DNA of 64,000 bases from Hyunsoonleella ulvae (lineage in GTDB: Bacteria > Bacteroidota > Bacteroidia > Flavobacteriales > Flavobacteriaceae). The notes beneath the pieces were generated by a model. It had not been told where the DNA came from. It ran no database searches and saw nothing but the letters and a program-made list of their open reading frames with translations. The position numbers and the translations under genes were made by a program. The stretch is taken from NCBI RefSeq assembly GCF_016827605.1, contig NZ_JAEPJQ010000002.1, positions 496,001 through 560,000 on the forward strand. The letters are read 5' to 3'. Of this stretch, positions 1 to 64,000 are shown in pieces (position 1 is the stretch's first letter; each line of letters opens with the position of its first letter).

Positions 1-2756
1 TCGACTGTTACGACTATAGTTTTGTCTTCTACTTCTTCTAGTTTTAAATAAGAACCTTCTCGTAATGCCCTACCATTTAATAATATGTCTTTTTTTGAAG
101 TATTGTAAAGGTAAATTTCTGCAGTAGTATTTGGTGGAATTAAAGCTTCTAAATTAAACATATTCTTTTCTATCTTCCAAGAAGATGACCCTTTACCGAA
201 GGGTGTATTCACACTTGCCGAAGCTGAATTTAAAAATTCTGTATTGGGCACAGGAGCGATTTTTATTTTTTTATAACCTGGTGCTAAAGGTGCAATACCT
301 GCAATACGTTCGTACATCCATTGCCCAATAGCACCATAAGCGTAATGGTTTAAGCTATTCATTGGTTGTTTATTATAGCCTTCTTCTATGCTGTAGCTAT
401 TCCAACGTTCCCACATGGTCGTTGCTCCTTGATTGATGGAATAAAACCATGATGGGTAGGTTTCTTTAAAGATTATCTCATACATCAAATCAATTTCTCC
501 CATATCATCTAAAACCTTTGGTAAAATAGGTGTTCCCAAAAATCCAGTTCCTAAATGATTATCTGCTTTTTTAATTTCTTTTAGCAAATATCTCTTCGCG
601 TTTTCCATTTTTTCAGCAGAAAGCAAATCAAAATAAATGGCTAATAGATAAATGGTTTGAGTTTCCTTTTCTCCTTTATACCTTCCATTTTCATCAAAAA
701 ACTCATTTTCGAAAGCATTAGCTATATTGTTATATAAGTTTTTATACGAGCTTTCGTCTTCCACATTTCCAAGTACTCCTGCAATTTTAGAAACCAAATG
801 TGCCGAATGCGCAAAAAAAGCTGTATTTATAAATACTTTAGGTGTGTCCCCTCGATTTCCTGTTTTTCCTGGTTTTGAAGGATAGGGTTGCAACCAATCT
901 GCAAAAGAATGCATAATTGGAATATAGACTTTGTCTTTTACTTTAGATTGATAGTAGCCTACCCACTTTTTTGCAGATTCATAACTCTCTTTAAGTGCAT
1001 TAATATCTCCAGTAGCATTGTAAATATCCCAAGGAATAATGACGCTGGCATCTCCCCATCCCGAACTTGCACTCTTGTTTTGAAGCACATCTGGTACCAC
1101 AAAAGGTACTGCTCCATTTTTGTGTTCAGATTGGTTTTCTCTTAAACTTTGCAACCATGCCGTCCAAAAGGCATGTGTATTATAATTAAACAAAGCAGTT
1201 GGCGCGATAACTTGTGCGTCTCCAGTCCATCCTAAGCGCTCGTCTCGTTGAGGGCAATCTGTTGGAACATCAAAGAAATTATCGCGCAAGCCCCAAGTAA
1301 TATTTCGTTGCAAATGATTCAGCTTGTCATGAGATGATGTAAACGTTCCGTTTTGTTCAAAATTTGAATGTTGTGCTAACCCCTTTACCCAACTTGCTTC
1401 TGGTTTTGCATTTTTATCAAAACCACTCAACTCTAAATATTGAAACCCGTGAAATGTAAACTTTGGTGTATATTCTATAATACCATCTTTTGAAGCTATA
1501 TAATAATCAGTTGAATGCGCAGAACGGTAATTTTTGGTATAGAAAGTATTATCCTTTAATAGCATTTCAGAAAATCTAATCTTTAAAGTATCGCCTTTCC
1601 TCATAGGGACTTTCACTTTTGGCACACCCACTATGTTTTGTTTTAGATTGAAAACGGCACGATTTCCCTCTGAAGAAACCAACTGTACATCATCAATTAT
1701 AGTCTGCGTTTTTACAGTACTATGTCTTTTAGGTTCTAATTTAACAGTGTTATCGATAGCTTGTACTTCAACCGCATGCCATAAACTGTCATTAAATTCA
1801 GGATTCGTCCAATTGGGCATTTCTAAATTGGCATCATAGGTTTCGCCATCGTAAATGCCTGCTAATCTTACAGGGCCGTTTGTAGTTCCTTTCCAAGTTT
1901 CATCAGAAACTATAGTTTGCTGTGAACCATCTTCAAGGGTTATTTCTAACTGGCACAACACTTTTGGAGACGCAAAATTTTCATAAAGTGCTTTCCCTCT
2001 ACTTATCCTTCCAGAGTGCCAACCTGATACCAATTCTACTGCTAGTGCATTCTCGTTGGATTTTAAAAAATCGGTAACATCATAAGTTAGTGTTTCAATA
2101 CGATGATTATAAGGCGTCCATCCCGGAGGCATCACATCATCACTAACGTCTTTTCCATTTAAGTGCACATCAAAAACACCTTTTGCTGTAATGTATAATC
2201 TCGCTGATTTAACTTCTGAAGGTAAATCAAATGATTTTCTTAAATATTGAGGTCTGTGCATTAGGAATTTACGAACTCCTTTTATACTGTCTTTAGCCGT
2301 ATCTAAACCCGTCCATTTTGCTTTCCAATCTGAGTTTTTTAATAGTCCCAATTCGAAGGAATTAATATCGCTCCATTCTGAAATTTGACCATCTTGATTC
2401 CAATACCGTACTTGCCAATATACCTTTTGTCTGGATATCAGTTCTACTCCCTCATATTCGACCCAATTAGATTGTTCTGAAATCTGCTTTTGAGAATCCC
2501 ACAAATCTGGATTGTTGGGTAATATATCTTCAGATGAAGCCACAATAACCTGATAGGCTGATTGTGATTTTATATCTTCAGAAATAGGTAATTTCCATGA
2601 AAATGTAAGATTATCATCGTAAAACCCTACAGGATTTTTAAAGCCTTCAGAAATAGTTAAATATATGGGCTGTTCAACCAGAGTAGTGTTACAGGATAGC
2701 AATCCCACAAAAATACTTAACAAAAAAACTCTAAAAACAATAGACTTGTATCTCAT
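1..2756 (-). CDS. Alpha-L-rhamnosidase, GH78 (3' end cut by window edge)
   Basis: Translating the minus strand from the ATG at 2756 gives an open frame that leaves the window without a stop, so the C-terminus is missing (918 codons seen). It begins with a lipoprotein signal (FVGLLSCN). Then come an Fn3-like N-terminal part, the jelly-roll domains of bacterial rhamnosidases, and an (alpha/alpha)6 catalytic region carrying the GH78 signature DCPQRDERLGWTGDA. The family removes alpha-linked rhamnose with inversion. As a lipoprotein it probably acts in the periplasm or on the surface on oligosaccharides from the lyases. It is preceded by a CAGGATAG-type element but lacks a clear -7 box. It is a distant paralog of the GH78 at 54771-57626, which has a variant signature. 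Family assignment is firm; the ulvan substrate is inferred from context. Confidence 0.9.
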   Translation of the reverse strand, partial: MRYKSIVFRVFLLSIFVGLLSCNTTLVEQPIYLTISEGFKNPVGFYDDNLTFSWKLPISEDIKSQSAYQVIVASSEDILPNNPDLWDSQKQISEQSNWVEYEGVELISRQKVYWQVRYWNQDGQISEWSDINSFELGLLKNSDWKAKWTGLDTAKDSIKGVRKFLMHRPQYLRKSFDLPSEVKSARLYITAKGVFDVHLNGKDVSDDVMPPGWTPYNHRIETLTYDVTDFLKSNENALAVELVSGWHSGRISRGKALYENFASPKVLCQLEITLEDGSQQTIVSDETWKGTTNGPVRLAGIYDGETYDANLEMPNWTNPEFNDSLWHAVEVQAIDNTVKLEPKRHSTVKTQTIIDDVQLVSSEGNRAVFNLKQNIVGVPKVKVPMRKGDTLKIRFSEMLLKDNTFYTKNYRSAHSTDYYIASKDGIIEYTPKFTFHGFQYLELSGFDKNAKPEASWVKGLAQHSNFEQNGTFTSSHDKLNHLQRNITWGLRDNFFDVPTDCPQRDERLGWTGDAQVIAPTALFNYNTHAFWTAWLQSLRENQSEHKNGAVPFVVPDVLQNKSASSGWGDASVIIPWDIYNATGDINALKESYESAKKWVGYYQSKVKDKVYIPIMHSFADWLQPYPSKPGKTGNRGDTPKVFINTAFFAHSAHLVSKIAGVLGNVEDESSYKNLYNNIANAFENEFFDENGRYKGEKETQTIYLLAIYFDLLSAEKMENAKRYLLKEIKKADNHLGTGFLGTPILPKVLDDMGEIDLMYEIIFKETYPSWFYSINQGATTMWERWNSYSIEEGYNKQPMNSLNHYAYGAIGQWMYERIAGIAPLAPGYKKIKIAPVPNTEFLNSASASVNTPFGKGSSSWKIEKNMFNLEALIPPNTTAEIYLYNTSKKDILLNGRALREGSYLKLEEVEDKTIVVTV

Positions 2757-2820
2757 AAATGACTCATAAACAATAAGGCGCACATGTAATAAAGCAATTT
2801 CCAATTTTTCAAAAAAAAAA

Positions 2821-2838
2821 CTATCCTGTTGTATCTCG
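2821..2838 (-). promoter_or_regulatory. CAGGATAG-type element upstream of GH78
   Basis: CAGGATAG lies on the minus strand at 2828-2821, with a degenerate copy (CGAGA at 2838-2834) 10 bp further upstream. It sits 65-72 bp before the GH78 start. Of the 13 sites in the window this one has the weakest -7 element: only ATTG ends at the expected position, 2795. Confidence 0.5.
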
Positions 2839-3000
2839 ATTTATAGAAGTTATTTGATCTACGCTTATAATAAAGAATAATGCGTTTTTCCTTCTATTAT
2901 TTAGAAATCACCATACCAAGAACTTAATTAAAATTATATTCTTATTTCATTTTTTATGATGGATTCGGGTTTTTAGTTATTTTAGGAAATCATACTAACA

Positions 3001-3033
3001 AAAAACCAGAAAGTTAAACTTTCTGGTTTTTTT
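3001..3033 (-). terminator. Rho-independent terminator (bidirectional)
   Basis: A 14-bp perfect inverted repeat (AAAACCAGAAAGTT paired with AACTTTCTGGTTTT) is flanked by an A-run on the left and a T-run on the right, so it can work in both directions. In the minus direction it closes the PL24-FnIII transcript, about 110 bp after the stop at 3146. Confidence 0.8.
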
Positions 3034-3145
3034 ATTTTTATATCTATTATGTTGTGAATTCTAAATAAGAATCAATTAAAAAATAATTATCTATTATTAA
3101 CTTGATTTATTACTTTCAGCACAACAAGTTTCTTTTGACACATAA

Positions 3146-3847
3146 TTATTTGGTAGTAAAACTCCAAATTTGACCTATAGTGGTTCCTCCATTTCCATCT
3201 TTTACAACTATTTTAAAATAGTAAGTTGAAGCTGCTGCTAAACCGGTAGCATTATATGTTGTTTCAGATTGATTTTCTGAAACTTTTGTTGTTGGATCAC
3301 TATCTGTATCTAAATACACATCGTAAATTAAACTATCGTTATCCACATCACTAGCTGTCCAACTTAGTGTTGTACTAGTGGCATCTATTTCAGAGTTTAA
3401 TGCAGGTTCAACAAGGCTAGGAGCAAATGGTAAATGGTTAGAAACACCATCACCTTCAACCAAAAATTGACTAATGGCAGAATATGCACTTTCCTCTCCC
3501 TTACTATCTCTGGATTTTAGCCGCCAATAATACGATTTCCCTTTCTCTAAGCTAATAACTCTAGACGTTGTCGAGCTTGAAACATCATATGCTAGCGAGG
3601 AGAAGTCACTTTGTTCAGATACTTCAACTCTATAAGTTATCGTATTTCCTTCATTATCTGTAGAAGCATTCCATTCAAAAATTACGTTATTATCAATACA
3701 CAACGTATTGCTTAATGGATAAACCTGAACAGGGACAGAAGGTGCAGTGTTTACTGGATCTGGTTCTGGTGTACTATCATCCCCACCACTACTACATGAC
3801 AAGATAATACTTGCGAGAGCTACTAAATATATATATGACTTTTTCAT
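3146..3847 (-). CDS. Lipoprotein with two fibronectin type III-like domains
   Basis: This 233-residue protein has a clear lipobox (IILSCSSGGDD) followed by an acidic, proline-rich linker. Two Fn3-like modules follow, at about residues 35-130 and 138-232. The second contains WTAS, TTYNATGL and YYFKIVVKDGNG, and it ends in WSFTT, typical of Fn3 strands. No catalytic motif is visible. Its ATG lies one nucleotide past the stop of the PL24-like lyase, so the two are almost certainly cotranscribed. The acidic residues after the lipid-bearing Cys fit a surface-exported flavobacterial lipoprotein. A role in holding the glycan or the lyase at the surface is inferred only from this pairing. Confidence 0.75.
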   Translation of the reverse strand: MKKSYIYLVALASIILSCSSGGDDSTPEPDPVNTAPSVPVQVYPLSNTLCIDNNVIFEWNASTDNEGNTITYRVEVSEQSDFSSLAYDVSSSTTSRVISLEKGKSYYWRLKSRDSKGEESAYSAISQFLVEGDGVSNHLPFAPSLVEPALNSEIDATSTTLSWTASDVDNDSLIYDVYLDTDSDPTTKVSENQSETTYNATGLAAASTYYFKIVVKDGNGGTTIGQIWSFTTK

Positions 3848-3848
3848 T

Positions 3849-6035
3849 TTAATTTTTTATTAACTTAATAAATACTGGCTTTTCTACATTTATTTTTACA
3901 AAATAAATACCGTTAGGCTTATCTTCTATGTTCAACATCATTTTCCTCGAGTTTGCCTGATATTTCTTCACATCGATTAACTGAGAATGAATATTATATA
4001 TTTCTACATCTACTGCCTTTAAATTATTTGGCATAAAAATCTCAAATACACCATCAGAAGGGTTTGGATAAGCCTTAATGTCTTCAAGAAGATTTACAGT
4101 TTTTACCATTTCTCCTTGACACGCATCTTTACTTTTTACAACCAGATTATCGCCATGGTTTACTTGCACATTGAATTTGGACTGATATGTTTCCATAATT
4201 TGAGTTCCATTTTTGTAAACCGTGTAAGGAGGAGCCCCCTCATCAACAGATACCTCTACAGATTGCTTAACAACTTGCATCTTACCAGACAAATTAATCC
4301 CTCCTTCAATTACTACTTCATAGCAATGGTTATAATTTTCTCCTACTACTTCAATACAAAAATCGTAAGTTCCTGGACTCAAGTCTTCAATCGTGGCATC
4401 TTTAGTAAAGTTGTAATCTACACCATTAATAGTTGTAGCATAATCATGAACTGCCCCTGCATTAATAACCAGTTTACCATTATTTTTACCTACACATGTC
4501 TCACCAACAGATTGAATAGTAAAATTATCAGGTCCCAAAGGGTCTACTGGGACAATACCTAAATCGATAATTTGTAGATATAATGGCTGCGCATTACCAG
4601 AACTATCTTCCATCAAATAATAGTATGCTTTTCCATTTTCTATATGAACAACGCCGTGATCATACTGTCTTCCACTGGTAGCCTCATAAACCCTCTCAAA
4701 ATTATCAGTTCCACCTTCTGCTTTGTCTACAACAACTCTACCGTTATTTAAGCCTACTGCATAAACATTAGCCCCAGATGTGTAAAACGAACCTGCTATA
4801 GATTTTTCTGTAGTTATAAACTCTGTAGCACCTGCCGGTTTGTAAGTGTGTAAGCTTTTAGTTACGTTACTATCTAAATCTCGTACCTGACTCTTAATAT
4901 GTACATCACCATTGGCGGTTACCGTCCAATCAAATCCACCAACTATATGTACTCTATTTGGATTTGTTGTCTCTACGTAATCTCCAGGTTCCATGACTTT
5001 TATAAAATCAGCATCCCATAATGGAAGACTAAAAGATTCTCCTTTATAATTCTTCCAACCCGTAGCAGCCGTTTGATCATCTGAATAGGCATAATATACT
5101 CCATTTTGATAAAGATATTTATCATCATTATTTTGAGATCTGCGTTGAAAACCAATACGAAACTTACCGTTTACGTATTTCATATCACCGTAAAGTCCCC
5201 AATTATAATCAATCCCTGGTTGGCTTCTTGCATTTAACCTATTAAAATCTATGAAGTTACCCCATTCTCCAGTATTGGCATCATATTTTACAAACTTATA
5301 CATACCATTGTTATTTCCACCTTCACGCATAAGCATAAAAATTTCTCCATCATCATTTTGGAAGAATCTTGGGTAGGTTAATGATACGAATTCTGATTGA
5401 GCAGCAGTTCCCGGCATTCTTAAATGCTTATATCCACCGCTACCATTTTGAACAAATTTATCCAAAGTAAAATCAGCATCTGGTAACGAAGCTGCATCTT
5501 TAACTGAATATGAATATCTAAAATAATCATTAGCTAGACTTCCATTAGATGGTCTTGAAGCACTATAAGCATGCATATCGTACAATAAATGAATTGTTCC
5601 GTCTAAAGGACTTATACCAACAGCTATGGTATTATGAGATTCTCCAATCCAGTATTGATTTTGATACCCCGTATGCCTATGAGGAAACTCGATGGTTGCC
5701 ATTGTGCCGGTTACTATATTGTAGCGGGTAAGCATTACATGGCGGTCTGCTTTACCACCACGATACCAAGTCATGAAAACATAATCCCCATAGGTTTTTA
5801 TGGCATCTCCATGAGCTGAGATATTTCTCCCAAAAAAATAGTCATAAGGAGCATTATCTCCAGTATTTGAAGCTCCGCTAGTTACTTTACTACCATCGAA
5901 ATGTAGACCTAAGTCTGTAATTTTAACTTCGGTTTCTAAAACAACTTGAGCATTTAAAGTGACAGAGAGTATCAGCACTACAACTATTAAGACATAGTTA
6001 TGCAAACTCTTTTTTCGAGAGTATTCTTTTTTCAT
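3849..6035 (-). CDS. PL24-like ulvan lyase (BNR-type beta-propeller) with T9SS sorting domain
   Basis: This 728-residue secreted protein has a signal peptide (cleavage near residue 29) and a beta-propeller of the BNR-4 type at about residues 40-500. The conserved segment GESHNTIAVG...DGTIHLLYDMH places two histidines, H134 and H155, 21 residues apart. That matches my recollection of the catalytic His pair of PL24 ulvan lyases; PL25 has a similar fold and pair. An Ig-like linker module follows (about 510-650), then a C-terminal type IX secretion sorting domain (YPNPSDGVFEI to the end). It should be exported across the outer membrane and cut ulvan by beta-elimination next to uronic acid. It is first in a two-gene transcript with the FnIII lipoprotein, from a CAGGATG/TAAATTTG promoter. 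PL25 or another propeller lyase remains possible. Confidence 0.75.
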   Translation of the reverse strand: MKKEYSRKKSLHNYVLIVVVLILSVTLNAQVVLETEVKITDLGLHFDGSKVTSGASNTGDNAPYDYFFGRNISAHGDAIKTYGDYVFMTWYRGGKADRHVMLTRYNIVTGTMATIEFPHRHTGYQNQYWIGESHNTIAVGISPLDGTIHLLYDMHAYSASRPSNGSLANDYFRYSYSVKDAASLPDADFTLDKFVQNGSGGYKHLRMPGTAAQSEFVSLTYPRFFQNDDGEIFMLMREGGNNNGMYKFVKYDANTGEWGNFIDFNRLNARSQPGIDYNWGLYGDMKYVNGKFRIGFQRRSQNNDDKYLYQNGVYYAYSDDQTAATGWKNYKGESFSLPLWDADFIKVMEPGDYVETTNPNRVHIVGGFDWTVTANGDVHIKSQVRDLDSNVTKSLHTYKPAGATEFITTEKSIAGSFYTSGANVYAVGLNNGRVVVDKAEGGTDNFERVYEATSGRQYDHGVVHIENGKAYYYLMEDSSGNAQPLYLQIIDLGIVPVDPLGPDNFTIQSVGETCVGKNNGKLVINAGAVHDYATTINGVDYNFTKDATIEDLSPGTYDFCIEVVGENYNHCYEVVIEGGINLSGKMQVVKQSVEVSVDEGAPPYTVYKNGTQIMETYQSKFNVQVNHGDNLVVKSKDACQGEMVKTVNLLEDIKAYPNPSDGVFEIFMPNNLKAVDVEIYNIHSQLIDVKKYQANSRKMMLNIEDKPNGIYFVKINVEKPVFIKLIKN

Positions 6036-6077
6036 AATTTTTCTTTTTATTACCTTATTTAATAAGGCTTACATATA

Positions 6078-6111
6078 CAAATTTATGTAATTTCAATAAA
6101 AAAGCATCCTG
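6078..6111 (-). promoter_or_regulatory. CAGGATG element plus TAAATTTG -7 box for PL24-like gene
   Basis: On the minus strand CAGGATG (6111-6105) is followed by a perfect flavobacterial -7 element, TAAATTTG (6085-6078). The last A of CAGGA is 29 nt from the last G of the box. There is no TTTG -33 element; the CAGGA element occupies that position. Confidence 0.7.
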
Positions 6112-6157
6112 TAGTATGCTGACGACGTTTTAAGAATTATCTTCTCCTAAAAATTAA

Positions 6158-6472
6158 TTATTCCAGAAAAAACACTTCTTGTAGTGGAATAGAAACAGGT
6201 GAATTATCTGAATTTACCTCCATTATATCTGCCATAAAATCCCACCATTTTTTAACAATTGGATTATTGGCCAAATCCTGTGATCCACCTTCTCCAGATA
6301 CTTTTTGAAAGGCAAATAATGTACTGGTTTCTTCATCTAAAAAAATAGAGTACTCACTTACACCACTGTCTTTAAGCAATTTTTTTAATTCAGGCCATAG
6401 TTGGTCATGTCTTTCTTTATAGGCTGCTTTTTGGCCTTTATTCAATTTCATTTTAAACGCTAGTCGCTTCAT
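6158..6472 (-). CDS. rhaM: L-rhamnose mutarotase
   Basis: The product interconverts alpha- and beta-anomers of L-rhamnose in the cytoplasm and feeds rhamnose isomerase. Starting at the internal Met (MKRLAFKMKL) the protein is 104 residues, the normal RhaM length. It has the expected N-terminus, the conserved R21-H22 (RHDQLWPEL) whose His is the catalytic acid in this family, and the C-terminal KKWWDFMADIM segment. An upstream in-frame ATG at 6502 would add ten residues, but it lies inside the arm of a strong terminator hairpin, so the 6472 start is preferred. It lies downstream of the gene at 6570-7445 and may depend on read-through. Its presence supports rhamnose as a product of this locus. 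Confidence 0.9.
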   Translation of the reverse strand: MKRLAFKMKLNKGQKAAYKERHDQLWPELKKLLKDSGVSEYSIFLDEETSTLFAFQKVSGEGGSQDLANNPIVKKWWDFMADIMEVNSDNSPVSIPLQEVFFLE

Positions 6473-6494
6473 ATTAGCATACTTTTTTAACCAA

Positions 6495-6533
6495 AAAATC
6501 ATTCTATGCGTATTTTACGCATAGAATGATTTT
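6495..6533 (-). terminator. Terminator hairpin with 18-bp perfect stem
   Basis: An 18-bp perfect inverted repeat (6495-6512 and 6516-6533) with a 3-nt loop is followed on the minus strand by a T-rich run. It ends the transcript of the gene at 6570-7445, and rhaM lies just beyond it. It could set partial read-through into rhaM. Confidence 0.7.
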
Positions 6534-6569
6534 ATATAAATGTTTTATCTTGTCTAAGCTGTAAAACTA

Positions 6570-7445
6570 TTACTGCTTTATCACTTTTTGGGTAAAACTT
6601 CCTTTTTCTCCAGTAAACTTAACTAGATACATACCACTTGATAAAGCACTCGCATCTAAAGTTAATGATGCTTCTCCATTTACTTCTCTGGTTAACACTT
6701 CTTTACCAATAAGAGAATATACAGAAACTGAATTAACTTCAGCAGTTAATCCCTTAATACTAATTCTGTTATTTACAGGATTTGAAACAAATATAGAGCT
6801 TGTATCAAACTCATCGTTACTTAATGGTGCAACAAATCTAAAACGGAAATTATCACCACTAGTATCTAAAGTGATAGGATCGTCTTCTACAGGGGTTGCA
6901 CCAAATCTATAAGCAGAACTCTGACCTGCCCATGGAGTACCTGCGTAATCACCTCTAAAGAAGATCTGGTTTTGGCCAGGTAAATCAGAATTTGCAGCAC
7001 AACATGGCTCACCAGAAGCTATTTTCCTCATCTGAATCTGCCCTAAATTGTCGTCAGGAGTAGTTGTCACTACCATTGGTGTAGCTACGCCTGTGATAGA
7101 CGGATCTATTTGTACAAACCCAAGACTAGCACCGCTACCATTTTCAACAGTAGATCTCATTATCAACATACCAGTAACAGTAGGGTGAGCTTCAAATAAC
7201 CATTGTTGTGTTGGAGAATTAGCAACATCTTGACTGTAAGCTAAACCAAGATCGTTTCGCAACGTTAGAAAAAGATCTACACCACCAACTTGATCACGAA
7301 GTTTTATTTCCCAAACTCCTAAAGAGCCTGAATTAAAAAACCCCCAATCATCGCCATCTCCGTCATCAATAGCCTGAGCATAACCTTGAAGAGAGAACAT
7401 AGCTAGCATTAAAAAAGCAATAAACTTTAAAGTAATTTTTTTCAT
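6570..7445 (-). CDS. Small secreted protein with T9SS sorting domain, function unknown
   Basis: This 291-residue protein has a cleavable signal peptide (ending near QGYAQ) and a beta-rich domain of about 180 residues that I do not recognise. It contains a QQW motif (PTQQWLFEAH) reminiscent of ricin-type trefoil lectins, plus two adjacent Cys (EPCCAAN). Residues from about 220 on form a type A T9SS sorting domain (FVSNPVNNRISIKG...SGMYLVKFTGEKGSFTQKVIKQ), so it is secreted or surface-attached. It has its own CAGGATAG-type promoter and terminator and sits among ulvan enzymes. A glycan-binding role is therefore plausible, but there is no catalytic motif to support enzyme activity. Confidence 0.7.
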   Translation of the reverse strand: MKKITLKFIAFLMLAMFSLQGYAQAIDDGDGDDWGFFNSGSLGVWEIKLRDQVGGVDLFLTLRNDLGLAYSQDVANSPTQQWLFEAHPTVTGMLIMRSTVENGSGASLGFVQIDPSITGVATPMVVTTTPDDNLGQIQMRKIASGEPCCAANSDLPGQNQIFFRGDYAGTPWAGQSSAYRFGATPVEDDPITLDTSGDNFRFRFVAPLSNDEFDTSSIFVSNPVNNRISIKGLTAEVNSVSVYSLIGKEVLTREVNGEASLTLDASALSSGMYLVKFTGEKGSFTQKVIKQ

Positions 7446-7508
7446 AATTTAAGTTTTTAAAAAGTTAATATTTAGTCTGTTAGTCATTAGAAAGACTACA
7501 ATTTGGTA

Positions 7509-7552
7509 CAAATTAAAAAAAATGAATAAATAGACTATCCTGCACTAACCTG
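7509..7552 (-). promoter_or_regulatory. Tandem CAGGATAG/CAGGTTAG element with -7 box
   Basis: Reading the minus strand, CAGGTTAG (7552-7545) and CAGGATAG (7542-7535) form a direct repeat with a 10-bp period. TTAATTTG (7516-7509), one mismatch from TAnnTTTG, ends 29 nt from the gene-proximal copy. Confidence 0.65.
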
Positions 7553-7626
7553 TTATGCGTGCTTTAGTGCCAATTTTCAAATTAAAAATTTCATTATTAA
7601 CATTTTAAAGTTCTACATAGAGCTGT

Positions 7627-9801
7627 CTATTTTACAGTTAAAACTACTTTTTGCAAATCTTTTTCTAAGGAAGAAGTCCCTACTGATATAGTGAAAGTTC
7701 CTGGCTCTACTACTTTTTGCATATCACTGTTTAATAAATTTAATTCGTTAAAACCTATTTTAAATGTAACTGTTTTAGTTTCTCCTGGCTTTAAAGTGAT
7801 TCGCTCAAATCCTTTTAGCATCTTTAGATAGCGACCAACAGATGCGTAATCGTCCCTAACATACATTTGCACAACCTCATCACCCTCTTTATCTCCAATA
7901 TTAGTAACGTTTACTGAAATAGTTGTGGAACCATCTACTGGAATTGATTCTTTTTCAAGCTTTGGGGTACTATATTCAAAAGTTGTATAACTTAAACCGT
8001 ATCCAAATGGGAATAAGGGCGATTTATCAGTAAAACGATACTTTCCTTTTCCAGATCCAATAAAGTCAGGACGCTCCAGATAAGTTACAGGAACTTGCCC
8101 AACAGATCGTGGGAAAGACATCGTTAGTTTTCCACCTGGATTAACATCCCCAAAAATTACGTTTGCAACGGCATCTCCTGCTCTCATACCTCCATACCAC
8201 GTTTCAAGTACAGACGGTATATTTTCGGCGATGTAGTTTATACTCAATGGGCGACCATTAATCAAAATAACAATTACTGGTTTTCCTGTTTTATGGATCA
8301 ACTCTACCAATTCATTTTGTACGCCATATAAATCAAGATCGGAACGATCGCCGCCCTCACCACAGGTTTTGTGAGAGCTACCCACAACCAGAACAATAGC
8401 ATCCGATTTTTTTGCAGCAGCAACAGCCTCGGGAAATCCGTCTTTTGAAAAACTGTCTATATCGCAACCTTTAGCGTAATTTATTTTTACATTATTACCT
8501 ACTTTTTTCTTCAAACCATCTAAAACAGAGACATAGTATGGCGGTAACCCTGAATACCCTCCCAACAACTTATATGTTCCCTTTTTAGGTCTTTCTTCAT
8601 GTGCATTAGGGCCTATGACAGCTAAAGATTTTATTTTTGATACATCAAGAGGTAAAAGTTTATTATCATTTTTAAGCATGATAATAGATTTTTCAGCAAT
8701 TTCTAATGCAAACTCACGATGTTCGTCTGTTCCAGCCTCTACAGTTTCCTCATCAATTTCTTTTGGTTCTGAATCAAATAAGCCTAATTTATATTTGGCG
8801 GTTAAAACACGTGATGTGGCTTTATCTATATATTTCATCAATGCAGGATCCTGTATTACTGTATCCTTCAAAATATTATTATGATACGTTGCCAGGTCTA
8901 CGTTTTTACCAATTACCAAGTCCATGTCAACACCTGCTTTTAAGCCTAAAATAGCAGCTTCGGTTCTGGTTTCAGCTATAAAATGCATGGTTTGTAATCT
9001 CCCTACATCATTGTTGTCGGATACAATAAAACCATCAAATCCTAACTCATCTCGTAGGATATCCTTTAACAACCATGTATTCATATGGCATGGAACACCG
9101 TTAAAATCTTGATGCCCCGGCATAGCACAGCCTACCCCTGCTTCTTTTACTGCAGCTTCGAAGGGTGGAAGGTAAACCTCACGCAAACGACGTTCGGACA
9201 TATCGCTAAATCCACCATTTATACCACGGCGGTTTTCAGGGTATCCAACAAAATGTTTAGCCGTTGCAATCACATGATTTTCATCAAATTGCTCATTACC
9301 CGTTCCTTGTAACCCTTGAATAAATGCCACACCCATTCGAGACACCAAATAAGGATCCTCTCCATAGGATTCTTCAACACGACCGTAGCGGGCATCTCCT
9401 GCGTAAACATCTAAATTAGGGGAGTAACAATGCGTAACACCCAAAGCCCGCGCTTCTAGTGCTGTTTGAGACGCCATTTTTTTAATAAGTTCTGGTTCCC
9501 AAGTTGAGGCACAGGCCACCGCTTGTGGGTAAACTGTCGTATTGCCATAATAGTCAAGAACAAGCCATAATCCGTGTAATGCTTCTCCATATTTCATAAA
9601 TGGAATACCTAATCTTTCATTGGCAGGAGCATCTTGTGTTAATTCTGCTATTTTTTCGTCTAAGGTCATTTGACTTAATAGCGCTTCTACTTTTTCATTT
9701 ATTTTTTGATCTTTTTCATTTGCTTTTAAAGTTGATGTCTCAGATTGACAACTTTTAAAAAAGAAACTAACTAAAACTAGTACAAAAACAGAGTTTTTCA
9801 T
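7627..9801 (-). CDS. GH3 family beta-glycosidase lipoprotein
   Basis: This 724-residue GH3 enzyme has a lipoprotein-like N-terminus (FFFKSCQS). The (beta/alpha)8 domain carries AKHFVGYPENRRG (K182-H183) and the nucleophile region GFDGFIVSDNND with Asp262. The alpha/beta sandwich domain follows (about 390-600, with GPNAHEE and GEGGDRSDLDL), then a C-terminal Fn3-like domain. GH3 enzymes of this layout remove beta-linked glucose, xylose or related residues by a retaining mechanism. The usual SDW after the nucleophile reads SDN, so the subsite differs from the common form. Monocistronic, with its own tandem element promoter. In this locus xylose release from ulvan oligosaccharides is a reasonable guess; exact specificity cannot be read from the sequence. 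Confidence 0.9.
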   Translation of the reverse strand: MKNSVFVLVLVSFFFKSCQSETSTLKANEKDQKINEKVEALLSQMTLDEKIAELTQDAPANERLGIPFMKYGEALHGLWLVLDYYGNTTVYPQAVACASTWEPELIKKMASQTALEARALGVTHCYSPNLDVYAGDARYGRVEESYGEDPYLVSRMGVAFIQGLQGTGNEQFDENHVIATAKHFVGYPENRRGINGGFSDMSERRLREVYLPPFEAAVKEAGVGCAMPGHQDFNGVPCHMNTWLLKDILRDELGFDGFIVSDNNDVGRLQTMHFIAETRTEAAILGLKAGVDMDLVIGKNVDLATYHNNILKDTVIQDPALMKYIDKATSRVLTAKYKLGLFDSEPKEIDEETVEAGTDEHREFALEIAEKSIIMLKNDNKLLPLDVSKIKSLAVIGPNAHEERPKKGTYKLLGGYSGLPPYYVSVLDGLKKKVGNNVKINYAKGCDIDSFSKDGFPEAVAAAKKSDAIVLVVGSSHKTCGEGGDRSDLDLYGVQNELVELIHKTGKPVIVILINGRPLSINYIAENIPSVLETWYGGMRAGDAVANVIFGDVNPGGKLTMSFPRSVGQVPVTYLERPDFIGSGKGKYRFTDKSPLFPFGYGLSYTTFEYSTPKLEKESIPVDGSTTISVNVTNIGDKEGDEVVQMYVRDDYASVGRYLKMLKGFERITLKPGETKTVTFKIGFNELNLLNSDMQKVVEPGTFTISVGTSSLEKDLQKVVLTVK

Positions 9802-9824
9802 TTAACTTAATTTGTATTTGGCTA

Positions 9825-9869
9825 CTAATCTAAAAGATATTTATCCTTTACCCATCCTGAACTATCTTG
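9825..9869 (-). promoter_or_regulatory. Tandem CAGGATGG/CAAGATAG element with -7 box for GH3
   Basis: The minus strand shows CAAGATAG (9869-9862) and CAGGATGG (9859-9852) with a 10-bp period. TAGATTAG (9832-9825), a TAnnTTTG variant, ends 30 nt from the gene-proximal CAGGA. Confidence 0.65.
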
Positions 9870-9881
9870 TATAAAAAAAGA

Positions 9882-9902
9882 CTGGAGAAAAATTTTCTCC
9901 AG
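9882..9902 (-). terminator. Rho-independent terminator of SusC-SusD operon
   Basis: CTGGAGAAAA pairs with TTTTCTCCAG across one central base, and on the minus strand a run of T residues follows. It lies 38 bp after the SusD stop and directly upstream of the GH3 control element. Confidence 0.85.
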
Positions 9903-9939
9903 CCTCTTCAAACTAAACAATTAAAAAACTTACTGCTTA

Positions 9940-11523
9940 TTAATTTCTGTATCCATTGTTTGTTGGATCTGATTCCAATAATGCTGGGTTATTTTCTAAT
10001 TCCTGTAAAGGAATTGGCAACTTAACATGCCATGGTCTGATATTATCCGCTGGATTCCAAAAACGGAATTCCAAATCTTGAACCACATCTAATAAAATAC
10101 CCCATCGTATCAAATCATATCGTCTATGCATTTCAGCAGCCAACTCCCACTTACGCTCATCGTAAATAGCTTCTCTAAAAGCTTGCTGACTTAAACCTAA
10201 AATAGCCTCAGCTTCTCCTTGTGTTGCAAAGGCACGCTCTCTAATTTTTCTAATATATTCGAAAGCTGTATTTGGGTTACCTCCAGGACGTTCGTTCTCA
10301 CATTCAGCAGCCATTAAATGCACATCTGCTAAACGGAATACCATTCTGTTATCAGAGTGATTAAAACGAGGGGATCTATCCAACTCCAAATTCCAGAATT
10401 TTGCCATGTATGGGAAATTTAACTGAAACCCTAAATAGTTATCCACTATATTTAGCTCTCTTCTTAAATCATTCATTGGAAACTTTTCAGCAAAGTCCTT
10501 AGAAGCCACCTGTAATCCAGTACCATTAAACGCTTCACCTCTAGCAGCTAATGCATCTCCTAATGCAGCTCTTTCATCTGAATTTGCTGGCTCATCTCTT
10601 AGACGTGGATTAAACATACTTGGGCGCCAGTTATTGTTACCAGCAAATGATCTACCCGGGAATGCTGGATCAAATTGGCTATTAATATCTCTAGCAAAAT
10701 CTAAAGACCAGATAATTTCATCATTGTATTCATTAAATTGATCAAACACCTCATTGTAAGTATCTAACAATCTATGAGGAGACTGGTTGATGATTTCCAA
10801 ACATTTATCTAAACCTAGTTGCCATTGTTGCTGCTTCATATAAATCTTAGCCATTACAATAGCTGCTGCCCATTTTGAAGCTCTACCACTTTGATCACCT
10901 GTGTAAGCGTCCTGTAGATTATCTTGAGCAAACTGTAAATCCTCCATAACCCCTTCAACAATAGTTGCCTCTGGAGTTCTACCTAAAGAACCGATTTCTT
11001 CCAAAGTTAATACCTCTGTATAATATGGCGCATCCCCCCAAAGGTTAGTAATATGCCAGTAGCATAAGCCTCTAATAAATCTAGTATCTGCGAGGATATC
11101 AGTTCTTATTTCTTGGGTACCAATGGCCTCATTACCTGTTACTCTATCTATAATAACATTAGCATTTAGAATAATTCGATAAAGGTCTTTCCAAGTATCT
11201 GAAACACTCATTTTTTGAACAGATACATCTGCCAAGGCCTCATTCAATGTGTAGTTCCCTATTGGTTGCACAAAATTTGCATTACGGTTGGGTTCAATAA
11301 TATCACACCCATTATCATAAAAATGGTCTAGTCCTACCTGACCATATAAAGAGTTGTTCTTTAAAATGGCATACATACCTTGCACCGCTTGTCTTGCGTC
11401 ATTTTCCGAAGCAAAAAATGTTTCGGGAGAAATAAGTGCTTTTGGGTCTTCTTCTAAAAAGCTTTCACAACTAAAGCATGCGAAAACTATAAAGACGGAT
11501 AAAATTATGTGTTTTGTTTTCAT
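9940..11523 (-). CDS. SusD/RagB family glycan-binding lipoprotein
   Basis: This 527-residue protein has a lipobox (FACFSCESFLEEDP). The early motif SPETFFASENDARQAVQGMY and the TPR-rich body are typical of SusD, as is the late RKIRERAFAT...AIYDERKWELAAEMHRRYDLIRWG segment. It caps the outer-membrane SusC barrel and captures oligosaccharide at the surface. It starts 10 bp after the stop of the upstream SusC, so the two form one operon, ended by the hairpin at 9882-9902. The pair has no sigma/FecR genes of its own and is instead preceded by a cluster of CAGGA elements, which suggests it is the main ulvan importer. That role is inference. Confidence 0.92.
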   Translation of the reverse strand: MKTKHIILSVFIVFACFSCESFLEEDPKALISPETFFASENDARQAVQGMYAILKNNSLYGQVGLDHFYDNGCDIIEPNRNANFVQPIGNYTLNEALADVSVQKMSVSDTWKDLYRIILNANVIIDRVTGNEAIGTQEIRTDILADTRFIRGLCYWHITNLWGDAPYYTEVLTLEEIGSLGRTPEATIVEGVMEDLQFAQDNLQDAYTGDQSGRASKWAAAIVMAKIYMKQQQWQLGLDKCLEIINQSPHRLLDTYNEVFDQFNEYNDEIIWSLDFARDINSQFDPAFPGRSFAGNNNWRPSMFNPRLRDEPANSDERAALGDALAARGEAFNGTGLQVASKDFAEKFPMNDLRRELNIVDNYLGFQLNFPYMAKFWNLELDRSPRFNHSDNRMVFRLADVHLMAAECENERPGGNPNTAFEYIRKIRERAFATQGEAEAILGLSQQAFREAIYDERKWELAAEMHRRYDLIRWGILLDVVQDLEFRFWNPADNIRPWHVKLPIPLQELENNPALLESDPTNNGYRN

Positions 11524-11533
11524 ATTATTTTTT

Positions 11534-14500
11534 TTAAAAAGTTACATTTAAACCAAGTGTTACAACTCTTGGATTAGGATATTGCGCACTAATATAACCT
11601 TGTAAAAGATTATTACGACCAAAATTACTTGCTTCTGGATCTATTAACCTTGTATTAGAGAATAATAATAGATTGGTTCCTGATAGATAAACCGTAGCAT
11701 TTTTAATACCATTTAATCCCATCTTTTCTGGTTGGAAATTATATGCCAATCGTACCGTCTTTAAACGGATATGAGATCCATCTTCAACATACTCAGAATT
11801 AGGTAATGTATTCGTTACATTATCTCCACCTGCTCTAGGAATATTAGATGTTGGGTTATCAACCGTCCAACGGTTACGTATGTCTCCGAATTTAACAGTC
11901 TCTCCACGGTTAAAATAATGATTTCTCATTGATAGGTTGTATACTTCATTACCTTGAGTTCCTTGGAAGTAGAATGAAAAGTCCCAGTTCTTGTATGAAA
12001 AATTGTTTTCTATACCAAAGATTAAATCTGGAAAAGGGCTACCTACCACCACGGCGTCTTCTGTTGATGCGATACCGTCTCCATTTATATCTTCAAAATG
12101 AGAACCACCAACGATTTGAGGATCCGTTCTGCCAGATGCATCTATTTCTTCTTGACTTTTCCAAGTACCTAAATACCTAACTCCCACAAAAGCAGGTACA
12201 GTTTCTCCCACAATTAAACGTGTATTGCCTGAACCCAAAATAGGATCTGCAACAATATCAATAAAATCAACACCACCAAGATCTAGAATTTCATTCTTGT
12301 TGGCTGATAATGTTACGGTAGAATTCCAATTAAAGTTAGATGTATTGATATTTGTAGAGTTTACCAAAAGCTCCCATCCTGTATTTTTTAGAGCCCCAAT
12401 ATTTTGTAATTGGCTATTAAAACCAGTCTGCCTTGGAATAGTTCTTTCCAAAAGTAAATCTTCGGTTTCCTTGTAGTAATAGTTAAATTCTGTAAATACT
12501 CTACCACCAAATAATGACGCTTCAAGTGCGATATCAAAAGAACTTGTAGTCTCCCATTGTAAATTAGGGTTTGCAGGTCTACCTAAAGTTACACCAGGAA
12601 CTTCTACGCCGTTAAGTGTTGTGTTTGCCCCTGTTAACAATCCAAGAGTGCTGTATGGGTCAATGGCTTGATTACCTGATTTACCCCAACTCGCTCTTAA
12701 TTTTAAGTCTTGAAATATATCTTGATCTTGCATAAAATCTTCCTCCGTTATTTTCCAAGCACCCGCTATTGAAGGGAAAAACGCATATTTATTACCTTCT
12801 GCAAAACGAGAACTACCATCTGATCTACCTACTAAAGTTAATAAATATTTATCTTTATAGGAATAGTTTAATCTTCCGAAAAAAGATGCGAATTGAAATC
12901 CAGTAAAGTCACTTGTTACTACAGACCTTGTAGGGTCTGAGTTATTTAAATTATTAAACCCTGTAGCATCACTGGTAATACCAAAAGCTTCAGCCTGAGC
13001 TACCTCTGTAGATACTTTTTGAAAAGAAGCACCTGCAAGGGCAGTAATACTATGGTCTTCTCCAATATCTGTTTGGTATTGTATCGTATTTTCATTGTTC
13101 CATCCATTAGTATTTACAGTACGAACGCTAGCACTTCCTTGTCCAAAATCCCCTACCGCAAGTAAACCTGGCAACTGGCTAGAACTAAATCTATTTTGCT
13201 TCGTATTATTAAATTCTGGACTGAACGTTGAGCGAATAGTCCAATTGGGAGCTGGACTATACTCTAAATACACTGTTGCTAATAAGTTATTAGTAAACGT
13301 TTCGTTTGTATTTAAATCTATAGCTGCCAAAGGATTGTTGAACGGTGAACCAACTACGTCATCAAAGCCATTATACGAACCGTCATCATTAAAAACAGGT
13401 TGTGTACGAAGGATACCAAAAGCTGCCTGACTAAAACTAGCCAGCGCATTATCTTGTTCTAGTCTCGAATAATTTAATCTAAAACCTGTTTTTAATTTAT
13501 CACTTAGTTTAAGATCTAAATTTGTTCTAAAAATGTATTTTTCAATACCAGAACTTTTCACGATACCTTCTTGATTAAAATAATTCATTGAGGTATAGTA
13601 GTTAACATTATCAGTAGCTCCAGAAATGGAAACATCTGCATTGTAAATAGGAGCAGTACCTAATACTAAATCTACCCAATCATTGTCTGGATATGTAGAC
13701 GGATCATCTGGAAAAGGAATAGCTACACCCCTGAAATTTGCGTGCTCATTAGTAAACTCTATTTGCTCTCTTTGGTTTAATCTGTCTGGTAGTTCAGGCA
13801 ACATTTGTGAACTGGTATATAGGTTTACACTTACTTGAGGTTTTCCTGTACCAGCTCCCTTACCGCTTTTTGTAGTAACCAATACTACACCATTCGCACC
13901 TCTAGCACCGTAGATTGCGATAGAAGATGCATCTTTTAAAATTTCAATGGATTGGATGTCATTACTATTAATGTTGTTTAAGTTAAAGTTTGTACCTACA
14001 ATAATACCATCAATAACCCAAAGTGGCTCGTTACTCCCCGTAATGGAGTTACCACCCCGCACTCTAATAACAGTACCCGCACCTGGAGCACCGTTAACCT
14101 GAGTTACCTGTACACCTGAAGCTCTACCTTGCAAGGCTTGATCTACCCTTGGCACTGGAAGGGCTGCTATATCTTCTGAACTTACGGAAGATACAGAACC
14201 TGTTAAATCAGACTTTCGTTGTGTACCGTAACCAATAACAACTACTTCGTCAAGCGCATTGTCCTGCTCAAGAACAACATCAATAGTAGTTTGGTTTCCT
14301 ACTACAACTTCTTTTGTAGAATAACCTACATAAGAAAATACTAGTGTATTTTCTGAACTCGCATTAATGGTATAATTACCATCAAAATCTGTACTTGTTC
14401 CTGTGGTGGTTCCTTTTACCACTACCGTGGCTCCAGGAAGCGGCTGGCCATCTGCACTAACTGTTCCTTTAACAGTTTGGGCAAAAGACATTGCTACACA

Positions 14501-14575
14501 TGAAAACAAGAAAATGGTAAACAGCCCAATTCTTCTGAAATTAGGTGTCTCATTTAGTTTAGTTTTTAGTTTCAT
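11534..14575 (-). CDS. SusC/RagA TonB-dependent outer-membrane transporter
   Basis: With the start at 14575 (MKLKTKLNETPNF) the protein is 1013 residues. An upstream ATG at 14644 would add 23 residues unlike a signal peptide, and it overlaps the control element, so it is rejected. The order is signal peptide (ending AMSFAQ), carboxypeptidase-regulatory-like domain with the DFDGNYTI motif, plug starting DEVVVIGYGTQRKSDLTGSV, then the beta-barrel ending in the aromatic residue of LGLNVTF. No STN domain is present, so it is not a sigma-signalling transducer. It imports oligosaccharides together with the SusD at 9940-11523. Its leader holds four operator-like elements, more than any other gene here. 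Confidence 0.93.
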   Translation of the reverse strand: MKLKTKLNETPNFRRIGLFTIFLFSCVAMSFAQTVKGTVSADGQPLPGATVVVKGTTTGTSTDFDGNYTINASSENTLVFSYVGYSTKEVVVGNQTTIDVVLEQDNALDEVVVIGYGTQRKSDLTGSVSSVSSEDIAALPVPRVDQALQGRASGVQVTQVNGAPGAGTVIRVRGGNSITGSNEPLWVIDGIIVGTNFNLNNINSNDIQSIEILKDASSIAIYGARGANGVVLVTTKSGKGAGTGKPQVSVNLYTSSQMLPELPDRLNQREQIEFTNEHANFRGVAIPFPDDPSTYPDNDWVDLVLGTAPIYNADVSISGATDNVNYYTSMNYFNQEGIVKSSGIEKYIFRTNLDLKLSDKLKTGFRLNYSRLEQDNALASFSQAAFGILRTQPVFNDDGSYNGFDDVVGSPFNNPLAAIDLNTNETFTNNLLATVYLEYSPAPNWTIRSTFSPEFNNTKQNRFSSSQLPGLLAVGDFGQGSASVRTVNTNGWNNENTIQYQTDIGEDHSITALAGASFQKVSTEVAQAEAFGITSDATGFNNLNNSDPTRSVVTSDFTGFQFASFFGRLNYSYKDKYLLTLVGRSDGSSRFAEGNKYAFFPSIAGAWKITEEDFMQDQDIFQDLKLRASWGKSGNQAIDPYSTLGLLTGANTTLNGVEVPGVTLGRPANPNLQWETTSSFDIALEASLFGGRVFTEFNYYYKETEDLLLERTIPRQTGFNSQLQNIGALKNTGWELLVNSTNINTSNFNWNSTVTLSANKNEILDLGGVDFIDIVADPILGSGNTRLIVGETVPAFVGVRYLGTWKSQEEIDASGRTDPQIVGGSHFEDINGDGIASTEDAVVVGSPFPDLIFGIENNFSYKNWDFSFYFQGTQGNEVYNLSMRNHYFNRGETVKFGDIRNRWTVDNPTSNIPRAGGDNVTNTLPNSEYVEDGSHIRLKTVRLAYNFQPEKMGLNGIKNATVYLSGTNLLLFSNTRLIDPEASNFGRNNLLQGYISAQYPNPRVVTLGLNVTF

Positions 14576-14606
14576 AAATTTCAAGTTAAAATTGTTTATT
14601 AGAGTC

Positions 14607-14680
14607 CTAAAATATTTCTTAAAAATTAATGGAGTGTCCTGCACTACCCGTTATGAACTGTCCTGTTATGCTCTATCCTG
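14607..14680 (-). promoter_or_regulatory. Array of CAGGA elements with -7 box for SusC
   Basis: On the minus strand the elements are CAGGATAG (14680-14673), CAGGACAG (14665-14658), CGGGTAG (14650-14644) and CAGGACA (14641-14635). TATTTTAG (14614-14607), a TAnnTTTG variant, ends 30 nt from the gene-proximal CAGGA. Spacings between copies are about 10 to 15 bp. Confidence 0.7.
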
Positions 14681-15081
14681 TATAATTAGTACTACAAAAT
14701 AATTATTAGGAGCCTAGGTAACATATTTGTCTCTTTGTGTTGTATTGTCTTTATGAAATATTATAGAGCTTAGTAACAAAAACTGCCAGAGGATACTTTG
14801 AAGAATTATGTTATCTAGCGGAATTAAAAAAACGACAAAAGCGATTTATTCTGAAAAAGAGATATTTACAAAACGTTTTATATCTTGATTTTTATTGGAG
14901 TGCGTAATTAAAAAATCAAATTTTACGGAGAATAAAAAACAAAATTTAAGCGCATGAGAATGTAGTATACTTATCATTAATTTCCCCTATAATCGATCTA
15001 CACTTTTTCAAAAAAACAAACTAAATCCTATAAATATAACTCAATACTTTACACTAAAAAGTGAGCATACCACTAATTAAA

Positions 15082-15111
15082 AAAGGCATGAAAATTGATT
15101 TTCATACCTTT
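15082..15111 (-). terminator. Hairpin with T-run, second of two
   Basis: AAAGGCATGAAAAT pairs with ATTTTCATACCTTT apart from one mismatch, and on the minus strand a T-run follows. It is a back-up terminator for the sigma-controlled SusCD operon. Confidence 0.6.
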
Positions 15112-15252
15112 CTAATCTTCTGTTTAATATATACGATTACTAAAACTAATCTGCCAGGGTAATTTATTTATGTTGTAATAATAGGTTTTACTTAGCTTTT
15201 TCTCTTTTGTTTATTAAATAAAATTTTATTTTTCACATCGCCTCATCACAAA

Positions 15253-15296
15253 AAAGAAAGGCACAAGTAGCAAATATGCTAACCTGTACCTTCTTT
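15253..15296 (-). terminator. Imperfect long hairpin with T-run
   Basis: An imperfect inverted repeat (15253-15272 and 15277-15296) ends in six T residues on the minus strand, about 135 bp after the stop at 15431. It is the likely first terminator of the 15431-23731 gene set. Confidence 0.65.
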
Positions 15297-15430
15297 AACT
15301 AACTCAAACAAACTAACTAAATCTAGTACTAAAAGTGTTTTTTTAATTTTAGACTAAAAATAGGCACTTAAAAAAGCAATCTATACCTATTTTATTTCTG
15401 ATATTATGGTTATTACTAGATATTGTTATT

Positions 15431-16585
15431 TTATTCAATGGTATACACCATCATTTGATCAAAGAACAGACGCTCATCATCAGCTGTCGTAAGTGATTCA
15501 ATGGTTAAGGTATAAGCTACGACATCTAACAAAAGACCAGAGTTAGCTGTGATCCAACGCCCCTCTAACCCATTATCAATATCATCTCCATCAATATTTA
15601 ATAGTTCAATAGTTTCGGTCGTGCCATTAGCCCTTTCTATTTCTGCCTTAATTATAATTATATCTGATTGTTCGTAACCAGCTACCGAGGCATAATACTG
15701 TACTTGAACTCCTGTTCTTGGGTATACCGTATGATCTACTTCAACACGATCGAAAACAATACTTAGTATACCATCAGAATCTTGTGTTTCGTAAGCTTGA
15801 GAACCATCTGGAAAACCTGCTTCAATAATTCCATCTTCAGAGGATACACCTATTTTTTCGCTAGTAAAACCTGGGTTTGAGCCATTGTTAAAGTCCATAA
15901 AAGATCTAAAACCAATTTCATCATCTACTCCAGTACCCTGTGCTGTATATTGCACAGCACGTTCTCCTGGGTTATTTACCAATTCTTCGTCTTCGTTTGC
16001 CCCTCCTGGTTTAGTATAAGGTAAATCATTACCAAAGGGCTCTTCAAAAGAAGTTCCTCTTAATTTTGTTGGTGGTGGTAAAACAAATGTAAATCCAAAT
16101 TGAATTGCTTGTTCTCTAGATGTCCTAAACACATTAGCACCATTATTACCTCCATTTTGAGTATTGGTGGAGAAATCGAAATCTGATCGTGTTCCTTTAA
16201 AAACGCCATTAGGGGTTGTTACCTTAGCTATAAATACTAATGGCTCAGATAAGCTAATTTGTTCAATGGTAAGGTTTAAAGCACTTAGTACTTCTGCACC
16301 TGTAAATTGCAATGTTGCGGGAAAAGCATCTATGGTTATAAAATTTTCTACTACAATATCATCATATATTAAATCCAATTGATAGAGTGTTGCATTATTA
16401 TTAGGGTCAATAACACCCTCAGAAAAGGTAAACTCATCAAAAGTCAATAGGTTAATGGTATTTATCTCTAATTCATCGACAAATTCTATATAACCACCTC
16501 GTTCAAAATTTTCTTCAAATATATTGTCCACACTATTACAGGATAATCCTAGTATCAATAGTGAAATTAAATACGTTTTTTTCAT
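15431..16585 (-). CDS. SusE/SusF-position surface lipoprotein, function unknown
   Basis: This 384-residue lipoprotein (LILGLSCNSVDN) lies 17 bp after the SusD-like gene in the same operon, the usual place of an accessory glycan-binding lipoprotein. I do not recognise a named domain. It appears all-beta, with an N-terminal Ig-like stretch (about 30-145) and a C-terminal region of about 200 residues. The C-terminal region contains TSFEEPFG, RSFMDFNNGSNPGF and a final LFFDQMMVYTIE strand, like jelly-roll glycan-binding modules. No catalytic residues can be identified. A role in presenting substrate to the STN-SusC/SusD pair is inferred from position only. Confidence 0.65.
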   Translation of the reverse strand: MKKTYLISLLILGLSCNSVDNIFEENFERGGYIEFVDELEINTINLLTFDEFTFSEGVIDPNNNATLYQLDLIYDDIVVENFITIDAFPATLQFTGAEVLSALNLTIEQISLSEPLVFIAKVTTPNGVFKGTRSDFDFSTNTQNGGNNGANVFRTSREQAIQFGFTFVLPPPTKLRGTSFEEPFGNDLPYTKPGGANEDEELVNNPGERAVQYTAQGTGVDDEIGFRSFMDFNNGSNPGFTSEKIGVSSEDGIIEAGFPDGSQAYETQDSDGILSIVFDRVEVDHTVYPRTGVQVQYYASVAGYEQSDIIIIKAEIERANGTTETIELLNIDGDDIDNGLEGRWITANSGLLLDVVAYTLTIESLTTADDERLFFDQMMVYTIE

Positions 16586-16602
16586 AATTAAAATATTTTA
16601 TA

Positions 16603-18201
16603 TTATTCAATGAAGCCTGATGGGTTTGTATCCCAAAATACCTGTGTTGTAATTGGCTTCTGACTAATAGATGGATTACTATTAACTGCATTTTCTGGGT
16701 AAGCAAATGTTCTTGGAAAAGGAGATGCTGTTGTTATAACTGGAACTTGAAGACTTGACGGAAAACCTGTTCTCCTATATCCGTTGTAACCTTCCGTAGG
16801 GTTTCCATATGAAGCTATGTAGAATTCCTCTAGAATTATATCTAATTTACCCGTATTGTCTGCACTTCCATAGTTTGCCAAAACTTCTGCAACATAATCA
16901 TTAACATCTTGATTTGATGCTGCAAACGGCGAACCTAATGCAGCTCCATTTGCAAAGTTCAGTACTTTGGTCATAGACTTTGTTATGGCAGATTCTAAAA
17001 GTGCTTCAGCATCGTCATTGGTGCTGAGTCTCAAAGCTGCCTCAGCTCTTAAAAAATCTACGTAAGAAGATAACATTATTGGAAGTATACCAGCCCCTCC
17101 AGCATGAGGTGCATTGGAACCAGTAAGTATTCCACTTGGCTCATCAGCTGGATTATTAGCATCAAAGGCTCCTCCAGCTGGGTAAAGTCCGTAAATAGTA
17201 CGGAATTGAAAATCTGATGAAAATGGTCTTAAATCCCCATGATCTCTACCAAAATAAGAATTTCCTATGTAGCAAAAATCAAATCGTGTATCACCTTGAC
17301 AAGGTAATACTGATGAAGGAGGATCTATACTTGCTTGTCTGTAAACATAATATCTTATTCTTGGATCTGGAGAGGATTTGCCATTTAACAATAGGTTTAA
17401 AAAGGAATTACCCATATAATTTCCTGCCAAATCATTTACATATGCGGCATCAAAATTAGGGTGACGACTTTCTGGATCGGTTTGGGTACCATAGCTAAAT
17501 TGAAAATCATCATCTACACTATCAATAAAATTGTTCTCTGCTATTAAACTGTTTAAGGCAGATACATCTCCTAAATTAACCAGCATTTTTAACTTTAAGG
17601 AATTAGCAAGTTTTATCCACTTCTCTTTATCTCCTCTATAATACAAATCGTTTAATGGTGTTAAAGTTGCTGCATTCATATCCTCAATGGCTTCATCTAA
17701 TTGTATCAGTAACGCATTGTAAATATCCAATCCTTTATCGGGTGCAGGGCTAAGTATACCCTCGTCTGCCCTGTTGGCTTCAGTAAAAGGGATTTCTCCC
17801 AAGTAATCTACCATTACAACAGTTGCGTAAGAAGTGATAATTGAAGACATTCCTCTGTGATACCTTAAATCTTCATTATTTGCAGCTATTGCTTCTAATA
17901 CTTTTGCATCTTGTAAAAACGTGTAATAGTTTGACCACTCTCCTATTAACGCTCCTTGGTCTGCCTCTTCTGCATAAGCATTACTTAATGCTTTATATCG
18001 CATAATTTCATCATTCTCATTATCAATATCAGACAAGACATCTGCAAACTCTAATTGAATATTATTCAATATAAAGTTAGGATCAGCATTATCAGTAGTA
18101 AGAGCATTGGGGTTAACCTGAAGTTCTTCTCCAAAATTAGAGATTTCACAGGAAACGAGTATTACAGAAAGTAATAACCCTATTAGTTTTATATTTCTCA
18201 T
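16603..18201 (-). CDS. SusD-like outer-membrane lipoprotein (PF12771 type)
   Basis: This 532-residue lipoprotein (VILVSCEISNFGEEL) belongs to the SusD/RagB branch that begins with NVNP/QVNPNALT motifs (here LQVNPNALTTDNADPNFILNN). It has the characteristic GEIPFTEA, DEAIEDM and EKWIKLANSLKLKM segments of SusD_2-type proteins. It sits 11 bp after the STN-SusC stop and caps that transporter. This subtype also occurs in loci handling non-glycan substrates, so its ligand is uncertain. Translationally close spacing to both neighbours marks a single operon. Confidence 0.9.
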   Translation of the reverse strand: MRNIKLIGLLLSVILVSCEISNFGEELQVNPNALTTDNADPNFILNNIQLEFADVLSDIDNENDEIMRYKALSNAYAEEADQGALIGEWSNYYTFLQDAKVLEAIAANNEDLRYHRGMSSIITSYATVVMVDYLGEIPFTEANRADEGILSPAPDKGLDIYNALLIQLDEAIEDMNAATLTPLNDLYYRGDKEKWIKLANSLKLKMLVNLGDVSALNSLIAENNFIDSVDDDFQFSYGTQTDPESRHPNFDAAYVNDLAGNYMGNSFLNLLLNGKSSPDPRIRYYVYRQASIDPPSSVLPCQGDTRFDFCYIGNSYFGRDHGDLRPFSSDFQFRTIYGLYPAGGAFDANNPADEPSGILTGSNAPHAGGAGILPIMLSSYVDFLRAEAALRLSTNDDAEALLESAITKSMTKVLNFANGAALGSPFAASNQDVNDYVAEVLANYGSADNTGKLDIILEEFYIASYGNPTEGYNGYRRTGFPSSLQVPVITTASPFPRTFAYPENAVNSNPSISQKPITTQVFWDTNPSGFIE

Positions 18202-18212
18202 AGTTCTCTTTA

Positions 18213-21200
18213 TTAAAAATTAATAGACACACCAAAAGCGTAACGTGAGGTTGTTGGGAAATCATTATCCACAACTTCAGGATCCATGTTAAATGCTTTT
18301 GGAAAATTAGGTGCTTTATGAAACACGTTTCTCCCTGTTAATGTAAACACTATACTATCAAATGGTAGTTTTTTAGTTACGGATGAATCTAAATTGTAAG
18401 ACAAGGAGATTTCACGTATTCTAAACAAAGAAGCATCAAAAGTGTACCCTTCTTCAGAATTATAGTAATTACTAAACACAACCCTATTACCTATTTCTTG
18501 AGTTGTATTTGGTATGGTATTTCCATTTACATCAAGTATAGGTTCTCCTGTTGCAGGGTTACCATAAATACCAGGTACTACAAAGGTGCCTTCTCTATCT
18601 GCTGTAGAAGCAATAACACCTCTTTCAAAAAGTTCTTCTACAACTCTAGAGGTTCTGGTGCCTCCATGCGTATATTCCAACTGACACGATAAGGAAAAGT
18701 TTTTATATGAGAAATTGTGAATAGAGGTTGCTCTCCAATCTGGATTAAAGTTTCCTATAATTTCGTCATCAAGTCCAACTTCTCCGCTTACCAATAATTC
18801 TCCTGTAGTTGGATTAACAAGCGGAGTACCATTATCATCCCTAACAACATAAGTCCCAATATAAGTACCTAAGGGTTTACCTAAAATTGCAACTTGTTCT
18901 ACTTCTCCGCTACTATCTAGAACAACTCTTTCTAAATCGTTTGGTAGTTCTACTACCTCAGTTACAAAAGAGGTAAATACATTTCTAACATTCCAGTTAA
19001 AAGCTTTGTTTTTAAATAATTTTACGCCTAAATCTATTTCTAGTCCCTCAGTATCTAACCTTCCTGCATTTATATTGGTATTGGTAAATCCTGTTGCTGG
19101 AGGTAAAGAGGTATTAAATATTTGATTCTCAGAAATTCTTTTAAATACAGATGCATTTAATGTAACCGCATTGTTTAAAAGGTTAGCTTCTAACCCTAGT
19201 TCGAACTCGCGATGTAGTTCTGGTTTTATATTAGGGTTAGCTAAAGTATTTAATAATGAATTAGTGATGATAAGCCCATCGTTAAGATCTTCAAACTCAC
19301 GTGGGTCTGACGCTAAACTATTTCTTGTTCTATACCTACCTGGAAAACCTGCAGAAGTAGCATATGCCCCCCTTAGCTTAAGAAAATTAATAGTATTACC
19401 ACCAAAATTAAATGCTGATGTTGGTATAAAAGATAGTGAAACCCCAGGGTAAAATAAGGTTTGATTTTCTCTTTCTAGAGTAGACGATATGTCGTATCTC
19501 CCCGATAAACCTAAATAGAGGTAATTTTTATAATCAAAATCAAACTGTCCAAAGAAACCTGCTAAATTATCTCTTCCTTCTGAATAGCCTGCATCTGCAT
19601 TATTCCTAAAATTACTTGGTCTTAAAAACCCAAATACAATTTGATCTGTAAATCGAGATGAAGTGCTCTTGTCAACCTCCAAACGAGAATTCACACCTAA
19701 CTGGGAACTAAAACCTAAAGTTTCTGTTATATCGTACTCAGAAGCTAAAATAAATGTATTGTCTACCACAAACTCCGTAGAGGAATCTATGTCTAAAACT
19801 CCGCTATTTCCAATAACACCATCAAACCGTCCGCCTCGATTTCTATAGCCAATAAAGCTTACAACTTCTGTTTGTAATCCACCTCTATATTTTAAGGTGT
19901 GGTGATCATTTAACTTATAGCTTAGATTTAAACTAGCAGTAACCCTATCAACCTTGGTGTCTCTTCCCGTATTATTGATAGTCCATAAAGGATTTTCGTT
20001 ACCATTTCGATAGAATACATTTTCTCCAGTTTGAGGGTCTTGATATGGAAGATTATGAATATCTAAGCTACGAGGAAGCTGCCAGAGGCGATTAAACAAG
20101 AAACTACCTACTTGAGAATTTCTAGTTCTCGTGCTATAACCAACTGAGGAAGACACTACAATTTTATCGTTTAGCCTAGCTGTACCACCAACATTAATAT
20201 TGAAACGCTTAAAATCGTTATTTCCTATAATACCATCCTCCCCTGTATAACCAGTAGAAAAACTAAAAGACGCATTTTCTCCTGTAGCTACTGCATTTAA
20301 GGCAAAGTTTTGACCTACCCCTGTTCTAAAGAAATCGCTAACATTATTTGGTGCAGCAACATAAGGTACTTCTACCCCTGCAAACTGTGAAAAACTAGGG
20401 TTATTGGCTAAGGGATGTGGTACCGTTTCAACATCACTAAACCTTGCTCCCCAACTACCACTGTTCCCTACTGTACCTGGATTTGTATTAAAATTGTTCC
20501 CAACGCCATATTCATTCTGAAATTCAGGTAAATTTGCTATTTGATTTGCATAAGATGTGTGAGATACATTCAAGCTAAAACTTTTCTTTCCCAATGCTGC
20601 ATTCCCACTTTTGGTCTCAATCAAAATAACTCCATTTCTTCCTTCACTACCATATAATACAGCTGCGTTCAACCCTTTTAATACGGTTATGTTTTTTATA
20701 TCATTTGGGTCGATATCTAAAAGGTTACCATCATAAGGAATATTATCTAATACTATGAGCGCTTGATTGGTTCCTGTAAGTGATAGATTCCCCCTTACAG
20801 TAATCGATGTAGCTGCCCCACTGCTACCATTTGGAGCAGAAATTTGAACACCTGATATCTTTCCTTGTAAAGTTCTTGAAATATCAGTCTCTGGTCGCCC
20901 TTCCGTTTCTTGGGTATCTACCTTAGATACAGAATATCCTAGAGCCTTTTTAGATTTAGAAATTCCCTGAGCTACAACAATGACCTCATCTAATTCGCTT
21001 GCACTTTCCTTTAAACTTATGTTCATAAACTCAATACTTGCGGGTAATTCAACCTCCAAGAATCCTATAGATGTAAATACAAGGGTTGCTCCTTCATCTA
21101 CACTAATTTCAAAACCTCCGTCAAAATCTGATGCAGTACCATTAGTCGTACCTTTTTCTACTATTGAAACCCCTGGTAAAGGCAGTCCCAAATCATCTAC

Positions 21201-21638
21201 AACTTTACCTGATACTTTAATTTTCTTTTGAGCTTCCTTTGGGTTAGATTTTGTTTTTAATGGAGGTAAAACGTGCTCCATTTTACTTAAAATAATTTGC
21301 TTACCCCTGACTTTATAAGTGGTTTCTGTATTATGGAATAGAGAGTTAAGTAAATTATGAATAAGCAATTGATCTACTTTTATAGAAACCCTCCTATTTA
21401 AATCAACATGTTTTACGTTATAAATGAATTTAAATTCGGTAGTCCTCTCTATCTCATCCAATACTTGATCTACTTTGGCATCAACCACATCCATTGTTAT
21501 CCTAGTCTTCTGGGAGTAACCATTATTAGCATTCATGCAAAACACAATGGATAATAGTAAAATGGTTGTCAATTTCATTTTTAAATCATATTTGAAAGTA
21601 GGCAAACGTCTCCTCCTTCCTAATAAAAGTTTTTTCAT
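18213..21638 (-). CDS. SusC family TonB-dependent transducer with STN domain
   Basis: The 1141-residue protein starts with the extended N-terminus common in this class (MKKLLLGRRRRLPTFKYDL, then a signal peptide ending NNGYSQ). An STN domain (about 45-120) follows, then a carboxypeptidase-regulatory-like domain with DFDGGFEI, a plug (DEVIVVAQG) and a barrel ending YAFGVSINF. STN-containing SusC proteins pass ligand binding to an inner-membrane FecR anti-sigma, which releases an ECF sigma. Both partners are encoded immediately upstream (21802-23731). The 163-bp gap to FecR holds a hairpin with an antisense-oriented T-run. The substrate is not evident. Confidence 0.93.
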   Translation of the reverse strand: MKKLLLGRRRRLPTFKYDLKMKLTTILLLSIVFCMNANNGYSQKTRITMDVVDAKVDQVLDEIERTTEFKFIYNVKHVDLNRRVSIKVDQLLIHNLLNSLFHNTETTYKVRGKQIILSKMEHVLPPLKTKSNPKEAQKKIKVSGKVVDDLGLPLPGVSIVEKGTTNGTASDFDGGFEISVDEGATLVFTSIGFLEVELPASIEFMNISLKESASELDEVIVVAQGISKSKKALGYSVSKVDTQETEGRPETDISRTLQGKISGVQISAPNGSSGAATSITVRGNLSLTGTNQALIVLDNIPYDGNLLDIDPNDIKNITVLKGLNAAVLYGSEGRNGVILIETKSGNAALGKKSFSLNVSHTSYANQIANLPEFQNEYGVGNNFNTNPGTVGNSGSWGARFSDVETVPHPLANNPSFSQFAGVEVPYVAAPNNVSDFFRTGVGQNFALNAVATGENASFSFSTGYTGEDGIIGNNDFKRFNINVGGTARLNDKIVVSSSVGYSTRTRNSQVGSFLFNRLWQLPRSLDIHNLPYQDPQTGENVFYRNGNENPLWTINNTGRDTKVDRVTASLNLSYKLNDHHTLKYRGGLQTEVVSFIGYRNRGGRFDGVIGNSGVLDIDSSTEFVVDNTFILASEYDITETLGFSSQLGVNSRLEVDKSTSSRFTDQIVFGFLRPSNFRNNADAGYSEGRDNLAGFFGQFDFDYKNYLYLGLSGRYDISSTLERENQTLFYPGVSLSFIPTSAFNFGGNTINFLKLRGAYATSAGFPGRYRTRNSLASDPREFEDLNDGLIITNSLLNTLANPNIKPELHREFELGLEANLLNNAVTLNASVFKRISENQIFNTSLPPATGFTNTNINAGRLDTEGLEIDLGVKLFKNKAFNWNVRNVFTSFVTEVVELPNDLERVVLDSSGEVEQVAILGKPLGTYIGTYVVRDDNGTPLVNPTTGELLVSGEVGLDDEIIGNFNPDWRATSIHNFSYKNFSLSCQLEYTHGGTRTSRVVEELFERGVIASTADREGTFVVPGIYGNPATGEPILDVNGNTIPNTTQEIGNRVVFSNYYNSEEGYTFDASLFRIREISLSYNLDSSVTKKLPFDSIVFTLTGRNVFHKAPNFPKAFNMDPEVVDNDFPTTSRYAFGVSINF

Positions 21639-21726
21639 ATTTTTGTGTGTTAATTTTGGTTATTTCAGATAGAGATAATCAACTATTTATACCGGAAGAT
21701 GCTCCAACATTTTCCGGTTTTTTTTA
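21600..21726 (+). ncRNA. Candidate cis-antisense sRNA over the STN-susC leader
   Basis: On the strand opposite to susC, a possible promoter (GTTG at 21565-21568, 18-bp spacer, CATATTTG at 21587-21594, one mismatch from TAnnTTTG) is followed about 100 nt later by the terminator at 21691-21726. The RNA would be about 125 nt and would cover the susC start codon (21638) and ribosome binding region. Both ends are predictions. Confidence 0.35.
21691..21726 (+). terminator. Terminator oriented antisense to susC
   Basis: ACCGGAAGATG pairs with CATTTTCCGGT (one G-T pair) and is followed by eight T on the plus strand. The minus transcript of FecR-SusC would form the same stem with a mismatch and no T-run, so the plus strand is the proper reading. 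Confidence 0.7.
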
Positions 21727-21801
21727 CACCTATCTGTTTTAAAAGTTTGTTAGTTTTTTGTCATTCTAATTTGTATTCATATAGTGTGTTTTAGTTAAAG
21801 T

Positions 21802-22944
21802 TTATTTTACATTAATTATGTTGTTTTCTATGGCATAGTTCATATCATAGCTATCTTTAAAATAACTTAAAATATCCTCTATAGTTTCGTTATCAAAACT
21901 CGCATTAAACACCTCTTGGCTAAAAGTTGGGTTATGATTTACGATTGTTACATTATATATTCTCTCTAATTTTTTTGAAATGTTCTCAAAAGTTTGGTTT
22001 CTAAACATGAGTACACCATCTATCCATGAAGTGTAAAGCCCTGTATTAACACTTTGTTTGGCTATTATTCCTGTTTGGCTGTTAAGTACACCTATAGTTC
22101 CTGGAGTTAAGATGGTAGAATCTGTATGATTATCTTTTGACAAATCAACCGAGCCTTCCACGAGCACTACAGATGTATGTTTATCTTCTTCGTATAACGA
22201 AACCACGAACTGGGTTCCCAGAACCTCAACATTTAAATTATTGGCATTTACTATAAATGGATGTGCTTTGTCTTGTTCAACATCAAAAAATGCTTCTCCT
22301 GATAGAAACACTTCTCGTGTTTTACCCGGAAGAAATTTTATAGGATATTTTAATGAGGTTCCTGAGTTGAGTAACACTTTAGTGCCATCTGATAGCACCA
22401 GGTCAAACTTTTTCCCATTAGGGACTTTTAGTGTATTATACACCAAGTTTTCAGAAGTTATTTTATCTGAGTATACTAATTTATTTCCTGTTTGTTCCCC
22501 TATTACATTACCCTCATTATCAATTACATTGGTATTCCCATTTTCTTTAATAACTTGAATACTCCCATTATTAAGCTCAAGTGTTACAACTTCATATTTG
22601 GGAGTGAGTGCTCCTGAATTGCCTTGAAAAAAGTAACCCAGTTGGTATAAATATCCTGCTGTGAAAACACTAATAAAGATTACAACTACCGCTATTATTT
22701 TTCTTATGTTAAAAATATTGTCTCTTTTGGGTTTTGCCTTAATAATTTCATTGAACATTTTATCTGCATCCTTATCATCCATACCTGGAAACTTTTCCAA
22801 CAATGCTTTTACCGAATCGAGCGTTGGAAAATCAGATAAATCTTTAGATTTCCTAAAGTAGGATACTATTTGTTGTATCTCTTCTTTTGTGCATTTTCTA
22901 TTTATATATTTCTCAAATAGTACTTTTAGTTGGTCCGAATTCAT
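21802..22944 (-). CDS. FecR family anti-sigma factor
   Basis: This 380-residue inner-membrane protein has an N-terminal cytoplasmic sigma-binding part, one membrane span at about 82-104 and a periplasmic FecR domain. Typical FecR motifs include KKFDLVLSDGTKVLLNSGTSLKYP and FLSGEAFFDV. It ends with a C-terminal DUF4974-like domain (about 310-380) that contacts the STN domain of the transporter. It holds the sigma factor at 23117-23731 inactive until the transporter binds ligand. It lies between its sigma and its STN-SusC, the standard order for these cell-surface signalling cassettes. Confidence 0.93.
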   Translation of the reverse strand: MNSDQLKVLFEKYINRKCTKEEIQQIVSYFRKSKDLSDFPTLDSVKALLEKFPGMDDKDADKMFNEIIKAKPKRDNIFNIRKIIAVVVIFISVFTAGYLYQLGYFFQGNSGALTPKYEVVTLELNNGSIQVIKENGNTNVIDNEGNVIGEQTGNKLVYSDKITSENLVYNTLKVPNGKKFDLVLSDGTKVLLNSGTSLKYPIKFLPGKTREVFLSGEAFFDVEQDKAHPFIVNANNLNVEVLGTQFVVSLYEEDKHTSVVLVEGSVDLSKDNHTDSTILTPGTIGVLNSQTGIIAKQSVNTGLYTSWIDGVLMFRNQTFENISKKLERIYNVTIVNHNPTFSQEVFNASFDNETIEDILSYFKDSYDMNYAIENNIINVK

Positions 22945-23116
22945 TTTTCTTTTTATAGTTGTACATATATAATACCCCTAGGCCAGTCTCAAGTACCACT
23001 CTGTTTTTAATTTTTTTATTTTGAAATAAGAAAATGAAGCTCTTAGGCCTATTCCTAGGAATATTTAGTTACGGGAAATGATACATATTGAAGTAAAATA
23101 GAGGAACAGGTTATAT

Positions 23117-23731
23117 TTATATCCAACCAGAAATCAATAGAAGTAATCCTAATGTGATATCTTTATCACTTAAAATAAAACTACGAAGGGTTTCCAAAGC
23201 ACGACTCATTTGGTTTCTTACTGTATTTGGAGAGATACCGAGTTCTTGGCTAATGTCTTCATAGCTTTTGCCATCGTTTCTAGACATCTCGAAAATTAAT
23301 CGTCTTTTAGGCGGTAATTGCCCTAAAGCGTTTTGTTTTAAAACTTCCAAATCGGCTTCTCTCATATACCTATCTGTGGAATTTAAGAACTTTTGCCCTC
23401 TGTAGAAGACCTCTTCCCTTAGTTTGAGGTTATTTGCCGCTTTTTTTAGAAACTTAATGTTTTTGTTTCTTGTTATGGTAAAAATATAAGCTTTAAAAGA
23501 AAGTTCAGGATTTAGTGTATAACGTTTTGTCCACACTTTTAAGAATACATCTTGAACAATATCTTTGGCATAAACTTCAGAACACACCATACTAAGACTA
23601 TACTTGTACAAATCATCCCTATACGCATCAAAGAGCTTTCGGAACGCTTCTTCGTTACCTTGAACAAGCTCCTGTATAAGTACTTTTTCATTATGTTTTT
23701 CCTTTCCTGTCATTTTAATAACAGCTAACAA
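23117..23731 (-). CDS. ECF RNA polymerase sigma factor
   Basis: This 204-residue sigma-70 family protein has sigma-2 (LFDAYRDDLYKYSLSM, then DIVQDVFLKVWTKR) and sigma-4 (GKSYEDISQELGISPNTV) regions. A short hydrophobic C-terminal tail follows (ITLGLLLLISGWI). The first Met is at 23731; a second at residue 7 (23713) is equally possible. It pairs with the adjacent FecR and presumably transcribes its own SusCD operon. A CAGGATAC-type element lies about 280 bp upstream (24016), so its expression may be tied to the polysaccharide regulon. The same hydrophobic tail feature is found in the second sigma of the window. Confidence 0.93.
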   Translation of the reverse strand: MLAVIKMTGKEKHNEKVLIQELVQGNEEAFRKLFDAYRDDLYKYSLSMVCSEVYAKDIVQDVFLKVWTKRYTLNPELSFKAYIFTITRNKNIKFLKKAANNLKLREEVFYRGQKFLNSTDRYMREADLEVLKQNALGQLPPKRRLIFEMSRNDGKSYEDISQELGISPNTVRNQMSRALETLRSFILSDKDITLGLLLLISGWI

Positions 23732-24033
23732 GCTAACTATCCGTATACATAAAACATAGGTAATTTCAGGTTTTTGGGGAAATTAGTGCTGAGCTTAGAA
23801 TGTGTACAAAACCCATGTTATTCTTAAAGAATACTCTTAATACAACATACGCTATACAAACAAACTTAACCAAACAGATTTAAATGTCAAAATTATTAAG
23901 ATGAGAGTAGATATTTTAGTGGCCAGCATTGCCGTCTCATATAACGCAGTACGCATTTTTGGCATCAATTTTTATATTTATCTTAAATACCTCCAAAGAC
24001 AGTATACTGTATCCTGATAATACCTAGCTCTAC
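23732..24033. other. Intergenic region, 302 bp
   Basis: It lies between the end of the peptidase operon and the sigma gene. A CAGGATAC element and a weak -7 box (23982-24016) are present. No obvious terminator for the peptidase operon is seen, and no coding frame. Confidence 0.55.
23982..24016 (-). promoter_or_regulatory. CAGGATAC element upstream of ECF sigma
   Basis: On the minus strand CAGGATAC (24016-24009) precedes TATTTAAG (23989-23982), a two-mismatch TAnnTTTG, with the standard 30-nt spacing. The resulting leader would be about 245 nt, longer than at the glycanase genes but similar to the second sigma gene. Confidence 0.5.
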
Positions 24034-26001
24034 TTATTTTTTCATAATTAACACGTTATTTTTAATATCAGTATCAGGAAAACTATCGGATACCAATTCT
24101 ATAGAGATAAGTTCTTCAGTTTTCACATCTACAAGAGTTAAATTAGGGTTACTTTGCCATATTTCTGGAGTCTTTTCTATACCCAATGTTTTACCATTAG
24201 CATATACAAGTTTTAATGTAACAGGCACAGGCAAACCTCCAATATTTTGTATGGTAACACCTGACTTATCTACACGTTTTAGCTCTAAGTCTGCATAACC
24301 ATATTCAAACACCCATTTTTTCCAAAACCAATTTAAGTTTTTTTCACTTATATCGTTAAACGTAAACATAAAATCATAAGGTGTAGGATGCTTTCCTTTC
24401 CACCTGTTTATATACTCTTTTAAACATGTTTTAAATTGTTGTTCTCCTAATAAACTTTCTAAAGCTAACAACATAAAGGCTGGCTTGCGATAAGATAGTT
24501 GAAAATGTCCTTTTCTAATTGTTAAATGATTTGTTGGCGCAATTAGAGGAGATTCCCATTGCTTTCCAGCATTTACTATATAGCTACCCATTGTTCTTGT
24601 TAGCTGTCTATTTTCATCAGCTGTGTCTTTATAAAGCTTTTGTATAAATTTAATCGTAAAAAAAGTAGCCCACCCCTCTTCCATCCATGAATACTTAATT
24701 TCATTAACGCCTACATAATGTGGCAAATATGTATGCGAAGCTTCATGAAATGTCATATAATCATTGCTCTTGGGGTTTTTACTTAAACCGTTATTTGCTA
24801 ACATTGGAAATTCCATACCGTCAAATTCTGGGACACCCATATAAGTAGTAAAAGTGTCATAAGGAAAGGGTATCCCAGGGTAATCATTTACCAAAAAATT
24901 TAAGCTCTTATTTTGAACCTCTAGTATACCTTCTGCATATTTTTCGTCTTTAATATCATAAATCAGGTTTGATACTATCGAGTTATCATCAATTACTACG
25001 TTTTGTGCAACCCACTTAAAATTATTGCTTAAGCCAAAGGCAAAATCTCTAACATTAGTCGCTTTATATTTCCAGACAGTCTTTTGTTCTTGGCTACCCT
25101 CTTTATTTGATATATTACCTTTAATTATTGTAACTGGATTTGGAGTAGCTTTAACAATCTGGTAACTCTTAAATTCATCTGCAGTAAAAACCTCTTTAGG
25201 ATTTAACAAATTACCTGTTGCAGAAACCTTATAATCTGAAGGCACTTTTATATTCACTTCATAATTAGAATAATCTAAATAATACTCTTGTGCACCAGTA
25301 TATTCGCTACTATCCCAACCATCAATATCATCATAAACTGCTATTTGCGGATACCAATAGCCTACAAATGCACTTTTACCATCATAAGCACCCATTCTGT
25401 TAACATAAACCAAAGGCATACTTGTTTCCCAAGTCATGGTAAAAATAGCTTTTGAGTGAGGAGCTAACGGTTTTTTTAAATTCAGCCTAATATAAGATGA
25501 ACGTTCGGTTACAGTAATTCCATTGATAGTTTTTGCAGTATCTATATTCTCAGGAGCGAGATTTGTAGATTTATGTTTCTGTTTTAATTGAACCTCGATA
25601 CCATTTACCGTTAAACCACTTATTTGCATGCCATTAGTTAAATTCTCTACTGGAATTTCGTTTGCCCGTAATGCTCCTCTCTTATAATGATTAGGATGCA
25701 TTTTTATATATACTTTATATAGACTATCTGGACTATTATTTTTGTAGGTTACTATTTGGCTACCGATAACATTCCATGTACCTGGGATTACTTCAACATC
25801 AATTGAGTATGTACATTGGTTTTGCCAGTAATTTTTTCCTGGAGTCCCATTGTATGCTCTGGTCTCATTATTATAAGCCTTTTGAAATTCCACAGGCATA
25901 TAGAGTTCGTTTTGCCCTTGTAACTCAAAAAAGGCACATAATATAACAAGTATGAGTGGTGTTCTCATAATTTTACTGACAAAATGAAAATTGATTTGCA
26001 C
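24034..26001 (-). CDS. M1 family metallopeptidase (aminopeptidase N-like), secreted
   Basis: This 655-residue protein has an N-terminal signal; MRTPLILVILCAF at Met12 gives the better signal peptide and may be the true start. It has a beta-sandwich N-domain and a thermolysin-like catalytic domain. The zinc site is complete: HEASH (H419, H423) and E442 in EEGWATFF, matching HExxH-18-E. The exopeptidase loop reads DGMEFP, a variant of GAMEN. M1 enzymes take single residues off peptide N-termini. It is the last gene of the nine-gene operon starting with the SusC at 37117 and begins 2 bp after the M43 gene. It would complete degradation of peptides released by the upstream proteases. Confidence 0.9.
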   Translation of the reverse strand: MQINFHFVSKIMRTPLILVILCAFFELQGQNELYMPVEFQKAYNNETRAYNGTPGKNYWQNQCTYSIDVEVIPGTWNVIGSQIVTYKNNSPDSLYKVYIKMHPNHYKRGALRANEIPVENLTNGMQISGLTVNGIEVQLKQKHKSTNLAPENIDTAKTINGITVTERSSYIRLNLKKPLAPHSKAIFTMTWETSMPLVYVNRMGAYDGKSAFVGYWYPQIAVYDDIDGWDSSEYTGAQEYYLDYSNYEVNIKVPSDYKVSATGNLLNPKEVFTADEFKSYQIVKATPNPVTIIKGNISNKEGSQEQKTVWKYKATNVRDFAFGLSNNFKWVAQNVVIDDNSIVSNLIYDIKDEKYAEGILEVQNKSLNFLVNDYPGIPFPYDTFTTYMGVPEFDGMEFPMLANNGLSKNPKSNDYMTFHEASHTYLPHYVGVNEIKYSWMEEGWATFFTIKFIQKLYKDTADENRQLTRTMGSYIVNAGKQWESPLIAPTNHLTIRKGHFQLSYRKPAFMLLALESLLGEQQFKTCLKEYINRWKGKHPTPYDFMFTFNDISEKNLNWFWKKWVFEYGYADLELKRVDKSGVTIQNIGGLPVPVTLKLVYANGKTLGIEKTPEIWQSNPNLTLVDVKTEELISIELVSDSFPDTDIKNNVLIMKK

Positions 26002-26003
26002 TA

Positions 26004-26909
26004 TTATTTTCTAGTTATTAAATAAGAACGATCTCCTTCTAATACTGATACCATTTTATCTATCTGTCCTTGACTAAAACGTCTTCGACATAAACCATCA
26101 GCATCACTTCTGGTTCTCCCTGATGAAGTCATAATATTGAACGTATCAGGGTTATATTGCATCCCATTAGCATCTTTCTCTGTGCCAATATAAGCGCAGT
26201 TCCTCATATTTCCATCATTGAGAACTGGTGATGCTGGTGTATCGCAAATTTTATCTCCTGCTTGTTCACAATTAGACCCATCTACCAATTCGGTATTTCC
26301 ATTCGGACCTCTAAAATCATCATCGGTGTGATACAATCCTAAATAATGCCCCAGTTCGTGAGAAGCTGTACCGGTATTTTCCATTGTTACAGATGAGCTT
26401 GTTAACTTGATGTTATTCCCTTCATCAGGAAATAAAGCTGTTGCGCCTATGTTACGAAGGTTACCGCCACTGTTACTCTGTAAAACCCTAAAATAAAATA
26501 TATTTGCTGCCTTATCATCTTCAAAAGATTTTAACAATCTAAGATCTCTAAAATCGTCCTGTTTTAAGAAGGATGTGTTCCACCCTGTATTATCCAAAAA
26601 CTTTATTTCTTTTGTATAAAATTGAATTTTGCCCGGTTTAAAGTTTTTGTTTATATCTCCCATTATTTTTTTTATTCTTGCTTCATCAACGGGAGCATTC
26701 GTTCCGTCATCTCGTCTAGATATATGATGTACCACTGGTATTCTTAACGTATCTCCTGATGTTGTTACATCTGGGGTGTCTGGTACTTCATTATCAATAG
26801 GATCTTCTTTTTCTTCGGAATTACTACTATTATTACAATTAAACAAAAACAAAGTGCTTACTATGCTTAGCATAGTTAACACTACTAAAAATCTATTTTT
26901 ATTTTTCAT
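26004..26909 (-). CDS. M43 (pappalysin-like) zinc metalloprotease lipoprotein
   Basis: This 301-residue lipoprotein (LFLFNCNNSSN) has an acidic linker of about 25 residues and then an M43-type domain. The zinc motif is HELGHYLGLYH (H184, E185, H188, H194), i.e. HExxHxxGxxH. A Met-turn follows (NIMTS, Met260), with Cys-rich connecting segments (SNCEQAGDKICDTPASP). It is an endopeptidase, probably on the cell surface. It is the intact copy of a tandem pair, the other being the broken gene at 27007-27750. The 97-bp spacer upstream is the largest gap within the operon. Confidence 0.9.
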   Translation of the reverse strand: MKNKNRFLVVLTMLSIVSTLFLFNCNNSSNSEEKEDPIDNEVPDTPDVTTSGDTLRIPVVHHISRRDDGTNAPVDEARIKKIMGDINKNFKPGKIQFYTKEIKFLDNTGWNTSFLKQDDFRDLRLLKSFEDDKAANIFYFRVLQSNSGGNLRNIGATALFPDEGNNIKLTSSSVTMENTGTASHELGHYLGLYHTDDDFRGPNGNTELVDGSNCEQAGDKICDTPASPVLNDGNMRNCAYIGTEKDANGMQYNPDTFNIMTSSGRTRSDADGLCRRRFSQGQIDKMVSVLEGDRSYLITRK

Positions 26910-27006
26910 GATTTTTCAAATTTTGCTATTATTCAGAATTCTTAAAAATGTTAATCCATAAATTATATTTTCCTGCAATAGGTAATACCTCATTACACTA
27001 CTACCA

Positions 27007-27750
27007 CTAATTATAAAATAAGCTTCTTATATTATTTGGGTTTAAGGTCTGGCGAAGCAGGTGTATCAAAAAAGCCCCACCTGCTTCAGCACAATTAGAC
27101 CCATCGACTAACTCAAGTCTTCCTTGACTATCTCTAAAATCATCATCAGTGTGATACAATCCTAGATAATGTCCTATTTCATGAGTTGCTGTTGCCGTAT
27201 TTTGAATCCTTACCGATGAAGCACTCAATTTCAAATTATTTCCCTCATCAGGAAATAAGGCAGTTGCCCCCAGTTCTCCTGTAATTTGACCACCTCTTCT
27301 ATTAAGCAATGTGATGAAGTAAAATATATTTAATGCGTCTGGATCCTCAAAAGAGGAAAGTACCTTATTACTAATAAAATCATCTTGTTTTGTAAATTGT
27401 ATATTCCATTGTGTATTATCTACAAATTTGATGTCCTTTGTTACAAATTGAATTTTGGCAGATTTAAAACTTGAATTAATATCTCCCATTATTTTAGCAA
27501 TACGCCCTCCTGTAACTGCAGGATTTGTTGCATTGTCTCGCCTAGAAATATGATGTACTACTGGAACCCTTAGCGTATCTCCAGATATAATCCCATTTGG
27601 ATTATCATCGGGAATTTCTTCTTCCATTAGGTCTTGACGTATAACAGGATCGTTGCCATTATTACAATTTAACACGAATAATATCAGAAGCGTATTTAAC
27701 ATAATAAAAACGATTTGTTTTTTATTTTTCTCTTTTTCATTTTTTTTCAT
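27007..27750 (-). pseudogene. Truncated, frameshifted M43 metalloprotease copy
   Basis: The 247-codon frame aligns along nearly its whole length with the M43 protease downstream and keeps the zinc motif HEIGHYLGLYH (H190-H200). After AEAGG, at about 27080, the reading frame departs from the family. The family sequence DTPASP continues in the next frame (FFDTPASPDLKPK) and then meets a stop. The Met-turn and the last 50 or so residues are absent from both frames and from the spacer to 26909. The lipoprotein N-terminus (LFVLNCNN) is intact. It therefore looks like a recently decayed duplicate, unlikely to fold as an active protease. A sequencing error could explain the frameshift but not the missing C-terminus. 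Confidence 0.75.
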
Positions 27751-27780
27751 AGAAGTAAGAGTAACAAATACATTTATATT

Positions 27781-28605
27781 TTAATCTTTAAAAAATGGTT
27801 CTAAAAACTCGTATCGATTAGGTATATTATTCCTTACCCAATCTTCAATACTTTGAGATAATCTACCTGGATATTTTACCATGGTATATACAAATATGGC
27901 AGTTTCAGGTATATCTTCTTTATCAGGTATACGCTGCGCATATTCTGTCATATAAACACCGTCTTTTTGTCTTGCATTTAACCATTCTGTACTCGCTCCG
28001 TATCTTTTTTCAAAATAAACATGAGCTGTTTCATGAAATACAGTGGCTTCTAATTGATTACCTGCAATTCTTTCATCAATCCGTTCAGAGAATATAAAGA
28101 AAAATTTACCATCAGGTTCTGCGCTAACCCCACCTGCACCATCAATCACAGCAACATGGTTTAAATCATCTCTCATAAAAACAGGTAACTTACCAAGTTT
28201 ATCCGTCAATTTATTGGCATACTCCGTAGCCCGTTCTACGCTTCCAAAATTACTACGACACCAAATACCTATTTTTTTATCTCCAGTAAAAGTAGCTTCA
28301 AAAACATAAGCGTTTGGATCATTTAACTCAAATTGTCCTTTTGAGGGGATTTCTCTATTAAATTGTCCCAAGTATTCGATACTAATAAATGTATCCGGAT
28401 CTGTAGCTTTTATAAAATCTATACCTGTACCATCAATCGAAAACTCAAATAAAGGTTCATTATCATTATTTGTATTTACATCATCATTATCATCTTCTTG
28501 ATCTATAAGATCTTCTCTAATAACAACATCTTTATCTGTAGTACAATTAGTCAAAACCAATAGCATTGACAGATATAAAATATTAAACACACTCTTTAAT
28601 TTCAT
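27781..28605 (-). CDS. Putative HExxH metallopeptidase lipoprotein (copy A)
   Basis: This 274-residue lipoprotein (LVLTNCTTDKD) has a long acidic linker with Asn/Asp repeats. A domain follows in which FHETAH (H191, E192, H195) lies 39 residues before E234 in TEYAQRIPDKEDIPETA. An HExxH followed by EYA...EDxxET is the layout of gluzincin-type zinc peptidases, so E234 is the candidate third ligand. I cannot place it in a named family. It is paralogous along its length with the next gene upstream (28633-29427). Its post-lipobox segment VIREDL also resembles VIRQDL in the broken M43 gene. The adjacent SusCD, M43 and M1 genes support a role in extracellular proteolysis; activity is inferred. Confidence 0.65.
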   Translation of the reverse strand: MKLKSVFNILYLSMLLVLTNCTTDKDVVIREDLIDQEDDNDDVNTNNDNEPLFEFSIDGTGIDFIKATDPDTFISIEYLGQFNREIPSKGQFELNDPNAYVFEATFTGDKKIGIWCRSNFGSVERATEYANKLTDKLGKLPVFMRDDLNHVAVIDGAGGVSAEPDGKFFFIFSERIDERIAGNQLEATVFHETAHVYFEKRYGASTEWLNARQKDGVYMTEYAQRIPDKEDIPETAIFVYTMVKYPGRLSQSIEDWVRNNIPNRYEFLEPFFKD

Positions 28606-28632
28606 AGCTTATTTTTTTAATTTATTTGCTCT

Positions 28633-29427
28633 CTAAAAGAACTTTTCTAAAAATTCATACCGCTTAGGAATGTTTATTTTTATCCATTGTTCTATTTCGG
28701 GCGACAGTCTGTTTGGGTATGTTTTCATGATATACACAAATAGTGCTGTTTCAGAAATATCTTCTTGGTGTGGTTTGCTTTCAGCATATTCTGTGATAAA
28801 CGTTTTATCAGCAGCTTGAATTTCCTTCCAAACCTTGCTTTTAGCATATTTTAAATCAAAAGTTACATGTGCTGTTTCATGAAAAACAGTTTCCTCTAAA
28901 TCATTATTACTAATTCTCGTGTCCATATTATCAGAATATAATACAAAAAACCTACCAGCATCTTCTGCAAAAGCCGTATGATCACCTGTATGAATTACAA
29001 CATGATTTAATGTTTTCCGCATAAAAGATGGTAATTTACCTAACCTAGCGGTTAATTTATCTGCATACACTTTAGCTTTTGTCTTATTGCCAAAACTACT
29101 GTGCAACCAAATTTCAATAGTTTTATCATCTGAAAAATTAGCTTTAAATACGTAGGCACCATCATCCATTAACTCATTACTATTAAGTGATCCTGGCATT
29201 TCCTTGGTCTCATTTCCTATAAATTCAAGACTTATAAAAGCATCCTCATCGTTTTCTTTAATAAAATCTATTTCCGTGGAGGTTATAGAGGTTTTAAACA
29301 AAGGTTTTTTATTTTGGTAAACTTCTTTATTTAGAACTACTTCGCCATCAATGGCTATTTCTGCTTGTTTATTTTTGCAAGCGGAATTTAAAAAGATTAT
29401 TACTAGAACAATAAGATATTTCATCAT
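28633..29427 (-). CDS. Putative HExxH metallopeptidase lipoprotein (copy B)
   Basis: This 264-residue lipoprotein (FLNSACKNKQ) is paralogous to the gene at 27781. Shared blocks include KLGKLP(S/V)FMR, LNHV and VFHETAH (H183, E184, H187). TEYAESKPHQEDISETA puts E226 again 39 residues after the second His, and the C-terminus PKRYEFLEKFF matches PNRYEFLEPFF. The acidic linker of copy A is much shorter here. It lies 27 bp upstream of copy A, and both are inside the peptidase operon. A zinc-dependent protease fold is the best reading of the conserved motif spacing. The alternative is a non-catalytic binding protein. Confidence 0.65.
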   Translation of the reverse strand: MMKYLIVLVIIFLNSACKNKQAEIAIDGEVVLNKEVYQNKKPLFKTSITSTEIDFIKENDEDAFISLEFIGNETKEMPGSLNSNELMDDGAYVFKANFSDDKTIEIWLHSSFGNKTKAKVYADKLTARLGKLPSFMRKTLNHVVIHTGDHTAFAEDAGRFFVLYSDNMDTRISNNDLEETVFHETAHVTFDLKYAKSKVWKEIQAADKTFITEYAESKPHQEDISETALFVYIMKTYPNRLSPEIEQWIKINIPKRYEFLEKFF

Positions 29428-29462
29428 GTTTAAATATTTAAAACTAAATTTTAGATATCTAA

Positions 29463-31163
29463 CTATAAAGGTTCAAAAAATATAGTTCCATTGGTTTGTA
29501 TACCATCAGGATCAGTTAAAGTAAACTCACTTAATTCTATAAATCCTTCTGCGTTTGAATACCCTCCAAAGCCTCTGAATGTATACTCTGCTGAATCTCC
29601 AGATATTTCACAAGTGAAAGTTGCTTCACTTATAATCACTTCAGATCCTCCTTCTTCTTCTCCAAAGAAAACGCCAAGCTGAACTAGATCATTATTACAT
29701 CCTAGTCCAAGAAAATCACCAGATAATATATATTCATTACAGTTATCTGGATTTTGACTAAATATGCCTATACCAAAACTCTCATTCCCATCAATATTTA
29801 CTATACTATTATATTCGCCTTCAAAACTGCATCTATCTCGATCATCTCCGCCTCCAGTATCTCCAGATTGTTCAATAAACAAGTTTCCTGTTATCGTTTC
29901 TCCACCTCCAATGAGCTCATAACCAAAAAACTCCATAAATCCGTCATTACCACTAAAGAAACCTGAAGCATTAAATGTATAGTCTATTGTTTCTCCTCCT
30001 TCATTTGTACAACTAAATGTGGCGTTTTCTACAATAGCGTTACCTTCATTTCCACCCTCAACAAAAGGCTCTAGGAACATTAAGAACTCAATATCATTGT
30101 TGGTGCAACCTAAATTTAAAAAGTCGCCACTAATCGATATCTCATTACAACTTTCTAATAACGACGATATAATAATATTTTCGCCATTATTAGAATCTCT
30201 GGCTAAAAGTTCTCCTTCAAAATTTGAAAAATCGAAATCTAGGTTACAATCTCCACCATTATCGTCTCCAGGATCGTCTAAACGTCTAATGTTTAAAGTT
30301 CCTGTTTCGGTTCCATCAGGAGTAATCATGGTATAGTTTAATTCCGCCCTTGTAAGTTCTCCTTGGTATATACCTGTTCCTTCAACGGTAAATTCTCTTG
30401 TTTCACTACCATCCTCAGATAAACAAGAATATGTAGTAGAGGGTACTGTAATAGTCCCTTCAGAAGATTCAGGACTATTTGGTGTGAAAACAAATAGAAT
30501 TTCAACATCGTCATTAAAACATCCCTGATTAAAAATACCTCCACCTGTAAAAATATATTCTCCACACTCAACACCTAATCTACCTATCGTTACGCCTTCG
30601 CCATTATTAGAATCTACTGTTCTTAGCTCTCTTACATAATTGGATAAATCGAAATTTAAGTTACATGCTTTATAAGGATCAGTTCCGTTAATAAACTCAT
30701 CTATGTTTGCTATAAGATCTCCATCACAATCGGCGGTTCCCCAAATAGTATTATCAGAATTAAAACCAATATATCCTTCTTCTTGTGCAGGTACACAGGG
30801 GTTTTCTGGCTCTTCGTCTATAAAATCTGCAACACCATCTCCATCTGTATCAATTGTATTTTCATCTAAGTATGGATTTCTAGATTGATCTTCAAACTCG
30901 TCTGCATTTGATACTCCATCTCCATCACAATCTGCATTTTGCCAAGTTTCATTAAACACATCAAAACCTATGTAAGCCATTTGCTGTGCTGGTAAACACG
31001 GATCGTCTGGTGATTCATCTAAACTATTTATAATACCATCTCCGTCTGAATCAGTTGCAGCACTAACAAAAGCCTCAACATTTTCTTCACAAGATATTGT
31101 TATTAAAGACAACATTATAACTGCTATTACATGAAACCATTTTATATTTAATGTGTATTTCAT
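29463..31163 (-). CDS. TSP3-repeat lipoprotein with three four-cysteine modules
   Basis: This 566-residue lipoprotein (LITISCEENVE) starts with calcium-binding thrombospondin type 3-like repeats (DSDGDGIINSLDESPDDPC and related, about residues 37-180). Three tandem beta-rich modules of roughly 120 residues follow. Each has four Cys in the same order: a leading CN(L)xFD, a central ExCxE, GCxND and a late (Y/F)(S/T)C. Modules one and two share D-S-N-N-G-E. I do not recognise the module as a named domain. It is likely a surface binding protein of the SusE/F kind for the SusC/SusD pair at 32414-37117. It duplicates the architecture of the next gene upstream. Confidence 0.7.
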   Translation of the reverse strand: MKYTLNIKWFHVIAVIMLSLITISCEENVEAFVSAATDSDGDGIINSLDESPDDPCLPAQQMAYIGFDVFNETWQNADCDGDGVSNADEFEDQSRNPYLDENTIDTDGDGVADFIDEEPENPCVPAQEEGYIGFNSDNTIWGTADCDGDLIANIDEFINGTDPYKACNLNFDLSNYVRELRTVDSNNGEGVTIGRLGVECGEYIFTGGGIFNQGCFNDDVEILFVFTPNSPESSEGTITVPSTTYSCLSEDGSETREFTVEGTGIYQGELTRAELNYTMITPDGTETGTLNIRRLDDPGDDNGGDCNLDFDFSNFEGELLARDSNNGENIIISSLLESCNEISISGDFLNLGCTNNDIEFLMFLEPFVEGGNEGNAIVENATFSCTNEGGETIDYTFNASGFFSGNDGFMEFFGYELIGGGETITGNLFIEQSGDTGGGDDRDRCSFEGEYNSIVNIDGNESFGIGIFSQNPDNCNEYILSGDFLGLGCNNDLVQLGVFFGEEEGGSEVIISEATFTCEISGDSAEYTFRGFGGYSNAEGFIELSEFTLTDPDGIQTNGTIFFEPL

Positions 31164-31200
31164 AATCTTTGTTTTATAGTTTTTTAAAGCTTTTTATTAT

Positions 31201-32394
31201 TTAAGACAATGGTCTTATAATTAGTGTTCCTGTTGTCACTCTTTCTTCATCTGGTATATCATCTCCCAGTTGCGTTATAGTATATGTAAATTCTACCGTA
31301 CTTGATGCCCCTGCATAAGTACCAAAACCTTCTACTGTAAACTCTCTAGTTGAGGTTCTATCTTCTGATAAACAAGAATACTCTGTTAGCTCTACTACTA
31401 TGCTACCGTTTGACGATGAGGAATCATTTGGGGTAAAAAAGAATGGTATACTTAAATCGTCATTAAAACATCCTTGATTAAACAAACTACCTCCTGTGAA
31501 GAAAAATGTACCGCATTCTTCTCCTAGAACTCCTATTGTTACACCTTCTCCGTTATTGGAATCTACAGTTCTTAATTCTCTTTCATAATTACCTAAATCA
31601 AAATTCAATATTTCATTACAGGGTAAATCTGGAAGTGGATATGGCGAATCTCCATTTGCTAATTCATCTGCATTTGTAATACCGTCGTCATCACAATCTC
31701 CCATAGCCCACACTTCATTATCAGGATTAAAATCCTGATAACCTGCAAATTGCTCAGGCAAACATGGATTGTTAGGTTCTGGATCAACATCATCACGCAC
31801 ACCATCTCCATCTGCATCTCCTATTGTAGACTCGTCTATATAAGGGTTTCTCCCATTGTTTACTTCGTCTGCATTAGACATGCCATCTTCATCACAGTCT
31901 GCAGCACCCCAAATACTATTAAATGGGTTGAAACCTGTATAGGTTAGGTCTTGTAATGGCAAACATGGATTATTAGGATCAGAATCTCTACTGTTTTCAA
32001 TGCCATCTCCATCTGGATCATTTAAATTTCTCAGTATGGTTATGTTGGATATTTTAGAAACATCCTTTTTTCTTACTTGTACTTGCAAAGTGATTTCGTT
32101 TACATTGCCAGAATTAAAAATCTCTGGAGTGGCTGCTATAATTTCCCCAAAACGCACCCCTAAAACAACACTGTTTTCTGGGTTTTGAGATAGTAATGTA
32201 AATGTTACCTCTCCACTATTAGATGTGCCCCTTGAAAAGCCTAGAGTATCTAATTGCTGTACCACTACTGGTGCTGTAATTGTAAAATCTTCTGTATTAA
32301 CGGTAACTCCAGAAACACTATCATCAGATTCGTTACATGACACATACATTACTATAACTAGTAAGCTTGCTAAATATTTATATACTATTTTCAT
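31201..32394 (-). CDS. TSP3-repeat lipoprotein with one four-cysteine module
   Basis: This 397-residue lipoprotein (VIVMYVSCNESDD) has an N-terminal Ig-like domain of about 100 residues. TSP3-like repeats follow (DPDGDGIENSRDSDPNNPC and two more, each with DxDxDG loops). One C-terminal module matches module one of the gene at 29463 closely (ERELRTVDSNNGEGVTIG, GCFNDD, SCLSED). The two genes clearly arose by duplication. It is the third gene of the operon, 19 bp after the SusD, the position of an accessory ligand-binding lipoprotein. No enzyme motif is present. Confidence 0.7.
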   Translation of the reverse strand: MKIVYKYLASLLVIVMYVSCNESDDSVSGVTVNTEDFTITAPVVVQQLDTLGFSRGTSNSGEVTFTLLSQNPENSVVLGVRFGEIIAATPEIFNSGNVNEITLQVQVRKKDVSKISNITILRNLNDPDGDGIENSRDSDPNNPCLPLQDLTYTGFNPFNSIWGAADCDEDGMSNADEVNNGRNPYIDESTIGDADGDGVRDDVDPEPNNPCLPEQFAGYQDFNPDNEVWAMGDCDDDGITNADELANGDSPYPLPDLPCNEILNFDLGNYERELRTVDSNNGEGVTIGVLGEECGTFFFTGGSLFNQGCFNDDLSIPFFFTPNDSSSSNGSIVVELTEYSCLSEDRTSTREFTVEGFGTYAGASSTVEFTYTITQLGDDIPDEERVTTGTLIIRPLS

Positions 32395-32413
32395 AATCGA
32401 TTCTATTTACTAT

Positions 32414-33823
32414 TTACTGTCTTGGATTTTGTTCTATTTCAGGATTTGCAACAATGTAATTATTAGCAATTGGGAAAGCCCAGTTTAAACTATTAGGTTC
32501 GATAGATACAGTTTCTCCATCAAATGTGTGCGTTACTGTTATTTTTTGTTCATCAAAACGGTTATAGCGTTTAATATCAAAGGTTCTTAATACACTTGGT
32601 GCCTTCTCTCTTCGTATTTCATCTTTTACAAATGCTAAAAGGTCTGCTTCGTCAGTGATATTAACTGGATTATATGTTCCTGTTGCATATCTATTACTTC
32701 GTAAGAGGTTTAAATCACTATTAGCCATAGACACATTACCCAATCTGGCATTACACTCCATTCGTATCATATATAAATCTGCAGTGGTTATAGATACATT
32801 AGGGTTATTATTTGCCCTGTGAGCTACAAATACAGGATTATCAATAGGTGCAAAGAAATACGTATTGGCATCAGCAAACCATCGTTTTCTGAGATCATCA
32901 TCGGCATACAACCCATAAAATTCTGGTGTTGATACTATAGTAAAACCTCCTGAATCTTTAAACCAAATTAATTGTGGATCTTCAAGAGCCAATGGAAAAG
33001 ATATCACATTGGCATCTCTCGGATCGGTGGGATCGCTATTAATATTTCTAAGGGTGTTTTTTAGTCTTAAACCACTATTTGCAGCATCAAGTGCCTCTTG
33101 ATATTTACCTTGAAATAACAACACACGTGCTAAAAACGCATAAGCTCCTGCTTTAGATGGTCTGAATGTTAAATTTGCTGGTTGTACATCTGGTAGTGCA
33201 TTAATATTATCATTGATATCTGAAAGTATTAAATCGTAAATTTCTTGGACAGATGCTCGTGTAAAGTCTGCACCTTCTAGATCAATACCTTCTCTTATCG
33301 GCACACCTAAATCGGTACTAGCTGTTTCTGGATTATAATGTACACTATAAATATTTACTAAATTAAAATAAGCAAATGCACGTTGCAATGAGGCATCGGC
33401 TCTTAATTCTGCTATTTGTTCAGGAGTTCCATTTTCAGCAGTTTTTAAACCTTCTAAAACCACATTGGCCACATATATTTGGTTGTAATATAATATCCAT
33501 GTGTTGTCATCCCCATTATCAGTTGAAATTTGATCTCTAAACAAATACATATTGATTTGTTCTGGACTTATCCCAAAATTTGCTCGTACTTGTTCTGATA
33601 GAAAATAATTATCACTGGCCAAAATCGTAAAGTCGTGATGTGAGCCAAAACCTTGTGTGAAATTAATATTTGGATCTGGTTCTACTTGATCTAACAACGC
33701 TCTAAACTCTTCTACCTTTGTTGGTATTACTTGTCCTTTAGGCTCAAAGTCTAAAAAATTATCTCTGGTGCAACCTGTTAAAAGGAATGCTGAAACTAAA
33801 ATTATATATATTGAATATTTCAT
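32414..33823 (-). CDS. SusD/RagB family lipoprotein of the peptidase operon
   Basis: This 469-residue SusD-like lipoprotein (AFLLTGCTRDNFLDFEPKG) has typical SusD helices (ADASLQRAFAYFNLVNIYSVHY, AGAYAFLARVLLFQGKY). It lies 15 bp after its SusC. It is shorter than the two SusD proteins of the polysaccharide modules and differs in its N-terminal block (GQVIPTKVEEFRALLD). Since the genes cotranscribed downstream are proteases and not glycanases, the likely ligand is a peptide or glycoprotein, as for RagB of the RagAB oligopeptide importer. That comparison is by context only. Confidence 0.88.
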   Translation of the reverse strand: MKYSIYIILVSAFLLTGCTRDNFLDFEPKGQVIPTKVEEFRALLDQVEPDPNINFTQGFGSHHDFTILASDNYFLSEQVRANFGISPEQINMYLFRDQISTDNGDDNTWILYYNQIYVANVVLEGLKTAENGTPEQIAELRADASLQRAFAYFNLVNIYSVHYNPETASTDLGVPIREGIDLEGADFTRASVQEIYDLILSDINDNINALPDVQPANLTFRPSKAGAYAFLARVLLFQGKYQEALDAANSGLRLKNTLRNINSDPTDPRDANVISFPLALEDPQLIWFKDSGGFTIVSTPEFYGLYADDDLRKRWFADANTYFFAPIDNPVFVAHRANNNPNVSITTADLYMIRMECNARLGNVSMANSDLNLLRSNRYATGTYNPVNITDEADLLAFVKDEIRREKAPSVLRTFDIKRYNRFDEQKITVTHTFDGETVSIEPNSLNWAFPIANNYIVANPEIEQNPRQ

Positions 33824-33838
33824 AAATTTCTATATGAA

Positions 33839-36800
33839 TTAGAAGTTTGCTGTAACGTTTAAAGTAAATGTTGGTGGAATAGGAATTGTTCTACTTATAG
33901 GATCTACATCCCATTTATTAAAATTCCATACCTTAAGGTTATCGCCTTGGATACTCACGGATAAATTGCGCATTGCTAGCTTATTTGCCAAGTAATCTGG
34001 GAAGCGATAAGAAAGATTTACCTGTGCTAACCTAATTGTTGTAGCATCATCTGTATTTCTATCAGATTCATCTAAATATAAATACAATGGTGTACCCGTT
34101 TCATTGGGAGATGTTAATCTAGGCACATCTGTTAATAGCTCGTCCCCTGGTTGTTGCCATCTACTTGTCCAATCGCTCCACACATTAGTCCTAAAAAACC
34201 TTGGATCGTAATTTCTTTCAAATCTAAATCTATTACCTCCAGAGTAAGTGGTTAGTACGCGTAAGGATAAATTTTTATAACTAATAGTGTTTACTACTGA
34301 CCCTGTTTTATTTGGCGATCTAGAGCCTTCACTTTTTAAGGCTTCAATAGCTCCAATATCTCCACCTACTTCAATAATTTCGTTGTTCTCATTAAAAAAT
34401 GATGGATTACCATTACTATCTAAGCCTGCATATCTAAAACTAAAGAAAGCATCTACTGGTTCTCCTATAACAAAAGCATTGGCATCATATTGTGTCCATA
34501 AGAAAATCTCTCCAGGGTTACTTTCATCAATACTCGTTACCTTATTTTCATTAGCACTGAATAAAATACGCATGTCATAATTAAAATCTTTTGATTGAAT
34601 AATGCGCAAACCTAAATCAATATCAAAACCTCTATTATAAAGTTCTGCTACATTTAAGAATGAAGAAGATAATCCATAAGTAGGGCTTAGATTTCTTCTT
34701 GCCAATAAATCTTCACTTCGTCTGTCATAAAACTCTATGCTTCCGTAAATTCTATTATTAGCCATAGAATAGTCTAAACCTAAATTTAAAATTTTGGTTT
34801 TTTCTAAACGTAATGTTGGGTTTGGTGGGTTAGAAATAGTTAAGTAATTATTTAAAAAGCTACCTGCATCCCTACCTTGTCTTGCTACAAGAAATGGAGA
34901 TGTGTTCCTGTCTACATTTCCACCAGCTCCATAAGTTCCTCTTAAGTTAAGGTTATCAAAAAACTTTGATTTGAAAAAGGATTCGTTAGTAATATTCCAT
35001 TTAAAACCAGCCGAGAAAAGTGGTGTGTTTCTAAACTCTTCTGAGGCACCAAAGAGATTGGTGTCATCTAAACGCACACTTGCAGAAATAGTATATCGGT
35101 TATCGTAGTTATACGCTGCATTGGCATAATAGGATAAAAATCTATTTTCATTGTAAACAACGATTTCCCCATCATTTATAAGGCGTTGCCCCCCAAAAAT
35201 AGCATCTTCATATAATGTATTTAAATTAGGTTGTGTAAAGATTAGGGATTGATCATCATAACCATATTTTCTATCTCTATTAAATTCTGATATTTGTTTG
35301 CGCACTTCATATCCAGCAATAGCATCTATATTGTGTAGGCGATCTTTAAAATCTATAGAATAATTAATTTGTGCTCTAAACGTGTTATCTGTAGAGCTTC
35401 TGGTTGACGTGTTTAATATAGACCCTACTGGTACAGGCAAATCCACTACTTGTCCGTTTTCATCTAATTGAGCAAATCTGTTTACCGTATTTCTTGTAAA
35501 AAACCTGTTTTCGTTAAACAAATCCCTTCCAAAAAAAGCATTGTATAAATATTGATAACTTAAGTCTACCGTAAGCCCTTTAGTTATTTCATAGTTTATA
35601 CCTGTTTGCAAACGTAAATCAGTAGATGTAGATGTGTCGTCAACGTTATCAGACTCTTGTTTTAAATTGAGGGTCCAAGGATACGGATATCCGTTTTGCT
35701 GTGCTAATTCTGAACTTTCAATGTTAACACCATTAAACATTGGGAGGTAATTACCATTATCATCTACAATTCTTTCAAATAATGGGTAGTTATTTAAATA
35801 ACCTACAGCTCCCGTACCGAGACCATCTTCATTTTTTGTTTGCGTTATATTACTTATAAAGCGTAATTTTAATTTATCGGTTAAATTATAACTTGCATTA
35901 AGATTTAGAATAAATTGATCTGTACGATCGTTAACTATAGGTCCCTTATTCAAGTTATAGACTAGAGACGAATTAAAATTATATTTCTCTCCACCACTTG
36001 AAATCCCTAAATTATACTGATTCCATAGCTGTTGCCTTAAAAATAATCTTGAAAATTCTTCTCTTCCATCATTATTTCTAAGCGCATTAATTCTTGCATC
36101 TGCAGTTGCAATATCTATATCTCCTCTATTAAGACGTAATAGTGTTTCTCTAACAGAATTTGTTTGAAATAACGAAAACTCATTAAGAGAACCACTAAAT
36201 AAATCTCTTTGCTGAGAGAATTGCTCAAATTTGAATAATTCAATTTGATAGTCTACTTGGGTACTGGGATCCGCAAAGGGAGAGTCAAAAATATCCTGTT
36301 TTAAGGTAACTGCAGTATTCACCGAAACACTTACATCTAACTTTTTATTTCTAGAACCACTCTTTGTAGTGATAACAATAACGCCATTGGCTGCTCTAAT
36401 ACCCCAAATTGATGAGGCTGCAGCATCCTTTAGAATAGATATCGTCTCTACATCATTAGGGTTTATCGTACTAAAGCCTCCTGGTATAGCAAAACCATCC
36501 ACAACTACCAAAGGCTCTGTTGTGGCATTGATAGAACTTCTTCCTCTAATAACAAGACCAATACTATTTTTTTCTTGGATAAAAGGATCAAATTGTACCC
36601 CAGGCGCTTCCCCTGCTATTTTAGAGATTATATTTTGCTCTATTTTACGGTCTAAGACCTTACTATCTATAACTGCAAAAGATCCTGTTGCACGTTCTTT
36701 ACTAATTTTTTGATATCCTGTAGACACAATTTCCACACCCTCCAATTGTTCTACAGAAGGTGTCATAGTGATGGTATAATTAGTTTCAGCGCCTAACAGA

Positions 36801-37117
36801 AGTTCTTTACTTGCAAACCCTAAATACGAGAACACTAATATATCTCCCTGTGAGGCATTTATTTTAAAATTACCATCAAAATCAGTAGATACGCCTTTCT
36901 GGGTACCTTTTATGATAATAGTTACTCCTATTAAAGGGTTTCCTTTATCGTCATAAACAGTTCCTTCGATTTGTTGTTGTGGGGAATCAGTTTTGTAACT
37001 TTCATTAATATGGTTTGATACCGCTAAGTCATCATAACCATAAATTTGTAATGATGTAAGACACAAACCAAACATGATTACAAATTTTAGTAAAACTTGA
37101 TTGAGTTTATTTTTCAT
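33839..37117 (-). CDS. SusC/RagA TonB-dependent transporter of the peptidase operon
   Basis: This 1092-residue protein has a signal peptide (ending near LQIYG) and a carboxypeptidase-regulatory-like domain (DFDGNFKI). The plug carries VSTGYQKISKERATGSF, and the barrel ends LNVTANF. No STN domain and no sigma/FecR neighbours are present. Its plug entry differs from the DEVV(V/I) type of the other SusC proteins in the window. It is first in the operon that runs to the M1 peptidase at 24034. Its upstream region lacks the CAGGATAG element found at the polysaccharide genes, so it is probably regulated separately. Import of peptides is inferred. Confidence 0.92.
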   Translation of the reverse strand: MKNKLNQVLLKFVIMFGLCLTSLQIYGYDDLAVSNHINESYKTDSPQQQIEGTVYDDKGNPLIGVTIIIKGTQKGVSTDFDGNFKINASQGDILVFSYLGFASKELLLGAETNYTITMTPSVEQLEGVEIVSTGYQKISKERATGSFAVIDSKVLDRKIEQNIISKIAGEAPGVQFDPFIQEKNSIGLVIRGRSSINATTEPLVVVDGFAIPGGFSTINPNDVETISILKDAAASSIWGIRAANGVIVITTKSGSRNKKLDVSVSVNTAVTLKQDIFDSPFADPSTQVDYQIELFKFEQFSQQRDLFSGSLNEFSLFQTNSVRETLLRLNRGDIDIATADARINALRNNDGREEFSRLFLRQQLWNQYNLGISSGGEKYNFNSSLVYNLNKGPIVNDRTDQFILNLNASYNLTDKLKLRFISNITQTKNEDGLGTGAVGYLNNYPLFERIVDDNGNYLPMFNGVNIESSELAQQNGYPYPWTLNLKQESDNVDDTSTSTDLRLQTGINYEITKGLTVDLSYQYLYNAFFGRDLFNENRFFTRNTVNRFAQLDENGQVVDLPVPVGSILNTSTRSSTDNTFRAQINYSIDFKDRLHNIDAIAGYEVRKQISEFNRDRKYGYDDQSLIFTQPNLNTLYEDAIFGGQRLINDGEIVVYNENRFLSYYANAAYNYDNRYTISASVRLDDTNLFGASEEFRNTPLFSAGFKWNITNESFFKSKFFDNLNLRGTYGAGGNVDRNTSPFLVARQGRDAGSFLNNYLTISNPPNPTLRLEKTKILNLGLDYSMANNRIYGSIEFYDRRSEDLLARRNLSPTYGLSSSFLNVAELYNRGFDIDLGLRIIQSKDFNYDMRILFSANENKVTSIDESNPGEIFLWTQYDANAFVIGEPVDAFFSFRYAGLDSNGNPSFFNENNEIIEVGGDIGAIEALKSEGSRSPNKTGSVVNTISYKNLSLRVLTTYSGGNRFRFERNYDPRFFRTNVWSDWTSRWQQPGDELLTDVPRLTSPNETGTPLYLYLDESDRNTDDATTIRLAQVNLSYRFPDYLANKLAMRNLSVSIQGDNLKVWNFNKWDVDPISRTIPIPPTFTLNVTANF

Positions 37118-37445
37118 AAATGTTAGTTTTTTGATAAAAAATAGATGACAATAATATCACTATTGATAATAGTTTAAAGATTTTAGTTTTTTTGTAATTT
37201 TTTCTCACACATATCGATATAATAATTGTAATTATTTACTATAAAATTAGTTTTATTGAGAATATTCTAAAAGTTGATTTTTTGGTAAAACTCCTTTTTT
37301 TTAGTGGAAACAAGTTTTTTAATGTGTTTTAAAGAAGATTCGATGGTTGTGTTAAAACACAGTTAATTGAAGTAGTAAGCGATGTTGTAATGAGTTGAAT
37401 TATAGGTTTTAACACATTATATTTTTTACCTCTTTACAAATACCA
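37118..37445. other. Intergenic region, 328 bp
   Basis: Leader of the peptidase operon. It is AT-rich, without coding potential and without any CAGGA element on the minus strand. No confident promoter or hairpin is seen. Confidence 0.55.
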
Positions 37446-37874
37446 TTAACCAACTTTACAAACTAAAGTAATTTCTACTGGTGCATTTGATGGTAAAGAC
37501 GCTACTCCAATAGCAGCTCTTGTACCTATACTTTTTATCCCTAAAAAGTCAATGAGGATTTCTGATGCAAAGTCGGCAACTTTAGCATGTAGCGAAAAAT
37601 TTTCTTCTGTATTTAAAAACACACTCATTTGCAATATCACAGAAATTTTTTCTCCAACTTCTAAACAATTTTGTGCTGCACCTAAGGCATTTAAGGCAGC
37701 TAATTCTACTGCATCTCTATGGGATTCTAATGCACTATCTGTTTTTATTTTTCCAGAATACAGCAGCTTACCAGATTTACGTGGTGTCATCCCCGAAGTA
37801 TATATAATATTTTCATGCCTTACTGCTGCCAAATATTTTCCTTGAGGAATTGGCTTTTTATCTAAACCTTTCAT
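37446..37874 (-). CDS. RidA family (YjgF/UK114) protein
   Basis: This 142-residue protein of the RidA superfamily carries GKYLAAVRHENIIYTSGMTP near the N-terminus and the C-terminal SIGTRAAIGVASLPSNAPVEIT block with its conserved Arg. RidA proteins hydrolyse reactive enamine/imine intermediates made by PLP enzymes. The start codon overlaps the stop of the aminotransferase gene by four bases (ATGA), so the two are translationally coupled. That agrees with the known partnership of RidA-type proteins with PLP enzymes. At 142 residues it is slightly longer than archetypal RidA and may belong to a subgroup with a different preference. Confidence 0.88.
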   Translation of the reverse strand: MKGLDKKPIPQGKYLAAVRHENIIYTSGMTPRKSGKLLYSGKIKTDSALESHRDAVELAALNALGAAQNCLEVGEKISVILQMSVFLNTEENFSLHAKVADFASEILIDFLGIKSIGTRAAIGVASLPSNAPVEITLVCKVG

Positions 37875-39085
37875 TGTTTATATATATCAACCATTTTTAC
37901 TATTCGTTTTGCAGCTGCAATAGCGTTATCATAATCTTGTGAAAAATTTAACCTGATACTACTATTTAATTGTGGTGCAAACTCTGATGCTGGAGTTACT
38001 ATTACATTTGCTTGGTGTCTTAACAATTTTACAAACGTGTTTAAATCAACACTTAAAGCTGGTAGTTGCGGAAATAGATAACTACCTGCTTGAGGTGTAG
38101 CAACTTTAAAACCTGCAGTTCTAAAAATTTCCAATAATCCATCCCTAATCTTTTGATGTGCTTTTATTCGAGATTCCATCCACCCTTCTGGTTCGTTAAA
38201 CCAAGTATTAAACACGTATTGATTGTAACCTGCTGCCCTTAGCGAAACAATAGCTTGTAGCCGTTCCATTCTATCTATTAAAGCTGGTGTACCAAAGGCA
38301 ACCCCAAGCCTAAACCCACTTAAAGATTCGGTTTTTGATGGCCCCATTATTGTTATCATATGTTCTGGAGCATTATCACATGCTCTGGTATGTGTATACG
38401 TCTCACCTTCAAACAGCATTCTAGAATACAATTGATCTACAATCAAAGTAACTCCATATTTATTTGATAAAGCTGCTATTTTATCGATTGCTTTTTTTGA
38501 ATATACCAGTCCAGTAGGGTTATTGGGTGTAGAAAAAACAAATACGTTAACACCATTTTTAAAGGCCTTTTCTAAAACCTCTATGTCTGGACCATTGCTG
38601 TTAGAATCCTGCAAGTAATGTAAAGGTATTGGTACTAACTCTCCATTAAAAAAGTTTACCAATTTTCTATTCGCAAAATAATCAGGTTCTACAACAGCAA
38701 CCTTAGTACCTATACTCACAGTTGCGCCTAAGGCTAAAAATAATGCACCTTGGGTACCTGGAGTTAATATTAATTCGGTGTCAGGATGTATTGGCTTTCC
38801 AGTAAACTCTCCTAAGCGTTTGGCTAAACCTTTACGAATATCCAAATCGCCTCTATACTCTGTATAAGCTTGCTTACCTCCTTTTTCAAAACCTTGCATC
38901 CAAACCGTTTCGGATTCTGGAACTGGAGCAAAGGCATCTATATCGCCATGAGAAAAATCTACTAGTAATCCTTCTAAGGTTTTGCCTTTAATTAAATTTA
39001 GAAAGTTTTCTGCACTTTGCCTTACCTCTTGCCCCGGAGCATTATCTGCTTCAAGAGCTTTAAACTTTTCATCTAATGTTAGCAT
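37871..39085 (-). CDS. PLP-dependent aminotransferase, class I/II
   Basis: This 404-residue fold-type I aminotransferase has the substrate/PLP motif STPNNPTG (N188), D217 in IVDQLYSR, and the Schiff-base lysine K251 in GPSKTESLSGFRLG with the nearby phosphate-binding Arg. No signal peptide is present, so it is cytoplasmic. It is coupled to the RidA gene and divergent from an Lrp/AsnC regulator. It probably deaminates an amino acid, perhaps one taken up through the neighbouring peptide locus. The amino acid cannot be named from the sequence. Confidence 0.9.
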   Translation of the reverse strand: MLTLDEKFKALEADNAPGQEVRQSAENFLNLIKGKTLEGLLVDFSHGDIDAFAPVPESETVWMQGFEKGGKQAYTEYRGDLDIRKGLAKRLGEFTGKPIHPDTELILTPGTQGALFLALGATVSIGTKVAVVEPDYFANRKLVNFFNGELVPIPLHYLQDSNSNGPDIEVLEKAFKNGVNVFVFSTPNNPTGLVYSKKAIDKIAALSNKYGVTLIVDQLYSRMLFEGETYTHTRACDNAPEHMITIMGPSKTESLSGFRLGVAFGTPALIDRMERLQAIVSLRAAGYNQYVFNTWFNEPEGWMESRIKAHQKIRDGLLEIFRTAGFKVATPQAGSYLFPQLPALSVDLNTFVKLLRHQANVIVTPASEFAPQLNSSIRLNFSQDYDNAIAAAKRIVKMVDIYKQ

Positions 39086-39337
39086 ATATTAGTCCTTTTA
39101 CTAAAGTCAAAATTTTGTTTTAACATGAATGGTAATTTATATATTGAAAACCCCATAGTTTTTACGAAAAATATAATTCACAACCTTTATCACATAACTT
39201 TGAATTATTTTCACAATAGAGGTTAAAGTTTTGAATAAAGTTAAGTTTAAAATAAATTCTACATAAATTGATTAATTGTTTTTTTACACATTTTTACCGT
39301 TATTTGCGCTTCAATTAACAAAAAAAATGCTGATTCA

Positions 39338-39754
39338 ATGGTTGATGATACAGATTTAAAATTATTAAGTATTTTAAAAGAAAATTCAAGATTATCATTT
39401 GCAGATTTGGGTCGTCAAATAAACCTATCTCCTTCATCTGTTAGAGAACGTGTTCAAAAAATGGAAGAAGAAGGTGTTATCAAGAAGTATAGCATACAGA
39501 TTGACAACAAAAAGATAGGCTATGATTTAGAAGCTTTTATTCTAGTAAAAGTATTTCCAGGAAAGCTTCAATATGTTATTAAAAAGGTAAAAGAATTCTC
39601 TGGGGTTATTACTGCCCATAGAATTACAGGAAACCAAAATATTCACTTAAAAGTTGTGATACAAAACCAAGAATCCCTTCAGAAATTGCTAGACAAACTA
39701 ATGCAATTTGGAGATACTAATACCTTTTTAATCTTATCTGAAATAGAAAGTTAG
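39338..39754 (+). CDS. Lrp/AsnC family transcriptional regulator
   Basis: This 138-residue protein has an N-terminal winged HTH (DDTDLKLLSILKENSRLSFADLG, then LSPSSVRERVQKMEEEGVI). A C-terminal RAM ligand-binding domain follows (about 60-135, with GVITAHRITGNQNIHLKV). The family senses amino acids. It is divergent from the aminotransferase-RidA pair across a 252-bp gap and is the probable regulator of that pair. An ATG 11 bp upstream is in another frame that stops at once, so the 39338 start is kept. The shared gap contains the 10-bp palindrome CAAAATTTTG at 39108-39117. Confidence 0.93.
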   Translation: MVDDTDLKLLSILKENSRLSFADLGRQINLSPSSVRERVQKMEEEGVIKKYSIQIDNKKIGYDLEAFILVKVFPGKLQYVIKKVKEFSGVITAHRITGNQNIHLKVVIQNQESLQKLLDKLMQFGDTNTFLILSEIES

Positions 39755-39891
39755 AGTAGAAAACATCAAATTAAATTCTTGAATTCCCTTCTACTTGCTG
39801 TACTTATCAAAGTACTCATAGCATATGTATACATGCAGGGTTTTAGAACTAGTCGGCATTAAAATCTTTTAATCAAAAAAATTTGAGGTAT

Positions 39892-41283
39892 TTAAAAATT
39901 TCGAATACCTGGAACTATTCTTAAATTAATGCTTTTTTGAGTTTCAGACCATTTCAAAACAATGAGTTTTTGTGTTTTCTCATCCCATATGTAGTTTGAT
40001 ATATCAAATCGATCTGGAGCTTTATAAACTTCAAGGCCTACACTTTTTATAGGGTTGTAATACAATACCGTTTCGTTTCCTATTAAAACAGAAAATCCAT
40101 CTGGATAATGCCTGTTTGCTCCAATGAATATTTTTGAAGCACCCTGTTGATTATTTGGTTTAAAGTTGACATTTAAAGTTCTAGTAGCATGATTGAAAAA
40201 GAAGGACTGAATATCTCCTGCAATGGTTTGCGGAAATGGCCTTGAGATAACATCAGTTATATATTTACGCTCCACCGTTCCCGCATCTGTACTATCACTA
40301 AATATGGCCCAAGTTGAAGGACCTCCATGTAAAAAGTTCTGCATACTTCGGTTACCTAAAAACCATGCTTTTATTGAACCAACACCCATTCTATCAAAAA
40401 CTTCGGCTGTTTTTATATAAAGTTCACGGTATTTTAGTTGCCCTAGCCCTCCACTGATTAAGGTATCTGTTCTAGCAAAGGTAGGAAAACCCCATTCACC
40501 GATGAGTATTGGAGCGTTTAACAAATCTGATTCTCTATCAAAACGATCCATGACAGGTTTTACAAGATCCATGTTGTCCTGATAAATGTGCGGTGCAAAT
40601 ACCACATTTTTTCGTTTTATTGGAACTATAATTTCAGCATATTGATTGTTATCAATAGCTTCCCCCTTATTCATAAATATAGATTGAATCAGAATCTTTT
40701 TATCGGCATTGATTTTTTGACTTTCATCAATTATTCTTTGATATAAAGGAATTAAATACTTTTTAGTTAATTCATTGTATGTAATATCCATGTAGAGTTT
40801 CCTTGGTTCATTAACCACATCATATCCCACAACAGCATTATTATTGGCATAACGCTCCCAAATTACTTTCCAAGCATCAATATAAGTTTTGTATTCGTTG
40901 TTTTGATTTAACCAGAAGTCTTCCCACTTAAACCTATCTACACCATATACCGTCATTTTAAAAACAGTTTTAATATAATGGTTTTTACCTAGCATGACAA
41001 GGGTGTCCAGCTTTTTTAAATATTGAGGCTCTAATTGTCCACCAGGAAAATTACTCAGTTTTCCTAGTTCTAAACGAATTACTTGAAAATTAGCCCCCAT
41101 GCGCACCATACGTGCATAATCGTCGCTATCAAAAAACACTTCGCCTTTGTGGTCGTTGGTATTCATTACAAATCCTCTGGGAATCACATGCCTACCTAAA
41201 TCATCACGAAGTCCGTGTTTAATTTGAGAAAATAGACTTAACGTAAATACACAAAAAACAAGGAGTAGTTTAAACTTTTTCAA
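39892..41283 (-). CDS. GH5 family glycoside hydrolase, secreted
   Basis: This 463-residue protein has a signal peptide (ending SLFSQ), a GH5 (beta/alpha)8 domain and a C-terminal beta-sandwich of about 90 residues like that of endoglycoceramidase-type GH5 enzymes. The acid/base is E159 in DVVNEP and the nucleophile E263 in LIGEWG, the two clan GH-A glutamates. The start DDLGRHVIPRGFVMNT matches the opening strand of this branch. Substrates of the branch include glycolipids and various beta-glycans; the one here is not readable. It follows the GH39-like gene by 44 bp and shares its promoter. Its stop faces the Lrp gene without a clear terminator. Confidence 0.85.
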   Translation of the reverse strand: MKKFKLLLVFCVFTLSLFSQIKHGLRDDLGRHVIPRGFVMNTNDHKGEVFFDSDDYARMVRMGANFQVIRLELGKLSNFPGGQLEPQYLKKLDTLVMLGKNHYIKTVFKMTVYGVDRFKWEDFWLNQNNEYKTYIDAWKVIWERYANNNAVVGYDVVNEPRKLYMDITYNELTKKYLIPLYQRIIDESQKINADKKILIQSIFMNKGEAIDNNQYAEIIVPIKRKNVVFAPHIYQDNMDLVKPVMDRFDRESDLLNAPILIGEWGFPTFARTDTLISGGLGQLKYRELYIKTAEVFDRMGVGSIKAWFLGNRSMQNFLHGGPSTWAIFSDSTDAGTVERKYITDVISRPFPQTIAGDIQSFFFNHATRTLNVNFKPNNQQGASKIFIGANRHYPDGFSVLIGNETVLYYNPIKSVGLEVYKAPDRFDISNYIWDEKTQKLIVLKWSETQKSINLRIVPGIRNF

Positions 41284-41327
41284 CTGAATTATTATTTTGA
41301 AATTTCTAATCTAACACTATAAGATAT

Positions 41328-43013
41328 TTACTCTGGAACAAGTTCATAGAGTTTAACACTATGCGGTTCTAGATCAACTTTAAGGATAAGGCTTTCATCT
41401 CCTCTAATCACTAAAGAATCTGATACCGTTTTTGGAAGTTCAGCCAAACCTTGATACTTAGTTAAGTTTGCATTTAGTACATCTCTCCATCCATCGCCAA
41501 ATCTATCTGAAGGTCTATTTCCATAAATACGCCCGTTTGTATCTTCAGAAACACCTGCTGCTCTTAAATCTTTGTATAGCTCGTGCATCATAATACCATT
41601 ATTTTTATCAACAGTCCATTCGTTCATTTTCCATTTATTTCCGCTAGAAATAAGACCTCCTTCAAGCTTAGGGTAAATGGTTCGACTTGAAGTACTTGTT
41701 CTTGATGGATTATGGTTGTAAACTAATAAATATATAACATCTCCTTTAACTACAGGAATTACACCAGCATAACCGCTAAAATTATCTATGGCTTCTAACC
41801 TATTGCCATCTTCCATCTTTTGGAACATGCGCATCACATTTTTTCGTCCTTGAGGCAAATCACTACCTTCTATTTCTTGTCCCCAGTCATAAATCTCATT
41901 AATTCCATATTCATGAACCATATCGCCAACTGTGGCATACCAACTCGCGCCAAGTTCTGTAGCATCTGTTAAACTTAACCCGCGTTTACGGTTTTCATCT
42001 CGAAGTATTCCAAATTCTTGAATATCTAAAGGGACATTACTAAACTGAGCATAACTATTTAACTTGTTTCTGTAACGCTCAATTTTTTCAGGTAAGGCGA
42101 CTGTATTTTGATCTATTTTTTCATAATATGAAATACTAAAGAAATCCATTTTAGTGCCTGTTGCTCCCGTTGCATAATTAGTTCCATTAGCGCAATGATC
42201 AATCAACTCTGTTGTATATGTGGCAACACTATTTTCAGTTAACATATTTCCTGGACCAATAATGGCATCAGGAATAACTTTAAGTACTTCATCTACAGTT
42301 ATATCGTAATGCTTGAAATACTCTTCCATAGTCCCATTCCAATGGTTAGGCGTATAATTAGGCTCTGTACTTACTCTAAATCGCCAAGTTTTAACCTGCT
42401 GCATACCAAATTCATTAACAAGTGTGGTTAAAAATGCATTTACATATTGCCTCCAATGGTTATAATTATCTGGTGGACTTGTGTTTCCGTAGGTATTAAC
42501 CACCTTATCAGCAACCATTTCCCAAGGTACTTTACTTAAAACTAGTCTTGGTTTAAAACCAGTACTTAAAAAGTTTCGCATGGTAGAAACTAAATCACTA
42601 AAATCAGTGATTATATTACCTGAAGCATCAACACCTTTATAATACATATTAAGGTTATCCGTTCTACCTCCCATTGATCTTACCAAGTTATAACTTTTAA
42701 CATAGTCTTTTATGGGCTGTAACGAGTTTCTAAAACCACTACCATTAAATCTGCTTTGATTTACCATTGGACGTGTGGACCAAAAGTTATAAAATTGCCC
42801 TATCACTGCACCAGTATTTATAGTAACTATTTTATTAGCATCTATATCCGCTTCGTTTATGGGCTGAGGTTCTTCGGTCTCCTCGGGTTCTTCAGGTTCT
42901 GGAATTTCTATAACTTCCTCTATTTCTTCAACTTTAGAACATGTGTAAAATAATGTAAGTGATATTATGGGGATCATTAACACAAACAATCTTAGGGTTT
43001 TTATTTTTTTCAT
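41328..43013 (-). CDS. GH39-like clan GH-A glycosidase lipoprotein
   Basis: This 561-residue lipoprotein (LTLFYTCSKVEE) has a very acidic Pro-Glu linker (about 28-55) and then a (beta/alpha)8 domain. Candidate catalytic residues are E217 in VSTEPNY (acid/base) and E333 in LDIQEFG (nucleophile), with the strand motifs LVRSMGGR and RLVLSKVPW. A small beta-domain closes the C-terminus (SLILKVDLEPHSVKLYEL), as in GH39 xylosidases and iduronidases. A GH39 enzyme occurs in described flavobacterial ulvan loci, in line with xylose- or iduronate-containing oligosaccharides. The family call is by motif and layout and is less certain than for GH78 or GH43. Confidence 0.7.
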   Translation of the reverse strand: MKKIKTLRLFVLMIPIISLTLFYTCSKVEEIEEVIEIPEPEEPEETEEPQPINEADIDANKIVTINTGAVIGQFYNFWSTRPMVNQSRFNGSGFRNSLQPIKDYVKSYNLVRSMGGRTDNLNMYYKGVDASGNIITDFSDLVSTMRNFLSTGFKPRLVLSKVPWEMVADKVVNTYGNTSPPDNYNHWRQYVNAFLTTLVNEFGMQQVKTWRFRVSTEPNYTPNHWNGTMEEYFKHYDITVDEVLKVIPDAIIGPGNMLTENSVATYTTELIDHCANGTNYATGATGTKMDFFSISYYEKIDQNTVALPEKIERYRNKLNSYAQFSNVPLDIQEFGILRDENRKRGLSLTDATELGASWYATVGDMVHEYGINEIYDWGQEIEGSDLPQGRKNVMRMFQKMEDGNRLEAIDNFSGYAGVIPVVKGDVIYLLVYNHNPSRTSTSSRTIYPKLEGGLISSGNKWKMNEWTVDKNNGIMMHELYKDLRAAGVSEDTNGRIYGNRPSDRFGDGWRDVLNANLTKYQGLAELPKTVSDSLVIRGDESLILKVDLEPHSVKLYELVPE

Positions 43014-43039
43014 GATCTCTTTTTATTTAGCAATTACAA

Positions 43040-43084
43040 CAAAAATAACGCCTTATTAACTAAAAACAGACCTGTAGTGTCATG
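43040..43084 (-). promoter_or_regulatory. CAGGT/CATGA element with perfect -7 box for GH39-GH5
   Basis: On the minus strand CATGA (43084-43080) and CAGGT (43074-43070) are 10 bp apart. A perfect TATTTTTG (43047-43040) ends 30 nt from the proximal copy. The operator is weaker than elsewhere, but the -7 box is among the best. Confidence 0.6.
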
Positions 43085-43104
43085 ACAAAAAATGAATCTA
43101 ATTG

Positions 43105-43869
43105 CTATAAATGCTTGATAAATATATTTTTATACTCTATTTTCATTGGGGGGCCAACATGCACTTGTACACCAATGTAACCTTTCATGGTTCTGTTTAT
43201 TGTATCTAAATCGGTAACTTCACTCATCAAAACACCATTTACATAATGTTGCATTGTATTTCCGTTTACTTTTATGTAAACTTTATTCCAGGCATTTGCC
43301 TTAATGTTTGATTTTAATTGAGATTTAGAACCTAAAGTATCCACCACTGTTCTTGTTTGCCAACAATTCTTTTTTACATGTTTACGGAGATTATTTTTTG
43401 GAATGCTATCTGGCATTTTGGCAATGTTTACTTTTTCTCCCATGTATGCCAATGTGGTACGCTTTTTTTCTTCGTAGTTCTGCCCCGTATATCTGTTTCT
43501 ACCATCTATATCGCACTGATAGCCTCTTAGTGCAAATGGTATGCCTTCTATCATTTCACTTCTATAATTAACACCGCTGTTCCCTAACTCTGAAACTCTA
43601 TATTCTAGTTTTAATTCAAAATTGTCGGGTTGTTCTTTGTTATAGATTATGAATGAATTGCGTTTTAAAATTGTTTCTGGTGTAACCTCGCCGATTAGTA
43701 TACCATTTTCAACACGCCAATACTTAGGATCTCCTTCCCAACCGTCTAAGTTCTCACCATTAAATATAGACTTAAAAACATTAACCTTGTTGCTTGTTGC
43801 TTCTTTGCATGAAAAAACACAAATGGAAAACAAAACTAATAGGACATAACAAACTCTGTTTCTTACCAT
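43105..43869 (-). CDS. DUF1080 (3-keto-disaccharide hydrolase-type) lipoprotein
   Basis: This 254-residue lipoprotein (LFSICVFSCKEATS) has one DUF1080 domain: FNGENLDGWEGDPKYWRVENG at the start, NSGVNYRSE in the middle and a final YIGVQVHVGPPMKIEYKNI. The concanavalin-like fold is shared with enzymes that cleave oxidised (3-keto) disaccharides, and with binding proteins. It is the only gene between two element-bearing promoters and is divergent from the second sigma gene. In the polysaccharide regulon by promoter type; its substrate is unknown. Confidence 0.85.
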   Translation of the reverse strand: MVRNRVCYVLLVLFSICVFSCKEATSNKVNVFKSIFNGENLDGWEGDPKYWRVENGILIGEVTPETILKRNSFIIYNKEQPDNFELKLEYRVSELGNSGVNYRSEMIEGIPFALRGYQCDIDGRNRYTGQNYEEKKRTTLAYMGEKVNIAKMPDSIPKNNLRKHVKKNCWQTRTVVDTLGSKSQLKSNIKANAWNKVYIKVNGNTMQHYVNGVLMSEVTDLDTINRTMKGYIGVQVHVGPPMKIEYKNIFIKHL

Positions 43870-43907
43870 ATTACATTTTTATTTAGAATTTTAGTTTAAC
43901 CAAATAT

Positions 43908-43952
43908 GAAATTTAAACTATTCAAAAAATATATTCATCCTGAACAGTACTG
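43908..43952 (-). promoter_or_regulatory. CAGTA/CAGGATGA element with -7 box for DUF1080
   Basis: On the minus strand CAGTA (43952-43948) and CAGGATGA (43942-43935) have a 10-bp period. TAAATTTC (43915-43908), one mismatch from TAnnTTTG, ends 30 nt from the proximal copy. Confidence 0.65.
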
Positions 43953-44067
43953 GAAACATAAAATTAAGAGGATAAATGTTTAAGAAAATAAACCTATTAT
44001 CAATACTTAGTTTAGCCTAAAATATCCTATACGCAGTAAAATCTAAGGTTTTCTATACATAATTGTA

Positions 44068-44102
44068 CAGGATAGTATTACTCTTTTTTGAGTCTATATT
44101 TA
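44068..44102 (+). promoter_or_regulatory. CAGGATAG element with -7 box for second ECF sigma
   Basis: CAGGATAG (44068-44075) is followed by TATATTTA (44095-44102), one mismatch from TAnnTTTG. The spacing from the last A of CAGGA to the end of the box is 30 nt. The predicted leader to the sigma start is about 165 nt. Confidence 0.65.
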
Positions 44103-44274
44103 GAGATATCAACTAAACAAATACAGCTAAAATCAAAAAAACAAACCAAATTATCACTTAGATTCATAGTATTAAGCATTACCTAAAAGCTTAACCAGAA
44201 TCCTACTCCAAATCTTACCTTAATTAAAATGTATTGTGTACAAATAAGTTTTTTGATTTAAGCCAATTAAAAAA

Positions 44275-44844
44275 ATGAACCAAAAAAGAATTCTTTTTGA
44301 AATACAGAATAAAAATCATTCGGCTTTTAAAGAAATTTTCAATGAATACTATTTTGATTTAGTTGTGTTTGCAAACCAATATCTATTCGATAAAGGTTTA
44401 AGTGAAGATGTAGTACAAAACGTATACATTTACCTTTGGGAAAAAGCTGATACAATTGAAATAAAATCAAGCTTAAAAGCATACTTGTATGCTATGGTAA
44501 GAAACCGCTGTTTAAACAAATTAAAAGCACTCAAAATTACTTACACTGATGATAAATTTATTTTAGACTACGCTAATAAAAATGCCCAAACACCTTATGT
44601 CTTAGAAGATAACAGCAAACAAATTCTTCACCAGAAAATAATGGAATCTATTGAAGACTTGCCTAACAAAATGAAATTGATTGTAAAGCTTCGGTTTATA
44701 AATAACTATAAATACAAAGAAATTGCAAACGAGTTAAATATTTCCGTAAACACGGTTAAGACTCAATTAAAAAGAGCTAAGGTAAAATTAACTCAGTTTA
44801 TTCTTTTTTCTATAACATTCATTTTAACCATAGTACTCCTCTAG
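44275..44844 (+). CDS. ECF RNA polymerase sigma factor
   Basis: This 189-residue sigma-70 family protein has sigma-2 (FKEIFNEYYFDLVVFANQYL, then SEDVVQNVYIYLWEKAD) and sigma-4 (YKYKEIANELNISVNTVKTQ) regions. It ends in a strongly hydrophobic tail (FILFSITFILTIVLL) like a membrane anchor, a feature shared by many Bacteroidota sigma factors paired with FecR. It heads a plus-strand cassette of sigma, FecR, STN-SusC and SusD. A CAGGATAG promoter lies about 200 bp upstream, tying the cassette to the polysaccharide regulon. Confidence 0.93.
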   Translation: MNQKRILFEIQNKNHSAFKEIFNEYYFDLVVFANQYLFDKGLSEDVVQNVYIYLWEKADTIEIKSSLKAYLYAMVRNRCLNKLKALKITYTDDKFILDYANKNAQTPYVLEDNSKQILHQKIMESIEDLPNKMKLIVKLRFINNYKYKEIANELNISVNTVKTQLKRAKVKLTQFILFSITFILTIVLL

Positions 44845-45029
44845 TTTTTTACTCTTTTATTACATCCTGAACTTTAGCAACTTCTAAACTATTTAACAAG
44901 TAAGCAAATAAAACTACTTTATTTTGTGAAATACTCTAAATTTCTAGTATAAATTAAATATTTTCTAAATTTTGTAACCCTTTTTAAGAATTCAGTTGTC
45001 TTCTAATTAGTCATGATTGATTTTAAGCT

Positions 45030-46166
45030 ATGAATTTTGAATTAATTATAAAAAAGATAAAACAAACTCTTTCTGAAGAAGAGAACAAAATTTTTGAGAC
45101 TTGGTACAATGAATCACCAAAACATCGTGATTATTTTAAAAGAGTCCAAAGAAATTACAATAAGGGTATTGATTCTGTTAACTTAAAAAAAGGATGGAGC
45201 AAAATATCCAAGAGCACTAGTCTGCCTAAAAGAACTTTTAATTTTAAATACGCTGCAGCTGCTATCATATTCATTTCTTTGGGGAGTTTTTGGTATTTCA
45301 ATTCTTCAAAGAATACATCTCAAATTCATCATGAATACGAGGTGGCAAAAGAAAATCCTATAAAAGTTGGTACAGATAAAGCCACTTTAACATTAGATAA
45401 CGGATCAATAGTAGCTCTAGAAAAAGGCACAAAATATAACAATCAAGAAGCCTCCAGTGATGGAGAGAGGCTTATTTATAAATCAGGTAAATCAACATCA
45501 AATAATCTAGTTAAACAAAATACACTTACCGTCCCCAGGGGAGGTCAATTTTTTTTAGTACTCGCAGATGGCACTAAGGTATGGTTGAATTCTGAAACCC
45601 AACTAAAATACCCAGTAGCATTTACCCCTAACAAAATTAGAGAAGTTGAATTATCTTATGGCGAAGCCTATTTTGAAGTATCTCCAAGTACGAAACATAA
45701 CAACGTAGGCTTTGTTGTACATTCGGAAAATCAGGATGTTCAAGTACTTGGTACCCAGTTTAATATTAAAGCCTATAAAGATGAAAAAACAACCTTCACC
45801 ACATTAGTTGAAGGTAAGGTACTCGTGGATAATCTTAATAATATAAATAAAAACCTAATACCAGGTGAGCAGTCTATTTTAAGCCTTAATTCCAAAAAAA
45901 TAAGCGTTACTAGGGTAAACGTTTACAATCAAATTTCTTGGAAAGATGGGTTGTTTAGTTTTAAAAACACCTCGCTTAAAGAAATCACAAAAGTATTGTC
46001 TAGATGGTATGATGTCTCAATAGTTTTTGAGGATGAAACAAAGGAACTTATAGAGTTTAATGGCGTCTTCAGGAAAAATTTAAACCTTAAACAAATATTA
46101 GATATTATTCAAAGCACGAATGAAGTGAAATACAGTATAACCAATAAAACTATAACTATGATGTAA
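45030..46166 (+). CDS. FecR family anti-sigma factor
   Basis: This 378-residue protein has a cytoplasmic N-terminus, a membrane span at about 74-90 and a FecR domain (FFLVLADGTKVWLNSETQLKYP, VELSYGEAYFEV, VLGTQFNIKAY). It ends in a DUF4974-like domain (about 310-378, FKNTSLKEITKVLSRWYDV). It sequesters the sigma encoded 185 bp upstream and receives the signal from the STN domain of the next gene. The gap to susC holds a hairpin whose T-run lies on the opposite strand, as in the first cassette. Confidence 0.93.
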   Translation: MNFELIIKKIKQTLSEEENKIFETWYNESPKHRDYFKRVQRNYNKGIDSVNLKKGWSKISKSTSLPKRTFNFKYAAAAIIFISLGSFWYFNSSKNTSQIHHEYEVAKENPIKVGTDKATLTLDNGSIVALEKGTKYNNQEASSDGERLIYKSGKSTSNNLVKQNTLTVPRGGQFFLVLADGTKVWLNSETQLKYPVAFTPNKIREVELSYGEAYFEVSPSTKHNNVGFVVHSENQDVQVLGTQFNIKAYKDEKTTFTTLVEGKVLVDNLNNINKNLIPGEQSILSLNSKKISVTRVNVYNQISWKDGLFSFKNTSLKEITKVLSRWYDVSIVFEDETKELIEFNGVFRKNLNLKQILDIIQSTNEVKYSITNKTITMM

Positions 46167-46170
46167 TAAC

Positions 46171-46217
46171 AAAAAAATGGGTGGTGTCTAGACCTGGAAA
46201 ATTTAAACAACCACCCA
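46171..46217 (-). terminator. Terminator oriented antisense to susC
   Basis: TGGGTGGT (46178-46185) and ACCACCCA (46210-46217) form an 8-bp perfect stem. On the minus strand it is followed by seven T. In the FecR-SusC sense direction the T-run is missing, as at 21691-21726. Confidence 0.65.
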
Positions 46218-46262
46218 AGAGATTCATTAAAAACCGATTAACTAATTATTAACGAACATTCA
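46171..46262 (-). ncRNA. Candidate cis-antisense sRNA over the second STN-susC leader
   Basis: On the minus strand a perfect TAAATTTG (46268-46261) overlaps the susC start codon. It is followed about 45 nt later by a terminator hairpin (46217-46178) with seven T. An RNA of about 90 nt would be complementary to the susC leader. A matching -33 box for this -7 is not obvious; TTAGTTTG at 46283-46276 is a second candidate. Ends are predicted. Confidence 0.35.
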
Positions 46263-46267
46263 AATTT

Positions 46268-49200
46268 ATGAAAACCAAACTAAAATGGTGCTATTTTTCA
46301 CGCCTAAAAGCACCCCTTCTCTTTACTATGAAAGTTCTTATCTTTTTCTTTTCATTTTTAGTTTTTTCCTTAAACCCTGAAAATGGATTTTCTCAAGATG
46401 AAAAGATTACCTTTCCTGAAAACACTTCAATGTCAATTGAAGAAGTTCTTGATATAGTAAAAAAACAAACGGAATATAATTTTATGTATCGCTCTGGAAG
46501 TTTTGATAATACGCCTCTTATTAAAATTAAAAAAGGAGAGATTAAAATAACGGAATTATTTAAAAAGATTTCTAAACTAAGCAACTACAATTTTAAATTT
46601 ACCAAAGATGGCACTATTTATCTGGAAGCATCTATCAAAGAAGTTAAAAGCGTAAAGGCTATTCAAAAAACTGTAACTGGTACAATTGTAGATTCCGATA
46701 ACACGCCTTTAGCTGGGGCAAATATTATTGAAAAAGGAACAAGTAATGGAGTTACTTCCGATTTTAACGGAAACTTTTCAATAAATGTTTCATCAGATAG
46801 TGCCATACTTGTTATTTCCTATATCGGTTATACAACCAAAGAGATTACTGCAAATACCGATACACCAATTACAGTTAGGCTTTTAGAGAATGCTGCAGGT
46901 TTAGATGAAATTGTAATCGTTGGATACGGTTCTCAAAGCAGAAAGAAAATCACATCAGCGATTTCTGAAGTGGATTTAAAAGGAGCACAAGATATGCCCA
47001 ACACTACTGCAGGTCAAGCTATGCAAGGTAGAGTCTCTGGTGTTATTATTAATGAAAATTCTGGAACACCTGGAGAAGCTCCTTCCATACGCGTTAGAGG
47101 TATTAGCTCTATAAATGCAGGAACTCAGCCATTGGTAGTGATTGATGGTTTTCCTATAGGAAATGGTATTCCTCAAAGCCTTAACCCGAGGGATATAGAA
47201 AAAATTACTGTCCTAAAAGATGCTGCCTCTACATCTATATATGGCGCTAGAGGTTCTAATGGTGTAATTTTAATCCAAACAATAAAAGCAATAGAAGCTC
47301 AAACTCAGTTTACTTATTCAGGTTCTACTGGTATACAAAGTGTTCCAAATAGCTGGAGACCAAAAGTTTTAAATGCACGTCAATATGCCCAGTATAATAT
47401 AGAAAGGGTAGCTGAACTTAATGCCCGAAATAACAGAAATAACGCAGTTCCTCAAATTTATCTGGATGCTATAAATAACCCTAATCTAGAAACTGTTGAT
47501 TGGCAAGATCTTATTTTTAGAGAGGCGTTATTCCAAGACCACAATATCTCTTTCAGAGGTGGCAACAGCAAATTTAGAGGTGCAGTATCAGGAGGTTACT
47601 TAAGTCAGGAAGGAGTACTTATTAATAGTGATTTTAAACGATATTCTTTACGAACAAATTTAGATGCTAATGTAAACGATTGGTTAAAAGTTGGTTCTAA
47701 CTTAGCCGTTGCTTTTTCCGAGAACAATTCCTTGCCAGAAGATGGCGCTAGAGGTATTATAATGAAAGTAATAACCTCAAGCCCTTTAAAATCTCCTTAT
47801 GATGAAAACGGAGATCTCATCCCATTTATAGCAGCAGATTCACCAGGATACTTTGCGCGAACTAACCCCGTATTTGAGGCTTTAGAGCGTAAAAACAATA
47901 CCATTCAAAGAGATATAAATGCTAGTGTAAACCTAGACATTACCATATTACCAGGACTACACTATAAACCTCAATTATATGGTCGTGTTTTAACCATAGA
48001 ACAGAATTCCTTGAGACCTACCACTATATCGCCTTTGTTTTTAATTGGTAATGCCGCTAATCTATCTCCTGGGGCCCCTCCCTTTGTAAATTCTGCGACT
48101 AATTTTAAAAATGATATAACAAACTGGGGCATTGATAACCTCTTGAGTTATGATAACAAATTTGGAGACCACTCAGTTAGCGGGTTATTAGGGTATACCG
48201 CACAAAAGCAGTCTGGTGTAAACACTAGTGTTATAGGCACAGGTTTTCCAAGTGATAATGTCTTAAATTATCTTGAAGCTGCAGAAGTAACTGCCTCCGT
48301 AAGAGATGGTAGTAACTGGTCGTTAGTTGCATTTTTTGCACGTATAGGTTATGATTATAAATCTAAATATCTACTGGAGGTAAACTTTAGAAGAGAGGGG
48401 TCTTCTAGATTTGGAACTAACAATAAGTACGGTAATTTCCCTTCAGCTTCTGTTGGTTGGCGCGTATCAGAAGAAGATTTTTTTCCTAAAGATGGTATTA
48501 TAAATGAACTAAAGTTTAGAGGTAGTTATGGTATTACAGGAAATTCGGCAATTGGAGATTTTGATCGTTTTGGCAATATTATCTCAATTCCTAATGCAGG
48601 TAATTTGAGTAATAACTTTAATTATGTTTTTAACGATAATGTTGCTGTAGGCAAATCTTTAACCTCTTTACCTTCCAGTACATTACAATGGGAAACAAGC
48701 ACACAACTTGATATTGGAATGGAAATGGCGCTATTTGATAATGCGGTAAGTTTAAATGTAAGTTATTTCAAGAAAACCACAGAAGATATGCTTTTTAATT
48801 TGTCTATTCCTAATGTTTCTGGTTTCGGCACAGTTAGAACAAATGTTGGCGAAATGGAAAACTCAGGTTTAGATATAGAACTAGGAGCAAATCTATACAG
48901 TGGTGATGGTAATTTTTCATGGAACGGTAATTTAAACTTATCATTCCTAAAAAATGAGGTTACAGCACTACCTGATGAAATTTCAGAAATCAACTCGAGA
49001 TTTAATGTTACCCGAGTGGGTTTACCCGTTGGTACGTTAAGAGGCTGGGTAGTTGATGGTATATTTACTACACAAGAACAATTGGATGACCCCTCATTAG
49101 GAGCTGCTCCAGGCTCAAGAGACTTTGGGGCATATATTTTTAGAGATGTAAATGGTGACGGTACTGTAGATGGTTTAGATAGGACAGATATAGGCAACCC

Positions 49201-49705
49201 CCACCCCAAAGTAATATTAGGGTTTAATAACGTCTTTAACTATAAGAATTTTTCTTTATCCATTCTAGCAACAGGGATGTTTGGCTATGATATTTTACCA
49301 CAAGCAAATGAAGTATTATATAATGCCAAAGGGAGATGGAATGTAAGCTCTAAATTCTTAAACAGATTTATTTCTCCAGATGAACCTGGAGATGGTTTAA
49401 TTCCTGGAATTCATTTTCGTAACACACATCAGGCTGGTACGCACTGGCTAGAAAAAGGTGATCACTTATGGATAAGAAATATAACCTTTAGCTATAAATT
49501 ACCTCAATCACTTTTAGATAAAGTTAAATTTTTATCTGAAATGAGACTGTCCCTTAGCGTCCAAAACGCAGCTAAATTCACTAACTATAGTGGCTGGAAT
49601 CCGCAAGTAAGCCGTTTTGGTAATAATGTACAACGACTAGGTATTGATGAATTTGGATACCCAACCAATAGGACGTTTACATTTGGTGCAAACATTAAAT
49701 TTTAA
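46268..49705 (+). CDS. SusC family TonB-dependent transducer with STN domain
   Basis: This 1145-residue protein has the extended N-terminus typical of the class, a signal peptide ending NGFSQ and an STN domain (about 45-118). A carboxypeptidase-regulatory-like domain (DFNGNFSI), a plug beginning DEIVIVGYGSQSRKKITSAI and a barrel ending FGANIKF follow. It both imports substrate and signals to the FecR encoded just upstream. With the SusD 11 bp downstream it forms the second sigma-controlled uptake system. Proximity to the GH78-GH43-sulfatase operon and the lyase-like genes suggests an ulvan-derived ligand. Confidence 0.93.
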   Translation: MKTKLKWCYFSRLKAPLLFTMKVLIFFFSFLVFSLNPENGFSQDEKITFPENTSMSIEEVLDIVKKQTEYNFMYRSGSFDNTPLIKIKKGEIKITELFKKISKLSNYNFKFTKDGTIYLEASIKEVKSVKAIQKTVTGTIVDSDNTPLAGANIIEKGTSNGVTSDFNGNFSINVSSDSAILVISYIGYTTKEITANTDTPITVRLLENAAGLDEIVIVGYGSQSRKKITSAISEVDLKGAQDMPNTTAGQAMQGRVSGVIINENSGTPGEAPSIRVRGISSINAGTQPLVVIDGFPIGNGIPQSLNPRDIEKITVLKDAASTSIYGARGSNGVILIQTIKAIEAQTQFTYSGSTGIQSVPNSWRPKVLNARQYAQYNIERVAELNARNNRNNAVPQIYLDAINNPNLETVDWQDLIFREALFQDHNISFRGGNSKFRGAVSGGYLSQEGVLINSDFKRYSLRTNLDANVNDWLKVGSNLAVAFSENNSLPEDGARGIIMKVITSSPLKSPYDENGDLIPFIAADSPGYFARTNPVFEALERKNNTIQRDINASVNLDITILPGLHYKPQLYGRVLTIEQNSLRPTTISPLFLIGNAANLSPGAPPFVNSATNFKNDITNWGIDNLLSYDNKFGDHSVSGLLGYTAQKQSGVNTSVIGTGFPSDNVLNYLEAAEVTASVRDGSNWSLVAFFARIGYDYKSKYLLEVNFRREGSSRFGTNNKYGNFPSASVGWRVSEEDFFPKDGIINELKFRGSYGITGNSAIGDFDRFGNIISIPNAGNLSNNFNYVFNDNVAVGKSLTSLPSSTLQWETSTQLDIGMEMALFDNAVSLNVSYFKKTTEDMLFNLSIPNVSGFGTVRTNVGEMENSGLDIELGANLYSGDGNFSWNGNLNLSFLKNEVTALPDEISEINSRFNVTRVGLPVGTLRGWVVDGIFTTQEQLDDPSLGAAPGSRDFGAYIFRDVNGDGTVDGLDRTDIGNPHPKVILGFNNVFNYKNFSLSILATGMFGYDILPQANEVLYNAKGRWNVSSKFLNRFISPDEPGDGLIPGIHFRNTHQAGTHWLEKGDHLWIRNITFSYKLPQSLLDKVKFLSEMRLSLSVQNAAKFTNYSGWNPQVSRFGNNVQRLGIDEFGYPTNRTFTFGANIKF

Positions 49706-49716
49706 AAAAAGACACA

Positions 49717-51237
49717 ATGAAAATATATAATTCAATATCAAAATTAAGAAGCCTCTTATTTCTTACTGTAGTATTCTTAATTACTGGATGCGATGAAGAG
49801 TTTTTGAATATTCCTCCCGAAACTTTTCAAACAAATGGTAATTTTTATAAAACTGAAGCTGATTTTGAACAAGCAACTACAGCAGTATACTCTGCCCTTC
49901 AAAAGTATGTAGCAAGCGCTTATATACTAGAAGAAACTCGATCTGACAACACTATGCCCGATCAATTACTTGATGGAGGCCAATTGGCTGGTGGGCCTCA
50001 GCTAAATTTCATAGATCGATTTACAATGGATTCTGGAGCAAGCCCTGTTAATAATGCTTGGGTTATAATATATGATGCCATTAAGGACATAAACTTTACT
50101 TTATCTTTTTTAGGGAATGCTGACATTGATGAAGATTTCGCCAGACGTACCGAAGCGGAACTTAAATTTTTTAGAGCCTATTTCCATTTTGTTGCTGTGC
50201 GTTATTGGGGTGACACTCCTCTGGTTTTAGAACCTATAACATCTCCCGAACAGGCCTTTGCTATTACCAGAACTCCTGCTAACACTGTTTACGAGTCAAT
50301 CATTTCCGATACGAACTTTGCATTGTCTGTATTACCTACATCTTACACAGGAAGCGATATAGGAAGAGTTACTCAAGGAGCTGCTATAATGTTACTAGCC
50401 AAAGTATATTTAACTAGGCAAGATTATCCTAAAGCACAGATTGAGCTAAACAAAATTATTGGATCTAATCAATATAGTTTGCTTAATGACTACGCAGCCG
50501 TTTTTAACCCTGCTAATAAAAATCATGCTGAATCTATTTTCGAGGCACAATTTAAAGAAGGTCCTGAAGGTGAGGCGAGTAGATTTGTTTATACGTTTGC
50601 TCCATTAAATTCTAGAGGGGTTGTTGTTTTAGGTCCAGAAAGTGGAGGCGGAAGAAATATTCCAACGAATAGTATCGTTGATGCTTATGAGCCTAATGAT
50701 TTAAGAAAGGATATTTCCATAGCATTTTTTGACAGAAACCCAAGCCCAGTTTGGTATATTAAAAAATATGATAATGATACCGACCCAGAGTTTGCAAGAA
50801 CACCAGATAATTGGCCGATTTATAGATATGCAGATGCATTACTTATGCAAGCAGAAGCTATCAATGAACAAGGTTATCAAACCGGTACTCCATTTAGTTT
50901 ACTCAACATGGTAAGAACACGTGCTGGTTTACCTGCATTAACCCCTACAGATTTACCAGATCAAGCTGCTTTTAGAGATGCAATTGCACAAGAACGTAGG
51001 GTTGAACTTGCTTTCGAAAACCACCGTTGGTTTGATTTAGTTAGAACAGGTAAAGCTATTGAAGTTATGACTGCCCATGGCATAGAAGAGCTTGCTAATC
51101 CAACAATGCCATCTTCAGATATTGTAGACATTGAACCTGAGTCTTATATTATAACCATAGAAGAACTACTTTACCCAATCCCTATAAGAGAGTTGGAAGT
51201 TAGTCCAAACTTACAGCCACAGAATCCAGGATATTAA
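49717..51237 (+). CDS. SusD/RagB family glycan-binding lipoprotein
   Basis: This 506-residue lipoprotein (VVFLITGCDEEFLNIPPE) has the full SusD pattern: TNGNFYKTEADFEQATTAVY, EAELKFFRAYFHFVAVRYWG, AAIMLLAKVYLTRQDY and the C-terminal AIAQERRVELAFENHRWFD. It ends in the usual YPIPIRELEVSPNLQPQNPGY region. It partners the STN-SusC directly upstream and is last in the plus-strand cassette, which ends at the hairpin 51278-51311. Confidence 0.93.
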   Translation: MKIYNSISKLRSLLFLTVVFLITGCDEEFLNIPPETFQTNGNFYKTEADFEQATTAVYSALQKYVASAYILEETRSDNTMPDQLLDGGQLAGGPQLNFIDRFTMDSGASPVNNAWVIIYDAIKDINFTLSFLGNADIDEDFARRTEAELKFFRAYFHFVAVRYWGDTPLVLEPITSPEQAFAITRTPANTVYESIISDTNFALSVLPTSYTGSDIGRVTQGAAIMLLAKVYLTRQDYPKAQIELNKIIGSNQYSLLNDYAAVFNPANKNHAESIFEAQFKEGPEGEASRFVYTFAPLNSRGVVVLGPESGGGRNIPTNSIVDAYEPNDLRKDISIAFFDRNPSPVWYIKKYDNDTDPEFARTPDNWPIYRYADALLMQAEAINEQGYQTGTPFSLLNMVRTRAGLPALTPTDLPDQAAFRDAIAQERRVELAFENHRWFDLVRTGKAIEVMTAHGIEELANPTMPSSDIVDIEPESYIITIEELLYPIPIRELEVSPNLQPQNPGY

Positions 51238-51277
51238 ATAACAATATTTTGTAGTTAATTTTTGTTTTAGTTTTTTT

Positions 51278-51311
51278 GAAAAGGAGATGATAAATATTTC
51301 ATCTCCTTTTC
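51278..51311 (+). terminator. Bidirectional terminator between SusD and sulfatase
   Basis: GAAAAGGAGATGA pairs perfectly with TCATCTCCTTTTC around an 8-nt loop. It lies between two converging genes, with a run of T on the left flank (which ends minus-strand transcripts) and the T-rich arm on the right. Confidence 0.8.
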
Positions 51312-51335
51312 ATTATTTGCGAATATAAAGACATA

Positions 51336-52928
51336 TTAATCTCTATAATATTGGCTACCCCACCAATCCTTATTGGGTTTAAAATCTGGAGATAACACTT
51401 CCAGTCTTTGCTTTTCTAGATTTGGTAATTTTTTATCTACCAAATTTTGTAAACGCTTTTTGCGCTTATCTTGATTGAATTCTGTATCTGTAATTGGATA
51501 CTTCGCGTTTACTTGATTTAACCAAGTTAGGAGTTCATCACTTAAATTTTTGGCAACCTCTGAATGCTGAGCAATTACATTCTCATTATTGTTTTCAATT
51601 GAAGGCAATTTAAATAATTCCTCCCGTCCATCTTCCCAATAATGAATAAGTTTCCAACCCTCTTTCTGAATAATAGATGAGGGTTCTCCTCCTTGATTCC
51701 CATAATGCGGATAATGCCAAAATAATGGTCTGGTAATATCTGCTTGTTCTCCTTCTAGTATTGGTTTTAAACTTACGCCATCTAAATGCTGTTCGGTTTT
51801 CAGAGGCAGATTTGCTAAATCTAGAAGTGTAGGGTATAAATCAGTACTTACCACAGGAACTTTAGAAGTTTTAACACCTTCTAACCACGGCACTTTTATA
51901 AAAAACGGTTCTTTTATACCACCTTCCCACTGGTAACCTTTTCCTCCTCTTAATGGCAAGTTACTAGTTGCATAGTTGTCGCCAGAAGCTACACCACCGT
52001 TATCTGATGTAAATACCACAATAGTATTATCATCTATTCCATTATCTTTTAGAGCTTTTAAAACTATACCTACGGCATCGTCCATGGTTTCTACCAAACC
52101 ACCGTAAATAGGGTTGTCTTGAATTCTTCGTATAGGCAAAACACGCTCCATCTCATAGCCCGATTTGGCAATACCCATACTATCGGCTTTTTTTCTATAC
52201 TTACTCCATTTTTCTTGTGTAGTTTGTATAGGTGCATGTACGGCATAAAAGGATAAAAACGCAAAAAACGTAGAATCTTTATGTTTGGCAATAAAATCAG
52301 CTGTTTCGTTTGCCAAACGCATGGTAAGATTTTCCCCTTTTTGCCTATTTTCTAGTTTGGGGTTATTAAATGGCGCAAAAAAACCACCTGATGGGCCGCC
52401 ACGATGGAAACCACCTTTATTAATATCAAAACCATGGTCTTCTGGATACGACCCTTTATCGCCTAAATGCCATTTTCCTGCAAAAAAGGTTTTATATCCG
52501 TTATTTTTAAAGGCTTCTGCAATGGTTACATCTTCTTGTGGTAACTCCATCACATAATTTGCAGGTAGTAATTTATCATGCCGATTTCTTGTACGCCATG
52601 CTTCTCCTGCTTTTGCACCTATCCAATCAGTAATTCCATGACGTGCAGTAAACTTACCTGTCATGATACTGGCTCGAGACGGACTACACACTCTACTAGC
52701 CGCATAGCCATTGGTAAAGATAACACCCTCGGTGGCTAGTTTATCTACATTTGGGGTTTCATAAAAAGAACTACCCGTTACACCTAAATCGTGATACCCT
52801 AAATCATCAACTAGGATAAATAAAATGTTAGGCTTTTTAGCATCCTTAGCAACAACTTTTTGTTTTTCTTTACATCCAAAAAGAGAAAGAACAACTATAA
52901 GGCTCAGTAATTTAAAATATACGTTCAT
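51336..52928 (-). CDS. S1 family sulfatase, lipoprotein
   Basis: This 530-residue formylglycine-dependent sulfatase is a lipoprotein (LSLFGCKEK). The maturation motif is C81-S-P-S-R85, in a Cys-type CxPxR that needs an anaerobic- or FGE-type activating enzyme not encoded here. Metal ligands D41 and D42 (FILVDDLGYHD) and the FAGKWHLGDKG and SDNGG segments are present. It removes sulfate esters from glycans, probably rhamnose-3-sulfate or a neighbouring sugar in ulvan. It resembles the S1_16-type group by overall pattern, but the subfamily needs a search. Last gene of the GH78-GH43-sulfatase operon, 23 bp after GH43. Confidence 0.92.
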   Translation of the reverse strand: MNVYFKLLSLIVVLSLFGCKEKQKVVAKDAKKPNILFILVDDLGYHDLGVTGSSFYETPNVDKLATEGVIFTNGYAASRVCSPSRASIMTGKFTARHGITDWIGAKAGEAWRTRNRHDKLLPANYVMELPQEDVTIAEAFKNNGYKTFFAGKWHLGDKGSYPEDHGFDINKGGFHRGGPSGGFFAPFNNPKLENRQKGENLTMRLANETADFIAKHKDSTFFAFLSFYAVHAPIQTTQEKWSKYRKKADSMGIAKSGYEMERVLPIRRIQDNPIYGGLVETMDDAVGIVLKALKDNGIDDNTIVVFTSDNGGVASGDNYATSNLPLRGGKGYQWEGGIKEPFFIKVPWLEGVKTSKVPVVSTDLYPTLLDLANLPLKTEQHLDGVSLKPILEGEQADITRPLFWHYPHYGNQGGEPSSIIQKEGWKLIHYWEDGREELFKLPSIENNNENVIAQHSEVAKNLSDELLTWLNQVNAKYPITDTEFNQDKRKKRLQNLVDKKLPNLEKQRLEVLSPDFKPNKDWWGSQYYRD

Positions 52929-52951
52929 TATTATATTCTATATTAAATAAA

Positions 52952-54736
52952 CTATTTTGCTGCCTTAGGTCCATCATAATCATAGGTAAACCAATCCACA
53001 TCAATATACCCTGCATCTTCTTTTTCGTTCCATGAAAAGAAACCCAAGCGATCTCCCGTCCATTTTCCGAAAGCAATGGTAAATGTTGGCCCAAAACGTG
53101 TGTAATTTTCGCCATCTAGACTGTACTCATAGGTGGCTTGGTTACTGTTATTTGATGTTTTTACGTATAGATTGTTTTCTGTTATTTCTGGTCCTTTAGT
53201 TTTTTGTGCCATGCCGTCCATGTAAAACAAGTGCTTTTTTCCGTTTTCGTCCACCTCTACGCCTAGCAAATTGAACACGCCTCCATAACGTACAAAACCT
53301 GCTAATTGATGTGGTTGCATGCCTGAAATATCGAATTTTGCCTCAGCAGTTCCTGTGGTAACCCCCATAATACGTTGGCTTAAAGTATTGCAAGCACGCC
53401 AAAAATTAGAATCGGAGCCATCATTGTTAGTCCACTCGTTTATATTTGGTCCGTAGCCCTTTTCATTGGGTAATATCTTGCTTGCTTTTAGTCGCAACCA
53501 ACCTGGACGTTCTGTTATCGACCAATGCGTATTTCTTGGATTGTGGTTCCATTCCCATTGAAATCCTAATTTAGCCGATGAAAAATCATCATCAGAACTT
53601 GGTGATGAGATAGGATAACCATCTATTGGTTTTTTATGTTGTTTTACAGGCTCTCCAATGCCATCATTATCTTCGTCTATACCAATAATTGGCCATCCAT
53701 CAACCCAATTAACAGGCTCTAAACATTGTGGACGTCCTTGGAATGGAATAGTATCGTTTTGAATTAATTGATGCATGTACCACCATGATTTATCGGGTGC
53801 TTGCATTAATGCGCCTTGACTGGCACTTCTATTGTTAAATACGGTTCCTTTTTCTAAAACTGTTTTTACTTCGTAAGGTCCGTAAATGCTTTCTTTGGAG
53901 CGTAATACGATTTGTTTTCTGTCGTTTTTTGGATTTTTAACTCCTGGTTTGGTGGACTTGTCTCCCATAGTCCATTGGGCTAAAAAGATATACCAGGTAC
54001 CATCAATTTTATAAATTTTGGCCGCTTCGGCACCCATACCCGTGTACACCAATTTACCTTCATCGAGAATTTTAGTACCATCCCAACTCATTTCATAAAT
54101 TCGGTTTTCATTACCCTCAATTTTATTATCTGGACTTTTTTGCTTGCCTGCGGTATTTACTATCACATATGCTTTGTGAGTGTCTTTATCCCAATACACC
54201 GCTGGGTCGTCCAACACTTTTGCTTTTGGCAACATAAATATTGGTTTACTCCAAGGCCCTTTAATATCTTTAGCTGTAGCTACCATTAACCCGTGCTGGT
54301 AATCTATTTGATAGCAATACCAAGTGCCTTCATGGTAAGCCAAATCTCCTGCCCATGTACCGAAGGAATAGCCATTCATTCTATCCCAATTGTATTCTGG
54401 TGCCCAAGATAAACTTTCAAAAACATGCCCAACGTTAGTCCAATTTACCATGTCTTTAGATTCTAAAATTGGCATTCCTGGAGACATGTGCTGCTTGGAA
54501 GTTATCATATAATAAGTATCCCCTACTTGCTCAATATCTGAGTCTGGATAATCAGCGTTTAGAATTGGGTTGATGTACGTACCATCGCCTTGATCGCCGA
54601 AGCTTCCTGTTTGCGCTTTTACTATTGCCGTTTCAGTAGTTCCGCTTTTGTTTTTAGAATTTGAATTACAACTTGTACATGATATTAGCAACGTAACAAT
54701 TAATAATTTAAAAATGGTATTGTAAGGGAATTTCAT
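52952..54736 (-). CDS. GH43 family glycosidase (xylosidase/arabinosidase-like) lipoprotein
   Basis: This 594-residue lipoprotein has a five-bladed propeller whose three acidic residues are visible: D65 in ADYPDSDI (base), D177 in LDDPAV (pKa modulator) and E237 in GMGAEAAK (acid). A C-terminal concanavalin-like domain (about 385-590, with FQWEWNHNP and RLGFFSWNEK) is like those of GH43_12-type beta-xylosidases. It most likely releases xylose or a related residue from ulvan oligosaccharides by inversion. It sits between GH78 and the sulfatase in one operon, with gaps of 34 and 23 bp. Confidence 0.88.
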   Translation of the reverse strand: MKFPYNTIFKLLIVTLLISCTSCNSNSKNKSGTTETAIVKAQTGSFGDQGDGTYINPILNADYPDSDIEQVGDTYYMITSKQHMSPGMPILESKDMVNWTNVGHVFESLSWAPEYNWDRMNGYSFGTWAGDLAYHEGTWYCYQIDYQHGLMVATAKDIKGPWSKPIFMLPKAKVLDDPAVYWDKDTHKAYVIVNTAGKQKSPDNKIEGNENRIYEMSWDGTKILDEGKLVYTGMGAEAAKIYKIDGTWYIFLAQWTMGDKSTKPGVKNPKNDRKQIVLRSKESIYGPYEVKTVLEKGTVFNNRSASQGALMQAPDKSWWYMHQLIQNDTIPFQGRPQCLEPVNWVDGWPIIGIDEDNDGIGEPVKQHKKPIDGYPISSPSSDDDFSSAKLGFQWEWNHNPRNTHWSITERPGWLRLKASKILPNEKGYGPNINEWTNNDGSDSNFWRACNTLSQRIMGVTTGTAEAKFDISGMQPHQLAGFVRYGGVFNLLGVEVDENGKKHLFYMDGMAQKTKGPEITENNLYVKTSNNSNQATYEYSLDGENYTRFGPTFTIAFGKWTGDRLGFFSWNEKEDAGYIDVDWFTYDYDGPKAAK

Positions 54737-54770
54737 TTTTTACAATAAGATATTATAGTTTTTATAAAAT

Positions 54771-57626
54771 TTAGTGTTTTGAATATTTGATGTTATATTC
54801 TCCAGAACTCAAAATTACGGCGTCATTAGTAATTTCAACGGTGTTGTTTTCTTTAAATTCTGAAATAGGAGTTCCATTAATTTCAAGGCTTTCTAATTCT
54901 GATGTGGTTACCACAACTTTAGCTTTTGTATTAAATGGCACTGTAAGATTCATGTTTAGCATTTTATTATCTGTATGCCATTTATTAATAATAGTACCAT
55001 AAGGTGTTGGGACAGATACTGCTGTTTTTGTAATGGCTCTTGGAAACTCAGGGTTTACAATAAACATTTTATACCCAGGGTCAGATTCAGAAGATTTTAT
55101 TCCTCCCAGAGATTCATAAAAATAAGCTGCAAAACCACTATGCATAGGGTGGTTTAACGAGTTGGTTGGTCCCGTCATTTTCTCCCATTCAAACTGACGC
55201 TCTGGCCATGTTGTAAAACCTTTACTCATTACGTACGCTTGACTTGGAAATTCTGGTGTTGTTAAAATTTGATGTGCTAAATCTGCTTTACCATATTTGG
55301 TTAATACTGTGTATATGTAGCGGTTACCATGAATTCCTGTAGAGTGATGTCCGCCTTTAACGGTAACAATATCATGTACCAACCCGTTTACTACACTTTC
55401 AATTTCGTTATCTGGCACCATACCAAACTGTAAGGCTTGTACTGTTGCGGTTTGACTTTGATACCATTTGTGATTTGTTTCTGGAATGTCAACCAAAAAT
55501 TCTTTGTTGAATGCTGTTTTTAATGCTTCTTTTTCTTGCTTCATTTTCAACTCATAATCTGTATCATTATTCATTCTTGCAAATCGCTGCATAATACCCA
55601 ACACATCATAAAAATAGGCATTTGCTGAAATTATAGGATCGCACTCCATGGCACTTGGGTTTTTACGTCTATCCCAACGTGGTGGACACCAATCGCCCAT
55701 ACCATCGTGCATGATACCGTTTTCGCCTTTAAAGTTTAAATAGAAATCTGTTAAGCCTTTCATAGCATCATAATATTCTAATACAATGGCATCATCGCCA
55801 TAAAACTTGTAATTATACCATGGTAAATACATGGTAGCTATTCCCCAATCTATTTTTGCATAGGTAGATGTGCGTTTTCCTGGAGCAATCATTGTAGGCA
55901 CTTTAAACTTAAACTCTGGATTGTTATGCCCTTTCGTTGGTCGCATTTGCGTACGTATATCCTCCATGTATTTCTTGTAGAAATCGTACATATCGTAGTT
56001 GTACAAAGCATACTCACAAAATGCATGTGCATCTCCTAACCAACCACATTTTTCGCGATGTGGACAATCTTCTGGAATACCATGTACATTGTCTACGATA
56101 GTCCATTTACTAATGCTATGCATTTTGTTAAGTAAATCATCTGAGGATGTAAAACTTCCTGTTTCTTGAATATCGGTTGCTACCAAAACCGCCTTAATCA
56201 TTTTGTTATCTGGTTTTGTAGAAACACCTTTTACTTTGGCGTATCTAAATCCATGATAACTAAATTTGGGCTCCCAAGATTCTACCTCATCTCCTTTACA
56301 TATATACTCATAAATTTGTGACATACCGTTGGCACCGCCACCAGTAGAACCCAGAAAAATATCACTACCGTCTGTTAGTAATGCCTCGGTAGTTATAACT
56401 TCAATAAGTTGCCCTTCTTTTTCTTTCACATTTAATTTTACCCAACCTGCAATATTTTGACCAAAATCTACAATCCATTCGCCATCGGCTCCTTTAAAAA
56501 CACGTTGTGGCTCAAACTCTTTCAATTTTTTTATTGCGGGAATTTGTTGTGCACTTATTTTTCTTGTCTTTGGACTTGCCTCTTTGGCTAAACCCCATTG
56601 CTCATCGTTGTAGCCTACGGTTGCCCAATCTCCTAATTCATATCTAGCATCATAGGTATCGCCACCATAAATGTTATTAAACACTATAGATCCTGTAGCT
56701 TCTTTCCAACTTTTGTCTGTATAAAAATCTTCCTTAGAACCATCGGTATATGTTAGTTTTACTAAACAGCGTACTGTTGGTGGTCCAAAAGCCAAATCTC
56801 TATCAGACTCGGGGTCGTTTTTCCAAGAAATATTTTGTCCGTAAAACCCATTTCCTAAGTTAATACCGAAGGCATTTTTACCAGATTTTAAATCTTCAGT
56901 AATATCATAATTCACATAATAGGCTTGCTTATCATAGTTTGAAGGTGCAGGGTCCAACACATGGTCACCCACCTTTTCTCCATTTAAAAATAGTTCGTAA
57001 AGGCCCAAACCGCAAATGTAAACTTGAGCATTATCAATGTGCTTTTCAATATTAAACTCTTTCCTAAAATAACTTGCAGGGAAACCAGCTACAGGCATTG
57101 GCTTATCCATTCGCCCTGTTTTATAATCTCTAAAACGATATTCTGAAGTTCTGGTATCGTTGTTTAGTGTAATCCATTTTGAATTGCCCCAATTTTCTAG
57201 GGTCATTAATCCCATTTTAAACTCTTGAGGATCTGACCAATTTGAACTATCCCCATTTTCATCCCAAATCTTAACTTTCCAAAAATAGGTTTGCAGCGCC
57301 TTTAAAGCTTCGCCTTGATATTTTATAAAAGCTGATGTTTCACTATTAACTTTTCCAGAATCCCATATATCTGAATCATCTTCGTTTAATTTATCTTTAG
57401 AAGATGCTACTAAAAGATGATATGCGGATTGCGATTTGTGCTCTCCTTTGGTGGTTAATACCCATGAAAACAAAGGGTTTTCGTTTTCAATAGTTGATGG
57501 ATTTTCTTTTGAATTTACTAATAAGTTTTCAAAAGACATTGGTGTTCTTGAAGTGGAAACCTGCTTACATGACACACAGAAAATAGCTATTAGTGCTAAG
57601 GATAGTAATGATTGTTTGTTTTTCAT
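54771..57626 (-). CDS. Alpha-L-rhamnosidase, GH78
   Basis: This 951-residue lipoprotein (ALIAIFCVSCKQ) has the full GH78 layout: Fn3-like N-domain, a carbohydrate-binding jelly roll (FLNGEKVGDHVLDPAPSNYD), a second beta-domain, the (alpha/alpha)6 catalytic domain and a C-terminal beta-domain. The catalytic signature reads DCPHREKCGWLGDA, not the DCPQRDERLGWTGDA of the first GH78 in the window, so it belongs to another branch. HPMHSGFAAYFYESLGG near the C-terminal end of the barrel is typical. It heads the GH78-GH43-sulfatase operon and has its own element-bearing promoter at 57673-57717. Confidence 0.92.
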   Translation of the reverse strand: MKNKQSLLSLALIAIFCVSCKQVSTSRTPMSFENLLVNSKENPSTIENENPLFSWVLTTKGEHKSQSAYHLLVASSKDKLNEDDSDIWDSGKVNSETSAFIKYQGEALKALQTYFWKVKIWDENGDSSNWSDPQEFKMGLMTLENWGNSKWITLNNDTRTSEYRFRDYKTGRMDKPMPVAGFPASYFRKEFNIEKHIDNAQVYICGLGLYELFLNGEKVGDHVLDPAPSNYDKQAYYVNYDITEDLKSGKNAFGINLGNGFYGQNISWKNDPESDRDLAFGPPTVRCLVKLTYTDGSKEDFYTDKSWKEATGSIVFNNIYGGDTYDARYELGDWATVGYNDEQWGLAKEASPKTRKISAQQIPAIKKLKEFEPQRVFKGADGEWIVDFGQNIAGWVKLNVKEKEGQLIEVITTEALLTDGSDIFLGSTGGGANGMSQIYEYICKGDEVESWEPKFSYHGFRYAKVKGVSTKPDNKMIKAVLVATDIQETGSFTSSDDLLNKMHSISKWTIVDNVHGIPEDCPHREKCGWLGDAHAFCEYALYNYDMYDFYKKYMEDIRTQMRPTKGHNNPEFKFKVPTMIAPGKRTSTYAKIDWGIATMYLPWYNYKFYGDDAIVLEYYDAMKGLTDFYLNFKGENGIMHDGMGDWCPPRWDRRKNPSAMECDPIISANAYFYDVLGIMQRFARMNNDTDYELKMKQEKEALKTAFNKEFLVDIPETNHKWYQSQTATVQALQFGMVPDNEIESVVNGLVHDIVTVKGGHHSTGIHGNRYIYTVLTKYGKADLAHQILTTPEFPSQAYVMSKGFTTWPERQFEWEKMTGPTNSLNHPMHSGFAAYFYESLGGIKSSESDPGYKMFIVNPEFPRAITKTAVSVPTPYGTIINKWHTDNKMLNMNLTVPFNTKAKVVVTTSELESLEINGTPISEFKENNTVEITNDAVILSSGEYNIKYSKH

Positions 57627-57672
57627 TAAAAGAATATTGTCTTAATGTTGATTAGATATTTTTATTAAAAAT

Positions 57673-57717
57673 GAAAAATATCAATATCATTAACACTTTT
57701 CATCCTGTACTCTCATG
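57673..57717 (-). promoter_or_regulatory. CATGA/CAGGATGA element with -7 box for GH78 operon
   Basis: On the minus strand CATGA (57717-57713) and CAGGATGA (57707-57700) have a 10-bp period. TATTTTTC (57680-57673), one mismatch from TAnnTTTG, ends 30 nt from the proximal copy. Confidence 0.65.
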
Positions 57718-57880
57718 CTATCTTACAACTTGTAAATATTCTTAATATCCATAGCGCTATTTTGGCATATTCAAATTTCGATCAAACGAAAAAATAGCTG
57801 AGGCAAACCACATATTCATTTCGGGAAAACCACAATATAATCATTATTTTATAGAAAAAAACACACAAAATTGTTAAAGA

Positions 57881-57924
57881 CAGGATAGAACAGGATAGAA
57901 AGCTTTGTTTATTGCATAATTTTA
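57881..57924 (+). promoter_or_regulatory. Perfect tandem CAGGATAGAA repeat with -7 box
   Basis: CAGGATAGAA occurs twice in succession (57881-57890 and 57891-57900), the clearest operator pair of the window. TAATTTTA (57917-57924), one mismatch from TAnnTTTG, ends 29 nt from the proximal CAGGA. Confidence 0.75.
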
Positions 57925-57986
57925 ACAGTTGTAAGATTTTTAAATCAAATCTTAAAGCCCCAATATAAACTTAAAACTACTTTAAA

Positions 57987-58871
57987 ATGAACAAAAACAA
58001 TTTAAGAATTCTAAAAAAAACAAGCTTAATTTTATTATTAAGCATTTCAATTTCATGCTCGAAAAATGATGAAATTGACTCGTCAATTAATGAATCTACT
58101 TTAGAAGAATTACCAGATGTAATAGAATTATCTGCAACAGTAAGTTCAAATTCAACTCCTTTAATTTGTGACACATCATTCCCTAGCCTTGGCCCTAATA
58201 CTACTCAAACCTGTTATGATGTATTTAACCCTAATAACATAGGAACCCTAGACTGCAGAACTGATAATAGTTATGGAGGCTATGAAAATGTTTCTGGAGG
58301 TTGGGGTAAATACAAAATTAAAGGAGGTACTATAAGGTACGACAACACAAAAACTAGAGTAGAACGATTTTTCGACAACCTTAGCCGAAGCGCCAATAAA
58401 AAAACAGTACTTACAGGCAAGTTTAAAATACACGATTTAAGCGATGGCAAGACATGTATTATTCAATCTCATGCAGGTGGTGTAATTCAAAAAGGCGTTG
58501 AAGCTGGCAACAAGAATAGTAGTGCGCAATTTTTACTATATGCCAAAAAAGTTAGAGTAGATGGTGTTGATAAAATTAAATTAGAAACTCATGTAACCAC
58601 AAATCCTTACACACCAGATCTAGGAAGTAGAACCGTAACTTACTTCAAAACCATTAATTTCGGGCAAGAATACACTTTTAGATATGAAACAGGATATAAC
58701 ATATATAACACCGCATTTTCAAAAATAAAAGTTGGAGGTACAGAAAAAACCATTACGCATAACCATACCACTCAAAGAGTTTATACAAGATATGGGGCTT
58801 ATGGTACAAGCGATACTGGAGATAGAACTGCGCATATTCAGTTTAAAGACATTAAGCACTGTAGAGACTAG
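57987..58871 (+). CDS. Jelly-roll polysaccharide lyase-like lipoprotein (PL28/PL7-like)
   Basis: This 294-residue lipoprotein (SISISCSKNDE, with acidic residues after the Cys as in surface-exported lipoproteins) has one beta-jelly-roll domain. The signature residues of the alginate-lyase-2 clan are in order: R124-V-E-R127, Q160-S-H162 (compare QIH in PL7) and Y266 to Y272 in VYTRYGAY. A central LETH and HNHTTQ segment adds further His. In an ulvan context the closest family is PL28 ulvan lyases, which share this fold. PL28 versus another jelly-roll lyase family needs a profile search. It is monocistronic between its tandem-repeat promoter and a terminator. Confidence 0.65.
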   Translation: MNKNNLRILKKTSLILLLSISISCSKNDEIDSSINESTLEELPDVIELSATVSSNSTPLICDTSFPSLGPNTTQTCYDVFNPNNIGTLDCRTDNSYGGYENVSGGWGKYKIKGGTIRYDNTKTRVERFFDNLSRSANKKTVLTGKFKIHDLSDGKTCIIQSHAGGVIQKGVEAGNKNSSAQFLLYAKKVRVDGVDKIKLETHVTTNPYTPDLGSRTVTYFKTINFGQEYTFRYETGYNIYNTAFSKIKVGGTEKTITHNHTTQRVYTRYGAYGTSDTGDRTAHIQFKDIKHCRD

Positions 58872-58886
58872 ATTTCTTCTTAACAG

Positions 58887-58924
58887 AAAAAGGAGGCTGT
58901 TCTTAACGCAGTCTCCTTTTTTTT
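58887..58924 (+). terminator. Rho-independent terminator
   Basis: AAAAAGGAGGCTG pairs with CAGTCTCCTTTTT (one G-T pair) and is followed by further T on the plus strand, 16 bp after the stop of the lyase-like gene. Confidence 0.85.
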
Positions 58925-59130
58925 AAGTCTTAATTACATAAAAGAAAGCATTGTGCCTTTCATACAAAGAATATAGTTATACTAGAAATAGGGGTTACTA
59001 ATTATTTAATAAATATATTTTTAGAAAACTTTAATAGAACTATCTATTTTATATTAGTTAACAATTTTACTGAACCTACGATTCCGGTTGGCACTTTATC
59101 CCTATATCATTTTTTCCTAGTTATTTATTA

Positions 59131-59174
59131 AAGGATTGTACAGGATAGTATAAAACTTATATATAAATAAATTG
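59131..59174 (+). promoter_or_regulatory. Tandem AAGGATTG/CAGGATAG element with -7-like box
   Basis: AAGGATTG (59131-59138) and CAGGATAG (59141-59148) have a 10-bp period. TAAATTG (59168-59174), a shortened TAnnTTTG, ends 29 nt from the proximal CAGGA. Confidence 0.6.
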
Positions 59175-59218
59175 AGAAACTAAACTATATAATTCAATTA
59201 ACTAAAATTAAATTTAAA

Positions 59219-60199
59219 ATGAAAAACTATTCTTTTAGAGCAATCTACCTATGCCTAGGTTTATTATTAGTTGCTAATTTTTCCTGTTCAAATGATGAAG
59301 AACTCCTGGAAACCGAGCAAGAGGTATCTGAACAAGAGCCATTAATAAAAAATGATGAAACACTAAGTGCACGAACCAAAGGAAATAAAATATCTGGTTG
59401 CGACAACCCAAAGGGGTATCGCATATATACAGTAGGAGAACTTAGTGGTTTAAGTGATAGTGATGACTATGTATCTAAAACAGCTATCAACGGCACAGGA
59501 GTAGACGTGATGAGAGACCTAGACGATAGAACTTGTGCGTTTAATTATGAACAAGAAAAAAGAGGTGCGTATGAATACGGAAAGTACAAATTAAAAGCAG
59601 GCTCTAACGAATACGATAATTTACAACCAAGAATAGAACGCACCACTAAAAAAGTAGACAGAAAAAATGGAAATTTTGTAAGCGTTGAAGGTTATGTAAG
59701 AATTAGAAGAGTAGGAAATAAACCATCTGGTAATAACTTTTCGAAAATTGATATGCGTGATAAACAAGGCACCTACATAATGCAAGCAAAGGGAACACAT
59801 TACAATAAAACGATTGGATCTGATGACCCAGCAATAGCACTACTTGTTGCAAAAGCTGGGGCTAATGGCAGTTTTGATATTTACAGAGAACAAATTACAA
59901 AACGTGGTGGCTCAGGTGTTGATGGTAGAAAATTAGTGTTTTTAAAAAATGTACCTGGAGACAGGAGAGTTAAGGTAAAAATGGTTAATGGTTGGAACAC
60001 TAGTACTAGACAATATGTAGAGGTTACTATTAGTGGTTCTAAATTTTCTTGGAATGTTCCAAATACACTAGTAGAAATTAATGGAACAAACAAATATCAA
60101 ACAGGTAGAGATGCCAAAATAAGATTTGGTGCATATAGATGTCATGCAGGTGAAGCAGATATTTGGTGGTCTGACGTTAAACACAACTTTAAAGGCTAA
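59219..60199 (+). CDS. Jelly-roll lyase-related lipoprotein with altered active site
   Basis: This 326-residue lipoprotein (LVANFSCSNDEE) aligns with the gene at 57987 across the core: YGKYKLKAGSNEYDN, R138-I-E-R141, Q189 in YIMQAKG and RFGAY near the C-terminus. The His after the central Gln is replaced by Lys (K191) and the first Tyr of the RYGAY motif by Phe (F303). A 40-residue acidic spacer separates the lipid anchor from the domain. It is either a lyase with different chemistry or a non-catalytic glycan-binding paralog. It has its own element promoter and a strong terminator. No other family is recognised. Confidence 0.6.
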   Translation: MKNYSFRAIYLCLGLLLVANFSCSNDEELLETEQEVSEQEPLIKNDETLSARTKGNKISGCDNPKGYRIYTVGELSGLSDSDDYVSKTAINGTGVDVMRDLDDRTCAFNYEQEKRGAYEYGKYKLKAGSNEYDNLQPRIERTTKKVDRKNGNFVSVEGYVRIRRVGNKPSGNNFSKIDMRDKQGTYIMQAKGTHYNKTIGSDDPAIALLVAKAGANGSFDIYREQITKRGGSGVDGRKLVFLKNVPGDRRVKVKMVNGWNTSTRQYVEVTISGSKFSWNVPNTLVEINGTNKYQTGRDAKIRFGAYRCHAGEADIWWSDVKHNFKG

Positions 60200-60245
60200 T
60201 GAAAACCAGTTCAAAGTAAGAAGATTTACCAAAACCAAATTCAAT

Positions 60246-60275
60246 AAAAAACTGCCATATTTGGCAGTTTTTTTT
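60246..60275 (+). terminator. Rho-independent terminator
   Basis: AAAAAACTGCCA pairs with TGGCAGTTTTTT around a 4-nt loop, followed by further T, 47 bp after the upstream stop. The flanking A-run also allows it to end the converging minus-strand transcript. Confidence 0.88.
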
Positions 60276-60328
60276 CTTTACAAGCTATAACAATAAATGT
60301 CTACTTTGAATTAATTAACTTTTGTAGT

Positions 60329-61552
60329 TTAAACATTTATAAAACTACTACAAACAGTTTTTAATTTTTTTTCGTTCAATTCTAATCCAAAACCAGGTTT
60401 TGGATCGAGGGTAAAATAGCCATCACTTCGTTTAGTGGTGGCAGATTTTAATATACATTCTAAATATTCTTTAGAGTCTTCTTCTTTCTCAATAGCCTCT
60501 ACCCAAGTAGCTCCGGCTCCAATAGCTATTTGTTGCCACGCAGAGCATGCAGGGCCTACCAAACTATCGTCGCCAATCATAACCTTTGCATCAATATCTT
60601 GTACCTTTTTTGCCAATAAGGCTGTATGATGAAAACTTCCCATGGTAGAAGGATGCAAGTTTATAATACGTCCCATGCCTTTTTGGAGTTTATTTACACC
60701 ATTCCAAGCTGGTCGCATGGGTGCATCTGGAATTAAATCTAAACCTCCTGTCATGTTTTGGAGTGTAATCCATTGTTTGACTGTTAGCGGTGCAGGGTCT
60801 TCTATGGCATTAAGCCCATGCTTTTTAAAAGTATTCAAAATCTCAGCCAATTCTCCTAGCGATTTCCATTTTTTATACCCTTTGTTTACATCAGAAATCA
60901 CAACAGCATCTTTTCCTAAAACTTCACGAATAATTCGTAGTAACTTTAAATCAACCTCAGCATCTCCATACATTTTAAACTTCATATGGTGCCCAAGGTT
61001 TTGCTTTAGACTTTTTTCAGCTTCTTCACGGACTTTGTTTTCATCTTTATGTAAAATACAATACAAGCCAGGAACGGCTTCTTTTTGGTGTAAACCTAAT
61101 AATTCAATTGAAGGTTTATTTTGTAAACGACCGGCCAAATCGAGTAAGCCCATGTCCATTAATTCTAAATATTTAAAAGACGTTTTTGAGCCTTTTACTT
61201 GTTGTAATTGCAATACCTTTTGTGCTTCTAAAACACTTAAACCTTTGAATTGTTTCACATAATGTACCCACGGACTCAAATCGACATCTGGATTATTTCT
61301 GGAAGCAGGAATTTCAGACCATCCATAATAATCCCCTGCACTAATTTTCATAAATATATGCTGACGATTCAACCACGTACCAAAAGAAAAATAGCGTGGA
61401 ATATTGATGTTGTATTGGTAAAATTCAATTTTTGTGATTTTTGTTGTCAATACGTCTTTATCGCTGATACAAGATGATAGCAAAGGATAGGATAAACTGA
61501 ACAACCCAACACTGGAGATACCTTTTATAAAACTTCTACGATTTGTTTTCAT
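60329..61552 (-). CDS. Enolase-superfamily (mandelate racemase-like) protein with Tat signal
   Basis: This 407-residue protein begins with a twin-arginine signal (NRRSFIKG) followed by a lipobox-like LLSSC, so it is probably exported folded and lipid-anchored. The body is an enolase-superfamily barrel: catalytic-type Lys pair K191/K193 in KFKMYGD and metal ligands D221 (ISDVN), E251 (AIEDPAP) and D276 (LIPDAP). Family members remove an alpha-proton from a carboxylate, as in sugar-acid dehydratases and racemases. A rhamnonate- or uronate-related acid would fit the locus, but the reaction is not readable. It is cotranscribed with the sulfatase, 15 bp away. Cytoplasmic location is usual for the superfamily, so the Tat signal is unusual. 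Confidence 0.8.
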   Translation of the reverse strand: MKTNRRSFIKGISSVGLFSLSYPLLSSCISDKDVLTTKITKIEFYQYNINIPRYFSFGTWLNRQHIFMKISAGDYYGWSEIPASRNNPDVDLSPWVHYVKQFKGLSVLEAQKVLQLQQVKGSKTSFKYLELMDMGLLDLAGRLQNKPSIELLGLHQKEAVPGLYCILHKDENKVREEAEKSLKQNLGHHMKFKMYGDAEVDLKLLRIIREVLGKDAVVISDVNKGYKKWKSLGELAEILNTFKKHGLNAIEDPAPLTVKQWITLQNMTGGLDLIPDAPMRPAWNGVNKLQKGMGRIINLHPSTMGSFHHTALLAKKVQDIDAKVMIGDDSLVGPACSAWQQIAIGAGATWVEAIEKEEDSKEYLECILKSATTKRSDGYFTLDPKPGFGLELNEKKLKTVCSSFINV

Positions 61553-61567
61553 TTGTAATATTTTCGT

Positions 61568-63028
61568 TTACCAAGGATCATTCATAGAAGTTAGCAATTC
61601 GGCTAATTCTGTTTCCATTTTTTGGTCTAGCTCAGCATTTTTACCCCAAATATTGGTCATTTGATAGGGGTCTTCAGCATCATGATATAGATAATGAAAC
61701 TTATTGCCATTTTCATGTTTTACAACAGCATAGGTATACTCTTTAGTCCTGAAACCTCTAGCATCGCCTTTTGATGCAAAACTTTTACCAGCAAAGTATA
61801 ACTGTTTTTCTGGACGGATGACTTCTTTATCGAAGAAAACATCAGAATAATCTACACCTTCAACTTTTTTTGGAATTTCAGTCTTTAAATTCATTAACCC
61901 TAACAATGTTGGCATATTATCTGGAACAGAAATCAACAAATCTTCAGTTTTAGGTTTTATTTTTTTAGGATAATGAACTATTAAAGGAATCCTATAAGCC
62001 TCTTTAAACCATACATTTTTATGCATTAAGCCTTGGCTTCCTAACATTTCTCCATGGTCTGCTGAAAACACAATAATAGTATTTTCATATAAGCCTTTCT
62101 CTTTTAATTTTTTGATAACACGACCTATTTGGTCATCAACCCCATTTACAGATGCGAAATAATCTTTGGCTTCATTTAAACGTTTTTCTACGCCATGGTC
62201 GCCTCTTTTTAACTCGTAATTATCTTTAAACTGAACATTAGGTCTGTTTAACACTTCTTTATAATCTAAGCCTTCATAACGTTTTTGGTAACGTTCTGGC
62301 ACTTGTTTAAATGGTGTATGTGGTGGATTGATAGACCAAAATAAAGCAAATGGCTCTTTACTTTTACGTTGATTCTCAGTATTGTCTAAATAATCGATAA
62401 TAACATCAGCCTCATGTTCAGCAGACCATTTTTTAGGATACACCTTATCTTCTTCCCCGCCATCAGTGGTCCAATAATACGGGTCGTTATGCCTGTTATG
62501 TGTTCCATACGCATACCAAAAAGAAAACCCATGCCTTCTATCTGGAGGACACCAAGTATCCCAAACGCGTTTTACATCTGGTGGTGTAGGTTCTGGACCA
62601 TCTAAATGCCATTTCCCTACATAACCTGCACTATAGCCATTATCAACTAAAACATCTGAAATACAAACTTCACTCTTCTTCAAATAGTTACCCAATGCGG
62701 TTCTTTGGGAATTACAGTTTTCTACAACACCTGTTGAAAGCGAATAACGCCCTGTCATTAACATGGCTCTATAAGGACTACACAATGGATTGTTTGCCAC
62801 AGCTTCACTAAAAAACACGCCTTCTTTGGCGAGTTGGTCTATATTTGGTGTGTACACAGGGTCTTCTTTTAAAAACCCTAAAGAAGCTTGCCTATATTGA
62901 TCTGCAAAAATGAAAAGAAGATTAGGTTTTTGTTCTATAGCCTTTTCTTTGGAAGTGTTGTGTTTACATGAAAAAACCATTAAAACTACGACAAGTAATA
63001 GATGTATTTTTGCCTTTAAAAAAGTCAT
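61568..63028 (-). CDS. S1 family sulfatase, lipoprotein
   Basis: This 486-residue sulfatase (LMVFSCKHN lipobox) has the maturation motif C83-S-P-Y-R87. Asp43-Gln44 in IFADQYRQ takes the place of the more common DD pair, as in some S1 subfamilies. YVGKWHLDG and SADHGEMLGSQGL complete the metal and sulfate sites. It differs clearly from the sulfatase at 51336 and probably acts on another sulfate position. The general pattern resembles S1_7-type enzymes reported from ulvan loci, but subfamily assignment needs a search. First gene of an operon with the enolase-superfamily protein. Confidence 0.9.
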   Translation of the reverse strand: MTFLKAKIHLLLVVVLMVFSCKHNTSKEKAIEQKPNLLFIFADQYRQASLGFLKEDPVYTPNIDQLAKEGVFFSEAVANNPLCSPYRAMLMTGRYSLSTGVVENCNSQRTALGNYLKKSEVCISDVLVDNGYSAGYVGKWHLDGPEPTPPDVKRVWDTWCPPDRRHGFSFWYAYGTHNRHNDPYYWTTDGGEEDKVYPKKWSAEHEADVIIDYLDNTENQRKSKEPFALFWSINPPHTPFKQVPERYQKRYEGLDYKEVLNRPNVQFKDNYELKRGDHGVEKRLNEAKDYFASVNGVDDQIGRVIKKLKEKGLYENTIIVFSADHGEMLGSQGLMHKNVWFKEAYRIPLIVHYPKKIKPKTEDLLISVPDNMPTLLGLMNLKTEIPKKVEGVDYSDVFFDKEVIRPEKQLYFAGKSFASKGDARGFRTKEYTYAVVKHENGNKFHYLYHDAEDPYQMTNIWGKNAELDQKMETELAELLTSMNDPW

Positions 63029-63064
63029 TTTTGAAATATCAATTTTTAAATGTTCTTATTTCAT

Positions 63065-63099
63065 CTAAATTATAGAAAAGTAATTATTTGAATATCCTG
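63065..63099 (-). promoter_or_regulatory. CAGGATAT element with -7 box for sulfatase operon
   Basis: On the minus strand CAGGATAT (63099-63092) precedes TAATTTAG (63072-63065), a TAnnTTTG variant. The spacing is 30 nt. Confidence 0.6.
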
Positions 63100-63131
63100 T
63101 AGTAGAGGGTTTGAATTGCAGTAACAACTTG

Positions 63132-64000
63132 CTATAGTGAATTTCCAATACCGACCAACACCACAGAAAGTAAAATTACAACAATACCAAGTGTTATGGT
63201 TGTTTTGGTTTTTTTTGCTACACCATGCCATTCCTTTCGGTAAATACCCCAAAAGTTTGCTGTTAAAATGATAGTAGACATGTGTAAAATCCACGAGCTA
63301 GCACCATTACCCAACTTACTTTCGCCCATACCATAAAAGAAAAACTGTAAAAACCAGATGGTTCCTGCCAATGCAGAAAACAGTAAGTTTTTAGAAATAG
63401 GTGTTTCTTTATTTGTAAAATCTTTATAGGCTTTATTTTTTAAACTCAAATAGGTAGTCCACACAAAATTAGTGGCTAAACCTCCCCATAGAATTACCAC
63501 AAACGTCACATTATTTGCAAACAAATGGTCATAGCCTGCAGCTACAGCAGCATCAGCCAATGGTTTTCCGGCTTCTATTCCAAAACTAAAAAAGGAACTT
63601 AATATACCTGAAAGCACAGCTACAATTAACCCTTTTACGAGATTGAATTCTGCAACACTTTTCTTTTTTTCTTCTTCTGAGAGTTCGCCCTCTTTTAGCA
63701 TTCCTGCTTTTCCGCAAATTGCTATTCCAATCAAACATACTAAAACCCCAAATAAAACGACTTGCCCTCCAGTTGAGCTTATCATTTCTGTAAACGATGT
63801 TTTACCTTCCTCTGGATTAAAGTTATAATAAATAGAAGGCACTATAGCCCCAAATGCCGCACAAAACCCTAAGACCACTGAGTTTCCTAGAGACATGCCT
63901 AAGTATCGCACACCCAAACCGTAAGACAAACCACCAACTCCCCAAAGTAAGCCCATTAAAAAGGTAAATCCCAAGATGGTACTTGAGCTAGCCGAAATTA
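63132..64000 (-). CDS. rhaT: L-rhamnose/H+ symporter RhaT (N-terminus cut by window edge)
   Basis: The frame is open to the window edge, so the start lies outside; an internal TTG at 63974 is not the start. The visible 289 residues include multiple membrane spans and the RhaT signature GLLWGVGGLSYGLGVRYLGMSLGNSVVLG. The last span is followed by a short tail (VILLSVVLVGIGNSL). RhaT imports L-rhamnose with protons across the inner membrane. With rhaM at the other end of the window it indicates that free rhamnose is a final product of the locus. Upstream control is outside the window. Confidence 0.9.
   Translation of the reverse strand, partial: ISASSSTILGFTFLMGLLWGVGGLSYGLGVRYLGMSLGNSVVLGFCAAFGAIVPSIYYNFNPEEGKTSFTEMISSTGGQVVLFGVLVCLIGIAICGKAGMLKEGELSEEEKKKSVAEFNLVKGLIVAVLSGILSSFFSFGIEAGKPLADAAVAAGYDHLFANNVTFVVILWGGLATNFVWTTYLSLKNKAYKDFTNKETPISKNLLFSALAGTIWFLQFFFYGMGESKLGNGASSWILHMSTIILTANFWGIYRKEWHGVAKKTKTTITLGIVVILLSVVLVGIGNSL

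Follow-up and report, generated by a model that had tools for sequence, protein, structure and literature searches.

A tandem 10-bp operator at a fixed distance from the -7 box defines a rhamnose/ulvan promoter set in Hyunsoonleella ulvae, with a GntR-family regulator as candidate reader

Introduction

Green-tide algae have ulvan as their main cell-wall polysaccharide. Gene neighbourhood is the usual ground for placing PULs under HTCS, SusR or ECF control. The consensus of Bacteroidota promoters read by the primary sigma factor is TTTG at -33 and TAnnTTTG at -7.

Among described regulators, AusR of the Zobellia alginate system (Dudek 2020, as presented in the accessible parts of PMC7874173 and PMC8286568) is likewise a GntR regulator of a polysaccharide system in a marine flavobacterium, with single to triple operators. 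The system reported here concerns rhamnose and ulvan, not alginate, and has a fixed spacing to the -7 box and no -33 box; the two are compared here by regulator family and number of operator copies. The AraR subfamily, as outlined in PMC4494728, shares the layout of a GntR helix-turn-helix (HTH) and a GalR/LacI-type sensor with the candidate considered below, GntR1. However, the sequence match of the solved AraR is confined to the HTH of GntR1, and the operator here is a direct repeat, not a palindrome. Predicted HTCS regulons of B. thetaiotaomicron have direct repeats before SusCD and glycosidase genes, as here, but according to the available text of PMC3878776 they have a period of about 21 bp and a regulator with an AraC domain, whereas a 10-bp period and a GntR candidate were found here. 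Other bacterial rhamnose regulators covered in PMC3870299 have tandem repeats before rhamnose genes, with a 10-11 bp period at DeoR-type RhaR sites; the families named in the accessible sections of that paper are AraC, DeoR and LacI, and GntR is named there 0 times. Among the papers listed by literature searches, including one with the string CAGGATAG, none dealt with a regulator of an ulvan PUL or with such an operator, which is weak evidence of absence.

Results

The window is a stretch of 64,000 nucleotides of the H. ulvae genome. The original prediction had placed a CAGGA-type operator at fixed distance from the -7 box at 13 sites. They are listed here, each with the gene that it precedes, as mapped and scored (bits; E genome-wide) in this analysis:

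2794..2838, minus strand: operator (CGAGATACAA-CAGGATAG) and -7 box, first GH78 gene (label of the original prediction); 23.3 bits, E 3.3e-4
6077..6121, minus strand: operator and -7 box TAAATTTG, 76 nt before the BNR_4/PL24-like gene 3849-6035 (Pfam BNR_4); 25.0 bits
7508..7552, minus strand: double operator CAGGTTAGTG-CAGGATAG and -7 box, 291-aa secreted protein; 30.0 bits, the best of the genome
9825..9869, minus strand: operator and -7 box, GH3 gene 7627-9801 (Pfam GH3); 22.1 bits
14607..14680, minus strand: array of four CAGGA/CGGG-like copies and -7 box, SusC (start 14575); 21.5 bits
23982..24026, minus strand: weak candidate with poor upstream module, 303 nt before the ECF sigma gene 23117-23713; 12.2 bits, E 1.3, leave-one-out 4.5
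43040..43084, minus strand: operator CATGACACTA-CAGGTCTG and -7 box, GH39-GH5 (Pfam GH39, Cellulase); 23.9 bits
43908..43952, minus strand: operator and -7 box, DUF1080-type gene 43105-43869 (Pfam 3keto-disac_hyd); 21.8 bits
44058..44102, plus strand: operator and -7 box, 207 nt before the ECF sigma gene 44275-44844, followed by FecR, SusC and SusD (Pfam); 22.6 bits
57673..57717, minus strand: operator and -7 box, GH78 gene 54771-57626 (Pfam); 18.0 bits
57881..57925, plus strand: perfect tandem CAGGATAGAA-CAGGATAG and -7 box, 294-aa lipoprotein-like gene; 27.2 bits
59131..59175, plus strand: operator and -7 box, PL28 ulvan lyase 59219-60199 (Pfam PL28, 8.3e-71); 25.7 bits
63065..63109, minus strand: operator and -7 box, sulfatase 61568-63028 (Pfam Sulfatase); 19.8 bits

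All 13 sites have the same orientation relative to their genes, as claimed. One of them, the ECF site at 24016, is weak, and the other 12 are strong. Twelve sites (the 13 claimed minus the GH39 site, which joined later) were aligned without gaps and gave the common pattern CAGnAYAGTA-CAGGATAG-N19-TAnnTT. The -7 box lies 27 nt past the first C, a spacing tighter than predicted. The invariance of CAGGA in this alignment is by construction; in the box, A was found at +28 in 12/12 sites, T at +31 in 12/12 and T at +32 in 11/12. The second copy expected 10 bp upstream was recovered as a degenerate module at exactly -10. T33 was present in 22/31 and G34 in 18/31 sites; both columns lay outside the selection, so the box is of the ordinary TAnnTTTG type, the form of the Bacteroidota primary sigma factor.

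The element had been said to take the place of the TTTG -33 box. Of 30 regulon promoters of this genome, none has a TTG that begins 20-25 nt upstream of the -7 box, whereas this slot was filled in 15/73 other TAnnTTTG promoters; at orthologous loci, a TTG 21-25 nt before the box was found in 1/31 sites. Over 61 sites, the operator matched as a direct repeat at 5.05/8 positions and as a palindrome at 2.4/8, on which a palindromic operator was rejected; the period is exactly 10 bp. Of 89 sites, 35 had an extra CAKGAYA copy at -10; 7 such copies lay at other upstream offsets and 2 downstream within 80 nt. Between -31 and -14, no column exceeded 0.47 bits in the 12 sites or 0.35 bits in the 30 sites of this genome, and no HTCS-type direct repeat of about 21 bp was found in the aligned sites.

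These features bear on a dedicated sigma factor that would read CAGGA as its -33 box. Two points favour it: CAGGAT is placed close to where a -33 box would be, and a strong site precedes one of the ECF sigma genes. Such a factor is nevertheless extremely improbable: the -7 box is of the usual TAnnTTTG type, a sigma contact would not be expected to have another module 10 bp upstream, and the ORFs of the motif clusters of genomes G268 and G265 include no relative (E <=0.01) of either of the window's ECF sigma factors.

The octamer alone is not enriched, since CAGGATAG with at most one mismatch was found 34 times in the window against 36 expected. Spacing was tested by selecting only on CAGGAY in intergenic DNA (ORF mask) and scoring the AWWTT core at each offset. 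The core fitted at +27 in 10/19 window cases and in 16/37 cases of the 184-kb C16 region, in comparison with an average of 1.0 fit at the other 35 offsets (binomial 6e-16); in control stretches (280 kb), it fitted at +27 in 0/16. The spacing was also found in a second locus of this genome and in three other genomes.

A PWM score >15 was reached across 184 kb by 23 intergenic matches, 11 of which are training sites, and by 0 coding ones; in 14 control stretches there were 0. When each of the 12 training sites was left out in turn, it scored between 4.5 and 29.6. The peptidase/aminotransferase region, predicted to be devoid of the element, had no intergenic match at PWM >9. In other genomes, some PWM >15 matches lie in stretches scored as coding by the mask, which counts against the observation. 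The genome profile (49 nt, built from 30 sites of this genome) gave 31 matches at E <=0.0162 in 4.06 Mb. Twenty-nine are training sites; of the two new ones, one precedes a distant PL28 ulvan lyase on another contig by 53 nt. One match of profile R1 (16.3 bits; E 0.0068 in one scan and 0.06 in another) fell within an ECF-like ORF of the control stretch L089.

Exact CAGGATAG occurs 62 times genome-wide. Of the 11 copies in the C16 region, 10 are truly intergenic (the mask scored 11/11): the octamer at 2692 (+) falls within the first GH78 gene, which crosses the window edge and hence was unmasked, and is antisense and lacks the rest of the architecture. Outside this region, 11/51 copies were scored intergenic. 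The full architecture at the octamer itself is present in 2/51, which both belong to the C20 locus; C16:351827 was later added as a third via a neighbouring copy. For one promoter compared in eight genomes, mean pairwise identity was 87% in the operator and 91% in the -7 box, both values being inflated by the choice of sites by PWM over these two elements, and 51% in the spacer and 31-39% in the flanks.

The gene of GntR1 lies just outside the window. The N-terminal GntR winged HTH (PF00392) was above cut-off in 4/4 scanned proteins, three GntR1 and the distant relative GntR2 (31-34%), the only one in the C20 locus. The C-terminal Peripla_BP_3 domain (PF13377, cut-off 26.5) scored 27.0 in GntR1b and 33.6 in GntR2, and 25.2 and 24.4, just under the cut-off, in the other two GntR1 proteins. 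The recognition helix YLSRDTVE(K/R)AY was found in 20/21 GntR1 proteins, and one has VARAY. An AlphaFold model of GntR1 (three sequences) had a pLDDT of 39, too poor for use.

Co-occurrence was scored in 397 genomes. GntR1 was called at E <=1e-85, a cut-off chosen after the gap between groups had been noticed, and the motif at one match or more, with at most 15 candidates per genome. GntR1 and motif were both found in 78 genomes, the motif only in 16, GntR1 only in 2 (G217 and G236, no motif match) and neither in 301 (phi 0.87); p values are overstated because relatives were counted as independent. The motif was thus found in 78/80 genomes with GntR1, about one-fifth of the Flavobacteriaceae sampled (80/397), versus 16/317 others. 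Those 16 genomes have only one or two matches each, and genomes with at least three matches carry GntR1 in 58/58 cases. In a chosen sample, GntR1 was present in 30/30 motif-rich genomes (at least six matches) and in 0/30 motif-free genomes, whose best match was 1.4e-67 (37%). Among genomes with RhaI, the motif was found in 75/76 with GntR1 versus 1/16 without. GntR1 lies at most 6 kb from RhaI in 61/76 genomes with both, a figure that uses the second-best copy for G011 and G227 (59 by best copy). In the motif-rich genome G268 (2.2 Mb; 15 of 18 sites intergenic), the single GntR1 gene is divergent from a motif site.

From these sequence comparisons, the operator is probably read by GntR1, a GntR-family regulator with a LacI-type sensor in the rhamnose pathway, most likely acting as an activator. 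A different DNA-binding protein, inherited together with GntR1 and the rhamnose genes, is a very unlikely reader: partners are indistinguishable by co-occurrence, but the sole other regulator recognised by eye in the G268 cluster is a LacI protein. That LacI was rejected as reader, being absent from the other motif clusters examined; among the loci covered, the only further match was a 40% relative in the control stretch L091. Most GntR sites are palindromes in the parts of PMC4494728 that treat them, a point against GntR1 given the direct-repeat operator.

An AraC-type HTCS had originally been proposed as reader. An HTCS with all expected domains is encoded at L002:7648-11694, 8 kb left of the window. 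It adjoins GntR1, a motif site directly follows its gene in this genome and in relatives, and genomes that carry it tend to have the motif (phi 0.43, versus 0.87 for GntR1). It was favoured at first for its position and the sites at its orthologs, and dropped as the motif was found in genomes and clusters without it. Relatives, called at E <=1e-250 with two candidates scored per genome, were present in only 25/94 motif genomes and missing in 69/94 at this cut-off; a cognate HTCS did not accompany every motif array. AraC-type HTH domains were absent from the G268 and G265 motif clusters, and the three AraC-HTH proteins of the whole of G268 (E <=1e-8; frames of 722, 329 and 389 aa) include none of HTCS length and none in the motif cluster. 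The 10-bp period also differs from the roughly 21 bp of the HTCS motifs predicted in the available text of PMC3878776. An HTCS as reader is therefore highly improbable, although it may be a second partner at some promoters. The AraC protein of 295 aa in L004 was rejected on the same absence of AraC-type HTH from the two clusters. What stood of the earlier activator reading is a single regulon, a regulator encoded outside the window and, from the geometry, a factor that would replace the -33 contact.

Discussion

In the mechanism that we propose, GntR1 would read the tandem 10-bp modules, CAGnAYAGTA then CAGGATAG, on one DNA face. By the usual Bacteroidota numbering, the proximal module would lie at about -40 to -33, its last four bases filling the slot of the absent TTTG box, so that the primary sigma factor would touch mainly the TAnnTTTG -7 box. 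GntR1 would be switched by a rhamnose-pathway sugar and would most likely recruit RNA polymerase from the -33 position, like a class II activator. The regulon would join rhamnose-pathway genes, ulvan lyases, rhamnosidases, sulfatases, a SusCD pair, one ECF-sigma operon and a uronate-catabolism-like locus.

Activation is suggested by the rigid spacing and the absent -33 box. Alternatively, GntR1 could be a repressor: bound over the -33 region, it would keep RNA polymerase out until released by a sugar of the rhamnose pathway. AusR is such a GntR repressor in a marine flavobacterium, with one, two or three copies of its operator (accessible parts of PMC7874173 and PMC8286568), and AraR, namesake of the GntR/LacI chimeras, is called a repressor in its PDB entries. 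This reading is less likely, since a repressor could work at varying distances from the -7 box and with the -33 box in place, and downstream extra copies are nearly absent (2 over 89 sites). The last three operator bases, TAG, could still act as a poor -33 element. It is noted, against an activator, that the well-studied GntR regulators are repressors, AraR and AusR being among the closest.

With GntR1 as activator, a wider reading is possible and offered tentatively: that a GntR/LacI chimera acts as a class-II-like activator in Bacteroidota, 10-bp direct repeats replacing the -33 box, and that a rhamnose signal commands a whole polysaccharide degradome, including the ECF-sigma/SusCD operon and the uronate locus, in about one-fifth of the Flavobacteriaceae sampled. 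Although an HTCS adjoins, the regulator indicated by the operator is a cytoplasmic one of the monosaccharide type. If so, the signal for ulvan use would be an internal compound of the rhamnose pathway and the HTCS would have another role. With the 49-nt profile, flavobacterial genomes could then readily be searched for ulvan regulons and isolated lyases, and the promoter set would be suited to studying Bacteroidota sigma without the -33 contact.

Architecture of the operator sites

Twelve of the originally predicted sites were aligned without gaps on CAGGA. In all of them the offset was exactly -10 for the upstream module and exactly +27 for a TAWWTT box; columns A28 and T31 of the -7 box were present in 12/12 sites each. 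For the spacing test, cases were chosen solely by an intergenic CAGGAY and the fit at the +27 offset was then scored. This fit was found in 16/37 cases at C16, the contig of the window (binomial 6e-16), and in 6/22 at C20, a second locus of the same genome (3e-5), as against 0/16 intergenic CAGGAY in the genome's own control stretches, so that the predicted fixed spacing between operator and -7 box was upheld. The other Flavobacteriaceae genomes G268, G265 and G132 gave 8/20 (2e-6), 13/30 (4e-11) and 8/23 (4e-6). Around relatives of the AraC-type hybrid two-component regulator (HTCS) with similar HTH domains, operator sites were also present in other genomes, and columns outside the selection agreed with the -7 box (T33 22/31, G34 18/31). 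For the promoter of the gene after HTCS, compared in 8 genomes, identity was 87% in the operator and 91% in the -7 box (both lifted by PWM-based choice of sites), 51% in the spacer and 31-39% in the flanks. The element and its fixed architecture are real. An exact CAGGATAG without the rest of the architecture was seen within the first GH78 gene (window 2692-2699, + strand).

Extent of the regulon

The ulvan locus, of which the window is part, encodes a PL28 ulvan lyase, a GH78 rhamnosidase, GH39, GH43, sulfatases and a RhaT-type transporter. Using the matrix from 12 window sites (PWM, score >15), 10 additional intergenic sites were found in 120 kb of window flanks, 54-118 nt upstream of an ORF in the nine cases with one present in the stretch, and none in 280 kb of own control stretches. 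In other genomes, several matches >15 fell inside stretches masked as coding, the mask being the longest ATG frame. Seven more sites were located at C20:135-184 kb. We take this locus to resemble the uronate half of ulvan use, with a GntR, uronate catabolic genes, SusCD, a sulfatase and two HTCS. The surrounding stretches L100-L103 (G000:C20:130001-210000) carry uronate-catabolism-like genes, a TRAP transporter, SusCD, sulfatases, two further HTCS and the seven operator sites; the GntR of this locus, GntR2, also carries an operator site.

The whole genome was scanned, as had been proposed for a two-block profile, with R1, a 49-column sequence model trained on 30 own sites. The scan returned 31 matches at E <=0.0162 (29 training sites plus two new), below which the score dropped from 18.0 to 16.3 bits. 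R1 supported 12 of the 13 sites originally predicted; the remaining one, the ECF gene site at 24016, was a weak training site (E 1.3). One of 23 matches in the C16 region and controls fell in a control stretch (L089, 16.3 bits, E 0.0068).

New R1 sites in the H. ulvae genome
G000:C1:655623-656605 (L130:3623-4605), PL28 ulvan lyase (E 2.6e-117), on the contig of neither locus; strong site, absent from the training set, operator 53 nt upstream
G000:C16:349817-351829 (L131:3817-5829), Wzy_C O-antigen-ligase-like gene; strong profile match ~100 nt upstream

The site ahead of the Wzy_C gene may be a chance match rather than a regulon member. The regulon exceeds the window and covers at least two loci.

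Promoter geometry

For comparison, 73 TAnnTTTG promoters were collected in 60 stretches elsewhere in the own genome. They showed a modest TTG peak starting 22 nt upstream of the -7 box (7/73) and TTTG at 23 nt (5/73), whereas no TTG started 20-25 nt ahead of the -7 box in 30 regulon sites, where the -33 slot is occupied by the final bases of CAGGATAG. Over 89 strong sites, extra operator copies were found at -10 in 35 and downstream within 80 nt in two only. With no -33 TTG, the slot filled by the operator and the copies upstream, this layout is as expected of an activator replacing the -33 contact, and we infer that the reader is probably such an activator.

Candidate readers of the operator

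R1 matches (E <=0.01, E-values being rough and counts per genome taken among the best 15 candidates) were obtained in 94/397 Flavobacteriaceae genomes and 73/237 genera. The original prediction had proposed an HTCS as the reader. A complete HTCS gene is located 8 kb left of the window, and a selected set of 60 genomes had members of its clade (>=44% identity) in 13/30 motif-rich vs 1/30 motif-free genomes. At the cut used, however, the window-adjacent type occurred in 25/94 motif genomes and was missing from 69. The G268 and G265 clusters, with 15/18 and 23/23 PWM matches intergenic, contained no AraC-type HTH, and the whole G268 genome (2.2 Mb) has only three such proteins. The HTCS was therefore rejected as the reader; it may act in the same pathway through other sites.

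The other candidate, GntR1, is encoded just outside the window and consists of a GntR HTH fused to a LacI-type sensor. GntR1-type genes (>=50% identity) were present in the loci analysed from every motif cluster, except C20 and the G132 parts, and in none of 14 control stretches. The C20 locus has only GntR2 (about 31-34% identity to GntR1); in G132 a whole-genome search finds two GntR1-type genes, outside the parts analysed. GntR1 was found in 30/30 motif-rich (>=6 matches) vs 0/30 motif-free genomes, the comparison after which its cut-off was set, and in 59/237 genera. Among all 397 genomes, 78 had motif and GntR1, 16 the motif only (none with >=3 matches), two GntR1 only and 301 neither; phi with the motif was 0.87 for GntR1 vs 0.43 for HTCS, related genomes not being independent in these counts. 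The rhamnose pathway alone does not account for the motif, because among rhamnose isomerase genomes it occurred in 75/76 with GntR1 vs 1/16 without. GntR1 lay <=6 kb from the isomerase gene in 61/76 genomes with both (59 counting the best GntR1 copy only), and its recognition helix was identical save K/R in 20/21 proteins. It was divergent from an operator site in several genomes.

Divergent operator-GntR1 pairs
Own genome, L001: site 897 (-), GntR1 gene 1241 (+)
G268: site 45169 (-), GntR1 gene 45398 (+)

Taking activator and repressor modes together, the operator is very probably read by this rhamnose-type GntR/LacI chimera, for which activation is more likely than repression. G268 is a natural minimal system: its ulvan/uronate-like cluster (C1:45169-145225, L132-L137) has 15 intergenic sites and a single GntR1 in a 2.2-Mb genome.

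Known regulators

In the parts of the sources consulted, GntR sites are described as mostly palindromes, with direct-repeat exceptions that include FarR, NagQ and NanR (PMC4494728), and rhamnose regulators as AraC types (21-bp repeats), DeoR types (10-11 bp repeats) and LacI types (PMC3870299). For B. thetaiotaomicron, passages of PMC3878776 give HTCS motifs as repeats of about 21 bp and FucR as a GntR. AusR of Zobellia is, in a second-hand account, a GntR repressor of the alginate system (excerpts of PMC7874173, PMC8286568). Excerpts of PMC12858550 (E. coli rhamnose promoter employed) and PMC12125979 (a Vibrio regulator) have no bearing on GntR1. No publication on a GntR/LacI-type ulvan regulator was among the matches listed in literature searches.

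Other features of the loci

A full HTCS adjoins GntR1 at L002:7648-12952, beside a gene with an operator site, and this pair is conserved across several genera (L007-L013, L016). A small AraC regulator is present in the locus (L004:5628-6515), and G132 encodes one that resembles it (C7:216936-217811). In the FecR-SusC intervals of both ECF operons (window 21640-21760 and 46170-46267), inverted repeats were spotted by eye (arms accggaa/ttccggt and gggtggt/accaccc); they are possible attenuators.
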